Position numbers and translations under genes: made by a program
Shown: positions 1 to 64,000 of the stretch, piece after piece
Numbering within the stretch: the first letter of the stretch is position 1
Layout of the letters: each line of letters begins with the position of its first letter
DNA from: Virgibacillus doumboii
GTDB lineage: Bacteria; Bacillota; Bacilli; Bacillales; Amphibacillaceae
Length of the DNA stretch: 64,000 nucleotides
Assembly (NCBI RefSeq): GCF_902806455.1
Contig: NZ_CADCWQ010000001.1
Coordinates: 2,914,001 to 2,978,000, forward strand
Direction of reading: 5' to 3'
The notes under the pieces: model-generated
The model's input: only the letters and a program-made list of their open reading frames with translations
Told to the model about the DNA's origin: nothing
Databases searched by the model: none

Positions 1-9
1 TAACTTTTA

Positions 10-86
10 TGGGGCGACCGGTGGGGATCGAACCCACGAATGCCGGAGCCACAATCCGGTGCGTTAACCACTTCGCCACGACCGCC
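10..86 (-). tRNA. tRNA-His (GTG)
   Basis: The reverse strand folds as a cloverleaf with anticodon GTG in the loop TTGTGGC. The extra G(-1) pairs with C73, as expected of tRNA-His, and CCA is encoded. It is the last tRNA of the cluster inside the window. No terminator follows before the left edge, so the operon probably continues. Confidence 0.96.
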
Positions 87-97
87 ATCATAGAAAA

Positions 98-171
98 TGG
101 CAGGGGTAGTAGGAATCGAACCCACATCAAAGGTTTTGGAGACCTTCGTTTTACCATTAAACTATACCCCT
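98..171 (-). tRNA. tRNA-Trp (CCA)
   Basis: Cloverleaf on the reverse strand with anticodon loop CTCCAAA (anticodon CCA) and encoded 3' CCA. The acceptor stem begins AGGGGTA. It lies in the tRNA cluster downstream of the 5S gene. Confidence 0.96.
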
Positions 172-189
172 ATCAAGTCTTATATTAAA

Positions 190-274
190 TGGTGGAGGGG
201 GAGAGATTCGAACTCCCGAACCCTGAGGGAGCGGATTTACAGTCCGCCGCGTTTAGCCACTTCGCTACCCCTCC
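190..274 (-). tRNA. tRNA-Tyr (GTA)
   Basis: The 85-nt cloverleaf has the long variable arm of a class II tRNA. The anticodon loop is CTGTAAA (anticodon GTA), the acceptor stem GGAGGGG pairs with CCCCTCC, and CCA is encoded. Confidence 0.96.
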
Positions 275-300
275 ATATATAATAAACAACTATACAAAAA

Positions 301-376
<76 letters not shown>

Positions 377-402
377 GCTAAGTATTATTAATTTATGTAA
401 AA

Positions 403-479
403 TGGCGGTCCGGACGGGACTCGAACCCGCGACCTCCTGCGTGACAGGCAGGCATTCTAACCAACTGAACTACCGGACC
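403..479 (-). tRNA. tRNA-Asp (GTC)
   Basis: Cloverleaf on the reverse strand with anticodon loop CTGTCAC (anticodon GTC), acceptor stem GGTCCGG and encoded CCA. Confidence 0.96.
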
Positions 480-510
480 AAATTATGTAATGTGGAAGTT
501 TAAAATAATT

Positions 511-748
<238 letters not shown>

Positions 749-760
749 CAATGAACTTAA

Positions 761-836
761 TGGTGGAGGATGCAGGGCTCGAACCTGCGACCCCCTGCTT
801 GTAAGGCAGGTGCTCTCCCAGCTGAGCTAATCCTCC
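761..836 (-). tRNA. tRNA-Val (TAC)
   Basis: Cloverleaf on the reverse strand with anticodon loop CTTACAA (anticodon TAC), acceptor stem GGAGGAT and encoded CCA. Confidence 0.96.
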
Positions 837-847
837 ATGTAAGTAAG

Positions 848-922
848 TGGTGACCCGTACGGGATTCGAACCCGTGTTACCGCCGTGAAAGGGCGGTGTC
901 TTAACCACTTGACCAACGGGCC
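848..922 (-). tRNA. tRNA-Glu (TTC)
   Basis: Cloverleaf on the reverse strand with anticodon loop CTTTCAC (anticodon TTC), acceptor stem GGCCCGT and encoded CCA. Confidence 0.96.
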
Positions 923-932
923 TAAATAAAAG

Positions 933-1024
933 TGGCGGAGAGCGAGGGATTCGAACCCTCGAGACCACGGTAGCGGCCTACACGATTTCCAATCGTGCTC
1001 CTTCGACCACTCGGACAGCTCTCC
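933..1024 (-). tRNA. tRNA-Ser (GGA)
   Basis: The 92-nt class II tRNA has a long variable arm. The anticodon loop is TTGGAAA (anticodon GGA), the acceptor stem is GGAGAGC and CCA is encoded. Confidence 0.96.
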
Positions 1025-1025
1025 A

Positions 1026-1100
1026 TGGCTCCACAGGCAGGAATCGAACCTGCGACCGATCGGTTAACAGCCGATTGCTCTACCGCTGAGCTACTGTGGA
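1026..1100 (-). tRNA. tRNA-Asn (GTT)
   Basis: Cloverleaf on the reverse strand with anticodon loop CTGTTAA (anticodon GTT), acceptor stem TCCACAG and encoded CCA. It is the first tRNA after the 5S gene, and only one base separates it from tRNA-Ser. Confidence 0.96.
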
Positions 1101-1114
1101 ATGGAATTAAATTT

Positions 1115-1231
1115 GCCTGGCGGCGTCCTACTCTTGCAGGGGCAAAGCCCCAACTACCATCAGCGCTGGAGAGCTTAACTGCTGTGTTCGGCATGGGAAC
1201 AGGTGTGTCCTCTCCGCTATTGCTACCAGAC
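1115..1231 (-). rRNA. rrf: 5S ribosomal RNA
   Basis: The reverse strand matches Bacillus 5S rRNA throughout, including the loop CCGAACACAGCAGTTAAGC and the end AGTAGGACGCCGCC. It lies about 160 bp after the 23S gene and directly before the tRNA cluster. The exact ends are estimated from terminal-stem pairing. Confidence 0.95.
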
Positions 1232-1611
1232 AAGAAATATGTAAAACCAAGTGATCTCATGATTTTTCGTGACAACCAATATTATAATTGTTTCTCAAAA
1301 AAAATCAAGCAAAATCCATAAATAAATATAGGGAATTATACCCTGAAAACTAAATAAGAGCTTTATATCAACGTCATCAATCATTTTTTAGTTAAGTCCT
1401 CGATCGATTAGTATCCGTCAGCTCCACGTGTCACCACGCTTCCACCTCGGACCTATCTACCTCATCGTCTCTGAGGGATCTTACTCACTCGAAGTGATGG
1501 GAAGTCTCATCTTGAGGGGGGCTTCATGCTTAGATGCTTTCAGCACTTATCCTTGCCACACGTAGCTACCCAGCTATGCTCCTGGCGGAACAACTGGTAC
1601 ACCAGCGGTGT

Positions 1612-1645
<34 letters not shown>

Positions 1646-1669
1646 CTCTCAAACTTCCAGCGCCCACGA

Positions 1670-1753
<84 letters not shown>

Positions 1754-1758
1754 GACTA

Positions 1759-1867
<109 letters not shown>

Positions 1868-2023
1868 GATGGCCCTTCCATGCGGAACCACCGGATCACT
1901 AAGCCCGACTTTCGTCCCTGCTCGACTTGTAGGTCTCGCAGTCAAGCTCCCTTCTGCCTTTACACTCTGCGAATGATTTCCAACCATTCTGAGGGAACCT
2001 TTGGGCGCCTCCGTTACCTTTTG

Positions 2024-2059
<36 letters not shown>

Positions 2060-2314
2060 CTGTCTCCGGACCGGATCACGGCCCTGGGTTAGAATGTCCG
2101 TACAGCCAGGGTGGTATCCCACGGGTGCCTCCACCGAAGCTGGCGCTCCGGTTTCGATGGCTCCCACCTATCCTGTACAAGCTGTACCAACATTCAATAT
2201 CAGGCTACAGTAAAGCTCCACGGGGTCTTTCCGTCCTGTCGCGGGTAATGTGCATCTTCACACATCGTATAATTTCACCGGGTCTCTCGTTGAGACAGTG
2301 CCCAAGTCGTTGCA

Positions 2315-2391
<77 letters not shown>

Positions 2392-3080
2392 TGGGGCTTC
2401 GGTTCTACGCTTCGGCCGAAGGCCTAACGCTTCCCCTTAACCTTCCAGCACCGGGCAGGTGTCAGCCCCTATACTTCGCCTTTCGGCTTCGCAGAGACCT
2501 GTGTTTTTGCTAAACAGTCGCTTGGGCCTATTCACTGCGGCTCACTCGTAAGTGAGCACCCCTTCTCCCGAAGTTACGGGGTCATTTTGCCGAGTTCCTT
2601 AACGAGAGTTCTCCCGCTCACCTTAGGATTCTCTCCTCGCCTACCTGTGTCGGTTTGCGGTACGGGCACCTATGAACTCACTAGAGGCTTTTCTTGGCAG
2701 TGTGAAATCCGGAACTTCGGTACTATATTTCCCTCCCCATCACAGCTTGAAATCATTGGACGGATTTGCCTATCCAACTTCCTCACTGCTTGGGCGCACT
2801 TTTCCAGCTGTGCGCTTTCCTTATCCTACTGCGTCCCCCCATCATTCAAACGCTCATGAGGTGGTACAGGAATATCTGCCTGTTGTCCATCGCCTACGCC
2901 TTTCGGCCTCTGCTTAGGTCCCGACTAACCCTGAGAGGACGAGCCTTCCTCAGGAAACCTTAGGCTTTCGGTGAAAGAGATTCTCACTCTTTTTTCGCTA
3001 CTCATACCGGCATTCTCACTTCCAGACGCTCCACCAGTCCTCACGGTCTGACTTCACAGCACCTGGAACGCTCTCCTACC

Positions 3081-3520
3081 AAACAGAAGTCAGATGCCAG
3101 AAATTAGAAGTCAGATTCATTTCCACTTTTGTATTAAGGAATAAATCTGTTTGCCTAACTCTTCATATTGCTGAAAGAGATACGTATATTTCTGTTCATC
3201 CAGATACTTTAGGTCTTTAGCGAAGTCTATCATTACCTTGACTTCATTATTAGAACCAAGTGATATTTTAAGGAACCGCTTGAAATCATTCACTGAATCC
3301 TTCTTTCCATATCCCTCCGCAATATTTGCAGGAATAGAAAGAGCAGCTCTTCTTATTTGTGCACCAAGTTCATACGTTTCAAAGTTGGGGAATTCTAAGC
3401 TGATTTGATGAACTTTTAAAGCAAGCTCATAAGATTGTTGATAAATCCTTAGATCTTTATAGTGTTTGATCACAGTCTTCCCTCACTTCTGACTTCCGAC
3501 CTCTGGCATCTGACCTCTGC
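3081..3520 (-). other. 23S rRNA intervening sequence (helix 45)
   Basis: The ends form an inverted repeat: 3085-3101 and 3502-3518 are complementary over 17 bp with one mismatch (left arm AGAAGTCAGATGCCAGA). Extra copies of AGAAGTCAGA lie just inside each arm, so a long, slippery stem can form. This stem sits where helix 45 normally ends in a short loop, the classical Salmonella-type IVS site. The loop carries a protein gene at 3117-3473. Confidence 0.9.
3117..3473 (-). CDS. 23S rRNA IVS-encoded four-helix-bundle protein
   Basis: This 118-residue protein belongs to the 23S rRNA-intervening-sequence protein family (S23/four-helix bundle). It has the family's central motif, seen here as RRAALSIPANIAEGYG near residue 42, followed by FKRFLKISLGSNNE. 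It is all-helical with no catalytic motif. It starts at GTG, six bases after a GAGGG ribosome binding site, and lies on the same strand as the rRNA. The family's molecular role is not settled; members also occur outside rRNA genes. Translation from within an rRNA operon transcript would have to precede or compete with processing of the insert. Confidence 0.92.
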   Translation of the reverse strand: MIKHYKDLRIYQQSYELALKVHQISLEFPNFETYELGAQIRRAALSIPANIAEGYGKKDSVNDFKRFLKISLGSNNEVKVMIDFAKDLKYLDEQKYTYLFQQYEELGKQIYSLIQKWK

Positions 3521-3569
3521 TTCCGCAGCTTCGGTGATACGTTTAGCCCCGGTACATTTTCGGCGCAGA

Positions 3570-3631
<62 letters not shown>

Positions 3632-4511
3632 TGGTTGTCTGGGCAACTCCACATCCTTTTCCACTTAACGTATACTTTGGGACCTTAGCTGGCGGTCTGG
3701 GCTGTTTCCCTTTCGACTATGAACCTTATCACCCATAGTCTGACTCCCAAGGATACGTAGCTGGCATTCGGAGTTTGACTGAATTTGGTAACCCGGTGAG
3801 GGCCCCTCATCCAATCAGTGCTCTACCTCCAGTACGCCTACCTTGAGGCTAGCCCTAAAGCTATTTCGGAGAGAACCAGCTATCTCCGTGTTCGATTGGC
3901 ATTTCACCCCTACCCACACCTCATCCCCGCATTTTTCAACATACGTGGGTTCGGGCCTCCAGTCAGTGTTACCTGACCTTCACCCTGGACATGGGTAGAT
4001 CACACGGTTTCGGGTCTGCGACCGTATACTATTTCGCCCTGTTCAGACTCGCTTTCGCTGCGGCTCCGTGTCTGCCACTTAACCTTGCATACGATCGTAA
4101 CTCGCCGGTCCATTCTACAAAAGGTACGCCGTCACCCATTAACGGGCTTCGACTACTTGTAGGCACACGGTTTCAGGTTCTCTTTCACTCCCCTCCCGGG
4201 GTGCTTTTCACCTTTCCCTCACGGTACTGGTTCACTATCGGTCACTAGGGAGTATTTAGCCTTGGGAGATGGTCCTCCCGGATTCCGACGGAATTCCTCG
4301 TGTTCCGCCGTACTCAGGATCCACTCCGGAGGAAACACGCTTTCAACTACAGGGCTCTTACCTTCTTCGGCTGACCATTCCAGGTCGATTCATCTAACGT
4401 ATTTCTTGGTAACTCCAATGGAGTGTCCTACAACCCCAGAAAGCAAGCTTTCTGGTTTGGGCTGTTTCCGTTTCGCTCGCCGCTACTTGGGAAATCGCGT
4501 TTGCTTTCTCT

Positions 4512-4546
<35 letters not shown>

Positions 4547-4915
4547 ATGCCTCTTGTGCCCTATGTATTCAGACACAAGTACTGCTCCATTACGAACAGC
4601 GGGTTCCCCCATTCGGAAATCCCCGGATCGAAGTCTACTTACGACTCCCCGGGGCATATCGGTGTTAGTCCCGTCCTTCTTCGGCTCCTAGTGCCAAGGC
4701 ATTCACCGTGCGCCCTTCTTCACTTAACTATCTTACAATGAATAAGCGTTACTAATAAATTAGCCTTGCTTTTAATTGATGTCGTTGATTACTCTTATTT
4801 AGTTTTCAAGGTACAAAAAGAGAGATTTACTCCCTCAAAACTGAACCAAACAACCACATATGCCCTTACCGGGGGGACTTCGTAAGAAGTCCTGCCCAGC
4901 GTTCCATCTAATTAT

Positions 4916-6484
<1,569 letters not shown>

Positions 6485-6574
6485 AAAGTTTGTATATGAT
6501 TGACACCGTCAACCATATCATTGTCTTAGCTTTAAAAATTGATTCGAGGATCGAAGCCTTCATTCAGATTACTG

Positions 6575-6612
6575 TAATCTGACTTCCGACCTCTTACCTC
6601 TGACATCTGTTT
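6575..6612. repeat. IVS-stem-like sequence in the 16S leader
   Basis: Positions 6578-6594 are identical over 17 bases to 3488-3504, part of one arm of the 23S intervening sequence, and the resemblance continues more loosely to 6611. It lies about 95 bp upstream of mature 16S rRNA in the transcribed leader. It may be the scar of a lost insert or a shared processing site. Confidence 0.55.
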
Positions 6613-6625
6613 GGTTGTTTTGTTC

Positions 6626-6646
6626 AGTTTTCAAAGAGCAAATTTC
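6626..6646 (-). promoter_or_regulatory. boxA-like antitermination element of the rRNA leader
   Basis: On the reverse strand the leader contains TGCTCTTTGAAAACTGAAC, the usual Bacillus rRNA-leader boxA context. It lies between promoter P2 and the 16S gene. Confidence 0.6.
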
Positions 6647-6676
6647 GTTGCCGCCTCTCAAAATGGCGACTTTATT

Positions 6677-6705
6677 AATATACCATCTTTTAAACACAAA
6701 GTCAA
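6677..6705 (-). promoter_or_regulatory. rRNA promoter P2
   Basis: On the reverse strand a perfect -35 TTGACT (6700-6705) and -10 TATATT (6677-6682) are separated by exactly 17 bp. It lies about 190 bp before the 16S gene, at the usual place for the proximal rRNA promoter in Bacillus. Confidence 0.85.
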
Positions 6706-6849
6706 TGACTTTTTTAAATCATTTTTAAAAGATGTCCGCTGCCTCAAAAAGCAACGATATATAATTTACCATGTTTTCCTCTCTTGTTCAAGAGGAAATT
6801 ATTAGAAATCTGTCGGCTGAATTCAATATGAATTTTTGCGACGGATTTA

Positions 6850-6878
6850 ACTTTACCATGGTTAATTTTTTAAGTCAA
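6850..6878 (-). promoter_or_regulatory. rRNA promoter P1
   Basis: On the reverse strand -35 TTGACT (6873-6878) and -10 TAAAGT (6850-6855) are separated by 17 bp, about 170 bp upstream of P2. Tandem P1/P2 promoters are standard for Bacillus rRNA operons. The flanks are AT-rich. Confidence 0.75.
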
Positions 6879-7002
6879 TCATTATTTTTAATAAATGAAT
6901 TTCCATTATTATACATAGCTATGGCTACCGTTCCCCAAAGAAACCGTAGCCAAACACACCTCTAAATCATATGCATGAAACACTTTTATGGTGAATGTAA
7001 AA

Positions 7003-7878
7003 TCACGCCTCATGATTGACTCGATATTTCCGCTGGTATATTCCGACACCTTTTGTTTCAACTCTTTCCGCTGTGAGGATCCCTTTTTCTGTCAAATAAC
7101 TGAGCATTGCAGTTAAATCCAATTGATATGGTGTAACGTTACTGTTCTGCTTCAAATAGCCATATGACCATGCACCATCTTTAGAAGCCATAATATCCAG
7201 CAAATGTTTTGCGGACACCTTTGCTCTTGTACTGATTGCAAAGTCAGCAGCTAAAATCATCAGCTGAAGCCGTTTATCTATTTCTTCATTACTATTTATT
7301 AGCTCTTCATATAGTTTATATACTTCCGGATCAATTTTTCTTACTTGATTCCAAAGTGTCACTTCCGGGTGGTATCCTTTTTCAATTACAGCGAGCCTTG
7401 CTAAATAATGCAGGGAATGCACCATTCGGCTGTAGGAATCTTTATATTGTTCCGATGCGTACAGGTCTTTCACTTCACTATAACTTTTGACCAGTTTTCC
7501 AAATTCCCTCGCTTTACGCAGATCTCTTTTTTCATGTGGAAAATTACGCATCTGGTCCCTTAACCGGGCTAAATATTCATTTCTGTCAAAAATAACTTTT
7601 CCATCCAATACCCACTGAACAGCTTTTCGGTTTGCACTTGTTTCGATCCATTCCATAAACAGGTATTCCGTTACTGTATGCAGTCCAGCTGTCTTATCAT
7701 CAAATTCATAATGTTTTTCCTGCCATTGACTTTCTGCATCCTTTACAATAATAAGCAGGATGACATCAAAATTATCGGTGATTGGGCTGTTTGGTTTTGT
7801 TTTTTCAATGATAACAATTCCCAGTGTATTGGAATCACTGGCACGTTCCTGATATAACGGTCGTAATACATCTTCCAT
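7003..7878 (-). CDS. ygxA: YgxA-like nucleotidyltransferase-fold protein
   Basis: This 291-residue cytoplasmic protein corresponds to B. subtilis YgxA, which also lies beside an rRNA operon and perR. The N-terminal part (about 1-120) resembles a nucleotidyltransferase-like domain, and the C-terminal part is helical with a winged-helix-like end. The start ATG follows a GGAGGC ribosome binding site. It is transcribed toward the rRNA operon and divergently from ygzB. No reaction has been established for the family; I assign identity by sequence and context only. Confidence 0.85.
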   Translation of the reverse strand: MEDVLRPLYQERASDSNTLGIVIIEKTKPNSPITDNFDVILLIIVKDAESQWQEKHYEFDDKTAGLHTVTEYLFMEWIETSANRKAVQWVLDGKVIFDRNEYLARLRDQMRNFPHEKRDLRKAREFGKLVKSYSEVKDLYASEQYKDSYSRMVHSLHYLARLAVIEKGYHPEVTLWNQVRKIDPEVYKLYEELINSNEEIDKRLQLMILAADFAISTRAKVSAKHLLDIMASKDGAWSYGYLKQNSNVTPYQLDLTAMLSYLTEKGILTAERVETKGVGIYQRKYRVNHEA

Positions 7879-8004
7879 TTTATGAAGCCTCCATTAACAT
7901 CGATACTATATATTTCGTTATAATTTTGTGAAATCCTTTTTTCATAAACAAAAAAAACATTAAAATATGCTATACTACCATGGAAAGGAATAAGGAGGAC
8001 AACT

Positions 8005-8400
8005 ATGGCGCAACAATTGGTCTATTCAAGTAAAATAAATAAAATCCGTTCATTTGCCCTGATCCAGATTTTTATTGGATTTGCTTTTATGTACGGTGGT
8101 ATTTTAACAAAAAAAATCGAATGGTTAATGGTAACATTCTTTCTGATTGGTGTATTATTTGTGATTTTCAGCTGTGTCGTTTATTTCTGGATTGGCATGC
8201 TCTCGACGAAGGCAGTTCCGATTGTTTGTCCAAACTGCGAAAAGCCAACTAAGATGCTTGGACGTGTTGATGCATGTATGCACTGCAAGCAGCCATTAAC
8301 ACTTGATAAAGATCTGGAAGGTATGGAATTCGACGAAAAATACAACAAGCGAAAATATCGCAAAGCAGTGAAGGCTAAAGCGAATAACGATGAAAAATAA
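8005..8400 (+). CDS. ygzB: YgzB-family membrane protein
   Basis: This 131-residue protein has two membrane segments (about 18-36 and 44-68). A C-terminal cytoplasmic part carries a CPNC...CMHC zinc-ribbon-like motif (residues about 75-95) and ends in a lysine-rich tail. It matches B. subtilis YgzB, found next to perR. A TATACT -10 at 7971-7976 and the ribosome binding site AGGAGG precede it, and a hairpin terminator follows at once. Function is unknown. Confidence 0.9.
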
Positions 8401-8426
8401 AATCCGTCATTGTGGCGGATTTTTTA
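8400..8426 (+). terminator. terminator of ygzB
   Basis: The hairpin AAATCCGTCA-TTG-TGGCGGATTT is followed by a T run immediately after the ygzB stop. Confidence 0.85.
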
Positions 8427-8445
8427 AATCCTGCAGCATAATCAA

Positions 8446-8486
8446 AAAAATCCAGATATCCGTCATGCAGACATCTGGATTTTCAT
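8446..8486 (-). terminator. terminator of perR
   Basis: On the reverse strand ATCCAGATGTCTG and ATATCTGGAT form a stem followed by TTTTTTT, just downstream of the perR stop. Confidence 0.8.
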
Positions 8487-8493
8487 TATATAA

Positions 8494-8943
8494 TCAGTGC
8501 TTTTGCGTTTGTACTTGCTGGCAGTCTTCACATTTTCCGTAAATCTCCATCCGGTGGGAGCTTACATCAAATCCCGTCACCTGTTCAGCCAACGATTCCA
8601 CTTCATCCAATGTAGGGTAGTGGAAATCAACTATTTTGCCGCAATCATTACAAATAATATGATAATGCTCCGTTGTATTACAGTCGAACCGGCTGGATGA
8701 ATCGCCATACGTAAGTTCACGAACAAGTCCAATTTCCCGCAATACACGCAAATTATTGTAAACTGTAGCAACACTCATATTTGGAAATTTCCCCTCGAGC
8801 GCTTTATATATATCATCGGCTGTCGGGTGAATCATCGAGTTAAGAAGATACTCAAGAACCGCATGACGTTGTGGTGTTATCCGTACGCCAGACTCTTTTA
8901 GGGTATCAATAGCTTCACGTAATTGTTTTTCAGACACCGTCAT
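8494..8943 (-). CDS. perR: peroxide stress regulator PerR (Fur family)
   Basis: PerR represses peroxide-defence and metal-homeostasis genes when loaded with Mn or Fe, and is inactivated by metal-catalysed histidine oxidation. The 149-residue protein has the winged helix (about 15-85), the regulatory-metal region around [10 protein letters not shown] and two CxxC zinc pairs (CNDC and CEDC near the C-terminus). I chose the ATG at 8943 because GAGGTG lies in front of it and the resulting length equals the family's; a longer reading has no ribosome binding site. A Per box overlaps its promoter, so it is probably autoregulated. A perfect Per box also precedes the zosA-like gene at 56329. Confidence 0.95.
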
Positions 8944-8989
8944 GCACCTCGCTTTCAATAATATGTGGAAGCCTAATAACATTCTTATA

Positions 8990-9004
8990 TTATAATTCTT
9001 ATAA
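8990..9004. promoter_or_regulatory. Per box upstream of perR
   Basis: TTATAATTCTTATAA matches the PerR consensus TTATAATNATTATAA at all but one position. It lies just downstream of the perR -10, which suits autorepression. Confidence 0.8.
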
Positions 9005-9006
9005 TT

Positions 9007-9036
9007 AGTGTACCCGCTCCTAAAGGATTCTGTCAA
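9007..9036 (-). promoter_or_regulatory. perR promoter
   Basis: On the reverse strand -35 TTGACA (9031-9036) and -10 TACACT (9007-9012) are separated by 18 bp. The Per box begins three bases downstream of the -10. Confidence 0.7.
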
Positions 9037-9077
9037 TATAAGTGTATTGAGCCGTTACAGTTATTATTACCTGAAAA

Positions 9078-9115
9078 CGAAAAACGAACGATTCCATATA
9101 TTGAAAATCGTTCGC
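9078..9115 (-). terminator. terminator of the cobalamin adenosyltransferase operon
   Basis: On the reverse strand CGAACGATT (9106-9114) and AATCGTTCG (9085-9093) form a stem followed by a T-rich run. Confidence 0.85.
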
Positions 9116-9128
9116 TGCTGGTCGCTGT

Positions 9129-9686
9129 CTATATATCCGCTTTTAATGGAATTTCGGTCCCACCAAGCTTTTGATTAACATACCGTGCTGCCACAAACAG
9201 GAAGTCAGAAAGCCGGTTTAAATACTGTACTACCAGTGGGTTGACATTCTCTTCACCCAATCCGACAGCTGTTCGTTCCGCCCGTCTGGTTACTGTTCTT
9301 GCTGTGTGCAATGCACTTGATGCGCTGTGTCCTGATGGCAAAATAAAGTTGCGTAACATCTCCAGGTCTTTATCCCATTCATCCATTTGCTCTTCAAGTT
9401 CCTTAATGTAGTACTCTTTCAGTTTCCACTTTACTTCCTTATCTGCTGGTGTCGCAAGTTCAGCACCAACATGGAATAAGATCGTTTGAACACGGTGCAT
9501 TTTGTCCATAAATGCTTCTTTCTCCGCCCATTCTTCTTTATCGAGAAAGCTTAAAGCGAGTCCTATCATTGAATTCGCCTCATCACAGGTTCCATACGCC
9601 TCCACCCGCAAATCAGTCTTTGGAACACGTGAACCATAGATAAGTGATGTTGTTCCCTTATCGCCTTTTCTTGTATAAATCCGCAT
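9129..9686 (-). CDS. PduO-type cob(I)alamin adenosyltransferase
   Basis: The enzyme transfers the adenosyl group of ATP to cob(I)alamin to form adenosylcobalamin. The 185-residue length is typical. It begins with the ATP-binding motif of the family, RIYTRKGDKGTTSL, and has the later ATP-binding region HTARTVTRRAERTAV (about 129-143) and the helix NRLSDFLFVAARYVN. It corresponds to B. subtilis YvqK. Its start lies two bases after the stop of the upstream dehydrogenase gene, so the two are co-transcribed. A terminator follows. Confidence 0.93.
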   Translation of the reverse strand: MRIYTRKGDKGTTSLIYGSRVPKTDLRVEAYGTCDEANSMIGLALSFLDKEEWAEKEAFMDKMHRVQTILFHVGAELATPADKEVKWKLKEYYIKELEEQMDEWDKDLEMLRNFILPSGHSASSALHTARTVTRRAERTAVGLGEENVNPLVVQYLNRLSDFLFVAARYVNQKLGGTEIPLKADI

Positions 9687-9688
9687 GA

Positions 9689-10639
9689 TTAATACCCCCT
9701 GGTTACATCAATTTTATTTACATAATGATTGCTGTTTTCCATATACGCTTGCAGGTTCTTTTCAAAAATATCCAATGCACGCGTCAGATAATGTGGTGAA
9801 ATTCCTGACATATGCGGAGTAACCGTTATATTCTCCTCTTCCCAAAACGGATGGTCATCCGGAAGCGGTTCGGTTTCAAACACGTCCAGGACTGCATGAG
9901 CAATTTCTTCTTCACGTACAGCTTTTAAAATTACATCACTTGGAACGACATCACCGCGGCCCATGTTCAAAAACACCGCATGATTCGGCAGCATTTGAAA
10001 GTGTTCGCAGGAAAAAAAGTTCGCAGTCTCAGGCGTACTTGGCAGGACAGATACAACAAAATCCGCTTCCGGAAGTACTTTCGCAAGCTCTTCAGACGTG
10101 AAGTTTTGATCAAAAAATTCCACAGACCGTCCGCTTCTCGATACGCCATATGTTTTCATCTGAAATGCCTTTGCCAACCGGGCGACTTCTTGTCCAATCG
10201 CACCGGTTCCGGCGACAACCATCGTTTTACCGGTAATTTCCCGCATTTTCACCGAGTGATCCCACTCTTTGGCTGTCTCTTTTCTTATCATTTCCTTGCC
10301 CTGGCGATATACTTGAAGCAGCATAAATATCGCATATTCCGCCATCGGAGTCTTATGGATTCCTCTGGCATTTGTAACAAGGATGCCCAGCTCATGTATT
10401 GCTTCGAACGGCATCTTGTCCATTCCCGCTGAAAGTACCATGATCCATTTCAGCTGTCGTGCCTGACTGATTATGTCAGCAGTAAGATCTCCACCATATG
10501 TAAGCATAATTTCCGCTTCATTGATATGTTGCTTTGCCTCATCGATATTATCGCAAAAAATGAATGTCAGGTCCGGATATTTTTCCATAAGTTTTACTTT
10601 GTGCTTTGTTGAAAGTTTGGCTGAAGATACAATACGCAA
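9689..10639 (-). CDS. D-isomer-specific 2-hydroxyacid dehydrogenase
   Basis: NAD(P)-dependent enzyme of the D-2-hydroxyacid dehydrogenase family, 316 residues. The nucleotide-binding region has GTGAIGQEVARLA (about 141-153). The catalytic residues are visible: Arg in NMGRGDVV, Glu in DVFETEPLP and His in TPHMSG. The first part resembles the substrate-binding domain. Substrate cannot be told from sequence; members act on glyoxylate, hydroxypyruvate or other 2-oxoacids. It forms a two-gene operon with the adenosyltransferase. Confidence 0.9.
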   Translation of the reverse strand: MRIVSSAKLSTKHKVKLMEKYPDLTFIFCDNIDEAKQHINEAEIMLTYGGDLTADIISQARQLKWIMVLSAGMDKMPFEAIHELGILVTNARGIHKTPMAEYAIFMLLQVYRQGKEMIRKETAKEWDHSVKMREITGKTMVVAGTGAIGQEVARLAKAFQMKTYGVSRSGRSVEFFDQNFTSEELAKVLPEADFVVSVLPSTPETANFFSCEHFQMLPNHAVFLNMGRGDVVPSDVILKAVREEEIAHAVLDVFETEPLPDDHPFWEEENITVTPHMSGISPHYLTRALDIFEKNLQAYMENSNHYVNKIDVTRGY

Positions 10640-10670
10640 GCCACTACCTCCCCACTTTCACTATTTATCT

Positions 10671-11360
10671 CTATATTAAACGTTTCCTTGGGAAAATTCC
10701 ATCATGAAAAAATCGTTTAAACGTGCGATACAAAATAATCATATCAAATTTGATTGAGCGATTTTTAATATAAAAAAGGTCGTCTCTGATTTTTTGATCG
10801 TGATTTTTATTCGAATTGCCGTTAACCTGTGCAAACCCAGTTATTCCGGGCTTCACCCGTAGTCTCCCAGCCTGATAACGATTGTAATAATCAACGATTT
10901 CCACTATTTCCGGGCTTGGCCCAACCAGACTCATATCCCCTTTAAGCACATTATAGAGCTGTGGCAGGCCATCAAGATGAAATTTTTTTAAGCCTCTTCC
11001 TGTATGTGTCAGATTTTGATATGAGTCACGGTTAAAATAAAACCGGTTTGGCACACCGCTGTTCCATGTATCAGGAAATGGATGTGGAGGTAAGGCACGA
11101 ATTACTTTTGACGGATTAGTCAACGTGCGAAACTTCCATAATATAAATGTCCGATCGTCTTTTCCAACACGGGCCTGACGGAAGAAGACCGGTTTTCCAT
11201 CTTTCTTCATAATCCGGTAAAAAATCAATAGTAAAAACGGGCAAAGGAGCAGCAAAAGTAAAAAGCTTATGGTTATATCGATTACTCGCTTTGCTGCGAA
11301 AAACTTACTAAATCGTGGAACTGAGGCTGACCTTGAACGAACATTTTGACGTAATTCCAT
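10671..11360 (-). CDS. monotopic sugar-1-phosphate transferase (PglC/WcaJ-like), active site altered
   Basis: This protein of about 229 residues belongs to the bacterial sugar-transferase family, which links sugar-1-phosphates to undecaprenyl phosphate. It has the basic entry sequence and hydrophobic re-entrant segment (about 20-45), the RQARVGKD and KFRT motifs, and LPQLYNVLKGDMSLVGP. Two residues differ from the usual family pattern: the catalytic Asp-Glu pair reads Asp130-Gly131, and the normal GPRP reads GPSP. I start at the ATG at 11360, which follows GGGGTG. No polysaccharide cluster surrounds it. It may be a divergent subfamily or an inactive enzyme. Confidence 0.85.
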   Translation of the reverse strand: MELRQNVRSRSASVPRFSKFFAAKRVIDITISFLLLLLLCPFLLLIFYRIMKKDGKPVFFRQARVGKDDRTFILWKFRTLTNPSKVIRALPPHPFPDTWNSGVPNRFYFNRDSYQNLTHTGRGLKKFHLDGLPQLYNVLKGDMSLVGPSPEIVEIVDYYNRYQAGRLRVKPGITGFAQVNGNSNKNHDQKIRDDLFYIKNRSIKFDMIILYRTFKRFFHDGIFPRKRLI

Positions 11361-11507
11361 ACGAACACACCCCGCTTTATTAATGTAATCAATACATCTT
11401 ATTCTGCAGGACATGCCTCTATAACAATGACACATAAAAATAATATATTTGTAAAAAGAAACTCTATCGTAAAATTCGTTGTTCTTTATCTTTTACAGTT
11501 GATATTT

Positions 11508-11987
11508 ACTGCGAACTACTTTGAATGGAATTGAGTGCTACAACACCGCTGCGGAAATACACTTCGCTTTCCGTGGGCGGCTGCCCGGCCCTCTTCGTGC
11601 ATGCGCACTCAGTGGTCTCACCCAGGCCTTTCCTCCCACAGGAGTCTCAGCGTATTTCCTCCGCTGGTTATTCATTTTTTATTTTGATATGAAGAGCAAG
11701 TTTAAATAAAACCAGCAGCTGGAATATGCGAGACTCCTCGAAAAAGAAAAACACTTTTTCTTCGTGCGATGTATCGCTGACGTATCCTTCCTTGTCCTGT
11801 GGGAAGTACAAGTTAGGCGAGACCCCGCAGACGAGGAACGAGTTGAGGAGGGCTCGGCACTTGCCCACGGCTAAGAAGACACTGCGAAAACGAACTTTTT
11901 GAGCAGATGTCGCCTTGGTACCCGGAGGTGTGAAAGCGAGTATATTCCAGCTGCGGTGGTCAAAGAGCCTCACTAACTACTGCGAAC
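11508..11987. repeat. pair of dispersed repeat elements flanked by ACTGCGAAC
   Basis: No gene is seen in the stretch 11436-12055. It holds two copies of a dispersed element, apparently in opposite orientation. The first is 11546-11667 (from CGCTGCGGAAATAC to GTATTTCCTCCGCTGG). The second is 11711-11956 (from CCAGCAGCTGGAATATGCG to GTATATTCCAGCTGCGG). Each has inverted ends, and the second has an extra hairpin-rich insert after its first 25 bp. ACTGCGAAC occurs directly repeated at 11508-11516 and 11979-11987, outside the pair. Relatives lie at 33340-33600 and 62828-62970. Confidence 0.7.
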
Positions 11988-12014
11988 AGATTTAGTTCGC
12001 AGTTTATATTTTTA

Positions 12015-12052
12015 GGTAAAAAAACAGCCCACTCAAATGGACTGCCTTTTAC
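12015..12052 (-). terminator. terminator of bcp
   Basis: On the reverse strand GGCAGTCCATTTGAGTGGGCTG forms a hairpin followed by TTTTTTT, just beyond the bcp stop. Confidence 0.75.
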
Positions 12053-12055
12053 ATG

Positions 12056-12523
12056 CTATTTATTTTCCCGAATAAACTCCAATGCTTCTTCCACATGGCC
12101 ATCAACTTTTACTTTACGGAATTCTTTTTGCAGATTGCCTTCTTTATCAATGATAAACGTGGATCGTTCAATACCGTAATATTCTTTTCCGAAGTTTTTC
12201 TTAAACTTCCATACGTCATAATCCTCCGCTACTTTGTGATCCTCATCTGCCAGCAGCATAAAAGGAAGATCATGCTTGTCTATAAATTTCTGATGGCTTT
12301 CGACCGGGTCAGGACTTACCCCAATGATAACTGCATCCAGTTCACTGAAGCTTTCCTTTGCATCCCGAAAATCACATGCTTCCGTTGTGCAGCCCGGTGT
12401 CATATCTTTCGGATAAAAATATAAAACAACGTATTTGCCTTTGTAATCAGATAGACTTACTTCTTTTCCATACTGATTCAGCAATGTAAATTGTGGCGCC
12501 TGATTACCTACTTCTACGCTCAT
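12056..12523 (-). CDS. bcp: thioredoxin-dependent peroxiredoxin Bcp
   Basis: Reduces hydrogen and organic peroxides using thioredoxin. The 155-residue protein has the AhpC/TSA fold, and the peroxidatic cysteine lies in MTPGCTTEACDFRD (about 40-53). Start ATG at 12523 follows GGAGGG; an upstream reading lacks a ribosome binding site. It corresponds to B. subtilis YgaF, also found between perR and gsaB. No Per box was seen in front of it. Confidence 0.93.
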   Translation of the reverse strand: MSVEVGNQAPQFTLLNQYGKEVSLSDYKGKYVVLYFYPKDMTPGCTTEACDFRDAKESFSELDAVIIGVSPDPVESHQKFIDKHDLPFMLLADEDHKVAEDYDVWKFKKNFGKEYYGIERSTFIIDKEGNLQKEFRKVKVDGHVEEALEFIRENK

Positions 12524-12573
12524 CAAAATCCCTCCATACAAAATTTCGATTGTATCCACTATAGCATATCAAA

Positions 12574-13011
12574 CTACTCGTCTCTATTTTCTTGATTCGA
12601 CTGTACGAGCCGCAGTACAAATGCAGTCGGCAAAACATAGCCGATCAGCGCCTGCACAAGTGCAATAAACCGCCCTATTCCAATCGGTGTAATATCGCCG
12701 TAACCAATCGTCAGTAATGTTACGCCGCTGAAATAAAGTGAATGAATGACGGTACCGATGATACTCACTTCCCTCAGTTCGCCATTCTCAACCAGGAGAA
12801 TATGGTTCATTGACAGTACAAAATAAATCAGTCCAAATCCCAGAATAACAATCAGATAAATAATTAACAATGTATAAAAAATTTCAACTGAAAAACGGCT
12901 GTCCCGCATTTCCATTCGAAACCGGAGTTTTCCACCCCGAATAAAATCAATCAGGCTGGCTAGCACAACGATGCAAATAGCAATGAAAACAATCCATGGA
13001 ATGATTTTCAT
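12574..13011 (-). CDS. two-transmembrane potassium channel
   Basis: This 145-residue ion channel subunit has membrane segments at about 5-22 and 35-60, a pore helix and the K+ selectivity filter TIGYGD, and a final membrane helix. It carries no cytoplasmic RCK domain, so it would be a bare tetrameric pore (KcsA-like). The start at 13011 is supported by GGAGG seven bases upstream. It lies upstream of and codirectional with bcp, and divergently from the response regulator gene. Confidence 0.88.
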   Translation of the reverse strand: MKIIPWIVFIAICIVVLASLIDFIRGGKLRFRMEMRDSRFSVEIFYTLLIIYLIVILGFGLIYFVLSMNHILLVENGELREVSIIGTVIHSLYFSGVTLLTIGYGDITPIGIGRFIALVQALIGYVLPTAFVLRLVQSNQENRDE

Positions 13012-13123
13012 AGATATCCTCCATTCTACCCTATTCATATGCTCATCCACCCGGTGAATTGTCATTTATTTTTTGGAACCAATACGATAGGATATAACTA
13101 GATGATAGAGGAGATGTTTTCCA

Positions 13124-13825
13124 ATGAAGCGGATTTATTTAGTTGAGGATGATCCAAAAATAGCAGGATTACTCAAAGACTATCTGACCAAATATGAATA
13201 CGATGTTACGATTGAAAAATCATTCGACAATATTACGGAAGAATTTAAACAAACGGATCCACACGTCGTATTGCTCGATATTAATCTGCCGCGCTTTGAC
13301 GGCTTTTACTGGTGCCGGCAAATCCGCAGCATATCAAACTGTCCAATCATTTTCATTTCGGCGCGGGACAGTGGCATGGACCAGGTTATGGCGATTGAAA
13401 ATGGCGGGGATGACTATATTACCAAACCATTCGATTTCGATGTTGTACAAGCCAAAATTAAAAGTATCATCCGGCGTATTTACGGGGAATATGCAACAAC
13501 GAAGCAATCAGAGACACTAAGCATTGATGGTTTACATGTTAATTTGACTGCATTGGAAGTCACTTATCAGGGAAAAACTGATTTCCTTACGAAGAATGAA
13601 TTTATTTTACTGAAAGCATTTGCTGAACAGTTGAATAACGTTTTATCCCGGACACATCTGTTGGAAATGCTCTGGGATGATGAACATTTCGTCGATGATA
13701 ATACATTATCTGTAAATATTACCCGTTTGCGAAAAAAACTGGAGGATATTGGTGTTCACGACAGCATTCAAACGGTACGGGGTGCAGGCTATAAAATGGT
13801 TAATACGTGGAGTGACCAGCAATGA
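13124..13825 (+). CDS. BceR-type response regulator
   Basis: OmpR-family DNA-binding regulator, 233 residues. The receiver domain (1-115) has the acidic pocket VEDDP, the phospho-acceptor in LLDINLP and the conserved lysine in YITKPF. The winged helix (about 135-228) ends in TVRGAGYKM. Its stop overlaps the kinase gene by four bases. With the three following genes it forms a Bce-like module that senses cell-wall-active peptide antibiotics and induces its own transporter. Confidence 0.93.
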   Translation: MKRIYLVEDDPKIAGLLKDYLTKYEYDVTIEKSFDNITEEFKQTDPHVVLLDINLPRFDGFYWCRQIRSISNCPIIFISARDSGMDQVMAIENGGDDYITKPFDFDVVQAKIKSIIRRIYGEYATTKQSETLSIDGLHVNLTALEVTYQGKTDFLTKNEFILLKAFAEQLNNVLSRTHLLEMLWDDEHFVDDNTLSVNITRLRKKLEDIGVHDSIQTVRGAGYKMVNTWSDQQ

Positions 13826-14820
13826 AAGACTTTCTGAAGGACAGCCAGCCGTTCATACTCTTTTATTTTTCACAGGTCATTCTTGTCATCCTGATCAGCC
13901 AGCTTGCTCTTGTGAATACTGGAAATTCAGCTGACTTTAAAACAATAGCCTACATAGTACTCCTGTCTGCAAGCTTTTTGGTCATATTTCTTGTGTATCG
14001 ATTTATCAAGTTCCGCGAATTCTATATAAAACGGGAAAATACATATTTTCCCGAACCACCAAACCGACTGCTCGAACACGTTAAAACATTGACCGAAAAC
14101 GACCATCGTGAATATCAGCAGGAGATAAACAATTTACAGCAGCAAAAAGAACTGGAATTCAATTTTATGCAGCAATGGGTCCATCAAATGAAAACGCCGG
14201 TCTCGGTCATGTATTTAACCTTGCAGAAAGAGCGCATGCAGCTTCCGGAAGACTTTTCTCATAGTATGCAGGAGGAAATCGAACGGCTTCAACAGGGACT
14301 CGAGCAGGCATTATATCAATCAAGGCTGCAAAAATTTGATCGTGACTTTCATGTGCAGAAAGTATCACTTCAGCAGCTCGTCCGGACTTCCATCAAGGAT
14401 TTCAAATCGAGTTTCATCCGTAATCAGGTTTTCCCGGAGACTGATATTGATGAAAATATCAACATCGCAACCGACCCGAAATGGCTTGGCTTTGTACTCA
14501 ATCAGCTCCTTTCCAATGCGATTAAATACTCCAAACCGGATTCGGAAAAAATAATGGTTCAAGCGACGGAAGATGATAGTACGGTTCGGCTTTCTGTCAA
14601 GGATACTGGTTACGGAATGCCCTCTCAGGACGTTGCACGTGTATTTGATCCGTTTTTCACGGGGATTAATGGCCGGAAATTTCGTGAGTCAACCGGGATG
14701 GGGCTTTATCTTTCCAAGCAAATATGTGACGCACTCGGGCATGATATTTCCGTTCAATCAGAAGAAAGTGAAGGCACAACAATCACCATTACGTTTGAGA
14801 CGAACCTTACGACAATGTAA
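13822..14820 (+). CDS. BceS-type intramembrane-sensing histidine kinase
   Basis: The kinase has 332 residues. Two membrane helices (about 12-32 and 42-62) are joined by a very short outside loop, typical of intramembrane-sensing kinases that take their signal from the partner transporter. The dimerisation region has the phospho-accepting His in MQQWVHQMKTPVSV. The ATPase domain has NQLLSNAIKYS and DTGYGMP with STGMGLYL. It phosphorylates the adjacent response regulator, and its ATG overlaps the regulator's stop codon. Confidence 0.93.
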   Translation: MKDFLKDSQPFILFYFSQVILVILISQLALVNTGNSADFKTIAYIVLLSASFLVIFLVYRFIKFREFYIKRENTYFPEPPNRLLEHVKTLTENDHREYQQEINNLQQQKELEFNFMQQWVHQMKTPVSVMYLTLQKERMQLPEDFSHSMQEEIERLQQGLEQALYQSRLQKFDRDFHVQKVSLQQLVRTSIKDFKSSFIRNQVFPETDIDENINIATDPKWLGFVLNQLLSNAIKYSKPDSEKIMVQATEDDSTVRLSVKDTGYGMPSQDVARVFDPFFTGINGRKFRESTGMGLYLSKQICDALGHDISVQSEESEGTTITITFETNLTTM

Positions 14821-14832
14821 GGTTTCTTTTTA
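14803..14832 (+). promoter_or_regulatory. dyad at kinase stop: terminator and/or BceR site
   Basis: AACCTTAC-GACAAT-GTAAGGTT spans the kinase stop codon and is followed by TCTTTTTT, so it could end the kinase transcript. The same dyad fits the TNACA-N4-TGTNA type of half-sites reported for BceR-like regulators. It lies about 95 bp before the ATPase start, a place where the induced transporter promoter would be expected. Which role applies cannot be told from sequence. Confidence 0.6.
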
Positions 14833-14916
14833 CGCCTGAAAGGAAAATCGATGGTCGTTATGTTTATTTTTCCGTAAACTTGATGACAGGAACTTTACGA
14901 GAGGAGCTATGGCGAA

Positions 14917-15693
14917 ATGACTGTTCTGAAAGCCACCAATCTATCTAAAATATATGGCAGCAAACGTGGAGTTCAACATGAAGCACTGCACGAGTTTAAA
15001 CTAACTGTTCAAAAAGGTGAATTCCTCGGCATCATGGGACCGTCCGGAAGCGGGAAAACAACATTATTGAACCTGCTGGCAACGATTGATAAGCCTTCAT
15101 CCGGAAAAATCGAAATCAACGGGACGGACGTCACCCGTTTGTCCAAAAATAAACTGGCCAAATTTCGCCGCACGGAAATGGGATTTATTTTTCAGGATTA
15201 TAATTTGCTGGATACACTGACTATCGGCGAAAACATCCTTCTCCCGCTGACACTGCAAGGTGAAAAAGTAAAAGAAATGGAACGCATGCAAGTCATCGTC
15301 TCCAAACAACTGGGGATCGACAAAATACTGAATAAACGAACCTTTGAAGTTTCCGGTGGACAGATGCAGCGCGCCTCCATTGCGCGGGCGATCATTCATG
15401 ACCCGGCAATTATTTTTGCTGATGAGCCGACGGGAAATCTGGATTCCAAATCATCCGGACAGGTCATGGGCGCAATGAGTAAACTGCAGCAATCCAACGA
15501 GACAACAACCGTCATGGTGACACATGATCCATATGCAGCAAGTTTTTGTAAACGGGTCATTTTTATTAAAGACGGAAGACTGTTCAACGAAATTCATCGG
15601 GGTGACAACCGTCAGACATTTTTCCAGGATATTTTGAATGTCCAGTCACTCTTGGGAGGTAGTAATGATGACCTTCACTCAATTCGCTTTTAA
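14917..15693 (+). CDS. BceA-type ABC transporter ATPase
   Basis: This 258-residue ATPase of the macrolide/MacB-like class has Walker A GPSGSGKTTLL (about 42-52), the Q-loop region, signature VSGGQMQRASIARAI (about 146-160), Walker B IIFADEPTGNLDS and the switch His in VTHDP. It powers the partner permease in removing antibiotic peptides from their lipid targets. Its 3' end overlaps the permease gene by 29 bp. Confidence 0.94.
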   Translation: MTVLKATNLSKIYGSKRGVQHEALHEFKLTVQKGEFLGIMGPSGSGKTTLLNLLATIDKPSSGKIEINGTDVTRLSKNKLAKFRRTEMGFIFQDYNLLDTLTIGENILLPLTLQGEKVKEMERMQVIVSKQLGIDKILNKRTFEVSGGQMQRASIARAIIHDPAIIFADEPTGNLDSKSSGQVMGAMSKLQQSNETTTVMVTHDPYAASFCKRVIFIKDGRLFNEIHRGDNRQTFFQDILNVQSLLGGSNDDLHSIRF

Positions 15694-17584
15694 TAATGTC
15701 AGACGGAATACCAGACAGTATTTGAGTTATTTTCTGAGCTGTACATTTGCAGTGACGATTTTCTTCATGTATGCGGCGGTTATTTTTCACCCGGACATTG
15801 CAGGAAATGAATTTAGGGAAAATGTTCAGCGTGGAATCATCGCCAGTGAAGTGATTATATACTGTTTTTCATTTTTATTTGTGCTTTATTCGACAGGTGC
15901 TTTTATAAAATCACGGATGAAAGAATATGGACTCCTGACAACGCTCGGTATCAGCAAAGGACAACTGCGGCGGATGCTGCTTTTGGAAAATACATTGATC
16001 GGACTTGTGTCAATCGGCGCAGGTTTGTTGCTCGGTACACTGTTGTTGACATTATTTTTAATGGTATTTGCCGCGATTCTGGGAACCGGAGATACATTGC
16101 CGTTTCATTTGCCGTGGCAGGCAGTTGTGCTGACGGCCGGTCTATTCTTTGTCATGTTTGAGTTTAACACGCTGGCTGTTATTTGGACGATACGGACCAA
16201 TTCCATCATGGATGTTTTCCGCGGTGCAAAAAAGCCGAAAAAGGTGCCGGGGTTTTCCTGGATTGTGAGCCTGCTAGCTCTGGCAGCTATTGGCGGGGCT
16301 TATTATCTTGCCTATACAGCTGATCTCACAAGTATATTTTACCGGATGTTTCTAATACTTTTTCTGGTTATTCCCGGCACATATTTTCTGTTCACCCAGT
16401 TCAGCGTTGCTTTGATCAGCCTGTTAAAAAAGAATAAGCGTTTCTACTTTAAAGGGTCAAACCTGCTCACGATGTCTGATTTATCGTATAAGATGAAAGA
16501 CAATGCCCGACTGTTGTTTTTTGTGACAATTTTAAGTGCGGTGTCATTTACATCGTCCGGGGTTCTGTATGGTTTATTTCAAGGAATTGAAGAAGAAGCT
16601 GAACGTTTTCTGCCACAGGATGTAACCTTAATCGGCCAGGATAATACGGGGGCGAAATCCTTCAAACAGGAAATAAACAATGTGGAGCAGCAATTTTCCA
16701 AGAATGATATCCCGTTTGAAAGTTTTCAGACCCAAGCAGTTAAGGTTAAAGCCGAGTCTGATTTGAACGACTGGAATGACACGGTCTTTTCACTTTATTC
16801 GTATTCTGACTACAAACGATTGACGGCTTTACAGGGAAAAAAAGTTGACTTTCAAATTCAGTCGGGACAGGCTGTTATGCTGATGCAGGATGTTACACTT
16901 CGGTTTACGCGAGACCTTCCGAAAGAATTAACAATTCAAACAGCAAATAAAAAAATAAGTACTAGTATTGATGTAAAAGAAACACTGCTGAATGCCAATC
17001 TGTATTTCAATATGTCGATTATTGTACCGGAAGACGTTTATACCGACTTCCTGAAAACTGCTAAGGATACCGAGTCATTCCACTATTATTCCATGAATAT
17101 CCCGAACTGGCCGGCCCATGCTGAAGAAATAACAGAGATTCTCGCTTACGTCGACAGGGAGATTGCTTATCCGGATTCAAGCGCAAGCTTTTATATGACA
17201 AACAAGGAAGCTTTCTCTTATACATTCTTTTTTGGTATATTTATTAGTGTCCTTTTCTTTTTGGCAGCGGGATCAATTCTCTACTTCAGGATGTACCAGA
17301 ACATTGATAAAGATCTGGAACACTTTCATTCTTTATACCGGATTGGTTTTACAGACCAGGAAATGAAACGGATCGCGACCACACAGCTTGGGCTGATGTT
17401 TCTCATTCCCTTTGTTGTTGCGGTTATTCACGCAGGGTTTGCATTTAAAGCATTGCAGAATATGCTTGTTTCATCCGTACTATTACCGAGTGTGATGATC
17501 ATTTCCCTGTATTTTATCATTCAACTAATCAATTTTATTGTCATCCGGAATATTTATACTGCCAAGATTAAGAAAGTAATGTAA
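15665..17584 (+). CDS. BceB-type ABC transporter permease
   Basis: This membrane protein of about 639 residues has ten predicted helices. Four come early, with FtsX-like domains. A large extracellular domain of about 200 residues (roughly 315-520) precedes the last helices; this domain is the ligand-binding hallmark of BceB. I place the start at 15665 (the ATG at 15668 is equally good) because GGAGGT precedes it inside the ATPase gene. It is last in the Bce module, and hemL follows 21 bp later on the same strand. Confidence 0.93.
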   Translation: MMTFTQFAFNNVRRNTRQYLSYFLSCTFAVTIFFMYAAVIFHPDIAGNEFRENVQRGIIASEVIIYCFSFLFVLYSTGAFIKSRMKEYGLLTTLGISKGQLRRMLLLENTLIGLVSIGAGLLLGTLLLTLFLMVFAAILGTGDTLPFHLPWQAVVLTAGLFFVMFEFNTLAVIWTIRTNSIMDVFRGAKKPKKVPGFSWIVSLLALAAIGGAYYLAYTADLTSIFYRMFLILFLVIPGTYFLFTQFSVALISLLKKNKRFYFKGSNLLTMSDLSYKMKDNARLLFFVTILSAVSFTSSGVLYGLFQGIEEEAERFLPQDVTLIGQDNTGAKSFKQEINNVEQQFSKNDIPFESFQTQAVKVKAESDLNDWNDTVFSLYSYSDYKRLTALQGKKVDFQIQSGQAVMLMQDVTLRFTRDLPKELTIQTANKKISTSIDVKETLLNANLYFNMSIIVPEDVYTDFLKTAKDTESFHYYSMNIPNWPAHAEEITEILAYVDREIAYPDSSASFYMTNKEAFSYTFFFGIFISVLFFLAAGSILYFRMYQNIDKDLEHFHSLYRIGFTDQEMKRIATTQLGLMFLIPFVVAVIHAGFAFKALQNMLVSSVLLPSVMIISLYFIIQLINFIVIRNIYTAKIKKVM

Positions 17585-17605
17585 GTATAGGAGGCATTAT
17601 TTATA

Positions 17606-18901
17606 ATGGATTTTTCAAAATCAAAAGCACTTCATGAGGAAGCACTTGAACATATTGTCGGCGGAGTGAACTCCCCGTCCCGCGCATACAAAGGAGTTGG
17701 CGGCGGCACTCCGGTTTACATGGAACATGCGAAAGGTGCCTGCTTTTGGGACGTTGACGGCAATAAGTATATCGATTATCTGGCAGCGTATGGTCCGATT
17801 ATTACCGGACATGCCCACCCGCATATCGCGGAAGCAATTTCTTATGCTGCGACGAATGGAGTGTTGTACGGTACACCGACAAAGCTTGAAAATAAATTTG
17901 CCAAGATGCTGAAGTCAGCAATTCCGTCATTGGAAAAAGTGCGATTCGTTAATTCTGGTACGGAAGCGGTCATGACGACTGTCCGGGTTGCTCGTGCCTA
18001 CACTGGCAGAAATAAACTCATTAAATTTTCAGGAAGCTACCATGGCCACTTTGATTCGGTACTGGTTGAAGCTGGTTCCGGACCGGCTACATTGGGTACA
18101 CCAGACTCAGCGGGTATCCCGGCGGCTGTCGCTGAAGATGTAATTACCGTGCCATTTAATGACGTGGACGCTTTTCAGGAAGCTGTCGATCGCTGGGGTG
18201 ACCAGATTGCTGCCGTATTGGTAGAGCCGATCGTTGGTAACTTTGGAATCGTTGAACCCCATGAGGGATTTCTGCAGGCTGTTAATAATATAACACACGA
18301 TGTCGGTGCACTGGTCATCTATGATGAAGTCATCACAGCATTCCGCTTTACATACGGAAGTGCCCAACAGGTTTACGGAATCGAACCTGACATGACCGCA
18401 ATGGGTAAAATAATCGGTGGCGGACTACCAATCGGCGCATATGGCGGCCGTCAGGATATTATGGAACAAGTTGCACCACTCGGTCCGGCATACCAGGCAG
18501 GTACTATGGCCGGAAATCCTGCATCCATGGCGTCCGGAATTGCCTGTCTCGAAGTCTTGCAGGAAGACGGCGTTTATGAACGGCTGGATCAGCTAGGTAA
18601 ACGTCTGGAACAGGGCATTTTGCGTAAAGCTGCCGAGTTCGGTGTGCCAATCTCGGTAAATAGATTATGTGGCGCATTAACCGTCTTCTTTGGTGATGGC
18701 AAGGTATCCAACTATGACCAAGCCGAAGCAAGCGACGGTGAAGCATTCGCTCAATTTTTCCGTCTGATGCTTGAGCAAGGCGTTAATTTGGCACCATCCA
18801 AATTTGAAGCATGGTTTTTAACCACTGAGCATACCGAAGCAGACATTGATGATACCATTGATGCTGTTGGGCATGCATTTCGCCAGATGGCTGGAAAATA
18901 A
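17606..18901 (+). CDS. gsaB: glutamate-1-semialdehyde 2,1-aminomutase (second-copy type)
   Basis: PLP enzyme converting glutamate-1-semialdehyde to 5-aminolevulinate for tetrapyrrole synthesis. The 431 residues match HemL/GsaB from the start ([12 protein letters not shown]). The pyridoxal-binding Lys is in [11 protein letters not shown] (about 270), with YDEVITAFR before it. The location between bcp and ygaD equals that of B. subtilis gsaB, the paralogue outside the hem operon. AGGAGG precedes the ATG and a terminator follows. Confidence 0.95.
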
Positions 18902-18908
18902 TTGCGAT

Positions 18909-18945
18909 CTAATGCACTCTCCCTAAATGGAGGGTGCTTTTTTGT
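18909..18945 (+). terminator. terminator of gsaB
   Basis: GCACTCTCC-CTAAAT-GGAGGGTGC is followed by TTTTTT. Confidence 0.9.
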
Positions 18946-18977
18946 GCCCTTCTACTTATATAATCGTGTGTGATGCT

Positions 18978-19020
18978 GTAAAAGTGGCATATTTTTTAAT
19001 AATATTAATGCCACTTTTTG
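18978..19020. terminator. AT-looped inverted repeat, possible terminator
   Basis: AAAAGTGGCAT (18980-18990) pairs with ATGCCACTTTT (19008-19018) across an AT-rich 17-nt loop, with T and A runs outside on both strands. It lies between the convergent genes gsaB and ygaD. Confidence 0.4.
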
Positions 19021-19063
19021 TGGTTGGGGTTCGATTATAATAGTAGGAGGGGGATTTAGTTTG

Positions 19064-19145
19064 GAGGCATCACGTTTTGAGGGGGTGCTCGCATGTTTAA
19101 GAGGCGTACTCGCACGTTTGGGAGCCTTGCTCGAACATATAACAG
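19064..19145. repeat. intergenic array E: 21-nt degenerate tandem units
   Basis: Units begin at 19085, 19106 and 19127, exactly 21 nt apart, with a decayed unit at 19064. The shared pattern is GTNCTCGCAYGTTT followed by a purine-rich GAG. It lies in the 380-bp gap between convergent gsaB and ygaD, which otherwise holds only terminators. One of seven such arrays in the window. Confidence 0.7.
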
Positions 19146-19230
19146 TTTCCCACATGGCACCCACCACCGCATCCCCAAACCGTTTCATAAAGAAGTTTTT
19201 CGGCAGCAGCCGAAAATCAACATTATATAA

Positions 19231-19265
19231 AAATTAAAAACTCCCCCACATCTACCGTGGAGGAG
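19231..19265 (-). terminator. terminator of ygaD
   Basis: On the reverse strand CTCCTCCAC and GTGGGGGAG form a stem followed by TTTTT. Confidence 0.85.
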
Positions 19266-19281
19266 CTATAAATTAACTAAT

Positions 19282-21045
19282 TTAATTCTCATGATCATCC
19301 AAATTCTGTACCTGATATAAATCATAATAATGCCCTTTTCGTGCCATCAACTCGCTGTGTGATCCAATTTCTTTAATCTCACCATCTTCAATATGCACAA
19401 TCCGATCGGCATGTGTAATCGTGGCAAGACGGTGTGCGACGATAAATGTTGTGCGGTCGGATGCGAGTCGTTCCACAGCTTCCTGGATAATGTGTTCGCT
19501 TTCCAGATCGAGTGCGGATGTTGCTTCATCAAAAATCAGGATTGGCGGATTTTTTAAGAAAACCCGTGCAATCGCGATTCGCTGTTTTTGACCGCCGGAA
19601 AGTTTAACACCGCGCTCACCGACCAGTGTATCGTAACCATATTGCAGTTCTTGGATAAAGTCATGGGCATTTGCTGCTTTTGCTGCAGCAACTACCTCTT
19701 CGTCGGTTGCATCGGGGTTCCCCATCCGAATATTCATCGCAATGGACTCACTGAACAGCGTGTTATCCTGTAACACCATGCCGATATTATCTCTCAGCGA
19801 GCGGGCTTTCACATCGCGAATATCGGTGCCATCCACTCTTATTGACCCGCCCGCTACATCATAAAATCTTGGAATCAGGCTAATTAACGTTGACTTGCCG
19901 CCACCGCTCATTCCGACAAATGCTATTGTTTCACCCTGTCGAACCTGAAGGGATACATCCTGCAAAACAGGTCCTTCCTCTTCTTCATACTGGAATGTTA
20001 CATTGTCGATATCAACTTTTCCATCGACACGACCAAGTTCTTTTGCATCTTCCTTATCAACAATATCGTACTTTTCATTCATTAGTTCAAACACACGATC
20101 AATTGATGCAATCGACTGCGTCAGAACCGTTGAGGAACTGATCAATCGTCTAAGCGGGCTATAAACTCTATCCATATACCCATAAAATGCAGCCATTGTA
20201 CCTACTGTCATATTTCCTTCGATAACCTGATACCCGGCATACGCAATAACCAGTAATGGCGCCACGTCGGTAATCGTATTCATGACGGCGAACGTTTTGG
20301 CGTTCCAATCGGTATGGTTGAGCGCCTTCTGCAGAAAGTTTTCATTCCGTGAATCAAACTGGTCCTGCTCATAATCTTCCAATGCGAAACTTCTCGTTAC
20401 CGGAATTCCCTGAACACGCTCATGCAAATGCCCTTGCACCTCAGCAAGCGCCTGCGAACGTTCTCTTGTCAGTCTTCTGAGTCTTCCATAAAAGAATTTG
20501 ACACAGAATCCGAATATCGGGAACAAAATGATAGCAACAATCGTTAGGCCGACATCCATTGTCATCATAATTCCGATAGCAATCAAAATTGTAATCATAT
20601 CCAGCCAGATATTCATTAGTCCCGTAACTACAAATGTTTTCGTTTGTTCGACATCATGTATTACCCGGGAAATAATTTCCCCGGTTTTTGTCTGAGAATA
20701 GAACCGTAAACTCAATTTTTGGATATGGTCAAACAGCTTATCCCTTACATCATAAAGAATTGTGTTCCCGACCCATTGAGCTAAATATTGTCGAAAATAT
20801 TCAATCGGCGGACGTAGAATAAGAAATATCACAAATGCTCCGCCCATCAGCCAAAATAATTGCTCAATCTTTGCAGCATCCGACAAATCTTCCCCATTAA
20901 TTATATTGTCGATGACATACTTTAAAATCAGCGGCATCAGGAGCGGTATGCCAAACTTCAGGATCCCGATAAAAACGGTTATTAAAATTTTCCATTTATA
21001 TGGTTTAACAAATTGTAAATACTGCTTGATACTGCTCATTTTCAC
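19282..21045 (-). CDS. ygaD: ABC exporter half-transporter (YgaD-like)
   Basis: This 587-residue half-transporter has a six-helix membrane domain (about 15-310) fused to an ATPase. The ATPase has Walker [11 protein letters not shown], signature [14 protein letters not shown], Walker [13 protein letters not shown] and the switch His in VAHRL. It is of the MsbA/lipid and multidrug exporter type and should work as a homodimer. The substrate is not known. It matches B. subtilis YgaD in sequence and place (next to gsaB and ntdP). Confidence 0.92.
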
Positions 21046-21166
21046 TACGCTTCCTTATTATTTTTATTGAAAAGAAAATCCTTGCTACGTTTTTGTAACA
21101 AGGGACGATTCTTCACGCTTCTTGCATTATAAGACTTTACTCTCGGTTCTTCAATTAATTGAATTA

Positions 21167-21694
21167 TTATCTGTAGGTCAGATACCGTTCATACCATTGA
21201 TCGATAAAGTCTGGTGAAAAAGGACCTTTTCGCTGCCTTACCCAGTTTAATAAGTAATCCATATTTTTTTGCAAAATATGGTCGAGCACATCAGGGTAAT
21301 TCATTTGCTCCTTATGTTCCTCATATTCGTCTTCATCCAGCAAATCATACGTCATGTCAGGATATACTTTAACATCAAGATCATAATCAATGTATTTCAA
21401 TGTCCCTTCGTCGAAAACAAATGGCGAACTTATGTTACAGTAATAATGTATTCCATTATTACGGAGCATACCTATTATGTTAAACCAATATTCCGAATGA
21501 AAATAACTAATAGCGGGCTCGCGTGTTATCCAGGTTCGTCCGTCACTTTCATTTACAGGAGTTTTATCATTTGCACCAATTACGATCAATTCCGTACCCT
21601 TTAAAACGAGATTTTTTTCCCAAACACGGTGCAATTGTCCATTATGTTTGTAGCTTTGAATTTGCATTTTTGTTCCTGCCTGTGGGCCAGCCAT
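21167..21694 (-). CDS. ntdP: nucleoside tri- and diphosphate phosphatase (DUF402)
   Basis: This 175-residue protein of the YgaC/NtdP family hydrolyses nucleoside tri- and diphosphates. The signature stretch [17 protein letters not shown] (about 51-67), the metal-binding acidic cluster [12 protein letters not shown] and [10 protein letters not shown] are present. Length and start agree with characterised Firmicutes members. It sits next to ygaD as in B. subtilis. Confidence 0.92.
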
Positions 21695-21775
21695 GATATA
21701 TCTCTCCTTCTAAACACCGAAGCAAGCTTGTCCCTTTATTATACAGACAAAAAATAAATACATAAAGAAAAACAG

Positions 21776-21816
21776 AAAAAGAGCTCCCTGAGGCAGGAAG
21801 CTCTTTAAAGTGTCTA
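21776..21816 (-). terminator. terminator of sspE
   Basis: On the reverse strand AAAGAGCTTCCTG and CAGGGAGCTCTTT form a 13-bp stem followed by a T-rich tail. Confidence 0.85.
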
Positions 21817-21833
21817 AATCGGGGGTAGGCAAG

Positions 21834-22004
21834 TTATTTTTTGTTCTGCTTAGATTTTTGGTTCTGCTTTTTCACTTGTTGCGCGTTTGTTTCTGAAGCA
21901 AATTCAGTACCGTACTGACCTTGCCCTTGAGCTGCTTTTTGGTTTTGTTGTTTCACTTTTTGAACGTTTGTACCAGCAGCTGACTTTTTCGGTTGTTTAG
22001 CCAT
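21834..22004 (-). CDS. sspE: gamma-type small acid-soluble spore protein
   Basis: This 56-residue, Gln/Lys/Asn-rich protein is stored in the spore core and degraded during germination. The repeated pattern around NVQKVKQQNQK and AQQVKKQNQK, with the GPR-type cleavage-like stretch TEFASETNA between, identifies the family. Start ATG at 22004 follows GGAGGTGAT. Presence of this gene indicates an endospore former. Confidence 0.92.
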   Translation of the reverse strand: MAKQPKKSAAGTNVQKVKQQNQKAAQGQGQYGTEFASETNAQQVKKQNQKSKQNKK

Positions 22005-22170
22005 CAGTATCACCTCCGCAGTTATTAATCTTTCCATTATGGACGTTGTTATCCTGATAAATAATAGTTAAATTTATCTTCTATTGGTAAGAAATAACTG
22101 CAACACTCGTTAGGTATACTGAATTTTAATATGCATAAACTAAAAAGACAAGCTGTGTCTCTGAGGCATT

Positions 22171-22240
22171 TCATATCGGGTTGATATAATCCGTCTCGGG
22201 TCGATATAGCTGCTGTCGGGTTGATAATTCCATAACGGGG
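22171..22240. repeat. intergenic array A: 20-nt tandem units
   Basis: TCGGG starts at 22176, 22196 and 22216, exactly 20 nt apart. Each is followed by TYGATA, with variable bases after it. The first unit reads TCGGGTTGATATAATCCGTC. It lies about 30 bp past the 3' end of mutY, between mutY and sspE. Confidence 0.75.
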
Positions 22241-22270
22241 GTACATTTCCCGCAATCCACCTCAACAGCA

Positions 22271-23341
22271 TCAATCCATATACTTCATCATTTTCTGATG
22301 GGAAACCGGGAATGGATAGTCATCCAATTCATCATGATTCACAAAACGAATACGGTCGTCGTTGGCGCAGTCGCTATCTGTAGTCGCATCATAAATGTCA
22401 ATTTGCCAAATGATGTGTGAAAAAACATGTTTTAATTTCCCTTGTTTATTACCTATTTTAACGTTCACACCATATTCCATTTGGAACCAGTTTTCGATAT
22501 GTTCCATTCCAATCTCATTAATGGGGACCATCGGGAATTGCCACATGTTGGCCAACAGTCCGTTTTCAGAGCGTTTTTCAATTATATATTGTTTTTTTTC
22601 ATTTCGAATCAGCAATGTCACATATGGGATTGTTTTCTGTTTTTTTGCCTTTGATTTTACGGGAAGATCCTCTTCTATCCCTTCAGCAAATGCCCGGCAA
22701 TATTCCTGGACCGGACACAGCATGCACATCGGTGATTTTGGAGTACATACTAACGCACCAAGCTCCATAATTCCCTGGTTAAACGAAGATGGATCATCGT
22801 GCGAAATCAGTTCTTTGGTATAGCTTTCAAATTTCTTCTTCACTTTTGCCTTTGAAATGTCATCTTCTATCTTCAGAACACGGGAAAGTACCCGCATCAC
22901 ATTTCCATCTACAGCGGGTTCCGGCTGATTAAAGGCAATCGATAAAATAGCCCCTTTTGTATATGGGCCGACACCTTTTAATGCGCCCAAATCTTTAGAG
23001 TTATCCGGCACTTCACCACCATATGATTCAACAACTTCCCTAACTGCGTTTTGTAAGTTGCGTGCGCGGGAATAGTATCCCAGACCTTCCCATGTTTTTA
23101 AAACATCCTGCTGATCTGCATATGCTAAATCATAGAGTGTTGGATACTTTGTTAAAAAACGTTGAAAATAAGGAATAACCGTGTCGACTTTAGTTTGCTG
23201 CAGCATAATTTCGGATACCCATACTTTGTAGGGATCCTTATCCAGTCGCCACGGAAGGTCACGCTTATTGGCTTGATACCAGTCAATTAACTTTTCCTGA
23301 AATCCTGAAATGTCAAAATCCTGTAATGTTTTATCAGACAT
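22271..23341 (-). CDS. mutY: adenine DNA glycosylase MutY
   Basis: Removes adenine mispaired with 8-oxoguanine. The 356-residue protein has the helix-hairpin-helix GVGPYTKGAI (about 125-134), the catalytic Glu region WVSEIMLQQT and the catalytic Asp in EPAVDGNVMRV. The 4Fe-4S cluster motif is C-x6-C-x2-C-x5-C (CTPKSPMCMLCPVQEYC, about 198-214). A C-terminal NUDIX-like domain follows. It is divergent from yfhP, as in B. subtilis. Confidence 0.95.
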   Translation of the reverse strand: MSDKTLQDFDISGFQEKLIDWYQANKRDLPWRLDKDPYKVWVSEIMLQQTKVDTVIPYFQRFLTKYPTLYDLAYADQQDVLKTWEGLGYYSRARNLQNAVREVVESYGGEVPDNSKDLGALKGVGPYTKGAILSIAFNQPEPAVDGNVMRVLSRVLKIEDDISKAKVKKKFESYTKELISHDDPSSFNQGIMELGALVCTPKSPMCMLCPVQEYCRAFAEGIEEDLPVKSKAKKQKTIPYVTLLIRNEKKQYIIEKRSENGLLANMWQFPMVPINEIGMEHIENWFQMEYGVNVKIGNKQGKLKHVFSHIIWQIDIYDATTDSDCANDDRIRFVNHDELDDYPFPVSHQKMMKYMD

Positions 23342-23414
23342 ACTGTTACAACCTTTGTGTTAAAATTAATGATAGAGTACCATTTGTTTTGTCGAAGAAG
23401 GAGGACCCTGATTT

Positions 23415-24401
23415 ATGGACACTGGCACCCATATTACGATGGGTATTGCATTAGGCGGACTGTCAACACTGGATCCCGCCGTGCAAGTTGACCCTGTGTT
23501 ATTTAACGCTGTACTGGTCGGGACAATTGTTGGTTCACATGCCCCTGATTTTGATACGGTTTTAAAGCTTAAAAATAACGCTGTTTATATACGTCATCAT
23601 CGTGGAGCAACCCACTCTATACCAGCCGTCCTGATGTGGGGAGTCCTGCTTGCAGGTATTATCCATGCAATTGTTCCCAGTGTCAGTTTTCTGCACTTAT
23701 GGGCATGGACGGCTCTGGCTGTAGTAATCCATGTGCTTGTCGATATCCCAAACGCATACGGCACACAGGCATATCGCCCGTTTACCAATAAATGGATTGC
23801 ATACGGATTTATCAATACGTTCGACCCGTATATTTTTATGCTTCATATTGGCGGAATTATCGCCTGGATTTTCGGTGCAAACCCGGGATATACGTTTTTA
23901 ATTATCTATGCGGTCATTATACTCTACTATGTTAAGCGCTATATTGATAAAAAAGAAATCGTTAAGAAAATCCATGATTATTTTCCCGATACCGAACAAA
24001 TCGCTACTTCACCGACAATTAAACAAAATGAATGGCGGATTGCCATTACAACTGCCGGCAAGTTTTATGTAGGTGTGGTAAAGGACGGCCATATAGAAAT
24101 CGTGGATGAGTTTGAAAAAGTTCCACTACCTGACAATGATTTAATTAATTTGGCGAAAACTGATAAAAATGCTGCGGCATTTTTGTCGTTCTCGCCGGTT
24201 TACCGGTGGGAAATCAATGACTTTGATGATTTTACCGAAGTACGATTCATTGATTTGCGGTACCGGTCAAATGAACGTTATCCATTTGTAGCCGTTGTGC
24301 AAATAGATGACAATATGCGGATCATGACATCCTATACCGGCTGGATTTTTTCGGAACAGAAACTGCAAAGCAAACTGGATGTTGGCGAAAATCCAGTTTA
24401 A
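23415..24401 (+). CDS. yfhP: YfhP-like membrane-bound metal-dependent hydrolase (YdjM/DUF457)
   Basis: This 328-residue protein has an N-terminal membrane domain (about 1-190). Conserved histidines and acids in GSHAPDFD, RHHRGATHS and VHVLVDIPNAYGTQ are typical of the LexA-regulated YdjM family of putative metal-dependent hydrolases. The C-terminal 130 residues are soluble. GGAGGA precedes the start. Activity has not been shown; the name rests on family and gene order. Confidence 0.88.
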   Translation: MDTGTHITMGIALGGLSTLDPAVQVDPVLFNAVLVGTIVGSHAPDFDTVLKLKNNAVYIRHHRGATHSIPAVLMWGVLLAGIIHAIVPSVSFLHLWAWTALAVVIHVLVDIPNAYGTQAYRPFTNKWIAYGFINTFDPYIFMLHIGGIIAWIFGANPGYTFLIIYAVIILYYVKRYIDKKEIVKKIHDYFPDTEQIATSPTIKQNEWRIAITTAGKFYVGVVKDGHIEIVDEFEKVPLPDNDLINLAKTDKNAAAFLSFSPVYRWEINDFDDFTEVRFIDLRYRSNERYPFVAVVQIDDNMRIMTSYTGWIFSEQKLQSKLDVGENPV

Positions 24402-24440
24402 ACAACAGCGCGGGAGGTGCCCCCGGGCTGTTGTTTTTTA
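24402..24440. terminator. bidirectional terminator between yfhP and yfhH
   Basis: AACAACAGC and GCTGTTGTT flank a GC-rich centre, with T runs on both strands. It serves convergent genes. Confidence 0.85.
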
Positions 24441-24443
24441 TGG

Positions 24444-24776
24444 TTATTCTACTTTATCGCCAAGCAGCGAGATAGGAATTGCTTCTTCTTTTTCATACGC
24501 TTCATTTAACAAATTGATTCTATGTCCCCATGCAAACACACCGTTTATATAATTTATTTTAAATTTATGGCCCGGGTCACCATTCAATTCATGTATATCC
24601 TGTGCATTAAAGTCGTCCGGGTTGATCATATAAGCCATGGCAACCTGCATTTTACGTTCATTCACTGCAACTTCGCTAATATTGCCCACCTGCTCCGCCT
24701 TTAATGCTTTTTCCTTCAACTTTCCTATTTCTTCGCGCAATTGCTCAACTGTATAATCACTATATCGATAATCCAT
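24444..24776 (-). CDS. yfhH: YfhH-family protein (DUF1811)
   Basis: This 110-residue cytoplasmic protein is similar along its length to B. subtilis YfhH, including KLKEKALKAEQ and the C-terminal NYINGVFAWGHR. Its structure is an SH3-like fold with a helical N-terminus in the family. Function is unknown. It lies in the conserved yfh block near recX. Confidence 0.88.
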   Translation of the reverse strand: MDYRYSDYTVEQLREEIGKLKEKALKAEQVGNISEVAVNERKMQVAMAYMINPDDFNAQDIHELNGDPGHKFKINYINGVFAWGHRINLLNEAYEKEEAIPISLLGDKVE

Positions 24777-24869
24777 TATTAAAATCTCCCTTCTCTATCA
24801 TTTTACATTTTACCAATACTTTAAGAGAATGGAAATGATGATAATCTTATTTTTTAGGGGGAAAATGGT

Positions 24870-25529
24870 ATGCCAACTGTTGCAATAACAGGAGCTGGTA
24901 GCGGTCTTGGGCAGGCATTGGCCTTGCAATACGCACAAAATAATTACAAAGTATATTTACTGGGTCGTACCGATACAAAACTTCATCTTGTTCAAAATGA
25001 AATCATAAAGAATGGCGGCGACGCGGAAGTAATCCTCTGTGATGTGCAGGAACAGGCATCAGTCAGTATCGCTTTTCAGCAGATCGGGGAACTGGACGTT
25101 TTTATTAATAACGCCGGCATTGGTATTTTTGGTCCTGTAGCGGATTATTCAATCAGTGACATAGAAAAAACACTGGATACCAATGTAAAGGGAACGATTT
25201 TGACTGTTCAGTCTGCACTTCCATTGATCCGTGCCAGCAAAGGGCGGATTTTAACGATTATTTCCACTGCCGGACTGCGCGGAAAGGTAAATGAATCCAT
25301 TTACTGTGCAAGCAAATTTGCTGTGAAAGGCTTCACGGAAAGTCTCCAAAAAGAATGGGAGAATGACTCCATTTCCATTACAGCCGTTTATATGGGCGGT
25401 ATGAACACTCCTTTCTGGAATAATTCATCCCATGTTACCGATTCATCAGGATTAAAAGGACCGGAAGTTGTTGCCGAACAGATTTATAATGAAGATGATG
25501 GGCGTAAGGAAATTTTTGTTGATAAATAA
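24870..25529 (+). CDS. short-chain dehydrogenase/reductase
   Basis: This 219-residue SDR oxidoreductase has the nucleotide-binding TGAGSGLGQALA at the start, the NAG motif in INNAGIG, and the catalytic Ser (IISTAG) with YCASK at about residues 149-153. It is somewhat short for the family and ends soon after the substrate loop (GGMNTPFW). The substrate is unknown. Insertion here between yfhH and the protease differs from the B. subtilis order. Confidence 0.9.
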   Translation: MPTVAITGAGSGLGQALALQYAQNNYKVYLLGRTDTKLHLVQNEIIKNGGDAEVILCDVQEQASVSIAFQQIGELDVFINNAGIGIFGPVADYSISDIEKTLDTNVKGTILTVQSALPLIRASKGRILTIISTAGLRGKVNESIYCASKFAVKGFTESLQKEWENDSISITAVYMGGMNTPFWNNSSHVTDSSGLKGPEVVAEQIYNEDDGRKEIFVDK

Positions 25530-25544
25530 GAGAACTTATCAAAT

Positions 25545-25569
25545 AGTCGGTATCCACCGGCTTTTTTTT
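25545..25569 (+). terminator. terminator of the SDR gene
   Basis: AGTCGG-TATCCA-CCGGCT is followed by a T run. Confidence 0.75.
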
Positions 25570-25706
25570 CGAAAATATTCCGACTATTGTACTATCTAAT
25601 TTCAGATTAATTGAAAAAATGAAACTATTTACCTAAAGGAGTTTCATCCCTTTTTCGAGAATTTTTTTATTGTGGAAGTAAAATACTCGCGAAAGGGGAA
25701 TGTTTC

Positions 25707-27947
25707 ATGAAGAAATTGTGGAAACTTGTCGCAGCCATTCTATTGGCCATTCCAATAGGCTTTTATGCAATTGGTTCTGGAACTGCAGAAGCTGCGGATA
25801 ACAGTAAGCCGGAACCGATTGATATTGGCCCGGAACTAAGGAAAGAAACCGTAAAGGAAGCGGACTTTGACAAATCGTCAATCCCTTTCAGATCTTTTAG
25901 TAACGGGCAATCCCAGGGTTATGAGCCTGTTCCGGGCACCGAGCGTTTATGGGTTGCTTTGGATCAGACGAAGGGACAGTATTATTTGAAGCCCTTTACA
26001 TTGAAAGCAGTTGGGGAACATGCAGAAATCTGGGTGGCGAATGATCGTAAGTTCCCACAGGAAAACCGAAATGATACCATTCAGATTACACAGGAACAAG
26101 TTGATTATATCCTCTCAGAAGTTGACAGTAACATCTATCCGACTGATACTGAATTTTTTGGTACGCCAAACTCCCATAGTGGTGAAAATGCATTGCTTGA
26201 AGGTCAATTGGGCGATAATTATTATGTCAGTCAGGACCAGAGTGACCGCAGTGTTATCTTAATAGATAACGTGAAGGACGAAAACTTCTATAATCCTGAT
26301 TTTCCAAGCTATGTTGCAGGTTTTTTCTCACAGGTTCTTGAACAGTACACAGACCGTAACATTATAACAATTGATTCATACGACTGGGCAAATCGTGTCG
26401 GTGATGATGCAGCAAATCCGAATCTGTATGAAGGTACCGTTGCACATGAATACCAGCATCTGATTCATGCTGATAATGATCCAGGCGAGGAAACTTGGAT
26501 TAACGAAGGGATGTCAGATTTTGCAGAATACCTTGTTGGCTATGGGCACCCGCAAGGACACATAGAAAGTTTTGCAGAGAAACCGGAGAACTCACTGGTT
26601 GCCTGGGAGGACCAGGGCCCAAGAGAAGTTTTAGCAGACTATGGAAATGCGTACTTATTTCAACTATATTTAAATGATCATTTTGGCGGGCAAGAATTTA
26701 TTCAAAATCTCGCCAAGAATAAATTACCGGGTATTAAAGGTGTAAATGATGCATTAAATGCGTTTGGCTATGATAAAACATTTGATGATGTTTATCGAGA
26801 TTACCAGACTGCACTTGTCATCGATGAAGAGCGCGAATTTGACGGCAAGTACGGTTTTACCAGTATTGACTTTACTGTGAACACCGGAACTGAACAGGCA
26901 TATGCTTCCGAGGGGGCACCTTCCTGGGGATCTGATTTCATTGAAATGCCGGTACAAGAAGATAAAGAACTATATTTTAATGGCCTTGATTTTATGCCAT
27001 TACAATGGGAATCAACGGCTGATCCGAAAGACAATTCCAATAAGGTACTCTGGGGTGGTACCGGTTCGCTTGTCGATCATTTCCTGGTCAGGGAATTTGA
27101 TTTGACGGGCACACAAAATCCGGAACTGACATTTGATACGTTTTACAATATTGAATCAACGTGGGATTATGGATTTGTGCAGATTTCCACGGACGGTGGT
27201 AAGACATGGACTTCACTTGCAAATGAAAATACCAAAGATGAAGTGAATGAGAGTGCACATCCTAAAGTCAAATCGAATGTACCGGGGTTCACCGGGGCAT
27301 CCAATGGCTGGACCACTCAATCATTTGACCTGAGCGAATATGCCGGTGAAAAAATTTTAGTTGGATTCCGCTATGTGACCGACTGGGCATCACAGGAAGC
27401 CGGCTGGTATATTGACAACATCCAGGTTGACGCTGTTTCATACAGTAATGATGGCAGCAGCACCGGTGATTTCAAAACACTGGATGAAGTGGTGAAAAAT
27501 TATGTCAACTACCTTGTCTCATTTATTAAAATCGAGGAAGACGATGATGAAACTGAGTATGAAGTGAAGGAAGTTGATCCACTTAATTTCACCAATGATG
27601 AGATGGTGGAACTAGAAAAATATATGGAAAGTGAAGATGATGAAAGAGTTATTATGACCGTGACTCACGGTGCACCGGATAACGGACTGAACAATGCCGC
27701 ATACAGTTATGAACTTCGTGAAGAAGATGACGAAGATGAGGACGATGATGACTGGGATGACGGTCATTGGGATGATGATGACCGGGACGATGGTGATCGG
27801 GATGACGGTGACTGGGACGACGGTCATTGGGATGACGATGACCATGACGATGGCAATCGGGATGATGATGACCGGGATGATGATGATCGGGGCGATGGTT
27901 ATTGGGATAACGATGACTGGGATCACGGTTATTGGTGGAGACGATAA
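25707..27947 (+). CDS. secreted metalloprotease (immune inhibitor A/M6-like) with Asp-rich tail
   Basis: This 746-residue exported protein has a signal peptide (1-29, cleavage after AEA). The peptidase domain has the zinc motif HEYQH at about residue 248 and a downstream NEGMSDFAEYL that can supply the third ligand. A beta-rich region (about 420-590) resembles the MAM-like domain of immune inhibitor A. The last 75 residues are an imperfect repeat of Asp with Gly, Trp, His and Arg. The tail may bind calcium or aid solubility in brine; that is inference. No cell-wall anchor is seen. AAAGGGG precedes the ATG and a strong terminator follows. Confidence 0.87.
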   Translation: MKKLWKLVAAILLAIPIGFYAIGSGTAEAADNSKPEPIDIGPELRKETVKEADFDKSSIPFRSFSNGQSQGYEPVPGTERLWVALDQTKGQYYLKPFTLKAVGEHAEIWVANDRKFPQENRNDTIQITQEQVDYILSEVDSNIYPTDTEFFGTPNSHSGENALLEGQLGDNYYVSQDQSDRSVILIDNVKDENFYNPDFPSYVAGFFSQVLEQYTDRNIITIDSYDWANRVGDDAANPNLYEGTVAHEYQHLIHADNDPGEETWINEGMSDFAEYLVGYGHPQGHIESFAEKPENSLVAWEDQGPREVLADYGNAYLFQLYLNDHFGGQEFIQNLAKNKLPGIKGVNDALNAFGYDKTFDDVYRDYQTALVIDEEREFDGKYGFTSIDFTVNTGTEQAYASEGAPSWGSDFIEMPVQEDKELYFNGLDFMPLQWESTADPKDNSNKVLWGGTGSLVDHFLVREFDLTGTQNPELTFDTFYNIESTWDYGFVQISTDGGKTWTSLANENTKDEVNESAHPKVKSNVPGFTGASNGWTTQSFDLSEYAGEKILVGFRYVTDWASQEAGWYIDNIQVDAVSYSNDGSSTGDFKTLDEVVKNYVNYLVSFIKIEEDDDETEYEVKEVDPLNFTNDEMVELEKYMESEDDERVIMTVTHGAPDNGLNNAAYSYELREEDDEDEDDDDWDDGHWDDDDRDDGDRDDGDWDDGHWDDDDHDDGNRDDDDRDDDDRGDGYWDNDDWDHGYWWRR

Positions 27948-27997
27948 CTGAAGTGATTAAGAAAAATCATTCATAATCTAGTAACCGAAAACTTAGG

Positions 27998-28032
27998 CGG
28001 GGAGTCATTGCATAGTGACTCCCCGTTTTTTA
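27998..28032 (+). terminator. terminator of the metalloprotease gene
   Basis: CGGGGAGTCA-TTGCATA-GTGACTCCCCG is followed by TTTTTT. It can also act on recX from the other side. Confidence 0.9.
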
Positions 28033-28038
28033 ATGCTA

Positions 28039-28851
28039 TTATTCTTGAATTTGTTCGTCCAAAAATTGATTGATCGACTCTACAGTAAAACCTTTTCGGT
28101 ATAACGCTTCTTTCATTTTATTTCGCAGGGCATACCCTTCAAGCTTTTGCTGGTGTTTACGCAACAGTTTTTCACCCTGTTTCACGAGTGCATCCCATTC
28201 GGCATCATCGTCCTTTTCCTCCTGGAAGTCTGCCAGTACATCCTTAACTATTTCCTGAGTGAATCCTTTTTGCATTAATGTTGCCTGCAGCTGCTGAAGT
28301 TGTTTTTTGAATGAATGATTTTTACTTGTATTCAGTTTTTTTCCTACCAGTTTCGTCGCTTTTTCGTGTTGAATTTCATAGGTATACAATTCGATCGCTT
28401 CACCGGCAATTTGGGCAGAAACACCTTTTTCAAGCAATTCCTTTTTCACGAGCAGCGGTCCTTTATTTGCTGTTTCCATCCGTGTTCGGACAAATGCATC
28501 GGCAAACTGCTTATCATCAATTAATCCTTCATCATTCAGCCTGGCAATAATTTTGGTAATATGCTCTTCATCCACTTCTTTTTTCACAAGATAATCATAA
28601 ATTTCCTTTTTTGTTCGCATTCGGTAGCTTAGAAAGTTAATCGCAAGGGTATATGACTTATGTAATGAATCTTTTTGGACAAGCGTGGCGATTGTTGTAT
28701 CGTCGAGCTCAAGGTCTTTGCGAAGTTTAAATTCAATCAGTATCGCTTCATCAACAGCAAAACCGAATTTTTCGCCCTGACCATCATCCAGAAAGACATT
28801 ATATCGATTCTTGCGTTTTTTCTGTGTGGTGATTCGGGTAATTTTTGACAT
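28039..28851 (-). CDS. recX: RecX, RecA regulatory protein
   Basis: RecX binds RecA filaments and limits recombination. The 270-residue protein is of the long Bacillus type, built of repeated three-helix modules; LSYRMRTKKEIYDYLVKKEV and DFQ-like segments are visible. Start ATG at 28851 follows AAGGGGTG at six bases; a GTG nine bases upstream is less likely. It is divergent from yfhF as in B. subtilis. Confidence 0.93.
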   Translation of the reverse strand: MSKITRITTQKKRKNRYNVFLDDGQGEKFGFAVDEAILIEFKLRKDLELDDTTIATLVQKDSLHKSYTLAINFLSYRMRTKKEIYDYLVKKEVDEEHITKIIARLNDEGLIDDKQFADAFVRTRMETANKGPLLVKKELLEKGVSAQIAGEAIELYTYEIQHEKATKLVGKKLNTSKNHSFKKQLQQLQATLMQKGFTQEIVKDVLADFQEEKDDDAEWDALVKQGEKLLRKHQQKLEGYALRNKMKEALYRKGFTVESINQFLDEQIQE

Positions 28852-28968
28852 GTTTCTCACCCCTTTCCCTTTATTGTATCATGAAAAAATTGCCTGAACA
28901 CCACCGTAAGAATCGCTATACTAAAAGTTTTGGGATAGAATAAACTATAAATGAGAGGAGTGAAGCGG

Positions 28969-29862
28969 ATGAATATTTTAGTAACCGGCGGGACAGGTTT
29001 TGTAGGTAAACATCTGACAAATACATTGCTCGAAAACGACCACTGCGTCTACATACTCACACGCTCCCCTGACAAACACACTGATAGTGAAAAAATATCC
29101 TACTTAGGCTATAACACACAGGCTGATACACTGCCAACAATTCATGCTGTCATAAACCTTGCCGGTGATTCGTTATTCGGTTACTGGACGAAAAAGAAAA
29201 AAGAGGCTATTCGCAACAGTCGGATCGAAACAACGCAAAAAGTAATTGATTTTATGAAGAACATGGATAAAAAACCGGAAGTGCTCATTAGCGGTTCAGC
29301 AGTGGGATTCTATGGAACTTCCGAGGACTTGATATTTACCGAAAAGACGACGAAGCCTGGCAATGATTTTTTGGCTACTGTCGTTACTGACTGGGAAAAA
29401 ACTGCCAGTCAAGCTGAACAGCTGAGGATTCGGACTGTTTATACCCGATTTGGGGTTATCTTAGGAAATGAGGGCGCCCTTCCATATATGAAGCTGCCGG
29501 TTAAAATGTTCGCTGGCGGTAAGATTGGCAATGGTGAGCAGTGGGTTCCATGGGTACATATTGAAGATGTGGTCAAACTTATTCAATTTGCCTTAGATAA
29601 TGAAGCCATTAGCGGTCCATTGAACGTTACCGCACCCAATCCGAAGCGAAATAAGGATTTCACAAAAATTCTGGCAAACTTATTAAAGCGGCCATATTGG
29701 ATCCCTGCCCCCTCACCCATTATCCGAATGACTATCGGGGAAATGAGCCTGCTCATCACAAAAGGGCAATATGTCCTGCCGAATAAAGCTGTGGAAAACA
29801 ATTTTCAATTTACCTATCCCTATTTGGAAGAAGCGTTACGTAATATTGAACGTTCACATTGA
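28969..29862 (+). CDS. yfhF: YfhF-like NAD-dependent epimerase/nucleotide-binding protein
   Basis: This protein of about 297 residues belongs to the TIGR01777 family of extended SDR-fold proteins. The Rossmann motif VTGGTGFVGKHLT is at the start, INLAGDSLFGYW follows, and the C-terminal region has VPWVHIEDVV and the DUF1731-like end. I use the ATG at 28969 because GAGGAG precedes it; an ATG 18 bases upstream would leave no ribosome binding site. Substrate is unknown. It neighbours recX and yfhE as in B. subtilis. Confidence 0.92.
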   Translation: MNILVTGGTGFVGKHLTNTLLENDHCVYILTRSPDKHTDSEKISYLGYNTQADTLPTIHAVINLAGDSLFGYWTKKKKEAIRNSRIETTQKVIDFMKNMDKKPEVLISGSAVGFYGTSEDLIFTEKTTKPGNDFLATVVTDWEKTASQAEQLRIRTVYTRFGVILGNEGALPYMKLPVKMFAGGKIGNGEQWVPWVHIEDVVKLIQFALDNEAISGPLNVTAPNPKRNKDFTKILANLLKRPYWIPAPSPIIRMTIGEMSLLITKGQYVLPNKAVENNFQFTYPYLEEALRNIERSH

Positions 29863-29927
29863 CTGATTAGATAAATGTATATTTTTTCAATTGTGGATAA
29901 TCCTAAGCGTAAAGTGAGGGATTGTTT

Positions 29928-30056
29928 ATGAGAGGCAAACCAAAAATTGAGAACGAGAAGTTTTTATCAAAAATGCAGGAAGTCTCGTATCAGAAGGAAT
30001 TCAGGCGTGCTGACAAAACGTATAACCAGCTGACGCAAAAAGGAAACCGAAGTTAA
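29928..30056 (+). CDS. yfhE: YfhE-like small protein
   Basis: This 42-residue basic protein has the sequence feature VSYQKEFRRADK, characteristic of the small YfhE family. In B. subtilis yfhE lies next to yfhF, as here. It starts with ATG after GTGAGG, and its stop codon lies inside a terminator hairpin. Function is unknown. Confidence 0.75.
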   Translation: MRGKPKIENEKFLSKMQEVSYQKEFRRADKTYNQLTQKGNRS

Positions 30057-30075
30057 TGCTTTGGTTTCCTTTTTA
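30042..30075 (+). terminator. terminator of yfhE
   Basis: GGAAACCGAAG and CTTTGGTTTCC form an 11-bp stem around TTAATG, followed by TTTTTATTT. The stem includes the yfhE stop codon. Confidence 0.88.
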
Positions 30076-30193
30076 TTTATCCACAAGTTTTTCTGGTGTT
30101 GTGAATAACTCCTGGAACTCCCTCCACAAGCCATCCATTTATTCACACCTTAATTGTGTATAAAAATTCATGTACCTGTGGATTATGTGGATA

Positions 30194-30505
30194 TTAGACA
30201 AGAGTTTTGTGTGTAACTTCATTCTCCTGTTGATAATATTGTGGATGGTTTAGTATCCGCATAGCATCATTCCATGCATCCGCTTTTCGCTTACCAAATC
30301 CGTACCCTGTTTTAATATTAGTTGTCTCCAATGCTAAAGCCGCCTGCCAAATAGCCATTTTATTAACATTCCAAATGTAGATAACCGTCGTACCAGCATC
30401 CACAATATCGATTTCAAATTCTTTATCAAGAAAAATAGCCCGTAAGATCATTATCTTTGTCAAATTTGTAATAGAATCATGGTACAAAATTAAACAGCTG
30501 ACCAT
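30194..30505 (-). CDS. hypothetical protein
   Basis: This 103-residue soluble protein is not recognised. It has a hydrophobic N-terminal third and a basic centre (YGFGKRKADAWNDAMRIL) that may be a helix. AAGGGG lies nine bases before the ATG. The mirrored XRE gene lies divergently at 30669, and the two may share a promoter region. Coding character is moderate; no domain can be named. Confidence 0.55.
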   Translation of the reverse strand: MVSCLILYHDSITNLTKIMILRAIFLDKEFEIDIVDAGTTVIYIWNVNKMAIWQAALALETTNIKTGYGFGKRKADAWNDAMRILNHPQYYQQENEVTHKTLV

Positions 30506-30668
30506 CGCATTATCCCCTTAGAATTGTTCTTTTTATAAACATAATATTATATGTGCATAAATAGCACAATAAAATACCCTTTTCGCACTCTCAATCATGA
30601 TAGGATTATATGTATCTCATTAGGAAATTTGGATTTTTTCCCCAATTTTATTGCAGAGTGTGATAATC

Positions 30669-31085
30669 ATGAGTTTGGAGAAAATGGCATATAACATAAA
30701 ATTCTTCCGGGAACTGAACGGCTGGACACAGGAAAAGCTGGCCGATAAGTTAAATATTTCCCGATATGCTGTGATACGGTGGGAAACGAACAAGGTAGTT
30801 CCGGATATTGAATCTCTGATAAAACTCAGCGAACTGTTTGATGTTACGATTGATCATATTGTTGGGAATCATTCGATTCGCGAGGATTTATTAAAAGACT
30901 TCAAACGCATTTACAGTTCCAAATCAAAATCTTTCGATGAAGAAGCTGTCGAATTGGTTGAATACTTAATGGAAAATCCGTCATTCAAGAAACAGATTTT
31001 CCGATTGCGTAATCTGCCAATCAAAAAGCAAAAATCTATTCATGATATGTTTGAAAATATAATTGAACAAATTGAGAAAATATAG
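30669..31085 (+). CDS. XRE-family transcriptional regulator
   Basis: This protein of about 138 residues has an N-terminal Cro/C1-type helix-turn-helix: the first 60 residues include LNGWTQEKLADKLNISRYAVIRWE and PDIESLIKLSELFDVTIDHI. The C-terminal half is helical and may dimerise. The start is uncertain between the ATG at 30669 and the one at 30684, which has TTGGAG in front. It is followed by its own terminator. Target genes are unknown. Confidence 0.88.
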   Translation: MSLEKMAYNIKFFRELNGWTQEKLADKLNISRYAVIRWETNKVVPDIESLIKLSELFDVTIDHIVGNHSIREDLLKDFKRIYSSKSKSFDEEAVELVEYLMENPSFKKQIFRLRNLPIKKQKSIHDMFENIIEQIEKI

Positions 31086-31114
31086 TTGAGTGAATAAATC
31101 ACTCAACTTTTTTA
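31085..31114 (+). terminator. terminator of the XRE regulator gene
   Basis: GTTGAGTGA-ATAAA-TCACTCAAC is followed by TTTTTT, starting at the stop codon. Confidence 0.9.
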
Positions 31115-31140
31115 ATGGTGGGCCATATTAATCGCTGAAT

Positions 31141-31249
31141 GCCGAAGTTCACAAAGATTATGTCGAAGTTCACAGAAGAAAAGCCGAAGTTCACAATTGG
31201 TTTGCTTGAAGTTCACAATTAAAACGCCGAAGTTCACAACTTGTTCGCC
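31141..31249. repeat. intergenic array B: 21-nt tandem units with GAAGTTCACA core
   Basis: The invariant core GAAGTTCACA occurs five times, starting at 31144, 31165, 31186, 31208 and 31229 (steps 21, 21, 22, 21). It is preceded by GCC, GTC or GCTT and followed by variable AT-rich bases. It begins about 30 bp after the XRE terminator. The core is the reverse complement of the repeat in arrays C and D. Confidence 0.85.
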
Positions 31250-31371
31250 TATCTCCGTCCAGCTGCATTCTGGAAAGCCCCGCCAACCTCTCCAAAAAGT
31301 ATTCTTTTATACAGAACCTTTTTCGGTTATAGTTCGTATAGAAGTTATCCCCCATGATTGGAGTGAACAAA

Positions 31372-31590
31372 ATGGAAGAAATGGGAGCTTTACAATTATT
31401 TAGTGAAATCAACTGGGCCATTATCGCACCGTTTTTAGTCATTCAGGCAATTCTGCTTGTCGTCGCACTGATTGATGTGATTCGAATTGATCGAACAAAC
31501 GGACCGAGATGGATGTGGGTCCTGATCATTTTACTTATTAGTTTATTTGGTCCAATTGCTTATTTCATATTTGGAAGGAGGCAGGATTAG
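31372..31590 (+). CDS. yxlE: YxlE-like PLDc_N membrane protein
   Basis: This 72-residue protein has two membrane helices (about 12-35 and 45-65) with the phospholipase D nuclease N-terminal motif: DVIRIDRTNGPRWMWVLIIL and the ending GPIAYFIFGRRQD. In B. subtilis YxlE precedes YxlF and YxlG in the sigY operon, the order seen here, although no sigY gene is adjacent. I use the ATG at 31372 because of the GGAGTG in front. Probable accessory or immunity subunit of the exporter. Confidence 0.85.
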   Translation: MEEMGALQLFSEINWAIIAPFLVIQAILLVVALIDVIRIDRTNGPRWMWVLIILLISLFGPIAYFIFGRRQD

Positions 31591-32499
31591 ATGACCCTGC
31601 TTACGGTCAACAATCTGACCAAAAAATTTAACGGCAAACCAGTGGTCAATCAAGTCAGCTTTCGGTTCCAGTCTGGCAAGTGCATTGCATTGATTGGACC
31701 AAATGGCGCGGGCAAAACAACGACATTACGCATGTTATCGGGATTAATTAAATTATCAGGCGGCTCTGTAACATTTGCCGAGATGAACAAAACTGATGAC
31801 AATCGGAAATATATTGGCTATCTCCCGCAATATCCTGTCTTCTACTCATGGATGACCGGAAAAGAATTTCTTGTTTATGTCGGGCAACTGGCGCATCTAT
31901 CAAAAGAGAAGGCGGTGAAACGTGCCGAATCCCTTTTGGAACGAGTTGGGCTGACTGAGGCAAAAAACCTCCGTATCGGAAAATATTCTGGCGGTATGAA
32001 ACAGCGGCTTGGAATCGCTCAAGCTATTATCCATCATCCTAAATTACTTATGCTTGATGAACCGGTATCGTCGCTTGACCCGATTGGCCGGCGCGAAGTA
32101 TTAACGTTAATGGAAGAGCTGAAAGAGGATATGACGATTTTATTTTCCACTCACATTTTAGGTGATGCGGATGAAGTAAGTGATGAATTGGTGTTGTTAC
32201 ATGATGGGCGAATCGTTGAATCAGGTTCCATGGACGAACTTCGCCGCAAATACCAAACATCAAAAATTGAACTTGGTTTTCAGGAGGAAGCCGAAAATTA
32301 TCAGGCCAAAATTGAGAATCTATCATCCGTGGAAAATTGTTATCTGGAGCGGGCTGCAATTCATGTCACAGCCAAAGATATTGATTTGGCAAGAAAAGAA
32401 ATTCTCACAGCCGCTGTAAATGAGGAATGGCCGCTAACCGACTTTTCCGTAAGCCGTGCATCACTGGAAGACATGTTTATGAAGGTGGTGAACAGCTAA
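31591..32499 (+). CDS. yxlF: ABC transporter ATPase (YxlF-like)
   Basis: This 302-residue ATPase belongs to the CcmA/drug and bacteriocin exporter class. Walker A is GPNGAGKTTTLR (about 36-47), signature YSGGMKQRLGIAQA (about 134-147), Walker B LLMLDEPVSSLD and switch His STHIL. The last 80 residues form the usual accessory domain. It starts directly after the yxlE-like stop and overlaps the permease start by one base. Confidence 0.93.
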   Translation: MTLLTVNNLTKKFNGKPVVNQVSFRFQSGKCIALIGPNGAGKTTTLRMLSGLIKLSGGSVTFAEMNKTDDNRKYIGYLPQYPVFYSWMTGKEFLVYVGQLAHLSKEKAVKRAESLLERVGLTEAKNLRIGKYSGGMKQRLGIAQAIIHHPKLLMLDEPVSSLDPIGRREVLTLMEELKEDMTILFSTHILGDADEVSDELVLLHDGRIVESGSMDELRRKYQTSKIELGFQEEAENYQAKIENLSSVENCYLERAAIHVTAKDIDLARKEILTAAVNEEWPLTDFSVSRASLEDMFMKVVNS

Positions 32500-33275
32500 T
32501 GCAGTGGATGACACTTTTTAAAAAAGAATTCATTGAGAACATGCGAAATTTCAAATGGATCTGGGTACCGCTTGTTTTGATTTTAATCTCAATCATGGAC
32601 CCGATTTCAAGCTATTATTTACCGCAAATCATTGATGCTGTCGGCGGCATGCCTGAGGGTACTGAATTCCAGCTCCCTGAGATACAACCAAGCGACGCGA
32701 TTAGGATGAGTCTATCGCAAATGAGTTTAATTGGGGTAGCCGTAATTGTACTGATGTCGATGGGGACAATTTCTGGAGAACGAAAAAGCGGTGTTTCCGA
32801 ACTTGTTTTGGTTAAGCCAGTTTCCTATGCCAATTACATAACGGCAAAATGGGCGTCCATATTGCTGCTGACACTCGCATCATTTGCAGTGGGGATTTTG
32901 GCCAGCTGGTACTACGTGAACTTATTATTCGGTGACCTATCGTTTGGAGCACTTCTGCAAATATTTTTCTTTTATGGATTATGGCTGGCACTAGTCGTAT
33001 CATTATCCATTTTTTACAACACGATTGTTAAAATACCCGGACTTGTAGCATCTTGCACCATAGCTACAATCATAGTAATGAAACTGATTACAACTATTTT
33101 CGGTCATTTATTGGAATGGAGTCCCAACAACATATCAGGTTATATTCAGCAAATGCTCGTCTCAGGCAGTGTTCCGTCGGAGTTAACCGGAGCTGCGATT
33201 GTAACAGCTGTAATGATCGTTTTACTTGTTATTGGATCAATTTATACGTTTAAAAATAAAGAATTGGCGAATTAA
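32499..33275 (+). CDS. yxlG: ABC-2 type permease (YxlG-like)
   Basis: This 258-residue integral membrane protein has six predicted helices, with the conserved cytoplasmic GERKSGVSELVLVKPVSYANYITAKW typical of ABC-2 exporters (given at about 88-113). Start ATG shares an A with the ATPase stop, and AAGGTGGTG precedes it. It forms the membrane channel with the YxlF-like ATPase. The substrate is unknown; gene order suggests toxic peptides or envelope stress. Confidence 0.9.
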   Translation: MQWMTLFKKEFIENMRNFKWIWVPLVLILISIMDPISSYYLPQIIDAVGGMPEGTEFQLPEIQPSDAIRMSLSQMSLIGVAVIVLMSMGTISGERKSGVSELVLVKPVSYANYITAKWASILLLTLASFAVGILASWYYVNLLFGDLSFGALLQIFFFYGLWLALVVSLSIFYNTIVKIPGLVASCTIATIIVMKLITTIFGHLLEWSPNNISGYIQQMLVSGSVPSELTGAAIVTAVMIVLLVIGSIYTFKNKELAN

Positions 33276-33333
33276 AAGTAGCCGGTAAAAAAGAGTTTTA
33301 TCAAAAGAAAAATCCGAACTAACTTGAAAGTGG

Positions 33334-33602
33334 TGCAAACAACCGCTCCGGAAATATACTGTGGTGCTCGTCGTGTTGCAAGTGATTTCGGAGAAGAAGC
33401 ACTCCTCGCAACTCGAAGCTTACTCGGTAGATGTTTCGCTCGTCGCTTTCCGCGGGCGGTTGTTGAGCCTCCTTGCGCTCGACGTATTGCAAGTGATTTC
33501 GGGGATGTTCCACTCCTCGCAGAAAAGATCCTACCGCGCTGCGGAATCTCATCCAGGCCTTTCCCCCCGCAGGAGTCTACGTATATTTCCTACGCTTGAC
33601 CC
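33334..33602. repeat. dispersed repeat element with two internal cassettes
   Basis: The element of about 260 bp runs from CCGCTCCGGAAATATACTG to GTATATTTCCTACGC, with inverted ends. Its body has CGCTTTCCGCGGGCGG and GCAGGAGTC as in the copy at 11546. Inside are two copies of a cassette of about 45 bp (33367-33410 and 33478-33520), each GTNTTGCAAGTGATTTCGG...CACTCCTCGCA. The same cassette occurs in the tRNA cluster at 634-679. No gene is seen in 33276-33686. Confidence 0.75.
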
Positions 33603-33654
33603 GTGCATTGTTCGCTTCTTTCCCTGCACTTTTTTGTTATGTCCCAGCATCAAC

Positions 33655-33686
33655 TTAAAAAGGACTGGCGCACCAGTCCTTTTTAA
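33655..33686. terminator. bidirectional terminator
   Basis: TTAAAAAGGACTGG-CGCA-CCAGTCCTTTTTAA is a perfect hairpin with A and T runs, just beyond the stop of the 33687 gene. Confidence 0.9.
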
Positions 33687-34388
33687 CTATCTTACTTTTA
33701 CTGTTGTAATCGTATGAATAAGTAACCAGGAAATACCGTACACAATTATCCCTGCAGCAAATAACTGATAAAAGAAGACGATGTCAAACGACTGGAACAA
33801 TTCTACGATGAAATCGGTCAGCCAACCCTGAGCTGCACCTAACATTACAATAATCAGAGCTGCTCCTGCTACACTTCCACCGCCGATTAGACCAGCCCGG
33901 TAAAATATCAGTCCTAAAACATACATAACCGAAAGCAGAAAGAACATTACCGTTGTATCAATAACCACCCTGGACATCCACGTGTCTGTCAACAGTTGGG
34001 ATGGATGAAAGAAGTTGAAGGTAGTGATAGATAGCTGATCCGTTATCCACATAACCATTGAGTGTACTGTATTTCCAAAAATAGATTGCAGGATGGAGAT
34101 TCCCAAAAAGAATAATGCAACACTTACAAATAAGTTTTTTCTGGTGGCACCCATTTTAATCGAAAATGGAACGCTTACCTTTACTGCTAAGAACCCAAAA
34201 ATACTGCAAAATATATACATTGCCCCTGATTTGCCAAAATATAAACCATTGCTGTCCGTATTTAACAGCATATAGGCTATTACGATACTGGCAAATAAAC
34301 TGGCCAGCAGAATAGACCAGAATATGATAAATTGACGTCTCGTGTCAGTCACAAAGAAATAAAGTAATCCTTTAATCTGTCTCCCCAT
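33687..34388 (-). CDS. six-helix membrane subunit, paralogue 2 (YtrC/YtrD-type operon)
   Basis: This 233-residue membrane protein has six predicted helices. It is clearly a paralogue of the gene immediately upstream (34413-35120): both begin MGRQIKGLLYF, share MGATRKNLFVS in the middle and GAAQGWLTDF or GVAQGWLTDF near the end, and finish TTVKxR. It should be part of the ABC transporter encoded upstream. GGGGGA precedes the start. Divergence between copies suggests an old tandem duplication giving a heterodimeric channel. Confidence 0.85.
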   Translation of the reverse strand: MGRQIKGLLYFFVTDTRRQFIIFWSILLASLFASIVIAYMLLNTDSNGLYFGKSGAMYIFCSIFGFLAVKVSVPFSIKMGATRKNLFVSVALFFLGISILQSIFGNTVHSMVMWITDQLSITTFNFFHPSQLLTDTWMSRVVIDTTVMFFLLSVMYVLGLIFYRAGLIGGGSVAGAALIIVMLGAAQGWLTDFIVELFQSFDIVFFYQLFAAGIIVYGISWLLIHTITTVKVR

Positions 34389-34412
34389 GTTTATCCCCCT
34401 TCATCTGTACTA

Positions 34413-35120
34413 CTACCTGGCTTTAACTGTTGTAATCCTTCTGAGAAAAATGAAGGTTATTCCATAAATCACTACTGCAATGCCAAGCAGCTGATAAAAG
34501 AATCCAATATCAATTCCCGAAACTAAATCAATAACAAAATCAGTAAGCCATCCCTGTGCCACCCCTAAAAGAAGAACAACAAGCACTGCACCAAGAAAGC
34601 TTCCTCCTCCAACTAAACCATATTTATAGAATAACAATCCTATTACAAACATAGCTGCTGTAAAGAAAAACATGATGGATGTATCAATAATAATGCGTGT
34701 GTACCAAGTATTCTCCAGAAAATATGCAGGATGAAGAAAAGAAAACATATCTATTCCCGTTGCGTTCATTAATGCCATGACAAGCTCCTGCAGGATAGCC
34801 CCGGCAACAGCCATTGCAAACGATAGAACAAGAAAGAATATCCCCATGCTGACAAACAAATTTTTACGTGTTGCACCCATTTTTATTGTAAATGGCACGG
34901 AGTCTTTTACCGCAATAAATCCGATTATCGCACAATAAACGTACATTGGACCTGTCAGGCTTAATCTAAAAAATGCATCCCCGTCATTTACACCTGACAG
35001 AAAATACGTGAACCCTACTGAAACGACTATTATTGCCATTAAAATCGTCCAAAAGATTGTAAGTGAGTGTCGATAGTCTGATGCATAGAAATAAAGTAAT
35101 CCTTTAATCTGTCTCCCCAT
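34413..35120 (-). CDS. six-helix membrane subunit, paralogue 1 (YtrC/YtrD-type operon)
   Basis: This 235-residue membrane protein has six predicted helices. It starts four bases after the ATPase gene stop and is followed 24 bases later by its paralogue. Shared motifs include MGRQIKGLLYF, KMGATRKNLFVS and QGWLTDF. It is a probable membrane partner of the GntR-controlled ATPase. B. subtilis ytrABCDEF is the nearest named arrangement, but the order here is simpler. Confidence 0.85.
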   Translation of the reverse strand: MGRQIKGLLYFYASDYRHSLTIFWTILMAIIVVSVGFTYFLSGVNDGDAFFRLSLTGPMYVYCAIIGFIAVKDSVPFTIKMGATRKNLFVSMGIFFLVLSFAMAVAGAILQELVMALMNATGIDMFSFLHPAYFLENTWYTRIIIDTSIMFFFTAAMFVIGLLFYKYGLVGGGSFLGAVLVVLLLGVAQGWLTDFVIDLVSGIDIGFFYQLLGIAVVIYGITFIFLRRITTVKAR

Positions 35121-35123
35121 CTG

Positions 35124-35978
35124 TTATGCTCCCTTCTTCTCCGTTAAATAAATCATCAGTTCCTGGATTGGAATACCTTCCACAGATAATCCTGCTGTTT
35201 TTGCCTGTTCCACGGTTCCATAAACATATGCAGTCATCATGCCTGCAAGTTGCTTTGTCTCAATTACTTCTTTACCGGCGATAAATGCTTCAACCTCTTC
35301 GATTGTGCCGGAAACAGCACACGCATTGTTTCGAAGCACTTCTGCTTCCTCTCTTAAGGCAAGTTTTCCATTCTGAAGTATGAGCACTTCCTCAAACATT
35401 AAGCTGACTTCATCAATTAAATGTGTGGAAAAAATAATTGTCCGTTTTTCAGATTCATATTCTTCCAGCAGAATTTCATAAAACTTTTTCCGTGCTGCGG
35501 CATCAAGCCCGATGTATGGCTCGTCAAAAATCGTGATTGGCGCCTTGCTCGACAAACCTACGATTATTCCTAGAGCGGATGCCATCCCTTTGGACAGAGC
35601 TTTCACCTTTGCATTCAGATTCAGGTTATACTCTTTGATCAGCTCATCAGCCAGTTGCTGATCCCATGTCGGATAAAAGTAAGAATAAATCCGCAGTACA
35701 TTTTTCACCTTCAAATCCTTTTTAAAGTTATCGCCTTCTTTAATCAGGCAAATCGATTCGGTCAGACGCTGATTATCAAACGGTTTTTCACCATCAATCA
35801 GAATTTCTCCCTCTGACGCTAAAATATGACCGGACAAAATCTCCATGAAAGTCGTCTTTCCTGCTCCGTTTCTGCCAAGCAAACCATATATTTTCGGTTC
35901 AGTAAGTGTGAACGAAACATCTTCAAGCGCATTTGTACTCCCGTATTTTTTTGATAAATTTTTAACCTCAATCTTCAT
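35124..35978 (-). CDS. ABC transporter ATPase of GntR-controlled operon
   Basis: This 284-residue ATPase has Walker A GRNGAGKTTFME (about 34-45), Walker B ITIFDEPYIGLD and switch His STHLID. The signature motif is degenerate, LSKGMASALGI where LSGGQ is expected, as in the YtrB/YhcG-type subfamily. Its start overlaps the 3' end of the GntR gene by 11 bp. It works with the two paralogous membrane proteins, probably in cell-wall-antibiotic response. Confidence 0.9.
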   Translation of the reverse strand: MKIEVKNLSKKYGSTNALEDVSFTLTEPKIYGLLGRNGAGKTTFMEILSGHILASEGEILIDGEKPFDNQRLTESICLIKEGDNFKKDLKVKNVLRIYSYFYPTWDQQLADELIKEYNLNLNAKVKALSKGMASALGIIVGLSSKAPITIFDEPYIGLDAAARKKFYEILLEEYESEKRTIIFSTHLIDEVSLMFEEVLILQNGKLALREEAEVLRNNACAVSGTIEEVEAFIAGKEVIETKQLAGMMTAYVYGTVEQAKTAGLSVEGIPIQELMIYLTEKKGA

Positions 35979-36345
35979 TTAACGTACCCTCCCTGTTTAT
36001 CATTTCCACCAATTCTTCTTTCCTGATGTGCAGTTTACTTGCCTCGCTTTTCAGTGGAAGCATGAAGTTTTCATAAAATGTTTGTTTTCGCTTTTCGATT
36101 AAAATCGACTTGGCATCCTCCGTTACGAACATTCCAACACCCCTTCGTTTTACTAAAATATCCTCGTCAACGAGTTCGTTAATTCCCTTTGCAGCAGTTG
36201 CGGGGTTTATTTGATAGTATTTAGCAAATTCGTTTGTAGAAGGGACACGTTCCCCCGGCTTAACCGATCCGTTGATGATCGAGTCTTCCAGTTGTTCTTT
36301 AATCTGCTGAAAAATTGGTTTGTTTTCATCTAATTGCTTTTTCAT
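35968..36345 (-). CDS. GntR-family regulator, YtrA subfamily
   Basis: This 125-residue repressor has an N-terminal winged helix (GERVPSTNEFAKYYQINPAT at about 32-51, then VKRRGVGMFV) and only a short helical C-terminal extension. That is typical of YtrA-type regulators that control the ABC operon they head. A 22-bp dyad at 36368-36389 overlaps its promoter region and is the likely operator, so the operon should be autorepressed. Confidence 0.92.
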   Translation of the reverse strand: MKKQLDENKPIFQQIKEQLEDSIINGSVKPGERVPSTNEFAKYYQINPATAAKGINELVDEDILVKRRGVGMFVTEDAKSILIEKRKQTFYENFMLPLKSEASKLHIRKEELVEMINREGTLNED

Positions 36346-36367
36346 AAATAAGCCCCTTAGTTAATTG

Positions 36368-36389
36368 GTTAATTACTTATGTAACTAAC
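36368..36389. promoter_or_regulatory. operator dyad of the GntR/ABC operon
   Basis: GTTAATTAC-TTAT-GTAACTAAC is a 9-bp inverted repeat with one mismatch. It lies directly after the -10 of the operon promoter, a position suited to repression. Confidence 0.75.
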
Positions 36390-36416
36390 CATATAACCAA
36401 TGATGTTTTTTGTCAA
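36388..36416 (-). promoter_or_regulatory. promoter of the GntR/ABC operon
   Basis: On the reverse strand -35 TTGACA (36411-36416) and -10 TATGGT (36388-36393) are separated by 17 bp, and the operator dyad abuts the -10. Confidence 0.75.
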
Positions 36417-36489
36417 TACTTTTCTGAAAAATTATTTTGAAAATTTATATACCCTCAAATTGCTTTGCGTGGCGACTTTCACACCGAAC

Positions 36490-36612
36490 AAATTGTGAAC
36501 TTGAGCCGAAAATTTGTGAACTTGAGCGAGATATCTGTGGACTTGAGCGATTGCGGTAAATGGAGCCACCATGAACTTGAGCCCATTCTGTGACAGTTTG
36601 AGCGAATGACAT
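36490..36612. repeat. intergenic array C: 21-nt tandem units with TGTGAACTTGAGC core
   Basis: Units start at 36494, 36515 and 36536 (exact 21-nt steps) with core TGTGRACTTGAGCG; more decayed units follow near 36571 and 36590. It lies between the terminator of the SPFH operon and the GntR gene. The core matches arrays B (reversed) and D. Confidence 0.85.
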
Positions 36613-36678
36613 TCCAGACACTCTAGAAAGGTCTGAAGAAAGAGTTACCGTTCAATGCTGACATATGTCTACCATTGC

Positions 36679-36712
36679 AAAAAAACTCTGCACCTTAAAC
36701 AGTGCAGAGCCG
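36679..36712 (-). terminator. terminator of the RHH/SPFH operon
   Basis: On the reverse strand CTCTGCAC (36702-36709) and GTGCAGAG (36686-36693) form a stem followed by TTTTTTT. Confidence 0.88.
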
Positions 36713-36718
36713 CTTTCA

Positions 36719-36898
36719 TTAATCTTCTCCTATTTTTTTATCCTGTGATTTTGGTAATCGTCCGGCTTTTTTTGCCGATTCCCGCAGTAAAAATTCTACG
36801 TGGCTGTTAACGCTGCGGAATTCATCTTTTGCCCAGGATTGCAAAATATCATATAGTTTCGGGTCTATACGTAACGGGAAATTCTTTTTTTTCGTCAT
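36719..36898 (-). CDS. small Arc-like ribbon-helix-helix protein
   Basis: This 59-residue protein begins MTKKKNFPLRIDPKLYD, an Arc/MetJ-type beta strand, and continues with two helices (SWAKDEFRSVNSHVEFLLRE) and a charged tail. AGAGGG precedes the ATG. It starts 12 bases after the SPFH gene stop and shares its terminator. It probably binds DNA, possibly regulating the SPFH gene or acting as the antitoxin-like partner of an unseen gene. The link to SPFH is by position only. Confidence 0.8.
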   Translation of the reverse strand: MTKKKNFPLRIDPKLYDILQSWAKDEFRSVNSHVEFLLRESAKKAGRLPKSQDKKIGED

Positions 36899-36910
36899 AG
36901 AATCCCTCTT

Positions 36911-37759
36911 CTATTGATAAAGTGTGCCTGTATTGACGACTGGTTGTGTCCCGTGATCAGAAACAATTGATACGAGCAGGTTGTTGGTCATTGCTACGCG
37001 ACGTTCATCATCCAATTCCACAATACCATCCCGTTCCAATTGTTCGATTGCATCCTGGACCATTCCGACAGCTCCATCAACAATTTGTTTACGAGCTGCA
37101 ATGATCGCACTTGCCTGCTGACGCTGCAGCATTGCCTGGGCAATTTCTGTAGAGTAGGCGAGGTGTGTTAGACGTGCTTCGATGACCTCCACCCCCGCAA
37201 CTGTCAGACGCTCCTGCAGGTCATTCGTTAAATGGTTGGACACTTCCTCGGCATTCCCCCGTAAAGTCATTTCATTATCGGTAAATGTATCATACGGATA
37301 CTTCGTTGCCACAGCACGGATTGCAGTCTCACTTTGAATCTCAACGAATTGCTCGTACCGATCCACATCAAAGACAGCTTTTGCTGCATCAACCACCTTG
37401 AAAACAATAACGGCAGCGATTTCAATAGGATTACCATTCACATCGTTAACTTTCAATCGCTTACTGTTAAAGTTCCGGACACGAAGCGAAATTGTCCTTC
37501 TGATAGAAAATGGAACCGTAATGACAATTCCTTCTTTTCGAATGCTTCCCATGTACTTCCCCAGGAAAATAACTACAGCTGACTGGTTCGGCTGAATTAA
37601 AGTAATTCCACTTCCCAGTGTAATAGCTATTACGAGGGCGATGCCACCAATAACAAAATGTTCCTCGAAAAAACTGAATACAGTAACAGCCAACAGGACA
37701 GCAATTGCTAAAATTCCTACATAACCATTCATCATCCAAGCATCTTTTTCACGTATCAC
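36911..37759 (-). CDS. SPFH/Band 7 domain membrane protein
   Basis: This protein of about 282 residues has two N-terminal membrane helices (about 12-52) followed by a prohibitin-homology domain (about 58-230), with the typical LTVAGVEVIEARLTHLAYS and QRQQASAIIAARKQIVDGAV. Such proteins organise membrane microdomains and stabilise membrane complexes. It starts with GTG seven bases after AAGGTG. The ribbon-helix-helix gene follows on the same transcript. Confidence 0.9.
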   Translation of the reverse strand: MIREKDAWMMNGYVGILAIAVLLAVTVFSFFEEHFVIGGIALVIAITLGSGITLIQPNQSAVVIFLGKYMGSIRKEGIVITVPFSIRRTISLRVRNFNSKRLKVNDVNGNPIEIAAVIVFKVVDAAKAVFDVDRYEQFVEIQSETAIRAVATKYPYDTFTDNEMTLRGNAEEVSNHLTNDLQERLTVAGVEVIEARLTHLAYSTEIAQAMLQRQQASAIIAARKQIVDGAVGMVQDAIEQLERDGIVELDDERRVAMTNNLLVSIVSDHGTQPVVNTGTLYQ

Positions 37760-37837
37760 GCCAACTCACCTTCCCCAAAATAATTGATTTCGAAATTATA
37801 TTATAATGATATCACAATTGTTTATTTTTGTAAATTA

Positions 37838-38713
37838 CTATCCTGCTGTTAAATTATCCACGGGACTTCGCTCATTCATAATAATATAGTTCTTCCCATT
37901 AGTGGTGATGGTTGTATCGCCAAACACTTCTGTTGAGTATATCGCTGCACCAACGTTATTTAGGTTCTCAATCACCCGGTCAACCGGATGTCCAAAATTG
38001 TTCTTTTTGCTGTAAGTTAGAATGGCAACTTCCGGACTCACTTCTTTTAAAAAATCAGTAAACGTACTTGTGTGTGACCCATGATGGGCAACTTTTAATA
38101 TCTCCGACTGCAAATCATATTTTTTAATCAGCTTCTTTTCCTGTTCTTTTTCAATATCAGCCATCAGTAAAAAGTCGATTTTTTTATAGCTGATTTTCAA
38201 TGCAATAGAGGATGCATTACTGTCCTTTGACCCACTGTGTGTATTGAGAATCCGTATTTTAAGATGCGGATCAATTTTAATCAAATCATTATTCTGAGCA
38301 ATTTCAATGGGAATTCGCCGCCTTAATATTTCACTGATATACCTCGCATATGTTTTCGTCGAATGAAGTTTCCCTGAATCAATCAGTCTATCCACCTCAA
38401 ATACCTTCAACACTTCTGTAAGACCGCCAATATGGTCAATATCCGGGTGTGTCGCAATTAGCAGATCAATCTTTTTAACCTCTTGTTCTTTCAGAAATGC
38501 GACCACTTTTTTACCCGCTTTTGGTGGTCCACCGTCAATCAGAATGGTTTTATCGGAAGGTGTCTCAATCAGAATACTGTCCCCCTGACCGACATCAATG
38601 AAATGAACATCCATTTTAGTCTGTTGTTCTGCGTGTATGTAATTTGCAGGTCCTGCTGTGAACAGGATTGCAATTATCATTATTGACTTTATGGTTTTTC
38701 TGTATAACTGCAT
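37838..38713 (-). CDS. secreted ComEC/Rec2-like metallo-beta-lactamase-fold protein
   Basis: This protein of about 291 residues has an N-terminal signal segment (1-29, ending IHA). A metallo-beta-lactamase fold follows, with DVGQGDSILIET, the metal motif THPDIDHIGG and VAHHGSHTST. It resembles the C-terminal hydrolase domain of the competence protein ComEC but stands alone and is exported. Start ATG at 38713 has AAAGGATG before it. The likely activity is an extracellular phosphodiesterase or nuclease; the substrate is not known. Confidence 0.85.
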   Translation of the reverse strand: MQLYRKTIKSIMIIAILFTAGPANYIHAEQQTKMDVHFIDVGQGDSILIETPSDKTILIDGGPPKAGKKVVAFLKEQEVKKIDLLIATHPDIDHIGGLTEVLKVFEVDRLIDSGKLHSTKTYARYISEILRRRIPIEIAQNNDLIKIDPHLKIRILNTHSGSKDSNASSIALKISYKKIDFLLMADIEKEQEKKLIKKYDLQSEILKVAHHGSHTSTFTDFLKEVSPEVAILTYSKKNNFGHPVDRVIENLNNVGAAIYSTEVFGDTTITTNGKNYIIMNERSPVDNLTAG

Positions 38714-38804
38714 GTGCAACATCCTTTTGATGGTTAAGTTTGATTATAGTTTTTCACGTTTACCGATGTAATATTATGTAACATATTGGCGGGAAATATG
38801 TTTC

Positions 38805-38850
38805 GGATGTGTATTTGCTTCTCGGGCCGATGTTTCCTTTCTTCTGCCGA
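38805..38850. repeat. intergenic array G: two 21-nt units
   Basis: TCGGGCCGATGTTTCCTTTC is followed 21 nt later by TCTGCCGAT. Both units match the second repeat type of array F and, more loosely, array A. It lies directly beyond the clpE terminator. Confidence 0.55.
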
Positions 38851-38889
38851 TAAAAAAAGCCGCTGAACAGTGTCAGCGGCTTTTTTCCT
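38850..38889. terminator. terminator of clpE
   Basis: GCCGCTGA (38859-38866) and TCAGCGGC (38873-38880) form a stem with A and T runs outside. Confidence 0.9.
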
Positions 38890-38896
38890 AATCATG

Positions 38897-41029
38897 TTAT
38901 TCACTTTTTGCAACAACAATTTCACCATCAGTAACAGCAACTTTTACAGATGCAACTGTTTCTTCTTCCAGGATCAGGTCGGTCAATTGATCCTCGATTT
39001 TGTCCTGGATTACCCGGCGTAACGGTCTTGCACCGAATCGGCGGTCATAGCCAAGTCGTACAAGTTCCTGTTTGGCTTCATCTGTTATTGAGATGGATAT
39101 GTTATTTTCCTCAATTGTTTCTTCCAGTTCTGCAAGCATCAGGTCAACGATTTTCACCAGATTATCCTCTGTCAGTTCATTGAAGGTAATGATACTGTCG
39201 AAACGGTTGAGGAATTCCGGTTTGAAATAAGCACTTAAGTTTTCAAGTGTTGAAACGGACTCATGTTCAGAACGGTTGAATCCGACGTTGACTTCCTTCA
39301 CTCCAGTGCCTGCGTTACTTGTCATGATGATTACTGTATCTTTGAAACTTACCATACGACCGTGTGAATCAGTCAGATGACCGTCCTCCATAATTTGCAG
39401 GAACATGTTTTGCACGTCAGGGTGTGCTTTCTCAACTTCATCCAATAAAAGAATGGAGTAAGGGTTACGGCGAACACGCTCAGTTAGTTGGCCTGCTTCT
39501 TCATGACCAACATAGCCAGGAGGTGAACCGATAATTTTAGACACCGCGTGTTTTTCCATATATTCACTCATATCAAGGCGAATCATATTGTCCCGTGAAC
39601 CAAATATTTCTTCGGCAAGTGCCTTGGTCAGTTCTGTTTTACCGACACCTGTTGGTCCGATAAACAGGAATGAACCGATTGGACGGTATTTTGATTTCAA
39701 TCCGGCACGGCTGCGGCGGACAGCTTTGGCAACTTTTTGTACCGCTTCATCCTGACCAATAACTTTTGCACTTAGATTTTCGCCCAGGTTACGCATTTGC
39801 TCCTGTTCAGCGGTTTGCAGCTTGGTTACCGGAATTCCGGTTTTCTCCTCGACAATTAATTGGATATCGGAAACATCCACATCAACAACCTGTTCTTCGT
39901 CTTTCGCTTTTTCCAGTTGTTTTTGCAGCTGGATTTCCTGGTAACGAAGATTTGCTGCTTTTTCATAATCTTCTTTTTCAGCAGCTGCTTCTTTGTCACG
40001 GACGATTTCATCCAGACGATTTTGAATGGAATCCGAGTCTTTTTCTGCATTGTCCAGGTTCAGACGTGATCCGACTTCATCCATCAGGTCAATCGCTTTG
40101 TCCGGTAAGAAACGATCCTGGATATAGCGCTGTGACAAGGATACAAATGCCTGGATTGCTTCATCAGAATAACGGACTTCATGGAACTTCTCATAACGAT
40201 CTTTAATTCCGTTTAAAATTTGAACAGCTTCCTCTGCTGAAGGTTCTTTAACAATAATTGGCTGCAAACGGCGTTCCAATGCTGCGTCTTTTTCAATCTG
40301 ACGGTACTCCTTCAATGTAGTCGCACCGATCAGTTGCATTTCGCCACGGGCTAGTGCAGGTTTTAAAATATTTCCCGCATCCATTTGTGAGCTTTCTGCA
40401 GTTCCGGCACCAACGATTTGATGGATTTCATCGACAAATAAAATAACATTTTTACGTGATTGCAGTTCCTGAACGAGCTGCTTCATCCGCTCTTCAAACT
40501 GACCGCGAACACCTGTATTTGCAACAAGTGAAGCAACATCAAGCAAATAAATTTCTTTATTCGTCAATTTAGCCGGTACTTTCCCTTCAGCAATTTTAAG
40601 GGCAAGTCCTTCCGCGATGGCTGTTTTACCAACACCAGGTTCACCGATAAGAACGGGATTGTTCTTGTTGCGGCGATTTAACGTTTCAATCACACGTTTT
40701 ACTTCGGTGTCACGTCCAATAACCGGATCAATCAGACCAGCGCGCGCTGCCTGGGAAACGTTTTTACCAAGTTGATCAAGCAGTCCATTGCCATTACCAG
40801 CTTGTTGCTCTGTCTTTGTCCCGGTAAAACTTTGACCATTTCCCTGGAAAAAGTTCTCTCCGAATCCTCCCTGCTGGTTTTGACCAAATTCATGGCCACC
40901 ACCATTCATCAAACTTCCTTGTATTTCACGAAAACATTTATTACATACGTGCATCTGCATTTTTTCATTGTTGATTTGCATAGCTACATTTATTGTTGCT
41001 GGTTGAATACCACAGTTTTGACAATTCAT
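38897..41029 (-). CDS. clpE: ClpE, ATP-dependent Clp unfoldase
   Basis: This 710-residue Hsp100 protein feeds aggregated or damaged proteins to ClpP. It has an N-terminal zinc finger (CQNC and CNKC within the first 35 residues) that distinguishes ClpE from ClpC. The first AAA+ domain has GEPGVGKT (about 124-131). The middle UVR-like domain includes [18 protein letters not shown]. The second AAA+ domain has GPTGVGKT (about 454-461), followed by the ClpP-interacting C-terminal part. CtsR sites flank the promoter, so it is heat-inducible. It stands alone between terminators. Confidence 0.96.
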
Positions 41030-41077
41030 GTGTCATTCCTCCTTGTGATTTTCAAAGGTCTGTTTGAAAGGTTTGAC

Positions 41078-41094
41078 TTTGACTATATTTGACC
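41078..41094. promoter_or_regulatory. CtsR operator 1 of clpE
   Basis: On the reverse strand GGTCAAA-TAT-AGTCAAA, a CtsR heptad direct repeat with the usual 3-base gap, lies just downstream of the -10. Confidence 0.88.
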
Positions 41095-41104
41095 TTTGAT
41101 TTTT

Positions 41105-41133
41105 ATTATACTCTGACCTTTTTTGACTTTCAA
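41105..41133 (-). promoter_or_regulatory. clpE promoter
   Basis: On the reverse strand -35 TTGAAA (41128-41133) and -10 TATAAT (41105-41110) are separated by 17 bp, with CtsR sites on both sides of the -10. Confidence 0.85.
41112..41128. promoter_or_regulatory. CtsR operator 2 of clpE
   Basis: On the reverse strand AGTCAAA-AAA-GGTCAGA fills the -35/-10 spacer. It differs from the CtsR heptad at one position. Confidence 0.85.
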
Positions 41134-41257
41134 GTGTTTTTGCCTAATTTTTTTGGTCAAATATTTCTTGAATATATTATTGCCGTTAATCTGTGATCTG
41201 CATGGAGAGCGGGAAACTGATAACCTTCAAAATAACTGTGTTCCCAAATTTCCCACA

Positions 41258-41289
41258 CAAAAATGCCTGGATGTGAACTCATCCAAGCA
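41258..41289 (-). terminator. terminator of the 27-residue ORF
   Basis: On the reverse strand TGCTTGGATG and CATCCAGGCA form a 10-bp stem followed by TTTTTG. Confidence 0.85.
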
Positions 41290-41308
41290 TTGCTTCATTA
41301 CCTGTTTT

Positions 41309-41392
41309 TTAAGCACCAGCACTAGTCAAAAAATACATAGCAGTAAGAATAATCATTAACACCAATACACCTAAGACAAGACGCTTCAACAT
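41309..41392 (-). CDS. 27-residue single-helix membrane peptide
   Basis: The reading frame begins MLKRLVLGVLVLMIIL and ends in SAGA: a basic start, one membrane helix of about 20 residues and a short polar end. It has a strong ribosome binding site (GGGGAGGA) six bases before the ATG and a perfect terminator 20 bp after its stop, which supports its being a real gene. I do not recognise a family. It may be a regulatory small membrane protein or a type I-toxin-like peptide, though no antisense RNA can be shown. Confidence 0.6.
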   Translation of the reverse strand: MLKRLVLGVLVLMIILTAMYFLTSAGA

Positions 41393-41463
41393 AATCCTCC
41401 CCTTGTATTAATTGCTGACTTATCCACTTAATGGTGTATATTCTACATCCTCGCTTCATATTC

Positions 41464-41937
41464 CTACTTCACGGTTCTATCACGATATACAATCAAAGTA
41501 ATTGCATTTAAAAGAATAGTAACGATAAGAAGCACCGATGCGACAAACGCCACAGCACCCGTTGTGTCCATAAGATCAGACCAATCCTCAATCTTTACCA
41601 GATGATAGTTATAAAAAATCTGGAAACAAAGCGAAATAGCACAAGCACTGATGCTCATTACGGAAAAAATTATCCAATTTTTATGGTCATACTTTTTACA
41701 TTGCATAATATTAACTACAGGAAAAAACCAGGCAATCAGTCCAAGCACCAGACTGCCAACATTAAGCCAACCCATAATATCCAGTCCCCCTATAAACAAC
41801 ATTAAAAAAATAATTAAAACGCTGAAACACAATACTAAAATTACAATGATGGCCCCTCTTTTTCCAAGGTTTAGTTCCTTCCCACTATTTAGTAAGTAAA
41901 TCACAGTAAAAATAAATACAAGTCCTATCATTATCAC
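41464..41937 (-). CDS. hypothetical four-helix membrane protein
   Basis: This protein of about 155 residues has four predicted membrane helices (about 1-16, 26-50, 57-75 and 88-108) and a fifth near 125-150. It is rich in Ile, Leu and Val, with no recognised motif. Start could be GTG at 41937 or ATG at 41931, and the ribosome binding site is weak. It lies in a stretch of small envelope-protein genes. No function can be given. Confidence 0.6.
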   Translation of the reverse strand: MIMIGLVFIFTVIYLLNSGKELNLGKRGAIIVILVLCFSVLIIFLMLFIGGLDIMGWLNVGSLVLGLIAWFFPVVNIMQCKKYDHKNWIIFSVMSISACAISLCFQIFYNYHLVKIEDWSDLMDTTGAVAFVASVLLIVTILLNAITLIVYRDRTVK

Positions 41938-42036
41938 AGGATTAATAGGATTTCCCTATCCCCCATTCGTAAATGACTTGACACTACTTCACCAACGCAT
42001 TCCTTAAAGATCCATCAGTACGAAATAAAATCTCTT

Positions 42037-42327
42037 CTATTTTATGCCTAAATACATAGGTTCTGTAAAATAAGGTTTGAATTGTCCTTCTGAATAGTTA
42101 TTTAATGCTTCTGCACTTTTCGTGAATTCCTCTTTCTCGGAAGATGATTCTCTCAAATCACTCCATATCTTTATCAATTCCTCATCCGGTCCTGTGAAAG
42201 TGTTAGTCAATACGGTTTCAATTGTAGTTATATTTTCATCTTTTGTTTCTGTAGAACAGGCAGTGACTACAAAAATCACGAGCATCGTTATAGAAAATCC
42301 CAAAACAAGCTTTTTGATTAAAATCAC
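42037..42327 (-). CDS. small lipoprotein, start codon unusual or lost
   Basis: The deduced protein has a lipoprotein signal (KKLVLGFSITMLVIFVVTAC, lipobox VTAC) and about 75 polar residues after it. The ribosome binding site AAAGGGGTG overlaps the only in-frame GTG (42325-42327). The codon at the ideal distance is ATC (42316-42318), followed by AAA AAG, exactly where ATG would be expected. Either a rare AUC start is used or a start-loss mutation has silenced the gene. No family recognised. Confidence 0.55.
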   Translation of the reverse strand: MILIKKLVLGFSITMLVIFVVTACSTETKDENITTIETVLTNTFTGPDEELIKIWSDLRESSSEKEEFTKSAEALNNYSEGQFKPYFTEPMYLGIK

Positions 42328-42371
42328 CCCTTTAAAATAGACTACGCAGCATGCTGTAAATAGGTTTCAAC

Positions 42372-42414
42372 CAAAAAAATAGCATACCAACCACAATCGA
42401 TTTGGTATGCTATC
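42372..42414 (-). terminator. terminator of the acyl-CoA synthetase gene
   Basis: On the reverse strand ATAGCATACCA and TGGTATGCTAT form a stem followed by TTTTTT. Confidence 0.85.
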
Positions 42415-42437
42415 TCAGTTGTTCATTGTTCCCTCTA

Positions 42438-44015
42438 TTAACTTTTAAGTTTTTCCTTCTGCCTCAACTCTACCCTTCTGATTTTACCTGACGTGGTTTT
42501 TGGCAATTCGTCAATAAAGTCAATTTGCCTTGGATATTTATACGGAGCAGTCAGCTCTTTTACATGATCCTGCAATTCTTTGACTAAATCAGGATTGCTT
42601 GCATCAACACCGCTCTGCAAGACAACAAATGCTTTGACGATATTTCCGCGAATCTCATCAGGGCTTGCAACAACGGCACATTCCTGTACAGATGGATGTT
42701 TGACCAATGCATCCTCCACTTCGAAAGGTCCTATTGTATAGCCGGAACTGATAATAATATCATCACTGCGTCCTTCAAACCAAAAGTACCCTTCTTCATC
42801 TTTTGATGCCTGATCACCGGTAACATAGTATTCGCCTCGCTGTGACATTTTCGTGCGTTCCGGGTCCTTGTAATATTCACGGAACAATGCCGGACAATCC
42901 ATTTTTACTGCGATATCGCCGATTTTCTCAGCAGGCACTGGTTTACCGTCTTCATCAACTACTTCCACGTCATTTCCTGGTGTCGGTTTCCCCATCGACC
43001 CTGGTTTAACTACTGTATCCTTCATGAAGCCAAGCAGCAATGTATTTTCTGTTTGACCATAGCCATCCCGGACCGTCACATCAAAATACTTCCGGAATGT
43101 ATCAATTACTTCCCTGTTCAGAGGTTCACCTGCTGAGACGGCACTGTGAAGCGCAGGCAGCTGATAGTCATCCAGATTATCAACCTTTGCCATCAAGCGG
43201 TACTCGGTCGGTGTACAGCACAACACATTAATTTCGTTGTCCTGCAATAATCCCAGATATGTTTTCGGGTCAAACTTGCCATTATATACAAACCCGGTTG
43301 CACCGGCACCCAATACCGACAGGAACGGACTCCAGATCCATTTTTGCCATCCGGGACCTGCAGTAGCCCAGACCTTGTCCCCTTCATTAATAGCAAGCCA
43401 ATTTGCGGATGCTGTTTTTAGATGGGCAAAACCCCAGCCATGTGTATGTACAACACCCTTTGGATTACCGGTAGTTCCGGATGTATATGGCAAAAATGCA
43501 ATATCATCACTTTTCGTATCGGCCATAGCCAATTGGTCAGAGGCACTCTCTTTCAGCGTGTCCAGGTCATTCCAGCCGTCAACCCGTTTACCGACAGAAA
43601 ATAATTTTAACTGATCATATTCTTTTATATCACTGTATTGATCAACAAAAGGATAGTAGCTGACAACACCGCTTACCTCACCATGGCTGATGCGATACTG
43701 CAAATCCTTTGTCTTCAGCATTTCCGAACTCGGAATAATGATAATCCCGGTTTTCAATGCTGCCAGATACGTTTCATATGCTTCTATTAATCTTGGAATC
43801 ATGATTAATATTTTATCGCCCTTTTTCAATCCATGCCCCAGGAAAACGTTTCCAATTTTGTTTACATTTTTCATCAGTTGTTCATATGTTATCTCTTTCG
43901 ACTGGCCGCTGTCATCCTGCCAGATTAATGCTTTTCTAGTTGGATCTGCTGCAAACCGCTCCATCTCCATCACAATATTATAATCACTCGGAGCAATTAA
44001 GTCTTCTCTGTTCAT
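42438..44015 (-). CDS. acyl-CoA synthetase (AMP-forming), YtcI/MbcS-like
   Basis: This 525-residue adenylate-forming enzyme activates a short or medium-chain acid to its CoA thioester. It has the phosphate loop PYTSGTTGNPKG (about 176-187), the A5 motif DGYGQTE, the hinge region YYVTGDQ with EGRSDDII, and the catalytic Lys in PKTTSGKIRR near the end. It resembles B. subtilis YtcI, a medium or branched-chain acyl-CoA synthetase. It is monocistronic, with its own terminator. Confidence 0.92.
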   Translation of the reverse strand: MNREDLIAPSDYNIVMEMERFAADPTRKALIWQDDSGQSKEITYEQLMKNVNKIGNVFLGHGLKKGDKILIMIPRLIEAYETYLAALKTGIIIIPSSEMLKTKDLQYRISHGEVSGVVSYYPFVDQYSDIKEYDQLKLFSVGKRVDGWNDLDTLKESASDQLAMADTKSDDIAFLPYTSGTTGNPKGVVHTHGWGFAHLKTASANWLAINEGDKVWATAGPGWQKWIWSPFLSVLGAGATGFVYNGKFDPKTYLGLLQDNEINVLCCTPTEYRLMAKVDNLDDYQLPALHSAVSAGEPLNREVIDTFRKYFDVTVRDGYGQTENTLLLGFMKDTVVKPGSMGKPTPGNDVEVVDEDGKPVPAEKIGDIAVKMDCPALFREYYKDPERTKMSQRGEYYVTGDQASKDEEGYFWFEGRSDDIIISSGYTIGPFEVEDALVKHPSVQECAVVASPDEIRGNIVKAFVVLQSGVDASNPDLVKELQDHVKELTAPYKYPRQIDFIDELPKTTSGKIRRVELRQKEKLKS

Positions 44016-44202
44016 TTTATCAACTCCAATACTAGTTTATAGTATTAGTATAGCAAAGGTTTAGAAAATTTTAAATCTAAAATAATTTCGGCGACAGTCC
44101 TCGACAAAATTTTCAATAATTCTATTCCAAAACTGCGACTTTTATATTACAATGACCTTACATTTACATCCTAAAAAGTAAAAACCAGTAAAGGGTGATT
44201 TT

Positions 44203-47181
44203 ATGGTTAATCAGGGAAAGCAGCCAAATATTTTGTCAATTTTGTTCAATAAGGATTCCAAACATCTGGAGAGAAATAACGTAGACAGGAATGAAGTACT
44301 GGATTATTACGCGTCGTTAGCTATGAATCACCCGGACTTAATTATTATTTTCTCGCCGGAGGGAGAGATAATCTCCCAAAACTGGGGAAGCATGAATGAA
44401 TTTTTGGGATATTCCCCTAATGAAACTGTTGACCATAAAGAATATTTACCAACCAAATCGTACCACGCTCTCAGATCTTCTTTTTACGATGCATTGCAAG
44501 GTAAAACAAGCAGACATGAGATTAATCTATTAAATAAATACAAGCAAACTATCCATGCAGTTGTGTCAGTGATCCCGATTAAAAAAACGGATGATGATGT
44601 GAAGGGTGTATACATTATCGTCCGGGATAACACGGAGCATAAACAAACATTAGAATCATTGGAATTACATAAAAGTCACCTGGAGCACGCGCAGCAAATT
44701 TCCAAGATTGGCAGCTGGGAATATTTGATTGACGAGGATCAATTGACTTGTTCCGATTATTTCTATGACATATTTGGCCTTGATCGGGATGACACTGCCA
44801 CAATAGATAAGAATTTTGAATTTGTCCATCCGGATGATTATGAGAACGCTGTAAATATTGTAAAAACATCTATTGAGAAAGGCATAAGCTATGTTTGCGA
44901 CTTTCGTATTTACCACGGAAAAACCGGTGAGTTGCGTTACCTAAAGGCACAGGCTGAGGTTATTTGGAAAAATAATAAACCATATAAACTCGTAGGAGTA
45001 ATACGGGATTACACAAGTCAACAGGTTTTGGAAAATAAAATTGATGAAACTAAACAAAACACAAAACTATTATTGGATAATCTGACAGTAGGCTTTTGGA
45101 TGAGAAACCTTTCCAACGGGGAAATGACCTATATTTCCAAGGGTGCTGAGGAGTTACTGCAATATCCATTATACGAACTTTACGATAAGCCTGATTTATG
45201 GGAAGAATTGGTTCATCCGGTAGACAAAGAGGTTGCGCTTAAAGGACGGGAGCTACTGATGAATGGCGAATCAGTTCGCCAACATTACAGGATTTTATGT
45301 GGTGATGGAACGACAAAATGGGTTGCTGATCAATCCATACCATGGAAAAAAGATGATAGCGAAGTAACACATTCATTCGGAATGCTGGTTGATATCACCG
45401 CTGAAGTTGAAATGCAGCATCAGCTTGAATATTTCTCAACACATGACCAGTTGACTGCTTTGCCGAACCAGCGCAGTTTATATGATAGAATAGATGAATT
45501 ATGTGAGACAGCATCAGACAAAAAGTTTGCATTGTTGTATTTGGATTTGGATCGTTTTCAGCTTATTAACGATTCACTCGGCTATCATATTGGTGACAAG
45601 GTTCTTAAGAAGATTGCAAGCAGGTTGTTGTCCGCAATTGCAGATGGATCCTACCTGGCACGCATCAGCAGTAATGACTTTGTCGTTCTTGTTGAAGACT
45701 ACTCAACGCAGGAAGTCATTTTTGAAATGGCTGAACGTATTATTGAATATATCGAAGAACCGATAGCTGTTGATGGATACGAAATGCATGTGACAACAAG
45801 TATTGGTATTAGTTTTTTCCCGGAGGATGGCGATGATAAGCTTTCATTAATCGAAAGTGCTCATGCAGCATTATATCGTGCCAAACAACTAGGGAAAAAC
45901 AATTATCAGCTCTATTCTTTTTCAAAAGATATTACATCCTATAAGAAATTTGTACTGGAACGCGATATGCGTAAAGCGATTGAAAATGAAGAGTTTGAAG
46001 TTTATTACCAGCCACAGGTTGAAACCGCTACAGGTGTGATAACAGGCGCTGAAGCTTTAATCCGATGGAACCATGCTGAATGGGGGCTCGTATCACCTGG
46101 CGAATTTATCCCTTTGGCTGAAGAAAACCACCTTGTCCATCAGATTGGTGACTGGGTAATCGAAAATGTATGCAAACAAATACGAACGTGGAAGGATCAG
46201 GGCTATACCGTCCGACCCATTTCAATTAATGTATCCCCCATCCGGTTCATGAAAAAGGGTCTTGTTGAATTTGTAGCCGAACAGCTAGCCCAATATGATA
46301 TTCCGGCCAAGTATCTGGAACTGGAAATTACCGAGGGATCCTTACTGAAAAACGAAAAGGTAGTATTAAATACACTGGAAGGCTTAAGAGAATTGGGTGT
46401 TAAGATTGCCATCGATGACTTTGGTACAGGATATGCATCAATGGTATACCTAAGAGAATTTAACGCCGATACCATTAAAATAGACCAGGTTTTTATCCAG
46501 AACATATCGGATGACAACGATAAGGATACAGCAATCATTTCGTCGGTTCTCCATTTGGCAAAAGGACTGGAAATGAAAGTTATCGCTGAGGGCGTTGAAG
46601 CGTATGAACAACTGGAATTTTTAAAACAAAAAGAATGTGATGAGATCCAGGGGTACTTATTTTCCAAGCCTGTTCCACTGGAAACGTTTGAGCAAATGCT
46701 CGAAACGGGTTATCTGAAACCAACGAAACGAAAAATAAAAAAAGTGCCGGAAGAGGAACGCAGAAGTTTTTATCGGCTTGAGTTCCCTTCACCGGTTCTT
46801 GGTGAGATGACAATCATTGAAATAAGCAAACGGAAAGTAAATCTCGGGTCTGCAAATGTGCTCGTTGAGGACATTGGACTTGGCGGATTGAAAATCGTTT
46901 CATCATTAAAGTTGCCTGTTAATTCTGCGATTAAGCTTAAATTTAAAATTGAATTAATGGGAGAAGAATTTCTTCTTGATGGGCAATTGGCATGGAAAAA
47001 TGAAGCCAAGGGTGATACATTCTTTTACGGTATCGAATTTAACATCAGCGAACCTGAAGAAGACCGGTTAGCTGCAGTTATTAACAAGATGAGTGTCCTC
47101 TTGAAGGTAAATAACGACATTCCGGACACAAACTTTATCAACCAGAATCCATATGCATATATAATGAGAAATCACACGTAA
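44203..47181 (+). CDS. PAS-GGDEF(degenerate)-EAL-PilZ cyclic-di-GMP protein
   Basis: The protein has 992 residues: three PAS-type sensor regions (about 30-145, 160-280, 290-405), then a GGDEF domain (about 410-565) whose signature reads SSNDF (about 489-493) where GGDEF is expected, so cyclase activity is unlikely. The EAL domain (about 580-835) keeps GAEALIRW, the Asn of INVSP, ELEITEG, AIDDFGTG and AEGVE, so phosphodiesterase activity is likely. The PilZ-like end (about 850-975) has RRSFYR and EDIGLGG for c-di-GMP binding. No transmembrane segment is seen. A ligand-gated c-di-GMP hydrolase is the best guess. Confidence 0.92.
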   Translation: MVNQGKQPNILSILFNKDSKHLERNNVDRNEVLDYYASLAMNHPDLIIIFSPEGEIISQNWGSMNEFLGYSPNETVDHKEYLPTKSYHALRSSFYDALQGKTSRHEINLLNKYKQTIHAVVSVIPIKKTDDDVKGVYIIVRDNTEHKQTLESLELHKSHLEHAQQISKIGSWEYLIDEDQLTCSDYFYDIFGLDRDDTATIDKNFEFVHPDDYENAVNIVKTSIEKGISYVCDFRIYHGKTGELRYLKAQAEVIWKNNKPYKLVGVIRDYTSQQVLENKIDETKQNTKLLLDNLTVGFWMRNLSNGEMTYISKGAEELLQYPLYELYDKPDLWEELVHPVDKEVALKGRELLMNGESVRQHYRILCGDGTTKWVADQSIPWKKDDSEVTHSFGMLVDITAEVEMQHQLEYFSTHDQLTALPNQRSLYDRIDELCETASDKKFALLYLDLDRFQLINDSLGYHIGDKVLKKIASRLLSAIADGSYLARISSNDFVVLVEDYSTQEVIFEMAERIIEYIEEPIAVDGYEMHVTTSIGISFFPEDGDDKLSLIESAHAALYRAKQLGKNNYQLYSFSKDITSYKKFVLERDMRKAIENEEFEVYYQPQVETATGVITGAEALIRWNHAEWGLVSPGEFIPLAEENHLVHQIGDWVIENVCKQIRTWKDQGYTVRPISINVSPIRFMKKGLVEFVAEQLAQYDIPAKYLELEITEGSLLKNEKVVLNTLEGLRELGVKIAIDDFGTGYASMVYLREFNADTIKIDQVFIQNISDDNDKDTAIISSVLHLAKGLEMKVIAEGVEAYEQLEFLKQKECDEIQGYLFSKPVPLETFEQMLETGYLKPTKRKIKKVPEEERRSFYRLEFPSPVLGEMTIIEISKRKVNLGSANVLVEDIGLGGLKIVSSLKLPVNSAIKLKFKIELMGEEFLLDGQLAWKNEAKGDTFFYGIEFNISEPEEDRLAAVINKMSVLLKVNNDIPDTNFINQNPYAYIMRNHT

Positions 47182-47184
47182 TAG

Positions 47185-47218
47185 TAGAAAGCTGTCACCT
47201 GAACAGGGGCAGCTTTCT
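47185..47218 (+). terminator. hairpin after the EAL protein gene
   Basis: AGAAAGCTG and CAGCTTTCT form a stem just after the stop codon. A clear T run is missing, so termination is uncertain. Confidence 0.45.
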
Positions 47219-47287
47219 GGCACTTTCCTACCAAGGGAATATATGGTAGACTTATAGAATTCAATCAAAAAAGGTGTATGATTACTG

Positions 47288-49324
47288 ATGACAAAGATAG
47301 CAAAAATTGTGCTTTTTTATTTTCTTGGAGTTTTCGGAATTATTTGCATAAGTGTATTTCCACGGTATTTCCAGACATCTGGGATAGCTGATCCATTAAA
47401 TTATTTCAGGGAGCTATGGGCATTTATTCAAACCTTTGTTCAGCCTGATAAATGGGTCTACACGGTGCCCCGCTCGCCCGGTGAATTTTCACTGCTGGGA
47501 ACAATATGGGAACCGTTCATTTATTCGATGCAAATCCTTCTTGGAGCGTTGTTGATTGGATTTACACTGGCATTCGTTTTTGCCTTTTTAACAAACTTCC
47601 TGCCCAAAAATGCTATACATATTGTTAAACGGATTCTTGATTTTCTGGAATCCATACCTGATATTGTCATAGCAGCTGTCCTGCAGATGCTTGTCATTTA
47701 TGTATACCAGACGTACGGTTTTGAATTATTCCAGATTGCAACCTACCGGGAGGATAAAGCCTATGCCGGTCCTATCATTACATTAGCAATCTTGCCAATG
47801 GTTTCCCTTTTTAAGATCCTGTTGTTGATGATTGAAGAGGAATTCACCAAAGACTATGTTCTGTTCCTGAAAAGTAAAGGAATAAAAAAGTTCGGTGTAC
47901 TGGTAAAGCACGTATTAAGAAATATTTTGCCCACAACCTTTCATCATACAAAAGTCATTCTCTGGGCTACACTTTCAAGTCAGTTTATTATCGAACGGAT
48001 TTTTAATGTACATGGGTTCAGCTATGTTATCCTGGAAAGCTTCACACCGATGACGATTGCTGTAACACTTATTTTGCTGTTCACTCCTTTCTTTTTGGTT
48101 TTCCAGCTGGTTGACCTATGGACGGGTCAGGATTTGGGAAGTCTTCAAAGTGAGGCAAACAACAATAGAGTTTCCTTACTGTCCGCTGTCAAATATCAAC
48201 TTACAAGACTCGGAAAAATAAACTGGAAAAGATGGAAACCATGGAAACCGGTGACTGTACCTTTTATGACCTTTTTCAGGCATATGAAAAACTGGAAATT
48301 TGCAGTTGGTAGTTTGTTTTTCATTTTGATGATCAGTTACAGTATCATTTATTCCATTACAACAGATAATCATATGGATCAGGCGAGAATTATATATGAG
48401 GAGGATGGTGTCTCGATTAAGAGCACACCCGCCCATCCACCGGGAGTTCCATTTTTGCTTGGCTCGGACGAATTGGGATTCAGTATCCTTGATATGCTGA
48501 CAATCGGTGCGAAATACACTTTATTTTTCGCACTGGTCATTGCATTTCTCCGAGTGTTTATCGGAATGGCAGGTGGCGTATTGTTTTCGTTTGGGCTTGA
48601 TCGCAAACGGCAAAACTGGATTGAAAAAATTGTTGATTCCATACATTTTTTGCCGTTGAGTCTGATTGCCTATATATTGCTTAGACCAATCCTGATTGAA
48701 CAGCGTATGGGTTTCGCATATTCATTCACTGAGCGAATTATTTTCGAGATCATTATCTTAACGATTTTGGTTGTGCCGCTTACTGCCGTTCTTTCAGGGA
48801 ATGAAATGAAGCGGGTATTGAATACGGAATTTATCAGAAGTGCCCGTGTTCTTGGCGGCAGCAATTTTCATATTTTTTGGAAGCATGTTCTTCCGCATAT
48901 CGGCCCAAGGATGACAATTCTGTTTGGCCAACAGTTTATCCAGGTTCTTCTCATCTTTATGCATCTGGGTATATTCAACTTTTTCTTCGGCGGAACAAAC
49001 AGGACATTTGGCGCCATCGGAGACCCGCCGCGGTCGATGACATATGAATGGTCGGGATTAATCGGCTCAACAACACATGCTCTTTCATCAGGAAAGTATT
49101 GGCTTATTGTCTGGGTGCTGCTCGCTTTTATACTCAGTATTTTCGCCATGCAGTTTATCATCCAAGGTGTAAAAGAGGTACAACAAACAAAAGTTGGAGT
49201 AATTTACAACATGCGTAAAATCAGAAAAAAACGCAGAAATTACCAGGCAGGATCGGAATACGATATTTCTCCGGAAAGCTTCCAAATGGTCAATTCAAAT
49301 AGAAAAGCAAACGGTGCTCCATGA
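47288..49324 (+). CDS. fused oligopeptide-type ABC permease (OppB-OppC-like)
   Basis: This 678-residue protein appears to be two permease domains joined. The first half (about 1-285) has an OppB-like EAA loop around KDYVLFLKSKGIKKFGVLVKH. The second (about 330-645) has a further EAA-like loop around EFIRSARVLGGSNFHIFWKH and a pre-domain insert, as in OppC. About twelve membrane helices are visible. No ATPase or binding-protein gene lies nearby, so partners must be encoded elsewhere. A terminator overlaps the stop codon. Confidence 0.85.
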   Translation: MTKIAKIVLFYFLGVFGIICISVFPRYFQTSGIADPLNYFRELWAFIQTFVQPDKWVYTVPRSPGEFSLLGTIWEPFIYSMQILLGALLIGFTLAFVFAFLTNFLPKNAIHIVKRILDFLESIPDIVIAAVLQMLVIYVYQTYGFELFQIATYREDKAYAGPIITLAILPMVSLFKILLLMIEEEFTKDYVLFLKSKGIKKFGVLVKHVLRNILPTTFHHTKVILWATLSSQFIIERIFNVHGFSYVILESFTPMTIAVTLILLFTPFFLVFQLVDLWTGQDLGSLQSEANNNRVSLLSAVKYQLTRLGKINWKRWKPWKPVTVPFMTFFRHMKNWKFAVGSLFFILMISYSIIYSITTDNHMDQARIIYEEDGVSIKSTPAHPPGVPFLLGSDELGFSILDMLTIGAKYTLFFALVIAFLRVFIGMAGGVLFSFGLDRKRQNWIEKIVDSIHFLPLSLIAYILLRPILIEQRMGFAYSFTERIIFEIIILTILVVPLTAVLSGNEMKRVLNTEFIRSARVLGGSNFHIFWKHVLPHIGPRMTILFGQQFIQVLLIFMHLGIFNFFFGGTNRTFGAIGDPPRSMTYEWSGLIGSTTHALSSGKYWLIVWVLLAFILSIFAMQFIIQGVKEVQQTKVGVIYNMRKIRKKRRNYQAGSEYDISPESFQMVNSNRKANGAP

Positions 49325-49343
49325 TTGGAACACCGTTTTTCTC
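49311..49343 (+). terminator. terminator of the fused permease gene
   Basis: ACGGTGCTCC-ATGATT-GGAACACCGT is followed by TTTTTC and includes the stop codon. Confidence 0.85.
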
Positions 49344-49346
49344 TGA

Positions 49347-50150
49347 TTAATAATATCCATATACAGGTTGTGGCAACATATTTTTCATTACTAAATGGTC
49401 AAGGCTCTTAAACGTATATCCTTGCTTTTTCAGGTCTGTGATCATTTTATCGAGGGCTTCCGCATTATCAGATGAAACAGTGTGGAGTAAAATAATTGCT
49501 CCTGGATGCATGTATTCCATTATATTTTCATATGCATACTTCCACCCTTTTTGCTTATCCGTATTCCAGTCGATAAAGGCCAGTGACCAGAAAATATGAA
49601 TGTATCCCAATTCGCTGGCCCACTTTAACGTTTTCTCACTGAAAACCCCTTTTGGGGGACGCAAATATTTTAGTTCTTCCTGATCGGACACTTCAGCAAC
49701 AGCCTCTTCCAACGTTTCCAATTCCTTTTTCATCGATTCTTTGGATACGGTTGTAAAGTCAGGATGATGGTACGAATGATTCCCGACAATATGCCCCTCG
49801 TCAACCATCCGCTTTACAAGGTCAGGCTTGCTTTCCACATAATGTCCAGTCAGAAAAAAGGTAGCTGGAACGTCTTCCTTTTTAAGTACATCGAGTATTT
49901 CATCTGTATACCCTTGCTCATAACCGTTATCAAACGTCAGATAAAGCACTTTTTCTCCTGAGTCATCCGCATAATAAGCACCGTTTTTTTCCAAAATATC
50001 CTTGTATTTCCCGACTTCCGGAATTTCATGATCTGTATTCTTTTTATATCCCCATCCATAACCATTATCAGCATGGATTACATCATTATATGAAAGAAAA
50101 GTAAGGAAAAACATGATGATGATCGATGCTGGAAAAATATATTTTCGCAT
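49347..50150 (-). CDS. pdaA: peptidoglycan deacetylase PdaA
   Basis: Removes the acetyl group from N-acetylmuramic acid on the way to muramic-delta-lactam in spore cortex. This protein of about 267 residues has a signal or anchor segment (about 5-25). The polysaccharide-deacetylase motifs are TFDNGYEQG (metal and base region), HSYHHPDF, and RPPKGVF with LLHTVS. The TFDNGYE variant is characteristic of PdaA. Start ATG at 50150 follows GGGTGGG; a longer reading lacks such a site. It agrees with a spore-forming host. Confidence 0.92.
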   Translation of the reverse strand: MRKYIFPASIIIMFFLTFLSYNDVIHADNGYGWGYKKNTDHEIPEVGKYKDILEKNGAYYADDSGEKVLYLTFDNGYEQGYTDEILDVLKKEDVPATFFLTGHYVESKPDLVKRMVDEGHIVGNHSYHHPDFTTVSKESMKKELETLEEAVAEVSDQEELKYLRPPKGVFSEKTLKWASELGYIHIFWSLAFIDWNTDKQKGWKYAYENIMEYMHPGAIILLHTVSSDNAEALDKMITDLKKQGYTFKSLDHLVMKNMLPQPVYGYY

Positions 50151-50205
50151 AAAACAGCCCACCCGTTTTTTCCTTACTTTATCCATTTATATGTTATTTA
50201 TTCTT

Positions 50206-51516
50206 TTAAAGCACCAGGGCTGCGACCCAGCCAAAAATGAATAATGGAATATTATAGTGAATAAACGTAGGTACACATGTATCCCAAATATGGTGGTGCT
50301 TTCCGTCTGCATTCAAGCCTGATGTTGGTCCGAGTGTACTGTCTGATGCCGGTGAACCTGCGTCACCTAAAGCACCAGCTGTTCCGATTAGTGCTGCGGT
50401 TGCCATTGGTGAAAATCCGGCTGCAACACAAATTGGTACATATAGCGCTGCAATAATCGGGATTGTACCAAACGACGAACCGATACCGATCGTCACAACC
50501 AAACCTACCAGTAATAAAATAAGTGCGATTAACGGCTGATTATCATTGAGAACCCCGGATGAAACCTCCACTAATGCATCGACGGCTCCGGTTTGTTTAA
50601 GAATCTCTCCAAACCCGGAAGCGACAAGCATTACAAAGGCGATAGTCCCCATCATCGAAATCCCATCAGTCATTACCTTGTCGCCATTTTTGAAAGGTAC
50701 AACCAGGAACAAGAACATCATAGTCAAGCCAATTAACGCTGCAGCAATCAAGTTACCAGTGAAAATTTGTACCAATAATGTCACCAAAATTGCAACCAAT
50801 GTCAGCGCGTGCTTTAAATTGAATGTAACCTTTTCTTGTACAGGCGCAGTAAAATTCACTTCTCCGCCACCTGCACCAGGAATCGATTCACGATCTTTCT
50901 GATACGTAATAAATACGGCAATCAATAACCCAACAATCATTCCGGAGCCGGGGATCAACATCGACAATGCCGATTCAGTAACTGATATTTCAGCTCCATT
51001 TTCCACCATTCCATTGACAATTGTTTCGTGAAAAATAAGACCAAAGCCAGCTGGAATCATCACATATGGTGCCTTCAGACCAAATGTTAATGCTGTTGCG
51101 ACACCACGGCGGTCAATTTTCATATCGTCAAACAGCTTCAATAATGGTGGAATTAAAATTGGTATAAATGCAATATGAACCGGTACCACGTTTTGTGATA
51201 GCGATGCAACACCGGCAATCACCAATAACATCATCGTTTTCTTTCCTGTTAATACGTTAATCAGGAAGTTTACCAGAATAGTAGTAATTCCGGTATAACT
51301 GATCGCAACCGCAAATGCACCAAGCAATATGTAACTCAATGCAGTGCTTGCCTGACCACCCATTCCGCTTACAAGCATGTCAATGGATTCGATAACAGAC
51401 ATACCGGACATCAAGCCGGCAACAATTGCTGCTGCAATAATTGCAATAATAACGTTGACCCGTAATAAACTCAAAATAGTCATTACCAGGACAGATACAA
51501 CCACAACCCACTCCAT
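50206..51516 (-). CDS. YuiF-like Na+/H+ antiporter-family transporter
   Basis: This 436-residue integral membrane protein has about eleven helices and belongs to the Na+/H+ antiporter NhaC-related/YuiF family. Conserved GIGSSFGTIPIIAALYVP and GALGDAGSPASDSTLGPTSGLN lie in the last third. Substrate assignment within the family is loose (cations or amino acids). A 12-bp dyad with 10-nt loop lies 48 bp upstream of the start. The gene stands alone. Confidence 0.85.
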   Translation of the reverse strand: MEWVVVVSVLVMTILSLLRVNVIIAIIAAAIVAGLMSGMSVIESIDMLVSGMGGQASTALSYILLGAFAVAISYTGITTILVNFLINVLTGKKTMMLLVIAGVASLSQNVVPVHIAFIPILIPPLLKLFDDMKIDRRGVATALTFGLKAPYVMIPAGFGLIFHETIVNGMVENGAEISVTESALSMLIPGSGMIVGLLIAVFITYQKDRESIPGAGGGEVNFTAPVQEKVTFNLKHALTLVAILVTLLVQIFTGNLIAAALIGLTMMFLFLVVPFKNGDKVMTDGISMMGTIAFVMLVASGFGEILKQTGAVDALVEVSSGVLNDNQPLIALILLLVGLVVTIGIGSSFGTIPIIAALYVPICVAAGFSPMATAALIGTAGALGDAGSPASDSTLGPTSGLNADGKHHHIWDTCVPTFIHYNIPLFIFGWVAALVL

Positions 51517-51563
51517 ATTCGCTTCCCCTCTCTGTATCTATTATTTTTATAATTACTTACAAT

Positions 51564-51597
51564 GCTTTAATACTTCATCATGATAAAGTATTAAAGC
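51564..51597. promoter_or_regulatory. perfect 12-bp dyad upstream of the antiporter gene
   Basis: GCTTTAATACTT (51564-51575) and AAGTATTAAAGC (51586-51597) are perfectly complementary around a 10-nt loop. No T run follows on the gene strand, so it is an operator or leader hairpin and not a terminator. Confidence 0.6.
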
Positions 51598-51683
51598 GAT
51601 AAAATCAACCCCTTTTTATAAAAAAATATATCAACATTGTACGCTTTCAGTTGTTGAATTATTCGAGTCGAGTGGAGGAGGGG

Positions 51684-51805
51684 CTTTTCTGCCTATGTTT
51701 CTGCTGTTTCTGCCGATGTTTCTGCTGTTCTGCCGATGTAAGCGCTGTGGGGATATTTTTATTCTCCGGTCGATATGCTCACGTTTCTGGTTGATGCTCA
51801 CGCTG
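51684..51805. repeat. intergenic array F: two types of 20-21-nt units
   Basis: TTTCTGCC units start at 51686, 51707 and 51727 (steps 21 and about 20), each followed by NATGTTTCTGCTG or a decayed form. Further on, CCGGTCGATATGCTCACG and CTGGTTGATGCTCACG form two units 20-21 nt apart resembling arrays A and E. It fills much of the 400-bp gap between yfkD and the antiporter gene and joins the two sequence types in one place. Confidence 0.75.
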
Positions 51806-51885
51806 CTCCAGTTGCAATTCCACATGTCAAGGTAATATTTTCATTAACATAATCAGTCTCCACTCAGCACCTCCTCACTCCCACC

Positions 51886-51920
51886 AATAACAGAAAAACC
51901 CTGAAGAATTCTCAGGGTTT
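51886..51920 (-). terminator. terminator of yfkD
   Basis: On the reverse strand AAACCCTGAG-AATTC-TTCAGGGTTTTT forms a hairpin with T run at the yfkD stop. Confidence 0.85.
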
Positions 51921-52722
51921 ATCTTAATTGAAAGGAAAATGAGACGTGATCCTGGATTGGTATCCATGCGCCAATTCCCTGTTTGGTAACATTTTTTACG
52001 ACGATTGATTTTTTGGAACCTTTCAGCTGAAAGTACACTTCTCCAAATGTTACATGTCCTTTTTCATTAACCGCTGGAGCATATGCCTCCAGCATACCGT
52101 ATTTTTTTGCCGGTACGTTATAGGAATTTTCCTTTTTGGTGCCTTTTCCGATAATCGTATTATAGGAAAGAGGCAATTTTGTATTTTCTTTTGCCTTTAA
52201 TAACATCATTTTTTTAATATCATCTGGATCTGTGATTTTGTTTGTTAATGCTCCCTTAATTTCTTTCTTATCCTGTTGGTTGTATTGCATTTTTTGATCG
52301 GATTCGCCGCCAATGTTATTTAACTCATTGGTATTTATTTTTTGATATTCCCAGTTGATATTCGTTTCTTCGGATTTGTAATGAAGCGGCCAGCGTCCAA
52401 TGTAGATCATTCCGCGATAGCCAAATGCAAGTGGTGACGGATTTATCGATGTCTCGTTCAGCATTTTAATTAATTCGGGATTTTCGATTGATACGTCAAC
52501 ACTGTCAATCAGCTCACTTGTTAATTCACTTGGTTCAACAACTTCCTGATCCTCGGTTGAGTTCGGGTAAGTATTTTCCTTTGATATGTTCAGTACATGG
52601 CTTGGTACTTCATATTCGTTCTTTTCTTTATCTTTTTCCTGTTCCTCACCTAAGCTGGTAAAAGGAAATAAACATACAAAAACAAACACAATTAATGCTG
52701 CAAAGCGTCTTCCTTTTTTCAT
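51919..52722 (-). CDS. yfkD: YfkD-like secreted protein
   Basis: This protein of about 267 residues has a signal peptide (about 1-25, after KKGRR). The rest is soluble and matches B. subtilis YfkD, including SPLAFGYRGMIYIGRWPL (about 95-112) and the C-terminal IVVKNVTKQGIGAWIPIQDH. Function is unknown. I use the ATG at 52722 because GGAAAGG directly abuts the upstream ATG. It lies in a region where pdaA, yfkF and yfkJIH are also conserved. Confidence 0.88.
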   Translation of the reverse strand: MKKGRRFAALIVFVFVCLFPFTSLGEEQEKDKEKNEYEVPSHVLNISKENTYPNSTEDQEVVEPSELTSELIDSVDVSIENPELIKMLNETSINPSPLAFGYRGMIYIGRWPLHYKSEETNINWEYQKINTNELNNIGGESDQKMQYNQQDKKEIKGALTNKITDPDDIKKMMLLKAKENTKLPLSYNTIIGKGTKKENSYNVPAKKYGMLEAYAPAVNEKGHVTFGEVYFQLKGSKKSIVVKNVTKQGIGAWIPIQDHVSFSFQLR

Positions 52723-52806
52723 GTGTCCCATCCTTTCCTGTTGCTTGTCTGGATTGCTGGTTATTTGTTAGTTTTTTCGGACACATGAATATTATACCTA
52801 TTATAT

Positions 52807-53199
52807 TTAACGGCTCAGATCGATTATTTCCAGACTTTCATTAATGGTTATACTGCCTTCAACGGAACGGATCATGGAGCAATTTTTTCGTGACAGTTCC
52901 AGATTTTTATTCAGCCTGTCCGGATTCAAATGATACCCTTTTACATAATAATGTAAATCGATTCGTTCAATCCGATTTGCTTCTTCCGGATTTCGTTCCA
53001 CTTCGGCAGTAATGGTTAAATCCTCATATTCTGTCCGCTGCTTCTTGAGAATCTTCCGAAAGACGGATCCACTGCATCCGGCAATTGAGGCAACCATCAG
53101 CTGAAATGGACGGAAACCGTATTCTTCATTCCCTGAGATATCCAGTTGTCCGTAATCAAAATCAATCCGTATTCCTTCATCTTTCAAATAAAAATTCAT
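52807..53199 (-). CDS. OsmC/Ohr-family protein
   Basis: This 130-residue protein belongs to the OsmC family of thiol-dependent peroxidases. The two redox cysteines are in AGCSGS (about 41) and RKNCSMIRSV (about 105). The family reduces organic hydroperoxides; some members have other roles. Start ATG at 53199 follows GGAGTG. It is divergent from the MFS gene. Confidence 0.88.
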   Translation of the reverse strand: MNFYLKDEGIRIDFDYGQLDISGNEEYGFRPFQLMVASIAGCSGSVFRKILKKQRTEYEDLTITAEVERNPEEANRIERIDLHYYVKGYHLNPDRLNKNLELSRKNCSMIRSVEGSITINESLEIIDLSR

Positions 53200-53353
53200 C
53201 GTTATCACTCCTTGGGAATTAATATCATCTATATTACTGTTTAACCTTTATAGCACAACCTGTAACATCTTTTAAAGCATAATGTTTCCGGTTTGACCTT
53301 TTCCGCGAAACCAATTACATTAAAAAGCAAAATGGTTAATGGGAGGAAACGAA

Positions 53354-54538
53354 TTGGCTGCATCAGTAAAAACAAGATTTTGGATATTAATTTCTCTCGT
53401 TTCCATCTCGGGATTCTCACAAGGAATGCTGCTTCCTTTGTTGGCTATTATCCTGGAAAAGAATGGTGTCCCTTCATCGGTGAATGGACTGCATGCGACC
53501 GGTTTATACATAGGTGTACTTATAGCTTCTCCTTTCATGGAAAAACCGATGCGTAAATTCGGTTTCAAACCGATTATCGTCGTTGGCGGCATGCTTGTAT
53601 TCATTTCTTTGCTGTTGTTCCCGTTCTGGCAGGCGTTATGGTTCTGGTTTATTTTAAGGGTAACGGTCGGGATCGGTGACAACATGCTGCATTTTGGGAC
53701 CCAGACATGGATCACGACAACGAGTCCGAAAGATTCACGCGGAAAAAATATCGCTTTCTACGGTATGTTTTTTGGACTTGGATTCACGCTGGGTCCTTTA
53801 ATGACACAGTTACTTTCCGTCCATGAAGCATTACCTTTTCTATTGTCAGCACTTCTTAGTATGGTCGTTTGGTCGTTGATGTTTTTTGTGCGGAACCAGA
53901 TGCCTGAAGCAGAGGACGTTGGTACAGGTGCCAAAACCAGTTCAATAGGAAGATTCATACAAACCGGCAAAATTGCCTGGGTGGCACTGCTTCCTGCATT
54001 CGGCTATGGATTTTTGGAAGCAACGCTGCACGGTATTTTTCCTGTCTACGGATTGCGGATCGGACATGAAGTTGCCATGCTGTCGCTGATCATACCTTGT
54101 TTTGCTGCCGGGAGCCTTATTACACAGATCCCATTGGGCATAATGAGTGACCGTTACGGAAGAAGAAATATTCTGCTAACCGTTCTGTCAGCCGGAATCA
54201 TATGTTTTCTGATTGCCGCACTGCTGGAAACCTCGGCTATTGCACTATTCATAACCTTTGCGCTGGCAGGTATGTTTATCGGTTCATTATTTTCATTAAG
54301 TATTTCGTTTTTGGCGGATATTTTACACCCATCATTATTACCGGCCGGAAACCTGATGACAGGAATTGCATTCAGTATTGGAAGTATTATCGGACCGTAC
54401 ATTGGTGGACTGTTTATCGAATACTTTCCCGGGATTTCATTCTTTTATGTTATTGTCTTTATGCTTGTTATTATTTTGGCCGCGACATATTTTAAAAAGA
54501 ATGCTGGAACAAAAATGGACACTCAAGCCCAAAGCTGA
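53354..54538 (+). CDS. yfkF: YfkF-like MFS transporter
   Basis: This protein of about 394 residues has twelve predicted helices and the MFS loop motifs GVLIASPFMEKPMRKFGFKP and QIPLGIMSDRYGRRNILL (repeats in both halves). It corresponds to B. subtilis YfkF in place and type. Start is TTG at 53354, eight bases after GGAGG; the ATG 15 bases upstream lies before that site. The substrate is unknown; drug or sugar efflux is typical of the group. Confidence 0.85.
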   Translation: MAASVKTRFWILISLVSISGFSQGMLLPLLAIILEKNGVPSSVNGLHATGLYIGVLIASPFMEKPMRKFGFKPIIVVGGMLVFISLLLFPFWQALWFWFILRVTVGIGDNMLHFGTQTWITTTSPKDSRGKNIAFYGMFFGLGFTLGPLMTQLLSVHEALPFLLSALLSMVVWSLMFFVRNQMPEAEDVGTGAKTSSIGRFIQTGKIAWVALLPAFGYGFLEATLHGIFPVYGLRIGHEVAMLSLIIPCFAAGSLITQIPLGIMSDRYGRRNILLTVLSAGIICFLIAALLETSAIALFITFALAGMFIGSLFSLSISFLADILHPSLLPAGNLMTGIAFSIGSIIGPYIGGLFIEYFPGISFFYVIVFMLVIILAATYFKKNAGTKMDTQAQS

Positions 54539-54552
54539 GTGCCCTTTTTTTA
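54519..54552. terminator. terminator between yfkF and the ABC permease gene
   Basis: CACTCAAGC-CCAAA-GCTGAGTG pairs with one bulge and is followed by CCCTTTTTTT. The convergent genes may share it. Confidence 0.75.
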
Positions 54553-55236
54553 TAAAAATCTGCTGTACCTTGCTTCCAACCGGTCCTGCATAAATGAAAT
54601 AACAACACATATCGGCCAGTAAATGAATGCGACCAATATATACAATGTCATCGCATCGAATTCCCTGCCAACAACAATCTGTGTCCGCTGAAACAATTCC
54701 GGGACGGTAATGACCGCTGCCAGCGATGTTGCTTTGACAATATCCATAAACACATTGGTCAGCGGCGGGATTGCAATTCTTGTCGCCTGCGGTAAAATAA
54801 CTTTCCGTAATGTTTTCCAGTAGCCTAAATTAAGCGATTTGGCTGACTCCCACTGACCACTTTCAATACTATTTAATGATGCCCGGTTAATTTCTGCTAT
54901 ATAGGCTGCACTGTTCAGTCCAAAACCGACCGATGCTGCAGTCAGTGCAGACAATTCCAATCCGGCATAAGGCAAACCAAAATACAGTATAAAAAGAAAG
55001 ACTAATATCGGTGTGCCGCGCATAAAGGAAATATACACGCGTGCCGGCCATCGTAAAATAATCCTCTTTGAGCTGCGTGCCAAGGCCAAAAACAAGCCCA
55101 ATACCATACCGATTGTAAATCCAGCCAGTGCAACACCGAGAGTTGCCGGTAGTCCTCCCAATACGAAAGGAAGACTTTCCAGTGCCAGTTCCACATCAAA
55201 GACTCTGCCGAAATCAAACCCATTTAGATTAATCAT
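54550..55236 (-). CDS. polar amino-acid ABC transporter permease
   Basis: This 228-residue HisM-type permease has about five membrane helices. The conserved GLNSAAYIAEINRASLNSIESGQWESAKSLN lies in the middle (given at about 106-136) and is the ATPase contact loop of the family. Its gene begins six bases after the binding protein gene. No ATPase gene is adjacent, as with B. subtilis yckAB; it may use a shared ATPase. The ligand is probably a polar amino acid or cystine. Confidence 0.9.
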   Translation of the reverse strand: MINLNGFDFGRVFDVELALESLPFVLGGLPATLGVALAGFTIGMVLGLFLALARSSKRIILRWPARVYISFMRGTPILVFLFILYFGLPYAGLELSALTAASVGFGLNSAAYIAEINRASLNSIESGQWESAKSLNLGYWKTLRKVILPQATRIAIPPLTNVFMDIVKATSLAAVITVPELFQRTQIVVGREFDAMTLYILVAFIYWPICVVISFMQDRLEARYSRFL

Positions 55237-55242
55237 CTTTTT

Positions 55243-56115
55243 TTACAAATCCAATCCTTCAATTTCTTTTATTTCCCCTTCAGGCTTTTTGGAAGCATCT
55301 TCTTTGTAAAACTTTGTGGCAAGTTTTGTTAATGTTCCATCTTCACGCATTTCACTCAATACGTTGTTTACTTTTTCTGTTAGTTTATCGGCGCCTTTAG
55401 GTAAAACCGCTGCCTGCTCGGTTGGATGAAATTTCAATTCCGGATGCAGCATGATATCAAATTCAGGAAATGCAGCTACTCCAAATTTGGACAAATAATA
55501 ATCATTAACGATTACATCGGACCTGCCGTTATGTACATCACGCAGATAAGCTTCATTCGGAGCGTTTCCGTAAGTTTTCACCTCCGCTCCAAAATGTCTG
55601 GCAATTTCACTGTAAACGGTTGTCGCTCCACCGCCGGCAACTTTACCTTCCAGATCCTCCAGGGAATCTATGCCGGAATAGTCCCCTTTACGTACGACCA
55701 TCGTAGAATAGGAATATTTATAAGGCGTACTGAAATTAAATTCCTCTTTACGCTTACTCGTTATTTCAATATCATTTGCAGCCACATCAATTCTTCCGCT
55801 CTTAATAGCCGGCAGCATACTGTCAATCCCCATAATTTCAAATGAAACATCCAGGTCAAGGCGTTTTGCTGCTTCTCTCATTACTTCAACGTCATAACCG
55901 GTTAATTGATCTTTGGTTTCCCCTTCACCATCATAATAAGAAGCAGCAATAAGCGTACCGGACGTTCCAACAACCAGTTCACCGGATTCCTGAATTTCAG
56001 CCCATTTTCCGTCTTCTGATCCGCTGCTTTCTGAATTTCCTCCATTGTCGACACCGCAAGATGCCAAAACGAAAAGTGTTGCGATTAATAGAAACACTAA
56101 TTTCCTGCTATACAC
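55243..56115 (-). CDS. amino-acid-binding lipoprotein of ABC transporter
   Basis: This protein of about 290 residues is a solute-binding lipoprotein with signal sequence and lipobox LASCG. A type 3 amino-acid-binding domain follows, visible as GTLIAASYYDGEGETKDQLTGYDVEVM and DVAANDIEITSKRKEEFNFS. GTG at 56115 is eight bases after AAAGGGG and is preferred over the GTG at 56124. Ligand unknown (cystine or polar amino acid likely). It is the first gene of a two-gene operon with the permease. Confidence 0.9.
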   Translation of the reverse strand: MYSRKLVFLLIATLFVLASCGVDNGGNSESSGSEDGKWAEIQESGELVVGTSGTLIAASYYDGEGETKDQLTGYDVEVMREAAKRLDLDVSFEIMGIDSMLPAIKSGRIDVAANDIEITSKRKEEFNFSTPYKYSYSTMVVRKGDYSGIDSLEDLEGKVAGGGATTVYSEIARHFGAEVKTYGNAPNEAYLRDVHNGRSDVIVNDYYLSKFGVAAFPEFDIMLHPELKFHPTEQAAVLPKGADKLTEKVNNVLSEMREDGTLTKLATKFYKEDASKKPEGEIKEIEGLDL

Positions 56116-56253
56116 AAAACACACCCCTTTATTAGTTGTTATATTATAATTTCAATAATGATTGTAACAGTAAAACATGTCCATTTCAATATAATAACAT
56201 ATCTGTTTATATAGTTATAAATACCTGTATTAATTTGGCGAAAAAAACACTTC

Positions 56254-56284
56254 TTGACTTTATTTAATCTGATGTTAATATAAT
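56254..56284 (+). promoter_or_regulatory. candidate promoter of the zosA-like gene
   Basis: TTGACT (56254-56259) and TATAAT (56279-56284) are 19 bp apart, slightly long. A perfect Per box follows 13 bp downstream. Confidence 0.5.
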
Positions 56285-56297
56285 AATAAATATTTAT

Positions 56298-56312
56298 TTA
56301 TAATAATTATAA
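56298..56312. promoter_or_regulatory. perfect Per box upstream of the zosA-like gene
   Basis: TTATAATAATTATAA matches the PerR consensus TTATAATNATTATAA exactly. It lies just downstream of the candidate promoter and 16 bp before the ATG, so PerR should repress this gene until peroxide stress. Confidence 0.92.
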
Positions 56313-56328
56313 TCTGGAGGTTAGCGAA

Positions 56329-58263
56329 ATGACGACAGATTCGAAAACACTAGGTCCGCCAGAATCACATATATTCAAGACACCATTCTTGTCCATCCAG
56401 TTCAAGCACATCAGAAAGCACGCGGAAATAATAGCAGCTTTATTCAGCGGATTACTTATTCTCATTACCTGGGCACTGGGTGACAGCATCCCATCTGCTC
56501 TATGGGTGACTATGCATCTGACTGCTTTTGTTATTGGAGGGTATGCAAAAGCAAAAGAAGGAATTCAGGAAACGATAGCAAACAAAGAGCTGAATGTAGA
56601 AATGCTGATGATCTTCGCTGCAATCGGGTCAGCCGCCATCGGTTACTGGACAGAAGGAGCCATTTTAATTTTCATATTTGCACTATCCGGTGCACTTGAA
56701 ACTTACACGATGCAAAAAAGTAATAAAGAAATATCTTCCCTGATGGATTTACAGCCGGAGCAAGCATTACGCATAACGAACGGGCAGGAAAAAATCGTTC
56801 CCGTTTCCGAGCTTGGACTTGACGACATAATTCTTGTTCGGGCAGGGGAGCGTATTCCTGCTGACGGGGTCATTGTGAAGGGAGCAACAGCTATTGATGA
56901 AAGTGCAATCACCGGAGAATCGGTGCCGGTCAGCAAGCTGAACAACAATGATGTTTTTGCCGGAACCGTTGCACTTGATGGATCAATTTCAGTGAAAATA
57001 ACAAAGCCCGCAAATGAGACACTCTTCCAAAAGATTATTCAACTGGTTCAATCGGCGCAGGAAGAAAAGTCTCCATCCCAATTGTTTATCGAGCGTTTTG
57101 AAGGAACCTATGTAAAAGTGGTCCTGGCAACTGTCGCTGTCATGATGTTTTTACCAAATTTCCTTTTTGGGTGGTCATTATCTGAAAGTATTTACCGGGC
57201 AATGATTCTGTTAGTTGTTGCCTCACCCTGTGCGCTGGTTGCATCAATCATGCCCGCAACATTATCCGCTATTTCCAACAGTGCGAAAAACGGGGTCCTG
57301 TTCAAGGGTGGTGTTCATGTTGAAAATCTGAGCCATGTTAAGGCAATCGCATTTGATAAAACAGGTACATTAACGAATGGGACACCTGAAGTTACCGATG
57401 CCTATATGGACCCTAATTTGGATAAGGAAAAAGTTTTGGCCATAGCTGGGGCAATTGAAAAAGAATCTACACATCCTCTTGCACAGGCAATCACAGCATA
57501 CAGCGAAACAAACTGGTCTGGCGCTACGCCGGCTATCGGACAGGTGACAACATTAAGTGGTAACGGTGTATCTGCCTATGTTAATAATGAGAAATGGGAA
57601 ATTGGCAAGGCTGCTTTCGTTGGCAAACAGAAAGCCTTCGAATTTCAGAATGGGATAGCTGAAACGCTTGCCAGGGAAGGTAAAACAGTAGTATTCGTAA
57701 AATATAATGATAAAATTGCAGCACTTTTCGCATTGAAGGATTCCATCAGATACGATACAAAAATAGCGATTAATACGTTAAAAAAACATGGCGTCCATAC
57801 GGTAATGCTGACAGGAGACAATGAAAAAACCGCTAAAGCAATCGCCCGTGAAGCTGGAATTGATCATTATATCGCTGAATGCCTGCCGGAGGAAAAAGTG
57901 GACCAGGTGAAAAAACTGCGGACAGATTATGAGAATGTCGCAATGGTCGGTGACGGCATTAATGATGCGCCTGCATTGGCAAGTGCAAACCTCGGAATCG
58001 CAATGGGCAAAGGTACCGATGTCGCCCTGGAAACTGCCGACGTTGTCTTAATGAAAAATGACCTGCCAAAAATAACCAATGCCATTCAATTATCGCGCCG
58101 TATGAATAAAGTGGTTAAGCTGAATGTTGTCTTTTCACTTGGGGTAATTCTTTTACTAATCGCATCCAACTTCCTGCAGGTGCTTGATTTGCCATTGGGC
58201 GTAATCGGTCATGAAGGCAGTACCATTCTGGTTATATTAAATGGCCTGAGATTGTTGAAATGA
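56329..58263 (+). CDS. zosA: ZosA-like P1B-type metal-transporting ATPase
   Basis: This 644-residue metal pump has no N-terminal metal-binding repeat. About eight membrane helices carry the membrane motif SPC (ASPCALVASIMPA, about 302-314) where most P1B pumps have CPC. The phosphorylated Asp is in AFDKTGTLTNG (about 343), with HPLAQAI and GDGINDAPAL. The SPC variant and a Per box are features of B. subtilis ZosA, a PerR-controlled pump linked to zinc uptake in peroxide stress. Metal and direction are inferred by similarity. Confidence 0.88.
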   Translation: MTTDSKTLGPPESHIFKTPFLSIQFKHIRKHAEIIAALFSGLLILITWALGDSIPSALWVTMHLTAFVIGGYAKAKEGIQETIANKELNVEMLMIFAAIGSAAIGYWTEGAILIFIFALSGALETYTMQKSNKEISSLMDLQPEQALRITNGQEKIVPVSELGLDDIILVRAGERIPADGVIVKGATAIDESAITGESVPVSKLNNNDVFAGTVALDGSISVKITKPANETLFQKIIQLVQSAQEEKSPSQLFIERFEGTYVKVVLATVAVMMFLPNFLFGWSLSESIYRAMILLVVASPCALVASIMPATLSAISNSAKNGVLFKGGVHVENLSHVKAIAFDKTGTLTNGTPEVTDAYMDPNLDKEKVLAIAGAIEKESTHPLAQAITAYSETNWSGATPAIGQVTTLSGNGVSAYVNNEKWEIGKAAFVGKQKAFEFQNGIAETLAREGKTVVFVKYNDKIAALFALKDSIRYDTKIAINTLKKHGVHTVMLTGDNEKTAKAIAREAGIDHYIAECLPEEKVDQVKKLRTDYENVAMVGDGINDAPALASANLGIAMGKGTDVALETADVVLMKNDLPKITNAIQLSRRMNKVVKLNVVFSLGVILLLIASNFLQVLDLPLGVIGHEGSTILVILNGLRLLK

Positions 58264-58285
58264 TCTATTCCAGGCGTTAATCAAA

Positions 58286-58324
58286 AAAATCCCGATTACC
58301 TTAAAGGTGGTCCGGGATTTTTTA
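58286..58324 (+). terminator. terminator of the zosA-like gene
   Basis: AATCCCGATTACC-TTAAA-GGTGGTCCGGGATT is followed by TTTTT. Confidence 0.88.
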
Positions 58325-58359
58325 ATATTTGTGCTTTCTCTCCTATGAAGGTGGGGTGA

Positions 58360-58465
58360 AATGTGAACTTGAGCGGGTAATTTGTGAACTTAAGCGAAAA
58401 AATTGTGAACTTGGGCGAAAATCCTTTCATCTTGAGCGGATTCTGTGACAACTTGAGCGAAAAGC
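58360..58465. repeat. intergenic array D: 21-nt tandem units with TGTGAACTTGAGCG core
   Basis: Units start at 58362, 58383 and 58404 (exact 21-nt steps) with core TGTGAACTTRRGCG. A changed fourth unit starts at 58425 and a fifth at 58444. The core equals that of array C and is the reverse complement of array B. It lies between convergent zosA and yfkH, about 60 bp from the yfkH stop. Confidence 0.85.
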
Positions 58466-58520
58466 CCTGTTTCACGAAAAACCCGCAACACCACGAGCAC
58501 GCGTGGATAAAATGACAATC

Positions 58521-59351
58521 CTATTCTTCAATCTCCAGTATCGTTCTTTTTCGAACAAGGGCATTGATCATGCCACCTATCATGATAATGACTCCGGATA
58601 AGTAAAACCAGATCATTAAAATAATCACAGTACCGAGACTGCCATAAGTTGCTGAATAGTTGCCTATCGAATTTACATAAAAGGAAAATGCCAGTGACAC
58701 AAGCTGCCAGCCGATTGTCGCAAACAGTGCGCCCCATACCGCATTCCTGAAATAAATGCGTTTATTCGGTGCGAGCTTATATAAGGCAAGCAGGACAATA
58801 AAGAAAACTACTGAGGAAACCACCCAGCGCAGCATTTCCCATACATCCAGAAAACCGGCAGATAAGCCAAAGAATGAAAAGATATATTCACCAACCGTTT
58901 TACCGAAAATAGGTAATAAAAATGCCATGATGATTACAAAAAACATTGCAATCGTTAATACAATAGCAATCAGTCGCGAGACAATGAACGAACGATCCTC
59001 GTCCACTTCATAAGCTTCATTAAAACCTTGTATGATTGCATTTATTGCATTTGATGCCGACCAAAGTGTGCCGATAATTCCAATCGATAATAACTGACCA
59101 TTTCGCTCATTCACAAGATCGGTAACATTTTGGTTGATTAACTCGGTTATTTCCCCTGGGGCATACCTTTCGATAAAATCAATAATCGTCTGATCATCAA
59201 TCGGCAGGAATCCAACTAATGTCATTAAAAAAAGCATGAAAGGAAAAAGGGATAACAGGAAAAAGTAGGCGAGTTGAGCTGCCTTGCCAAAAAGATCATT
59301 TTCCATGATCCGCTGGTACAGTTCTTTTACAAATGCTATACTCTCCTTCAT
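58521..59351 (-). CDS. yfkH: YihY/RBN-family membrane protein
   Basis: This 276-residue protein has six membrane helices and belongs to the YihY (formerly ribonuclease BN) family. KAAQLAYFFLLSLFPFMLFL at the start and WGALFATIGWQLVSLAFSFYV near the end are conserved. The old nuclease assignment of the family is not supported, so function is open. It is the last gene of the yfkJ-yfkI-yfkH order, the same as in B. subtilis. Confidence 0.9.
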   Translation of the reverse strand: MKESIAFVKELYQRIMENDLFGKAAQLAYFFLLSLFPFMLFLMTLVGFLPIDDQTIIDFIERYAPGEITELINQNVTDLVNERNGQLLSIGIIGTLWSASNAINAIIQGFNEAYEVDEDRSFIVSRLIAIVLTIAMFFVIIMAFLLPIFGKTVGEYIFSFFGLSAGFLDVWEMLRWVVSSVVFFIVLLALYKLAPNKRIYFRNAVWGALFATIGWQLVSLAFSFYVNSIGNYSATYGSLGTVIILMIWFYLSGVIIMIGGMINALVRKRTILEIEE

Positions 59352-59440
59352 TTTCCCGGCCTCCTTTCAGCAAAAGCGCAAGCATCCGTTACAAATAGTG
59401 ACGCTGCTTCGGAATGCCTCCATTATTTCCGGAATCAAAA

Positions 59441-59743
59441 CTACATCGTATCGTCCAGGTTTTTCTGACCCTTTTTGGTAAACTTGTCCAATGTATCTTC
59501 AACCTGTTCCAACGCATTAATTGCACTTTCTGCACCACTGGAAAAATCTCTGTTGAATTTGTTGAATGCATCCCTTACATTGCGTACCGCTTCGGATGGA
59601 TGTTGTACGTAATAATTGGATTGTTTTCTGACGTTCTTCATTTTACCTTTCGTATAATATCTTGCATCACTGCTAAATAAAGATATTAGACCTCCTGCAA
59701 CAGCTCCTAGAATTACACCAAAAAATAAATTTCGTTTACCCAT
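59441..59743 (-). CDS. yfkI: YtxH-domain general stress protein
   Basis: This 100-residue protein has an N-terminal membrane segment (FFGVILGAVAGGLISLFSS, about 6-24). The rest is helical and amphipathic, typical of YtxH-like stress proteins. Position between yfkJ and yfkH equals that of B. subtilis yfkI. Molecular role unknown. Spacing of 22 bp to yfkJ suggests co-transcription. Confidence 0.82.
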   Translation of the reverse strand: MGKRNLFFGVILGAVAGGLISLFSSDARYYTKGKMKNVRKQSNYYVQHPSEAVRNVRDAFNKFNRDFSSGAESAINALEQVEDTLDKFTKKGQKNLDDTM

Positions 59744-59765
59744 TATGTACAGCTCCTTTTTGTTC

Positions 59766-60242
59766 TTAAATGTTATTGGTTTTTACGATATATTCGAGTA
59801 ACTCATTACAGCCCTTGGATACCAGTTCATATGTGTAGTCAAAGTTTCCTGTAAAGTACGGATCAGGAACATTCAGTTCATCCGAATCGTCCACAAATTC
59901 CATTAGTTTGGCAACAACTACGCCTGTTTCGTCCTCATTAATACCCTGCAGATCACTGATGTTTTGATCATCCATAGCTATAATGTAATCAAAATCACGC
60001 CAGTCGTCGGTATGTACCTGACGCGCCTTCATTCCCTTGTAGGAAATGCGCAGCTGATCAAGCAGGTTTCTTGTCCCGATATGCGGAACTTCACCACTGT
60101 GCCAATGCCCGATTCCTGCTGAGTCAACTTCGATTTTACCTGACAGATTTTTCTTTTTCACCAGGTCACGAAAGATTGCCTCTGCCATTGGGGAACGGCA
60201 AATATTTCCGAGACATATAAATAAAACACGAATAATAATCAT
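59766..60242 (-). CDS. yfkJ: low-molecular-weight protein-tyrosine phosphatase
   Basis: This 158-residue enzyme has the phosphatase loop CLGNICRS (C-x5-R-S, about 10-17) near the start. The general-acid Asp is in VPDPYFTG (about 125-132). It dephosphorylates tyrosine or arginine residues of proteins; which one cannot be told here. It heads the yfkJ-yfkI-yfkH operon. Confidence 0.93.
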   Translation of the reverse strand: MIIIRVLFICLGNICRSPMAEAIFRDLVKKKNLSGKIEVDSAGIGHWHSGEVPHIGTRNLLDQLRISYKGMKARQVHTDDWRDFDYIIAMDDQNISDLQGINEDETGVVVAKLMEFVDDSDELNVPDPYFTGNFDYTYELVSKGCNELLEYIVKTNNI

Positions 60243-60318
60243 CCCACCCTTCAGTTGTATTATATTCCATTATTTTGTTCTGATTAAGTAAAATGAAATA
60301 ATATTTTCTTTAAGACTG

Positions 60319-60861
60319 TTATTGTTCCAATAATATCCCTTTCATACGCAAAACTTCACAGGCTTCGTCCAATTGCTGCTGTGTTTCTGCTTCAATCGTA
60401 TGCAGGTGGACACCGTCAGTGAGTTGTGATAAAAGAGCAGCTTCTGTTTGTTTCATTTCATCAAGAAATGCTTCTACATCACGCCGGTTCTTTAACATTA
60501 ACGGTCCGGTGATATCTCCATAAACCGGGTGTTCCACCATCACATCCCTTACCGAAACCCCGTGATCAACCAGTGTATACAATTCATCCTTCGTTTCTTC
60601 CGACTGATGACATACAGCGATTACTTTCGTCAAATAACTGGCAGTCTTATTCTCAAGAAAAAAGACATATCCTCGTGAGGTGGCAATTATAGGTATTCCC
60701 TTTGCTTTTAACAGGGAAACATCCTGAACAATAACCTGACGACTGACATTCATATATTCAGCTAAAGTGTTGCCGGTAACCGGCTCACTGCTGCCCTTCA
60801 GTAACGATAAAATCAGATTGCGTCTCTTTTCACCTGGTACTTTTTTGCCTTCCATATCCAT
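60319..60861 (-). CDS. niaR: NiaR, niacin-responsive repressor
   Basis: This 180-residue regulator has an N-terminal winged helix (TGNTLAEYMNVSRQVIVQDVSLLK, given at about 28-51) and a C-terminal 3H domain whose histidines (CHQSEE, DHGVSV, EHPVYGD, HLHTIEA) bind metal and nicotinic acid. It represses NAD synthesis and niacin uptake genes. Start ATG at 60861 follows GGAGGAGC; a longer reading is unsupported. It is divergent from the symporter operon. Confidence 0.9.
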   Translation of the reverse strand: MDMEGKKVPGEKRRNLILSLLKGSSEPVTGNTLAEYMNVSRQVIVQDVSLLKAKGIPIIATSRGYVFFLENKTASYLTKVIAVCHQSEETKDELYTLVDHGVSVRDVMVEHPVYGDITGPLMLKNRRDVEAFLDEMKQTEAALLSQLTDGVHLHTIEAETQQQLDEACEVLRMKGILLEQ

Positions 60862-60980
60862 ACCGCTCCTCCAGGTTCTTCCGATACTTATATTCTTATT
60901 ATACCGAACCTGTTGTATTTGTGCATTTAACATCTACATTATTGAAAAATGTTGTTTTTTCTGTTTATTTATGTGAATAT

Positions 60981-61007
60981 ATATGTGTAAAGACATATGT
61001 AAAGATA
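60981..61007. promoter_or_regulatory. direct repeat between niaR and the symporter operon
   Basis: TGTAAAGA occurs at 60986-60993 and 60998-61005, each preceded by an ATATG-type sequence, 12 nt apart. It lies between divergent genes and could be an operator; a link to NiaR is a guess. Confidence 0.35.
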
Positions 61008-61107
61008 ATATTGTAAAAATAACCGATTTCTTTTCATATGATTTTACAAGTCTTTAAGCCAGTTTGAAATACATTGTTCATTTGTTCACAAGGAGGAAAG
61101 AAGCCGC

Positions 61108-61296
61108 ATGAAAAATAATCAGTCTAAAGTTGTGTGGGGCGCACTTATAATTGTATTCATTTTATTAGCTTATATCCTTCCCTTCACAGTCTTATCAGGT
61201 GTTCATGCCTGGTACGGCAGTTTCCTGTTATGGGGAATTACCGGATTGCTCATCATCATTGCAAATATCTTCGTTACAAAGAATTGGGGGAAGTAA
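61108..61296 (+). CDS. DUF3311 small membrane protein
   Basis: This 62-residue protein has two membrane helices (about 8-28 and 35-56) with the family pattern LPFTVLSGVHAWYGSFLLWG. DUF3311 proteins are regularly encoded right before a sodium/solute symporter (yhjC-yhjB in B. subtilis), as here. It is probably an auxiliary subunit of the symporter. AGGAGG precedes the ATG. Confidence 0.88.
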   Translation: MKNNQSKVVWGALIIVFILLAYILPFTVLSGVHAWYGSFLLWGITGLLIIIANIFVTKNWGK

Positions 61297-61297
61297 A

Positions 61298-62767
61298 TTG
61301 GATACCGCTATTGTCATTTGGGGAATTGTAATTTATATTATTTTAGCATTAATTATTGCACTAATGTCACGTCTTGGTGACAGAAAAGGTATGTCAGGGT
61401 ATTATCTTGGCAACCGCAAGATGAATGGAATCCTTTCTGCGTTAAGTTACAGCGCCACAACTTACAGTGCATTCATGATGGTTGGTTTAGCAGGTCTGAC
61501 ATACCAGGGCGGTGTTGGTGCACTTGGTTTTGAAATAGTTTATTTTACCGGCGTTTCGCTTGTCGCCTTATTCGGGCCGCGTTTTTGGAAAGCAGGCAAA
61601 AAATTTGGATATGTAACACCATCTGAAATGGTTGGCGACCGGTATGAAAGTAAAGCTGCCGCTTCAGTTATCGCACTGGTCAGCTGTTTATTTCTCATAC
61701 CTTACTGCGCAGTACAGCTTGCTGGGGTCGGGTATCTTTTACAGGGGATTACAGACAACACCATTCCTTTTACAACCGGAGTAATCATTGCAACTGTTTT
61801 AGCGCTTCTGTTTTCCTATGCAGCAGGAATCCGTTCCGTAGTATGGACAGATTCACTTCAGGCAGTAATTATGATTATCACATCAACGATTGTCGCATTA
61901 TTAGTAATCAGTGAATTAGGCGGCTTCGGAAAATTCTTTCATACATTGCAGACGAATCACCCGGAGATGCTCACTGTACCCGGAAATGGATATTTTAATT
62001 TCCTGACGTTTCTGGGATTGACACTGCCCTGGTTTTTCTTTAGTTTGTCCAACCCGCAGGTAAGTCAGCGGATGTTCATGCCATCATCGCTAAAAGGATT
62101 AAGACAAATGTTGATTGGTTTTCTAATATTCGGGTTCATTTATACATTCGTATCGGTTTTATGGGGATTCTCAGCACTTCAGCTGTTCCCGGATCTCTCA
62201 ACGGCAGATTTAGCAACTCCTAAATTGTTGTCATCCAATCTGGTTCCACCAATTCTCGGTGTTATTGTAATGATCGGTATCTTGGCTGCTGCCGTTTCTA
62301 CCATCGACTCCATTATGCTGACACTGTCATCAATGTTCGCGCGTGACGTATATGGTAATTTGAAAAAAGCACCCGATGAACGCAAACAATTAACAGCAGG
62401 TAAAATTGTCATTCCTGTAATCGCCATTTTGGCTTACCTATTTGCGGAACTAGAGCTGAACTTGATTGCTGTGTTGTCCGTTGCTGCATCTTCCGGATTA
62501 ATTGTTGCCGTCCCGGCCTTTTTCGGTACATTTTTCTGGAAACGTGGAACGGCATCCGGTGTTATCACCAGTGTGACTTTAACAGCCATACTCGTTCTAA
62601 TCCTTGAGTTTACCGGCAATAGCCCACTCGGACTCAGTGCAGGTATTTGGGGGTTACTTATCTCAACCATACTGTTTATAGGGGTAAGTATAATGACAAG
62701 AGCACCGAAAGAAAAAGCATCCATATTCATGAATATTTTAAAAACTGAATCCGAAAATGCCGAATAG
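61298..62767 (+). CDS. sodium/solute symporter (SSS family)
   Basis: This protein of about 489 residues has thirteen predicted helices. The conserved YYLGNRKMNGILSALSYSATTYSAFMM lies near the start (about 30-56) and IGILAAAVSTIDSIMLTLSS later (given at about 325-344), the sodium-site region of the LeuT-like fold. It starts with TTG at 61298, one base after the DUF3311 stop, with GGGGGAAG before it. The substrate is not known; a monocarboxylate or amino acid is typical. Confidence 0.9.
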   Translation: MDTAIVIWGIVIYIILALIIALMSRLGDRKGMSGYYLGNRKMNGILSALSYSATTYSAFMMVGLAGLTYQGGVGALGFEIVYFTGVSLVALFGPRFWKAGKKFGYVTPSEMVGDRYESKAAASVIALVSCLFLIPYCAVQLAGVGYLLQGITDNTIPFTTGVIIATVLALLFSYAAGIRSVVWTDSLQAVIMIITSTIVALLVISELGGFGKFFHTLQTNHPEMLTVPGNGYFNFLTFLGLTLPWFFFSLSNPQVSQRMFMPSSLKGLRQMLIGFLIFGFIYTFVSVLWGFSALQLFPDLSTADLATPKLLSSNLVPPILGVIVMIGILAAAVSTIDSIMLTLSSMFARDVYGNLKKAPDERKQLTAGKIVIPVIAILAYLFAELELNLIAVLSVAASSGLIVAVPAFFGTFFWKRGTASGVITSVTLTAILVLILEFTGNSPLGLSAGIWGLLISTILFIGVSIMTRAPKEKASIFMNILKTESENAE

Positions 62768-62827
62768 CCGTAAAAAAGGTTGAAACATAACTAAAATATC
62801 AGTTCAAATGATGAACCAAACCTGCCT

Positions 62828-62970
62828 ATGCGGAGAAAATATATCTGGACTCCTGTTAGAGGAAAGGTATGGGTGAGCCTCCTTGCACCGGCGTTCTTTA
62901 CTGCAAGGGGGCGGTTTCACCGAACCTCTTGTAACACGGCGGGGTACTGAAGTATATCTCTATTGAAGTA
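62828..62970. repeat. divergent copy of the dispersed repeat element
   Basis: It runs from GCGGAGAAAATATATCTGG to AAGTATATCTCTATTG, opposite in orientation to the copy at 33334. GGACTCCTG, GGAAAGG and GAGCCTCCTTGCA recall the other copies. An internal inverted repeat CCTTGCA...TGCAAGG is specific to this one. The 296-bp gap between the symporter gene and the SRAP gene holds no gene. Confidence 0.55.
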
Positions 62971-63063
62971 TAATTCCGATACATGTTATAAGTATATGCC
63001 ACTATTTCCATTAATCGGATTAACGATAATAAAACACTTTATCATGATCATTTTCATATGGAT

Positions 63064-63732
63064 TTATTCAGCTAAAGGTGCAACACAAGCATCATCATTA
63101 TTTTTCGCCGCATTTACATAGCTGGAAACATTATATGCCGTAAATTCCTCTGCCTTAACTGATTGCAAAAATTGATGTACTTCTCCGGGATCCTGTCTGC
63201 CGGATACAATCCAATCATCCTCTTTTTCTTTTGGTAGAATAATCGGCATGCGGTGATGGATATCTGACATAAAATCATTTGCTTCTTTCGTAAGAATCGT
63301 ACAGGTGAACAGGTTTCTATCCTCCTGCTGCCATTTGTCCCAAAGTCCGGCAAAAGCAAATAACTTACGATCAGCCATTTGGATCCTCTTTGGTTGTTTT
63401 TCCTTCCCGTCACGCTTCCATTCATAAAAACTGTCAGCTACAATTAAACAGCGTTTTCGTGCCATCAGATTTTTAAAGCTTGGCTTCTCATGTGCTGTTT
63501 CACTGCGTGCGTTGATCATTTTGTAGCCAATTTTTTCATCTTTTGCCCATGACGGAACAAGGCCCCATCGCATATAACCCGCTCGTTTTTCTTTTCCATC
63601 ATGAATAATAGCAAGAACATTTTGTCCAGGTGCAATGTTATAACTTGGCTGATAACTATCAATTGCCTGCTCAATACCGAAGTCGTTCAAAATTTCCAGC
63701 TCATCGGCAAGCAACGTATACCGTCCACACAT
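63064..63732 (-). CDS. SRAP-domain protein (HMCES/YedK-like)
   Basis: This 222-residue protein forms covalent crosslinks to abasic sites in single-stranded DNA through its second residue, Cys2, after removal of Met1. The start is set by this chemistry: MCGRYTL begins at 63732, and a GTG 15 bases upstream would bury Cys2. Further active-site elements are NIAPGQ with Asn (about 36), ADSFYEWKR with Glu (about 105), and DIHHRMPIIL with His (about 161). It stands alone. Length agrees with the family. Confidence 0.92.
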   Translation of the reverse strand: MCGRYTLLADELEILNDFGIEQAIDSYQPSYNIAPGQNVLAIIHDGKEKRAGYMRWGLVPSWAKDEKIGYKMINARSETAHEKPSFKNLMARKRCLIVADSFYEWKRDGKEKQPKRIQMADRKLFAFAGLWDKWQQEDRNLFTCTILTKEANDFMSDIHHRMPIILPKEKEDDWIVSGRQDPGEVHQFLQSVKAEEFTAYNVSSYVNAAKNNDDACVAPLAE

Positions 63733-63837
63733 TAAATCATCCCGCACTCCTTTTATTAACTAAATTTAACTAAATCTAAACTTAATTCACCAAAAGGTAT
63801 TCTCCTCTGTTACCAAGAAGAATGTTATTTCAAACCC

Positions 63838-63856
63838 TCGGATTTACTTCCCGAGG
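63838..63856. other. hairpin at the end of the probable tnpB
   Basis: CCTCGG (63838-63843) pairs with CCGAGG (63850-63855 on the plus strand) around the stop codon. Insertion sequences of this class carry right-end hairpins and a guide RNA ending near here. I see the stem but cannot place the element's end. Confidence 0.35.
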
Positions 63857-64000
63857 CCAGCAGATGGAGTGAAACCACAAGCAATCTTTGCCTGTTTACA
63901 ATCCCACCAAACTGTATACATAGGGGATTCCACACCTACGTAGCCCGCGCGTGGCAATCGCTTTTTGGCTTTCTTTCCGATATTAACGGTGCTGTTGATA
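63844..64000 (-). CDS. 3' end of probable IS605/IS1341-type TnpB
   Basis: The last 51 codons of a reading frame entering from the right edge. It begins INSTVNIGKKAKKRLP and ends IACGFTPSAGLGK before the TAA at 63844-63846. The start recalls the DxN-A-NI motif following the last RuvC Asp of TnpB, and the ACG near the end resembles IS1341-type OrfB tails. A hairpin with stem CCTCGG/CCGAGG overlaps the stop. Only the tail is visible, so identity is tentative. Confidence 0.4.
   Translation of the reverse strand, partial: INSTVNIGKKAKKRLPRAGYVGVESPMYTVWWDCKQAKIACGFTPSAGLGK

What the first reader, a model, noticed from the sequence alone, without database searches (positions are those of the whole stretch)
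19064..58465. Seven intergenic arrays of 20-22-nt units at gene 3' ends, all readable in one orientation
Seven gaps hold imperfect tandem repeats with a 20-22-nt step: array E 19064-19145, A 22171-22240, B 31141-31249, C 36490-36612, G 38805-38850, F 51684-51805 and D 58360-58465. B, C and D share one core (GAAGTTCACA in B; its reverse complement within TGTGAACTTGAGCG in C and D). A, F, G and E are linked by TCKGGYYGAT and GCTCRCRYGTTT. The step is close to two DNA turns. All seven lie just past the 3' end of a gene (mutY, the XRE gene, the RHH/SPFH operon, clpE, yfkD; ygaD and yfkH in the convergent gaps), several right after a terminator. None lies in a divergent promoter region. Read in the direction of that gene, B, C and D all give AAGTTCACA, and A, E, F and G also agree with each other. 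This regularity suggests selection, for example phased binding of a protein to DNA, a 3'-end RNA element, or a transcription barrier. I know of no described family with these properties.
Basis: partly seen in the sequence, partly recalled or inferred. Interest (0 to 1): 0.85.

Follow-up and report, generated by a model that had tools for sequence, protein, structure and literature searches.

The report
One-way repeat arrays marking chromosome arms
A salt-tolerant Bacillus relative carries many short DNA arrays, repeated every two helix turns at gene ends, that mostly point from the replication origin towards the terminus and were not found near the terminus; they look like a previously undescribed set of one-way DNA marks, function not yet proven.

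Summary
The arrays are real, genome-wide and far beyond chance. Intergenic self-match peaks at 20 and 21 nt in this genome (14 and 18 of 490 gaps; shuffles 0.2 and 0.8) and in ten congeners. Core types include F1 (TGTGAACTTNRGCG, step 21), S20 (ATCRRCMSRA, step 20) and F5 (AACTCGCGCGA). Cores are conserved between neighbouring units while linkers are not, yet spacing stays almost always at 20-22 or its multiples, with no inverted neighbours. That fits phased DNA sites under selection, not plain slippage.

The orientation rule differs: polarity follows the replication leading strand in 47 of 50 sampled arrays; 5 of 6 beside lagging-strand genes side with replication, not the gene. Window array B is an exception. 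Arrays are missing from about 0.9 Mb around the terminus; the terminus lies in the largest array-free interval in 5 of 5 genomes, unusually large in three. Array places are conserved between species while units change.

Best reading: polar, phased protein-binding arrays in chromosome organisation (inferred, 0.4). Main rival: replication-oriented dispersal of a selfish repeat (0.3).

The parts
19064..19145 (-). Array E: 3 units, step 21, GC-rich F5-type (AAACGTGCGAGCA on the - strand), convergent gap
   Evidence: TRF 19085-19133; lag 21 score 17; polarity agrees with the leading frame, but on only 2 informative pairs
22171..22240 (-). Array A: 3 units, step 20, S20-type (TATCRACCCGA on -), 44 nt after the mutY stop
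   Evidence: S20 whole-genome hits C1:2936176 and 2936196
31141..31249 (+). Array B: 5 units, step 21-22, F1-type (GCCGAAGTTCACA on +); follows its lagging-strand gene, an exception to the leading-strand rule
   Evidence: minority polarity (C1:2945139: 2 pairs same, 18 opposite)
36490..36612 (-). Array C: F1-type (GCTCAAGTTCACA on -), step 21, behind the terminator-like hairpin 36711-36684
   Evidence: orthologous gap holds arrays in G002 and G007
38805..38850 (-). Array G: 2 units, S20-type, just behind clpE; orthologous gap holds arrays in G001, G002, G007
   Evidence: S20 exact hit C1:2952822
51684..51805 (-). Array F: S20-type (AACATCGGCAGA on -), step 20-21, behind yfkD; orthologous gap holds arrays with other units in G001, G006, G007, G010
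58360..58465 (-). Array D: 5 units, step 21, F1-type (CGCTCAAGTTCACA on -), one unit the TGTGACAACTT variant, convergent gap
31084..31108 (+). Terminator-like hairpin in front of array B
36684..36711 (-). Terminator-like hairpin in front of array C

Best explanation
The arrays are rows of one-way (non-palindromic) DNA sites set two helix turns apart, so that successive cores face the same side of the DNA. SHOWN: fixed 20-22-nt spacing, conserved core with free linker, several core types with the same architecture, a place at gene 3' ends, polarity along the replication leading strand rather than with transcription, absence around the terminus, conserved locations with changing units. INFERRED: a dedicated sequence-specific protein per core type binds cooperatively along the row and forms a directional nucleoprotein patch. 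Because most patches point from origin to terminus and stop short of the terminus, they most likely work in chromosome organisation or segregation (a positional mark of the origin-side arms, as Noc or SlmA sites are, but with a direction), placed at gene ends where they disturb no promoter. Neither the protein nor the process has been identified.
For: Period peak. Core versus linker: neighbouring F1 units, found by their core, agree at 88-97% in TGTGAACTT and at 35-52% in the eight linker columns; with only GAACTT as seed, the unseeded TGT columns agree at 96-100% and linkers at 29-54%, 57 pairs. Spacing: F1 21 in 58 and 22 in 4 neighbour pairs, the other 15 at 42-44 or 63; S20 20 in 46, 40 in 8, 3 others (21, 37, 41); inverted neighbours 0; reversed cores none. 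Polarity: without using motifs 47 of 50 sampled arrays; among printed whole-genome places S20 33 of 33 arrays (lists capped) and F1 28 of 35 places. Leading strand from GC skew, origin confirmed by dnaA at C2:120647. In G007 17 of 17 S20 arrays counted agree. Most cores tested are not leading-biased inside genes, e.g. ATCGGCAG 28/24, AGTTCACA 14/13. The 51/52-nt arrays of the same genome sample have no polarity (55 against 48 pairs). Terminus zone +-0.5 Mb: 4 arrays against 14.3 expected by gap type and length. The largest array-free interval (1.270-2.173 Mb) holds the terminus; with rows thinned to 20 kb an interval that large came up in 1 of 5000 simulations, thinned to 50 kb in 22 of 5000; G007 0.011 and G011 0.009 with thinned rows. 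Orthologous gaps: 11 of 45 have an array where the window has one, 0 of 104 where it has none.
Against: No binding protein was identified and no binding measured. Several unlike cores in one genome would need several proteins or one with loose specificity. F1 has 7 of 35 discordant places and window B besides; by F1 alone replication and gene rules cannot be separated. G011 has 2 of 7 discordant S20 arrays; G002 2 of 9 F1 places. In G024, another genus, only 6 of 9 tested places agree with local GC skew. Some words of the cores are leading-biased in genes: GAAGTTCA 45/22, GCAGAAGA 41/10. Some arrays are nearly perfect repeats (e.g. in L037, L047, L050), as recent duplication gives. The array-free interval is not significant in G004 and G002 (P 0.13-0.19). 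Divergent gaps do hold arrays in G007 (2 of 44 gaps), in G002 (1) and in G024 (1 of 5 stretches). The interval at the terminus was noticed before it was tested.
Confidence: 0.4

Rival explanations
1. Selfish or neutral repeats. Units spread as single-stranded copies that enter the lagging-strand template at the fork, which fixes their direction to replication; slippage then lengthens the row; selection only removes rows from promoters and genes.
For: Explains polarity without function, unit turnover and very long near-perfect rows. Orientation bias to replication is known for single-strand mobile elements (recalled). Array numbers differ widely between species (0 to 839 hits in 159 genomes).
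Against: Conserved core beside diverged linkers at unchanged spacing points to selection. Does not explain absence around the terminus. Conserved locations, 11 of 45 against 0 of 104. Target duplications and transposases were not searched for.
Confidence: 0.3
2. Directional guide for a motor or a one-way barrier for replication forks: a KOPS/SRS-like signal for FtsK/SpoIIIE, or Tus/RTP-like sites that pass forks from the origin and stop forks that overrun the terminus.
For: A fork or translocase going from origin to terminus meets most rows in the same sense. Some S20 units contain GAGAAG or GAAGAAG, near the SRS repeat GAGAAGGG quoted in PMC5869595 (passages) and a Lactococcus KOPS (recalled).
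Against: Rows are missing near the terminus, where KOPS/AIMS should be densest (PMC5993296, passages), and reach close to the origin (C2:29139, about 0.09 Mb from dnaA), where a fork trap is pointless. F1 and F5 cores contain no such motif. GAGAAGGG itself is rare in the sample (10 in coding, 11 in gaps without array).
Confidence: 0.13
3. 3'-end RNA element, terminator back-up or transcription barrier.
For: Rows start a median 54 nt behind the stop against 124 nt before the next gene (31 co-directional rows); B and C lie behind a terminator-like hairpin.
Against: Polarity ignores the gene: 5 of 6 rows in lagging-strand gaps side with replication. No RNA structure beyond shuffles in the five rows folded. 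No Rfam match in the window arrays.
Confidence: 0.1
4. By-product of general strand composition: purine-rich leading strands make any repeat look polar.
For: GC skew is strong and S20 is purine-rich; GCAGAAGA (41/10) and GAAGTTCA (45/22) are leading-biased in genes too.
Against: The other core words tested are near even in coding DNA or too rare to say; F1 is not G-rich in the leading frame (by eye); the 51/52-nt arrays are unpolarised.
Confidence: 0.03

Closest known systems
REP/BIME elements
   Same: Extragenic, many copies, regularly spaced units, binding sites for proteins, no coding
   Different: REPs are imperfect palindromes and alternate in orientation in BIMEs (PMC2817692, passages); here units are head to tail with 0 inverted neighbours and polarity along the replichore
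AIMS / KOPS / SRS (leading-strand polar octamers)
   Same: Leading-strand polarity
   Different: AIMS by definition increase towards the terminus (PMC5993296, passages); these arrays are absent there and are phased rows in gaps
Noc-binding sites (Bacillus) and SlmA-binding sites
   Same: Dozens of sites over most of the chromosome, absent from the terminus region
   Different: NBSs are palindromic, about 70 discrete sites (PMC4331003, passages); here one-way phased rows of several core types
Iterons and other repeated initiator-binding sites
   Same: Direct repeats about two helix turns apart (recalled)
   Different: Those sit at one origin (recalled); here rows are scattered over both arms
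MIRU/VNTR minisatellites
   Same: Intergenic tandem rows that vary in copy number (recalled)
   Different: No conserved core beside free linker and no replichore polarity described to my knowledge (recalled)

Membership tests
REP/BIME | imperfect palindrome in each unit and alternating orientation | tested here: not met
   0 inverted neighbours for the cores tested; five rows fold no better than shuffles
AIMS/KOPS | leading-strand bias | tested here: met
   47 of 50 sampled arrays; F1 28 of 35 places
AIMS/KOPS | abundance rises towards the terminus | tested here: not met
   4 arrays against 14.3 expected within 0.5 Mb of the terminus
Noc/SlmA site set | absent from the terminus region | tested here: met
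   (interval unusually large in 3 of 5 genomes)
Noc/SlmA site set | palindromic site (stated for Noc) | tested here: not met
   cores are polar, seen directly
Noc/SlmA site set | bound by a nucleoid occlusion protein | not testable with these tools
   needs binding data
Replication fork trap (Ter/RTP) | polar sites in one sense for forks from the origin | tested here: met
   polarity
Replication fork trap (Ter/RTP) | sites flank the terminus and arrest forks | tested here: inconclusive
   nearest arrays 0.4-0.5 Mb from the terminus; arrest not testable
CRISPR array | repeats of about 23 nt or more with spacers of similar size (recalled) | tested here: not met
   10-14-nt core, 20-22-nt step
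Rfam RNA families | covariance-model match at gathering score | tested here: not met
   only rRNA and tRNA in the window
Slippage minisatellite | all positions of neighbouring units equally alike | tested here: not met
   a few near-perfect rows such as in L037, L047, L050 would meet it

The most novel reading that the evidence does not exclude
A chromosome-wide one-way address system: rows of helically phased, protein-read sites, several 'dialects' per genome and changing between species while their locations stay, that tell DNA-bound machines which way the terminus lies and mark the origin-side arms.
Probability: 0.33. Interest if true: 0.92.

Novelty: categorically new. Interest (0 to 1): 0.76.

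Why it matters
Known polar chromosome marks (KOPS, SRS, AIMS) are short scattered words, and AIMS grow denser towards the terminus; known terminus-avoiding Noc sites have no direction. Rows that are both directional and terminus-avoiding, kept in place while their letters change, would be a new kind of chromosome landmark. They would also show how a whole set of DNA sites can be rewritten together between species. Even under the selfish reading, dispersal so tightly tied to fork direction would be an unusual mobile process. Both readings can be tested in a halotolerant laboratory strain.

Tried and rejected
RNA element: rejected as main reading because of polarity and lack of fold. Coding extension: disfavoured, the step is 20 as often as 21 and varies within rows. 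Gene-direction rule: tested against the leading-strand rule, 5 of 6 rows in lagging-strand gaps side with replication; F1 alone cannot separate the rules. Composition bias: tested on 15 words. General property of intergenic arrays: the 51/52-nt arrays serve as control, no polarity. Searches used a two-unit pattern with a step of 20 instead of 21 by my mistake and say nothing about distribution; replace them. One search failed (file names) and was rerun. The dif pattern was recalled from B. subtilis and hit 3 of 5 genomes (0, 2 and 3 mismatches). The gene caller is my own script, looked over in the window only. One gap with an AT-rich chance-like match (L032, divergent) was dropped from the 51 before counting. 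Labels 'conv ... gene=ANTIlead' printed are a bug of my script and were ignored. Lists of places are capped by the tool, so '33 of 33' counts printed arrays only. Tallies from lists leave out isolated single hits with 2 mismatches, and two isolated 1-mismatch hits in G007 that disagree (3096169 and 3281993), as chance (reversed-pattern control there 1). The F1 count is over all 54 printed hits (35 places); one weak 3-mismatch hit at 2115808 lies in the terminus interval, is counted as agreeing in the 28 of 35, and was left out of the interval test as probable chance. Positions were typed from lists and cover S20 and F1 only; one search repeats the test for the own genome with all sampled rows added. 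In the orthologous-gap test array G was labelled by hand, gap length was not matched, and the G011 case at locus A looks like a mobile-element fragment.
Full report
OBSERVATION. The seven arrays are present; G has two units only. In 490 gaps of at least 50 nt from the window and 40 even stretches, self-match at lag 20 occurs in 14 gaps and at lag 21 in 18; dinucleotide shuffles give 0.2 and 0.8. In 286 gaps of ten congeners the figures are 7 and 9 against 0.1 each in block shuffles.

UNIT TYPES. The main types share one architecture: F1 TGTGAACTTNRGCG + 7 nt (step 21), S20 ATCRRCMSRA + 10 nt (step 20), F5 AACTCGCGCGA (20-21), with further relatives such as ATCAGGAGAAG, CCGGGAGAGA and ATGGGCCGGAG. 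Between neighbouring F1 units found by their core, TGTGAACTT agrees at 88-97% and the eight linker columns at 35-52%. To avoid circularity I seeded with six letters only: with GAACTT at step 21 (57 pairs), the unseeded TGT columns agree at 96, 96 and 100%, the NRGCG columns at 45-73%, linkers at 29-54%. S20 seeds (25, 20 and 16 pairs) give a similar but less clean contrast. Spacing of neighbouring cores: F1 21 (58), 22 (4), 42-44 (14), 63 (1); S20 20 (46), 21 (1), 37 (1), 40 (8), 41 (1); no inverted neighbours; reversed cores give nothing. Linkers have diverged while their length is kept; this fits selection on core and helical phase. A few rows are nearly perfect throughout and must be recent.

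PLACE. In 61 sequences (1.264 Mb) there are 760 gaps; 51 pass the threshold, 50 after dropping one AT-rich chance-like match. Divergent 1 of 139, convergent 18 of 105, co-directional 31 of 516 (divergent against rest P 0.0005; convergent against co-directional P 0.0005). In the 31 co-directional rows the median distance is 54 nt behind the stop and 124 nt before the next gene; 21 of 31 lie nearer the stop. In G007 the counts are co-lead 5 of 158, convergent 4 of 34, divergent 2 of 44, co-lag 0 of 30; in the ten syntenic congener regions 1 of 15 passing gaps is divergent. So avoidance of divergent gaps is not absolute.

POLARITY. GC skew changes sign at about 1.77 Mb of C1 (terminus) and about 0.12 Mb of C2 (origin); dnaA lies at C2:120647. 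I turned all 50 rows into the leading frame and compared all pairs on both strands without using motifs: 295 pairs are clearly more alike in the same direction, 59 in the opposite one. Three rows (C1:186035, 729600 and window B) have a minority polarity and take part in 50 of the 59, so 47 of 50 agree, some on few informative pairs. In convergent gaps 16 of 18 agree. Of six rows beside lagging-strand genes, five follow replication and one (window B) follows the gene. In the whole genome, printed S20 rows agree in 33 of 33 (lists capped) and F1 places in 28 of 35 (all 54 hits, counted). F1 alone does not separate gene from replication. In G007 17 of 17 S20 rows and 5 of 6 F1 rows agree; in G011 5 of 7 S20 and 8 of 9 F1; in G004 5 of 5 F1; in G002, contig C7, 7 of 9 F1. 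In G024, a different genus with 839 hits, 6 of 9 places agree with local skew; one disagrees strongly and two weakly. Controls: the 51/52-nt arrays show no polarity (55 same, 48 opposite pairs); among 15 words tested most core words are near even inside genes, but GAAGTTCA (45/22) and GCAGAAGA (41/10) are leading-biased there.

TERMINUS. Within 0.5 Mb of the terminus there are 4 rows against 14.3 expected from gap type and length; 14 consecutive sampled stretches (1.32-2.12 Mb) have none. The largest array-free interval is 1.270-2.173 Mb in G000 and holds the terminus; an interval that large came up in 0 of 5000 simulations with 86 rows, 1 of 5000 with rows thinned to 20 kb and 22 of 5000 thinned to 50 kb (one weak F1 hit at 2.116 Mb left out). 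The largest interval also holds the terminus in G002, G004, G007 and G011; simulated P with all or thinned rows is 0.003 or 0.011 in G007, 0.003 or 0.009 in G011, and not significant in G004 (0.14) and G002 (0.13 or 0.19). Chance that five termini all fall inside such intervals: 0.007. The interval was noticed before it was tested.

EVOLUTION. In syntenic regions of ten congeners orthologous gaps hold a row in 11 of 45 cases where the window has one and in 0 of 104 where it has none (P 7e-7; gap length not matched; the G011 case at locus A looks like a mobile-element fragment). Units differ: at locus F G010 has TTCTGTTGATGTTCGCGCTC, G006 GGGCTGAAGTTTTGCTTTTC and G007 GCCCATGTTTGCGATTTCGA; at locus C F1 runs the other way in G007 and G001 than in the window. 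F1 two-unit rows occur in 30 of 159 genomes of the family and all 12 of the genus, two of these with one hit; S20 in 72 of 159 at up to one mismatch, many with single chance-like hits. A named scan for exact F1 pairs gave 16 loci, all in Oceanobacillus bengalensis, Lentibacillus and Virgibacillus (the tool may leave out the own and near genomes).

INTERPRETATION. Fixed phase and conserved core point to proteins on DNA. Polarity tied to replication rather than transcription, and absence at the terminus, point to chromosome organisation. The nearest distribution is that of Noc and SlmA sites (PMC4331003, passages); Noc sites are palindromic. The nearest polarity is that of AIMS/KOPS (PMC5993296, passages), which increase towards the terminus. 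The strongest rival is a selfish repeat that enters DNA at the fork in one direction; it does not explain the terminus interval or the core/linker contrast.

LITERATURE. Eight searches aimed at such repeats in open-access PMC papers showed no description in their listings; subscription papers and preprints are largely not held. Two more searches were for KOPS/SRS and Noc. One Virgibacillus genome paper that mentions tandem repeats was checked by passages, which only name the method and define the term (PMC10556750).

Noticed in passing
e.g. L037:12805-13064, L063:7407-7761, L192 (C1:2647361), L203 (C2:157672), L202 (C2:92993): A second class of intergenic tandem rows with a 51-52-nt step (five helix turns), some units with hairpins (GCGGACATATTTTCCGC, TCATCGATAGAGCGCGTCTCACGATGA); 31 gaps of the sample pass the threshold, no replichore polarity, present in the terminus zone (L063).
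   Followed up: partly
L046:3428-7139 (C1 about 963-967 kb): CRISPR-like array with repeat GTTATATCTGAACATAGTGGGATATAAAG and 64-68-nt step.
   Followed up: no
G024 (another genus of the family): Extreme case with 839 S20 two-unit hits, rows of 20 and more units, one of the rows seen in a divergent gap, weaker polarity.
   Followed up: partly
syntenic regions of ten congeners: Extra self-match at lags 33-36 in several gaps, perhaps another repeat class.
   Followed up: no
window arrays C, D; L201 (C2:29139); L203 (C2:151254); several congeners: F1 rows often contain a variant unit TGTGACAACTTNAGC in place of TGTGAACTTNRGC at unchanged step.
   Followed up: no
window 27740-27923: Twelve 15-nt tandem coding repeats (GGATGATGATGACCG) inside ORF 25707-27947.
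   Followed up: no
window 33276-33686: 111-nt direct repeat in the convergent gap behind ORF 32499-33275.
   Followed up: no
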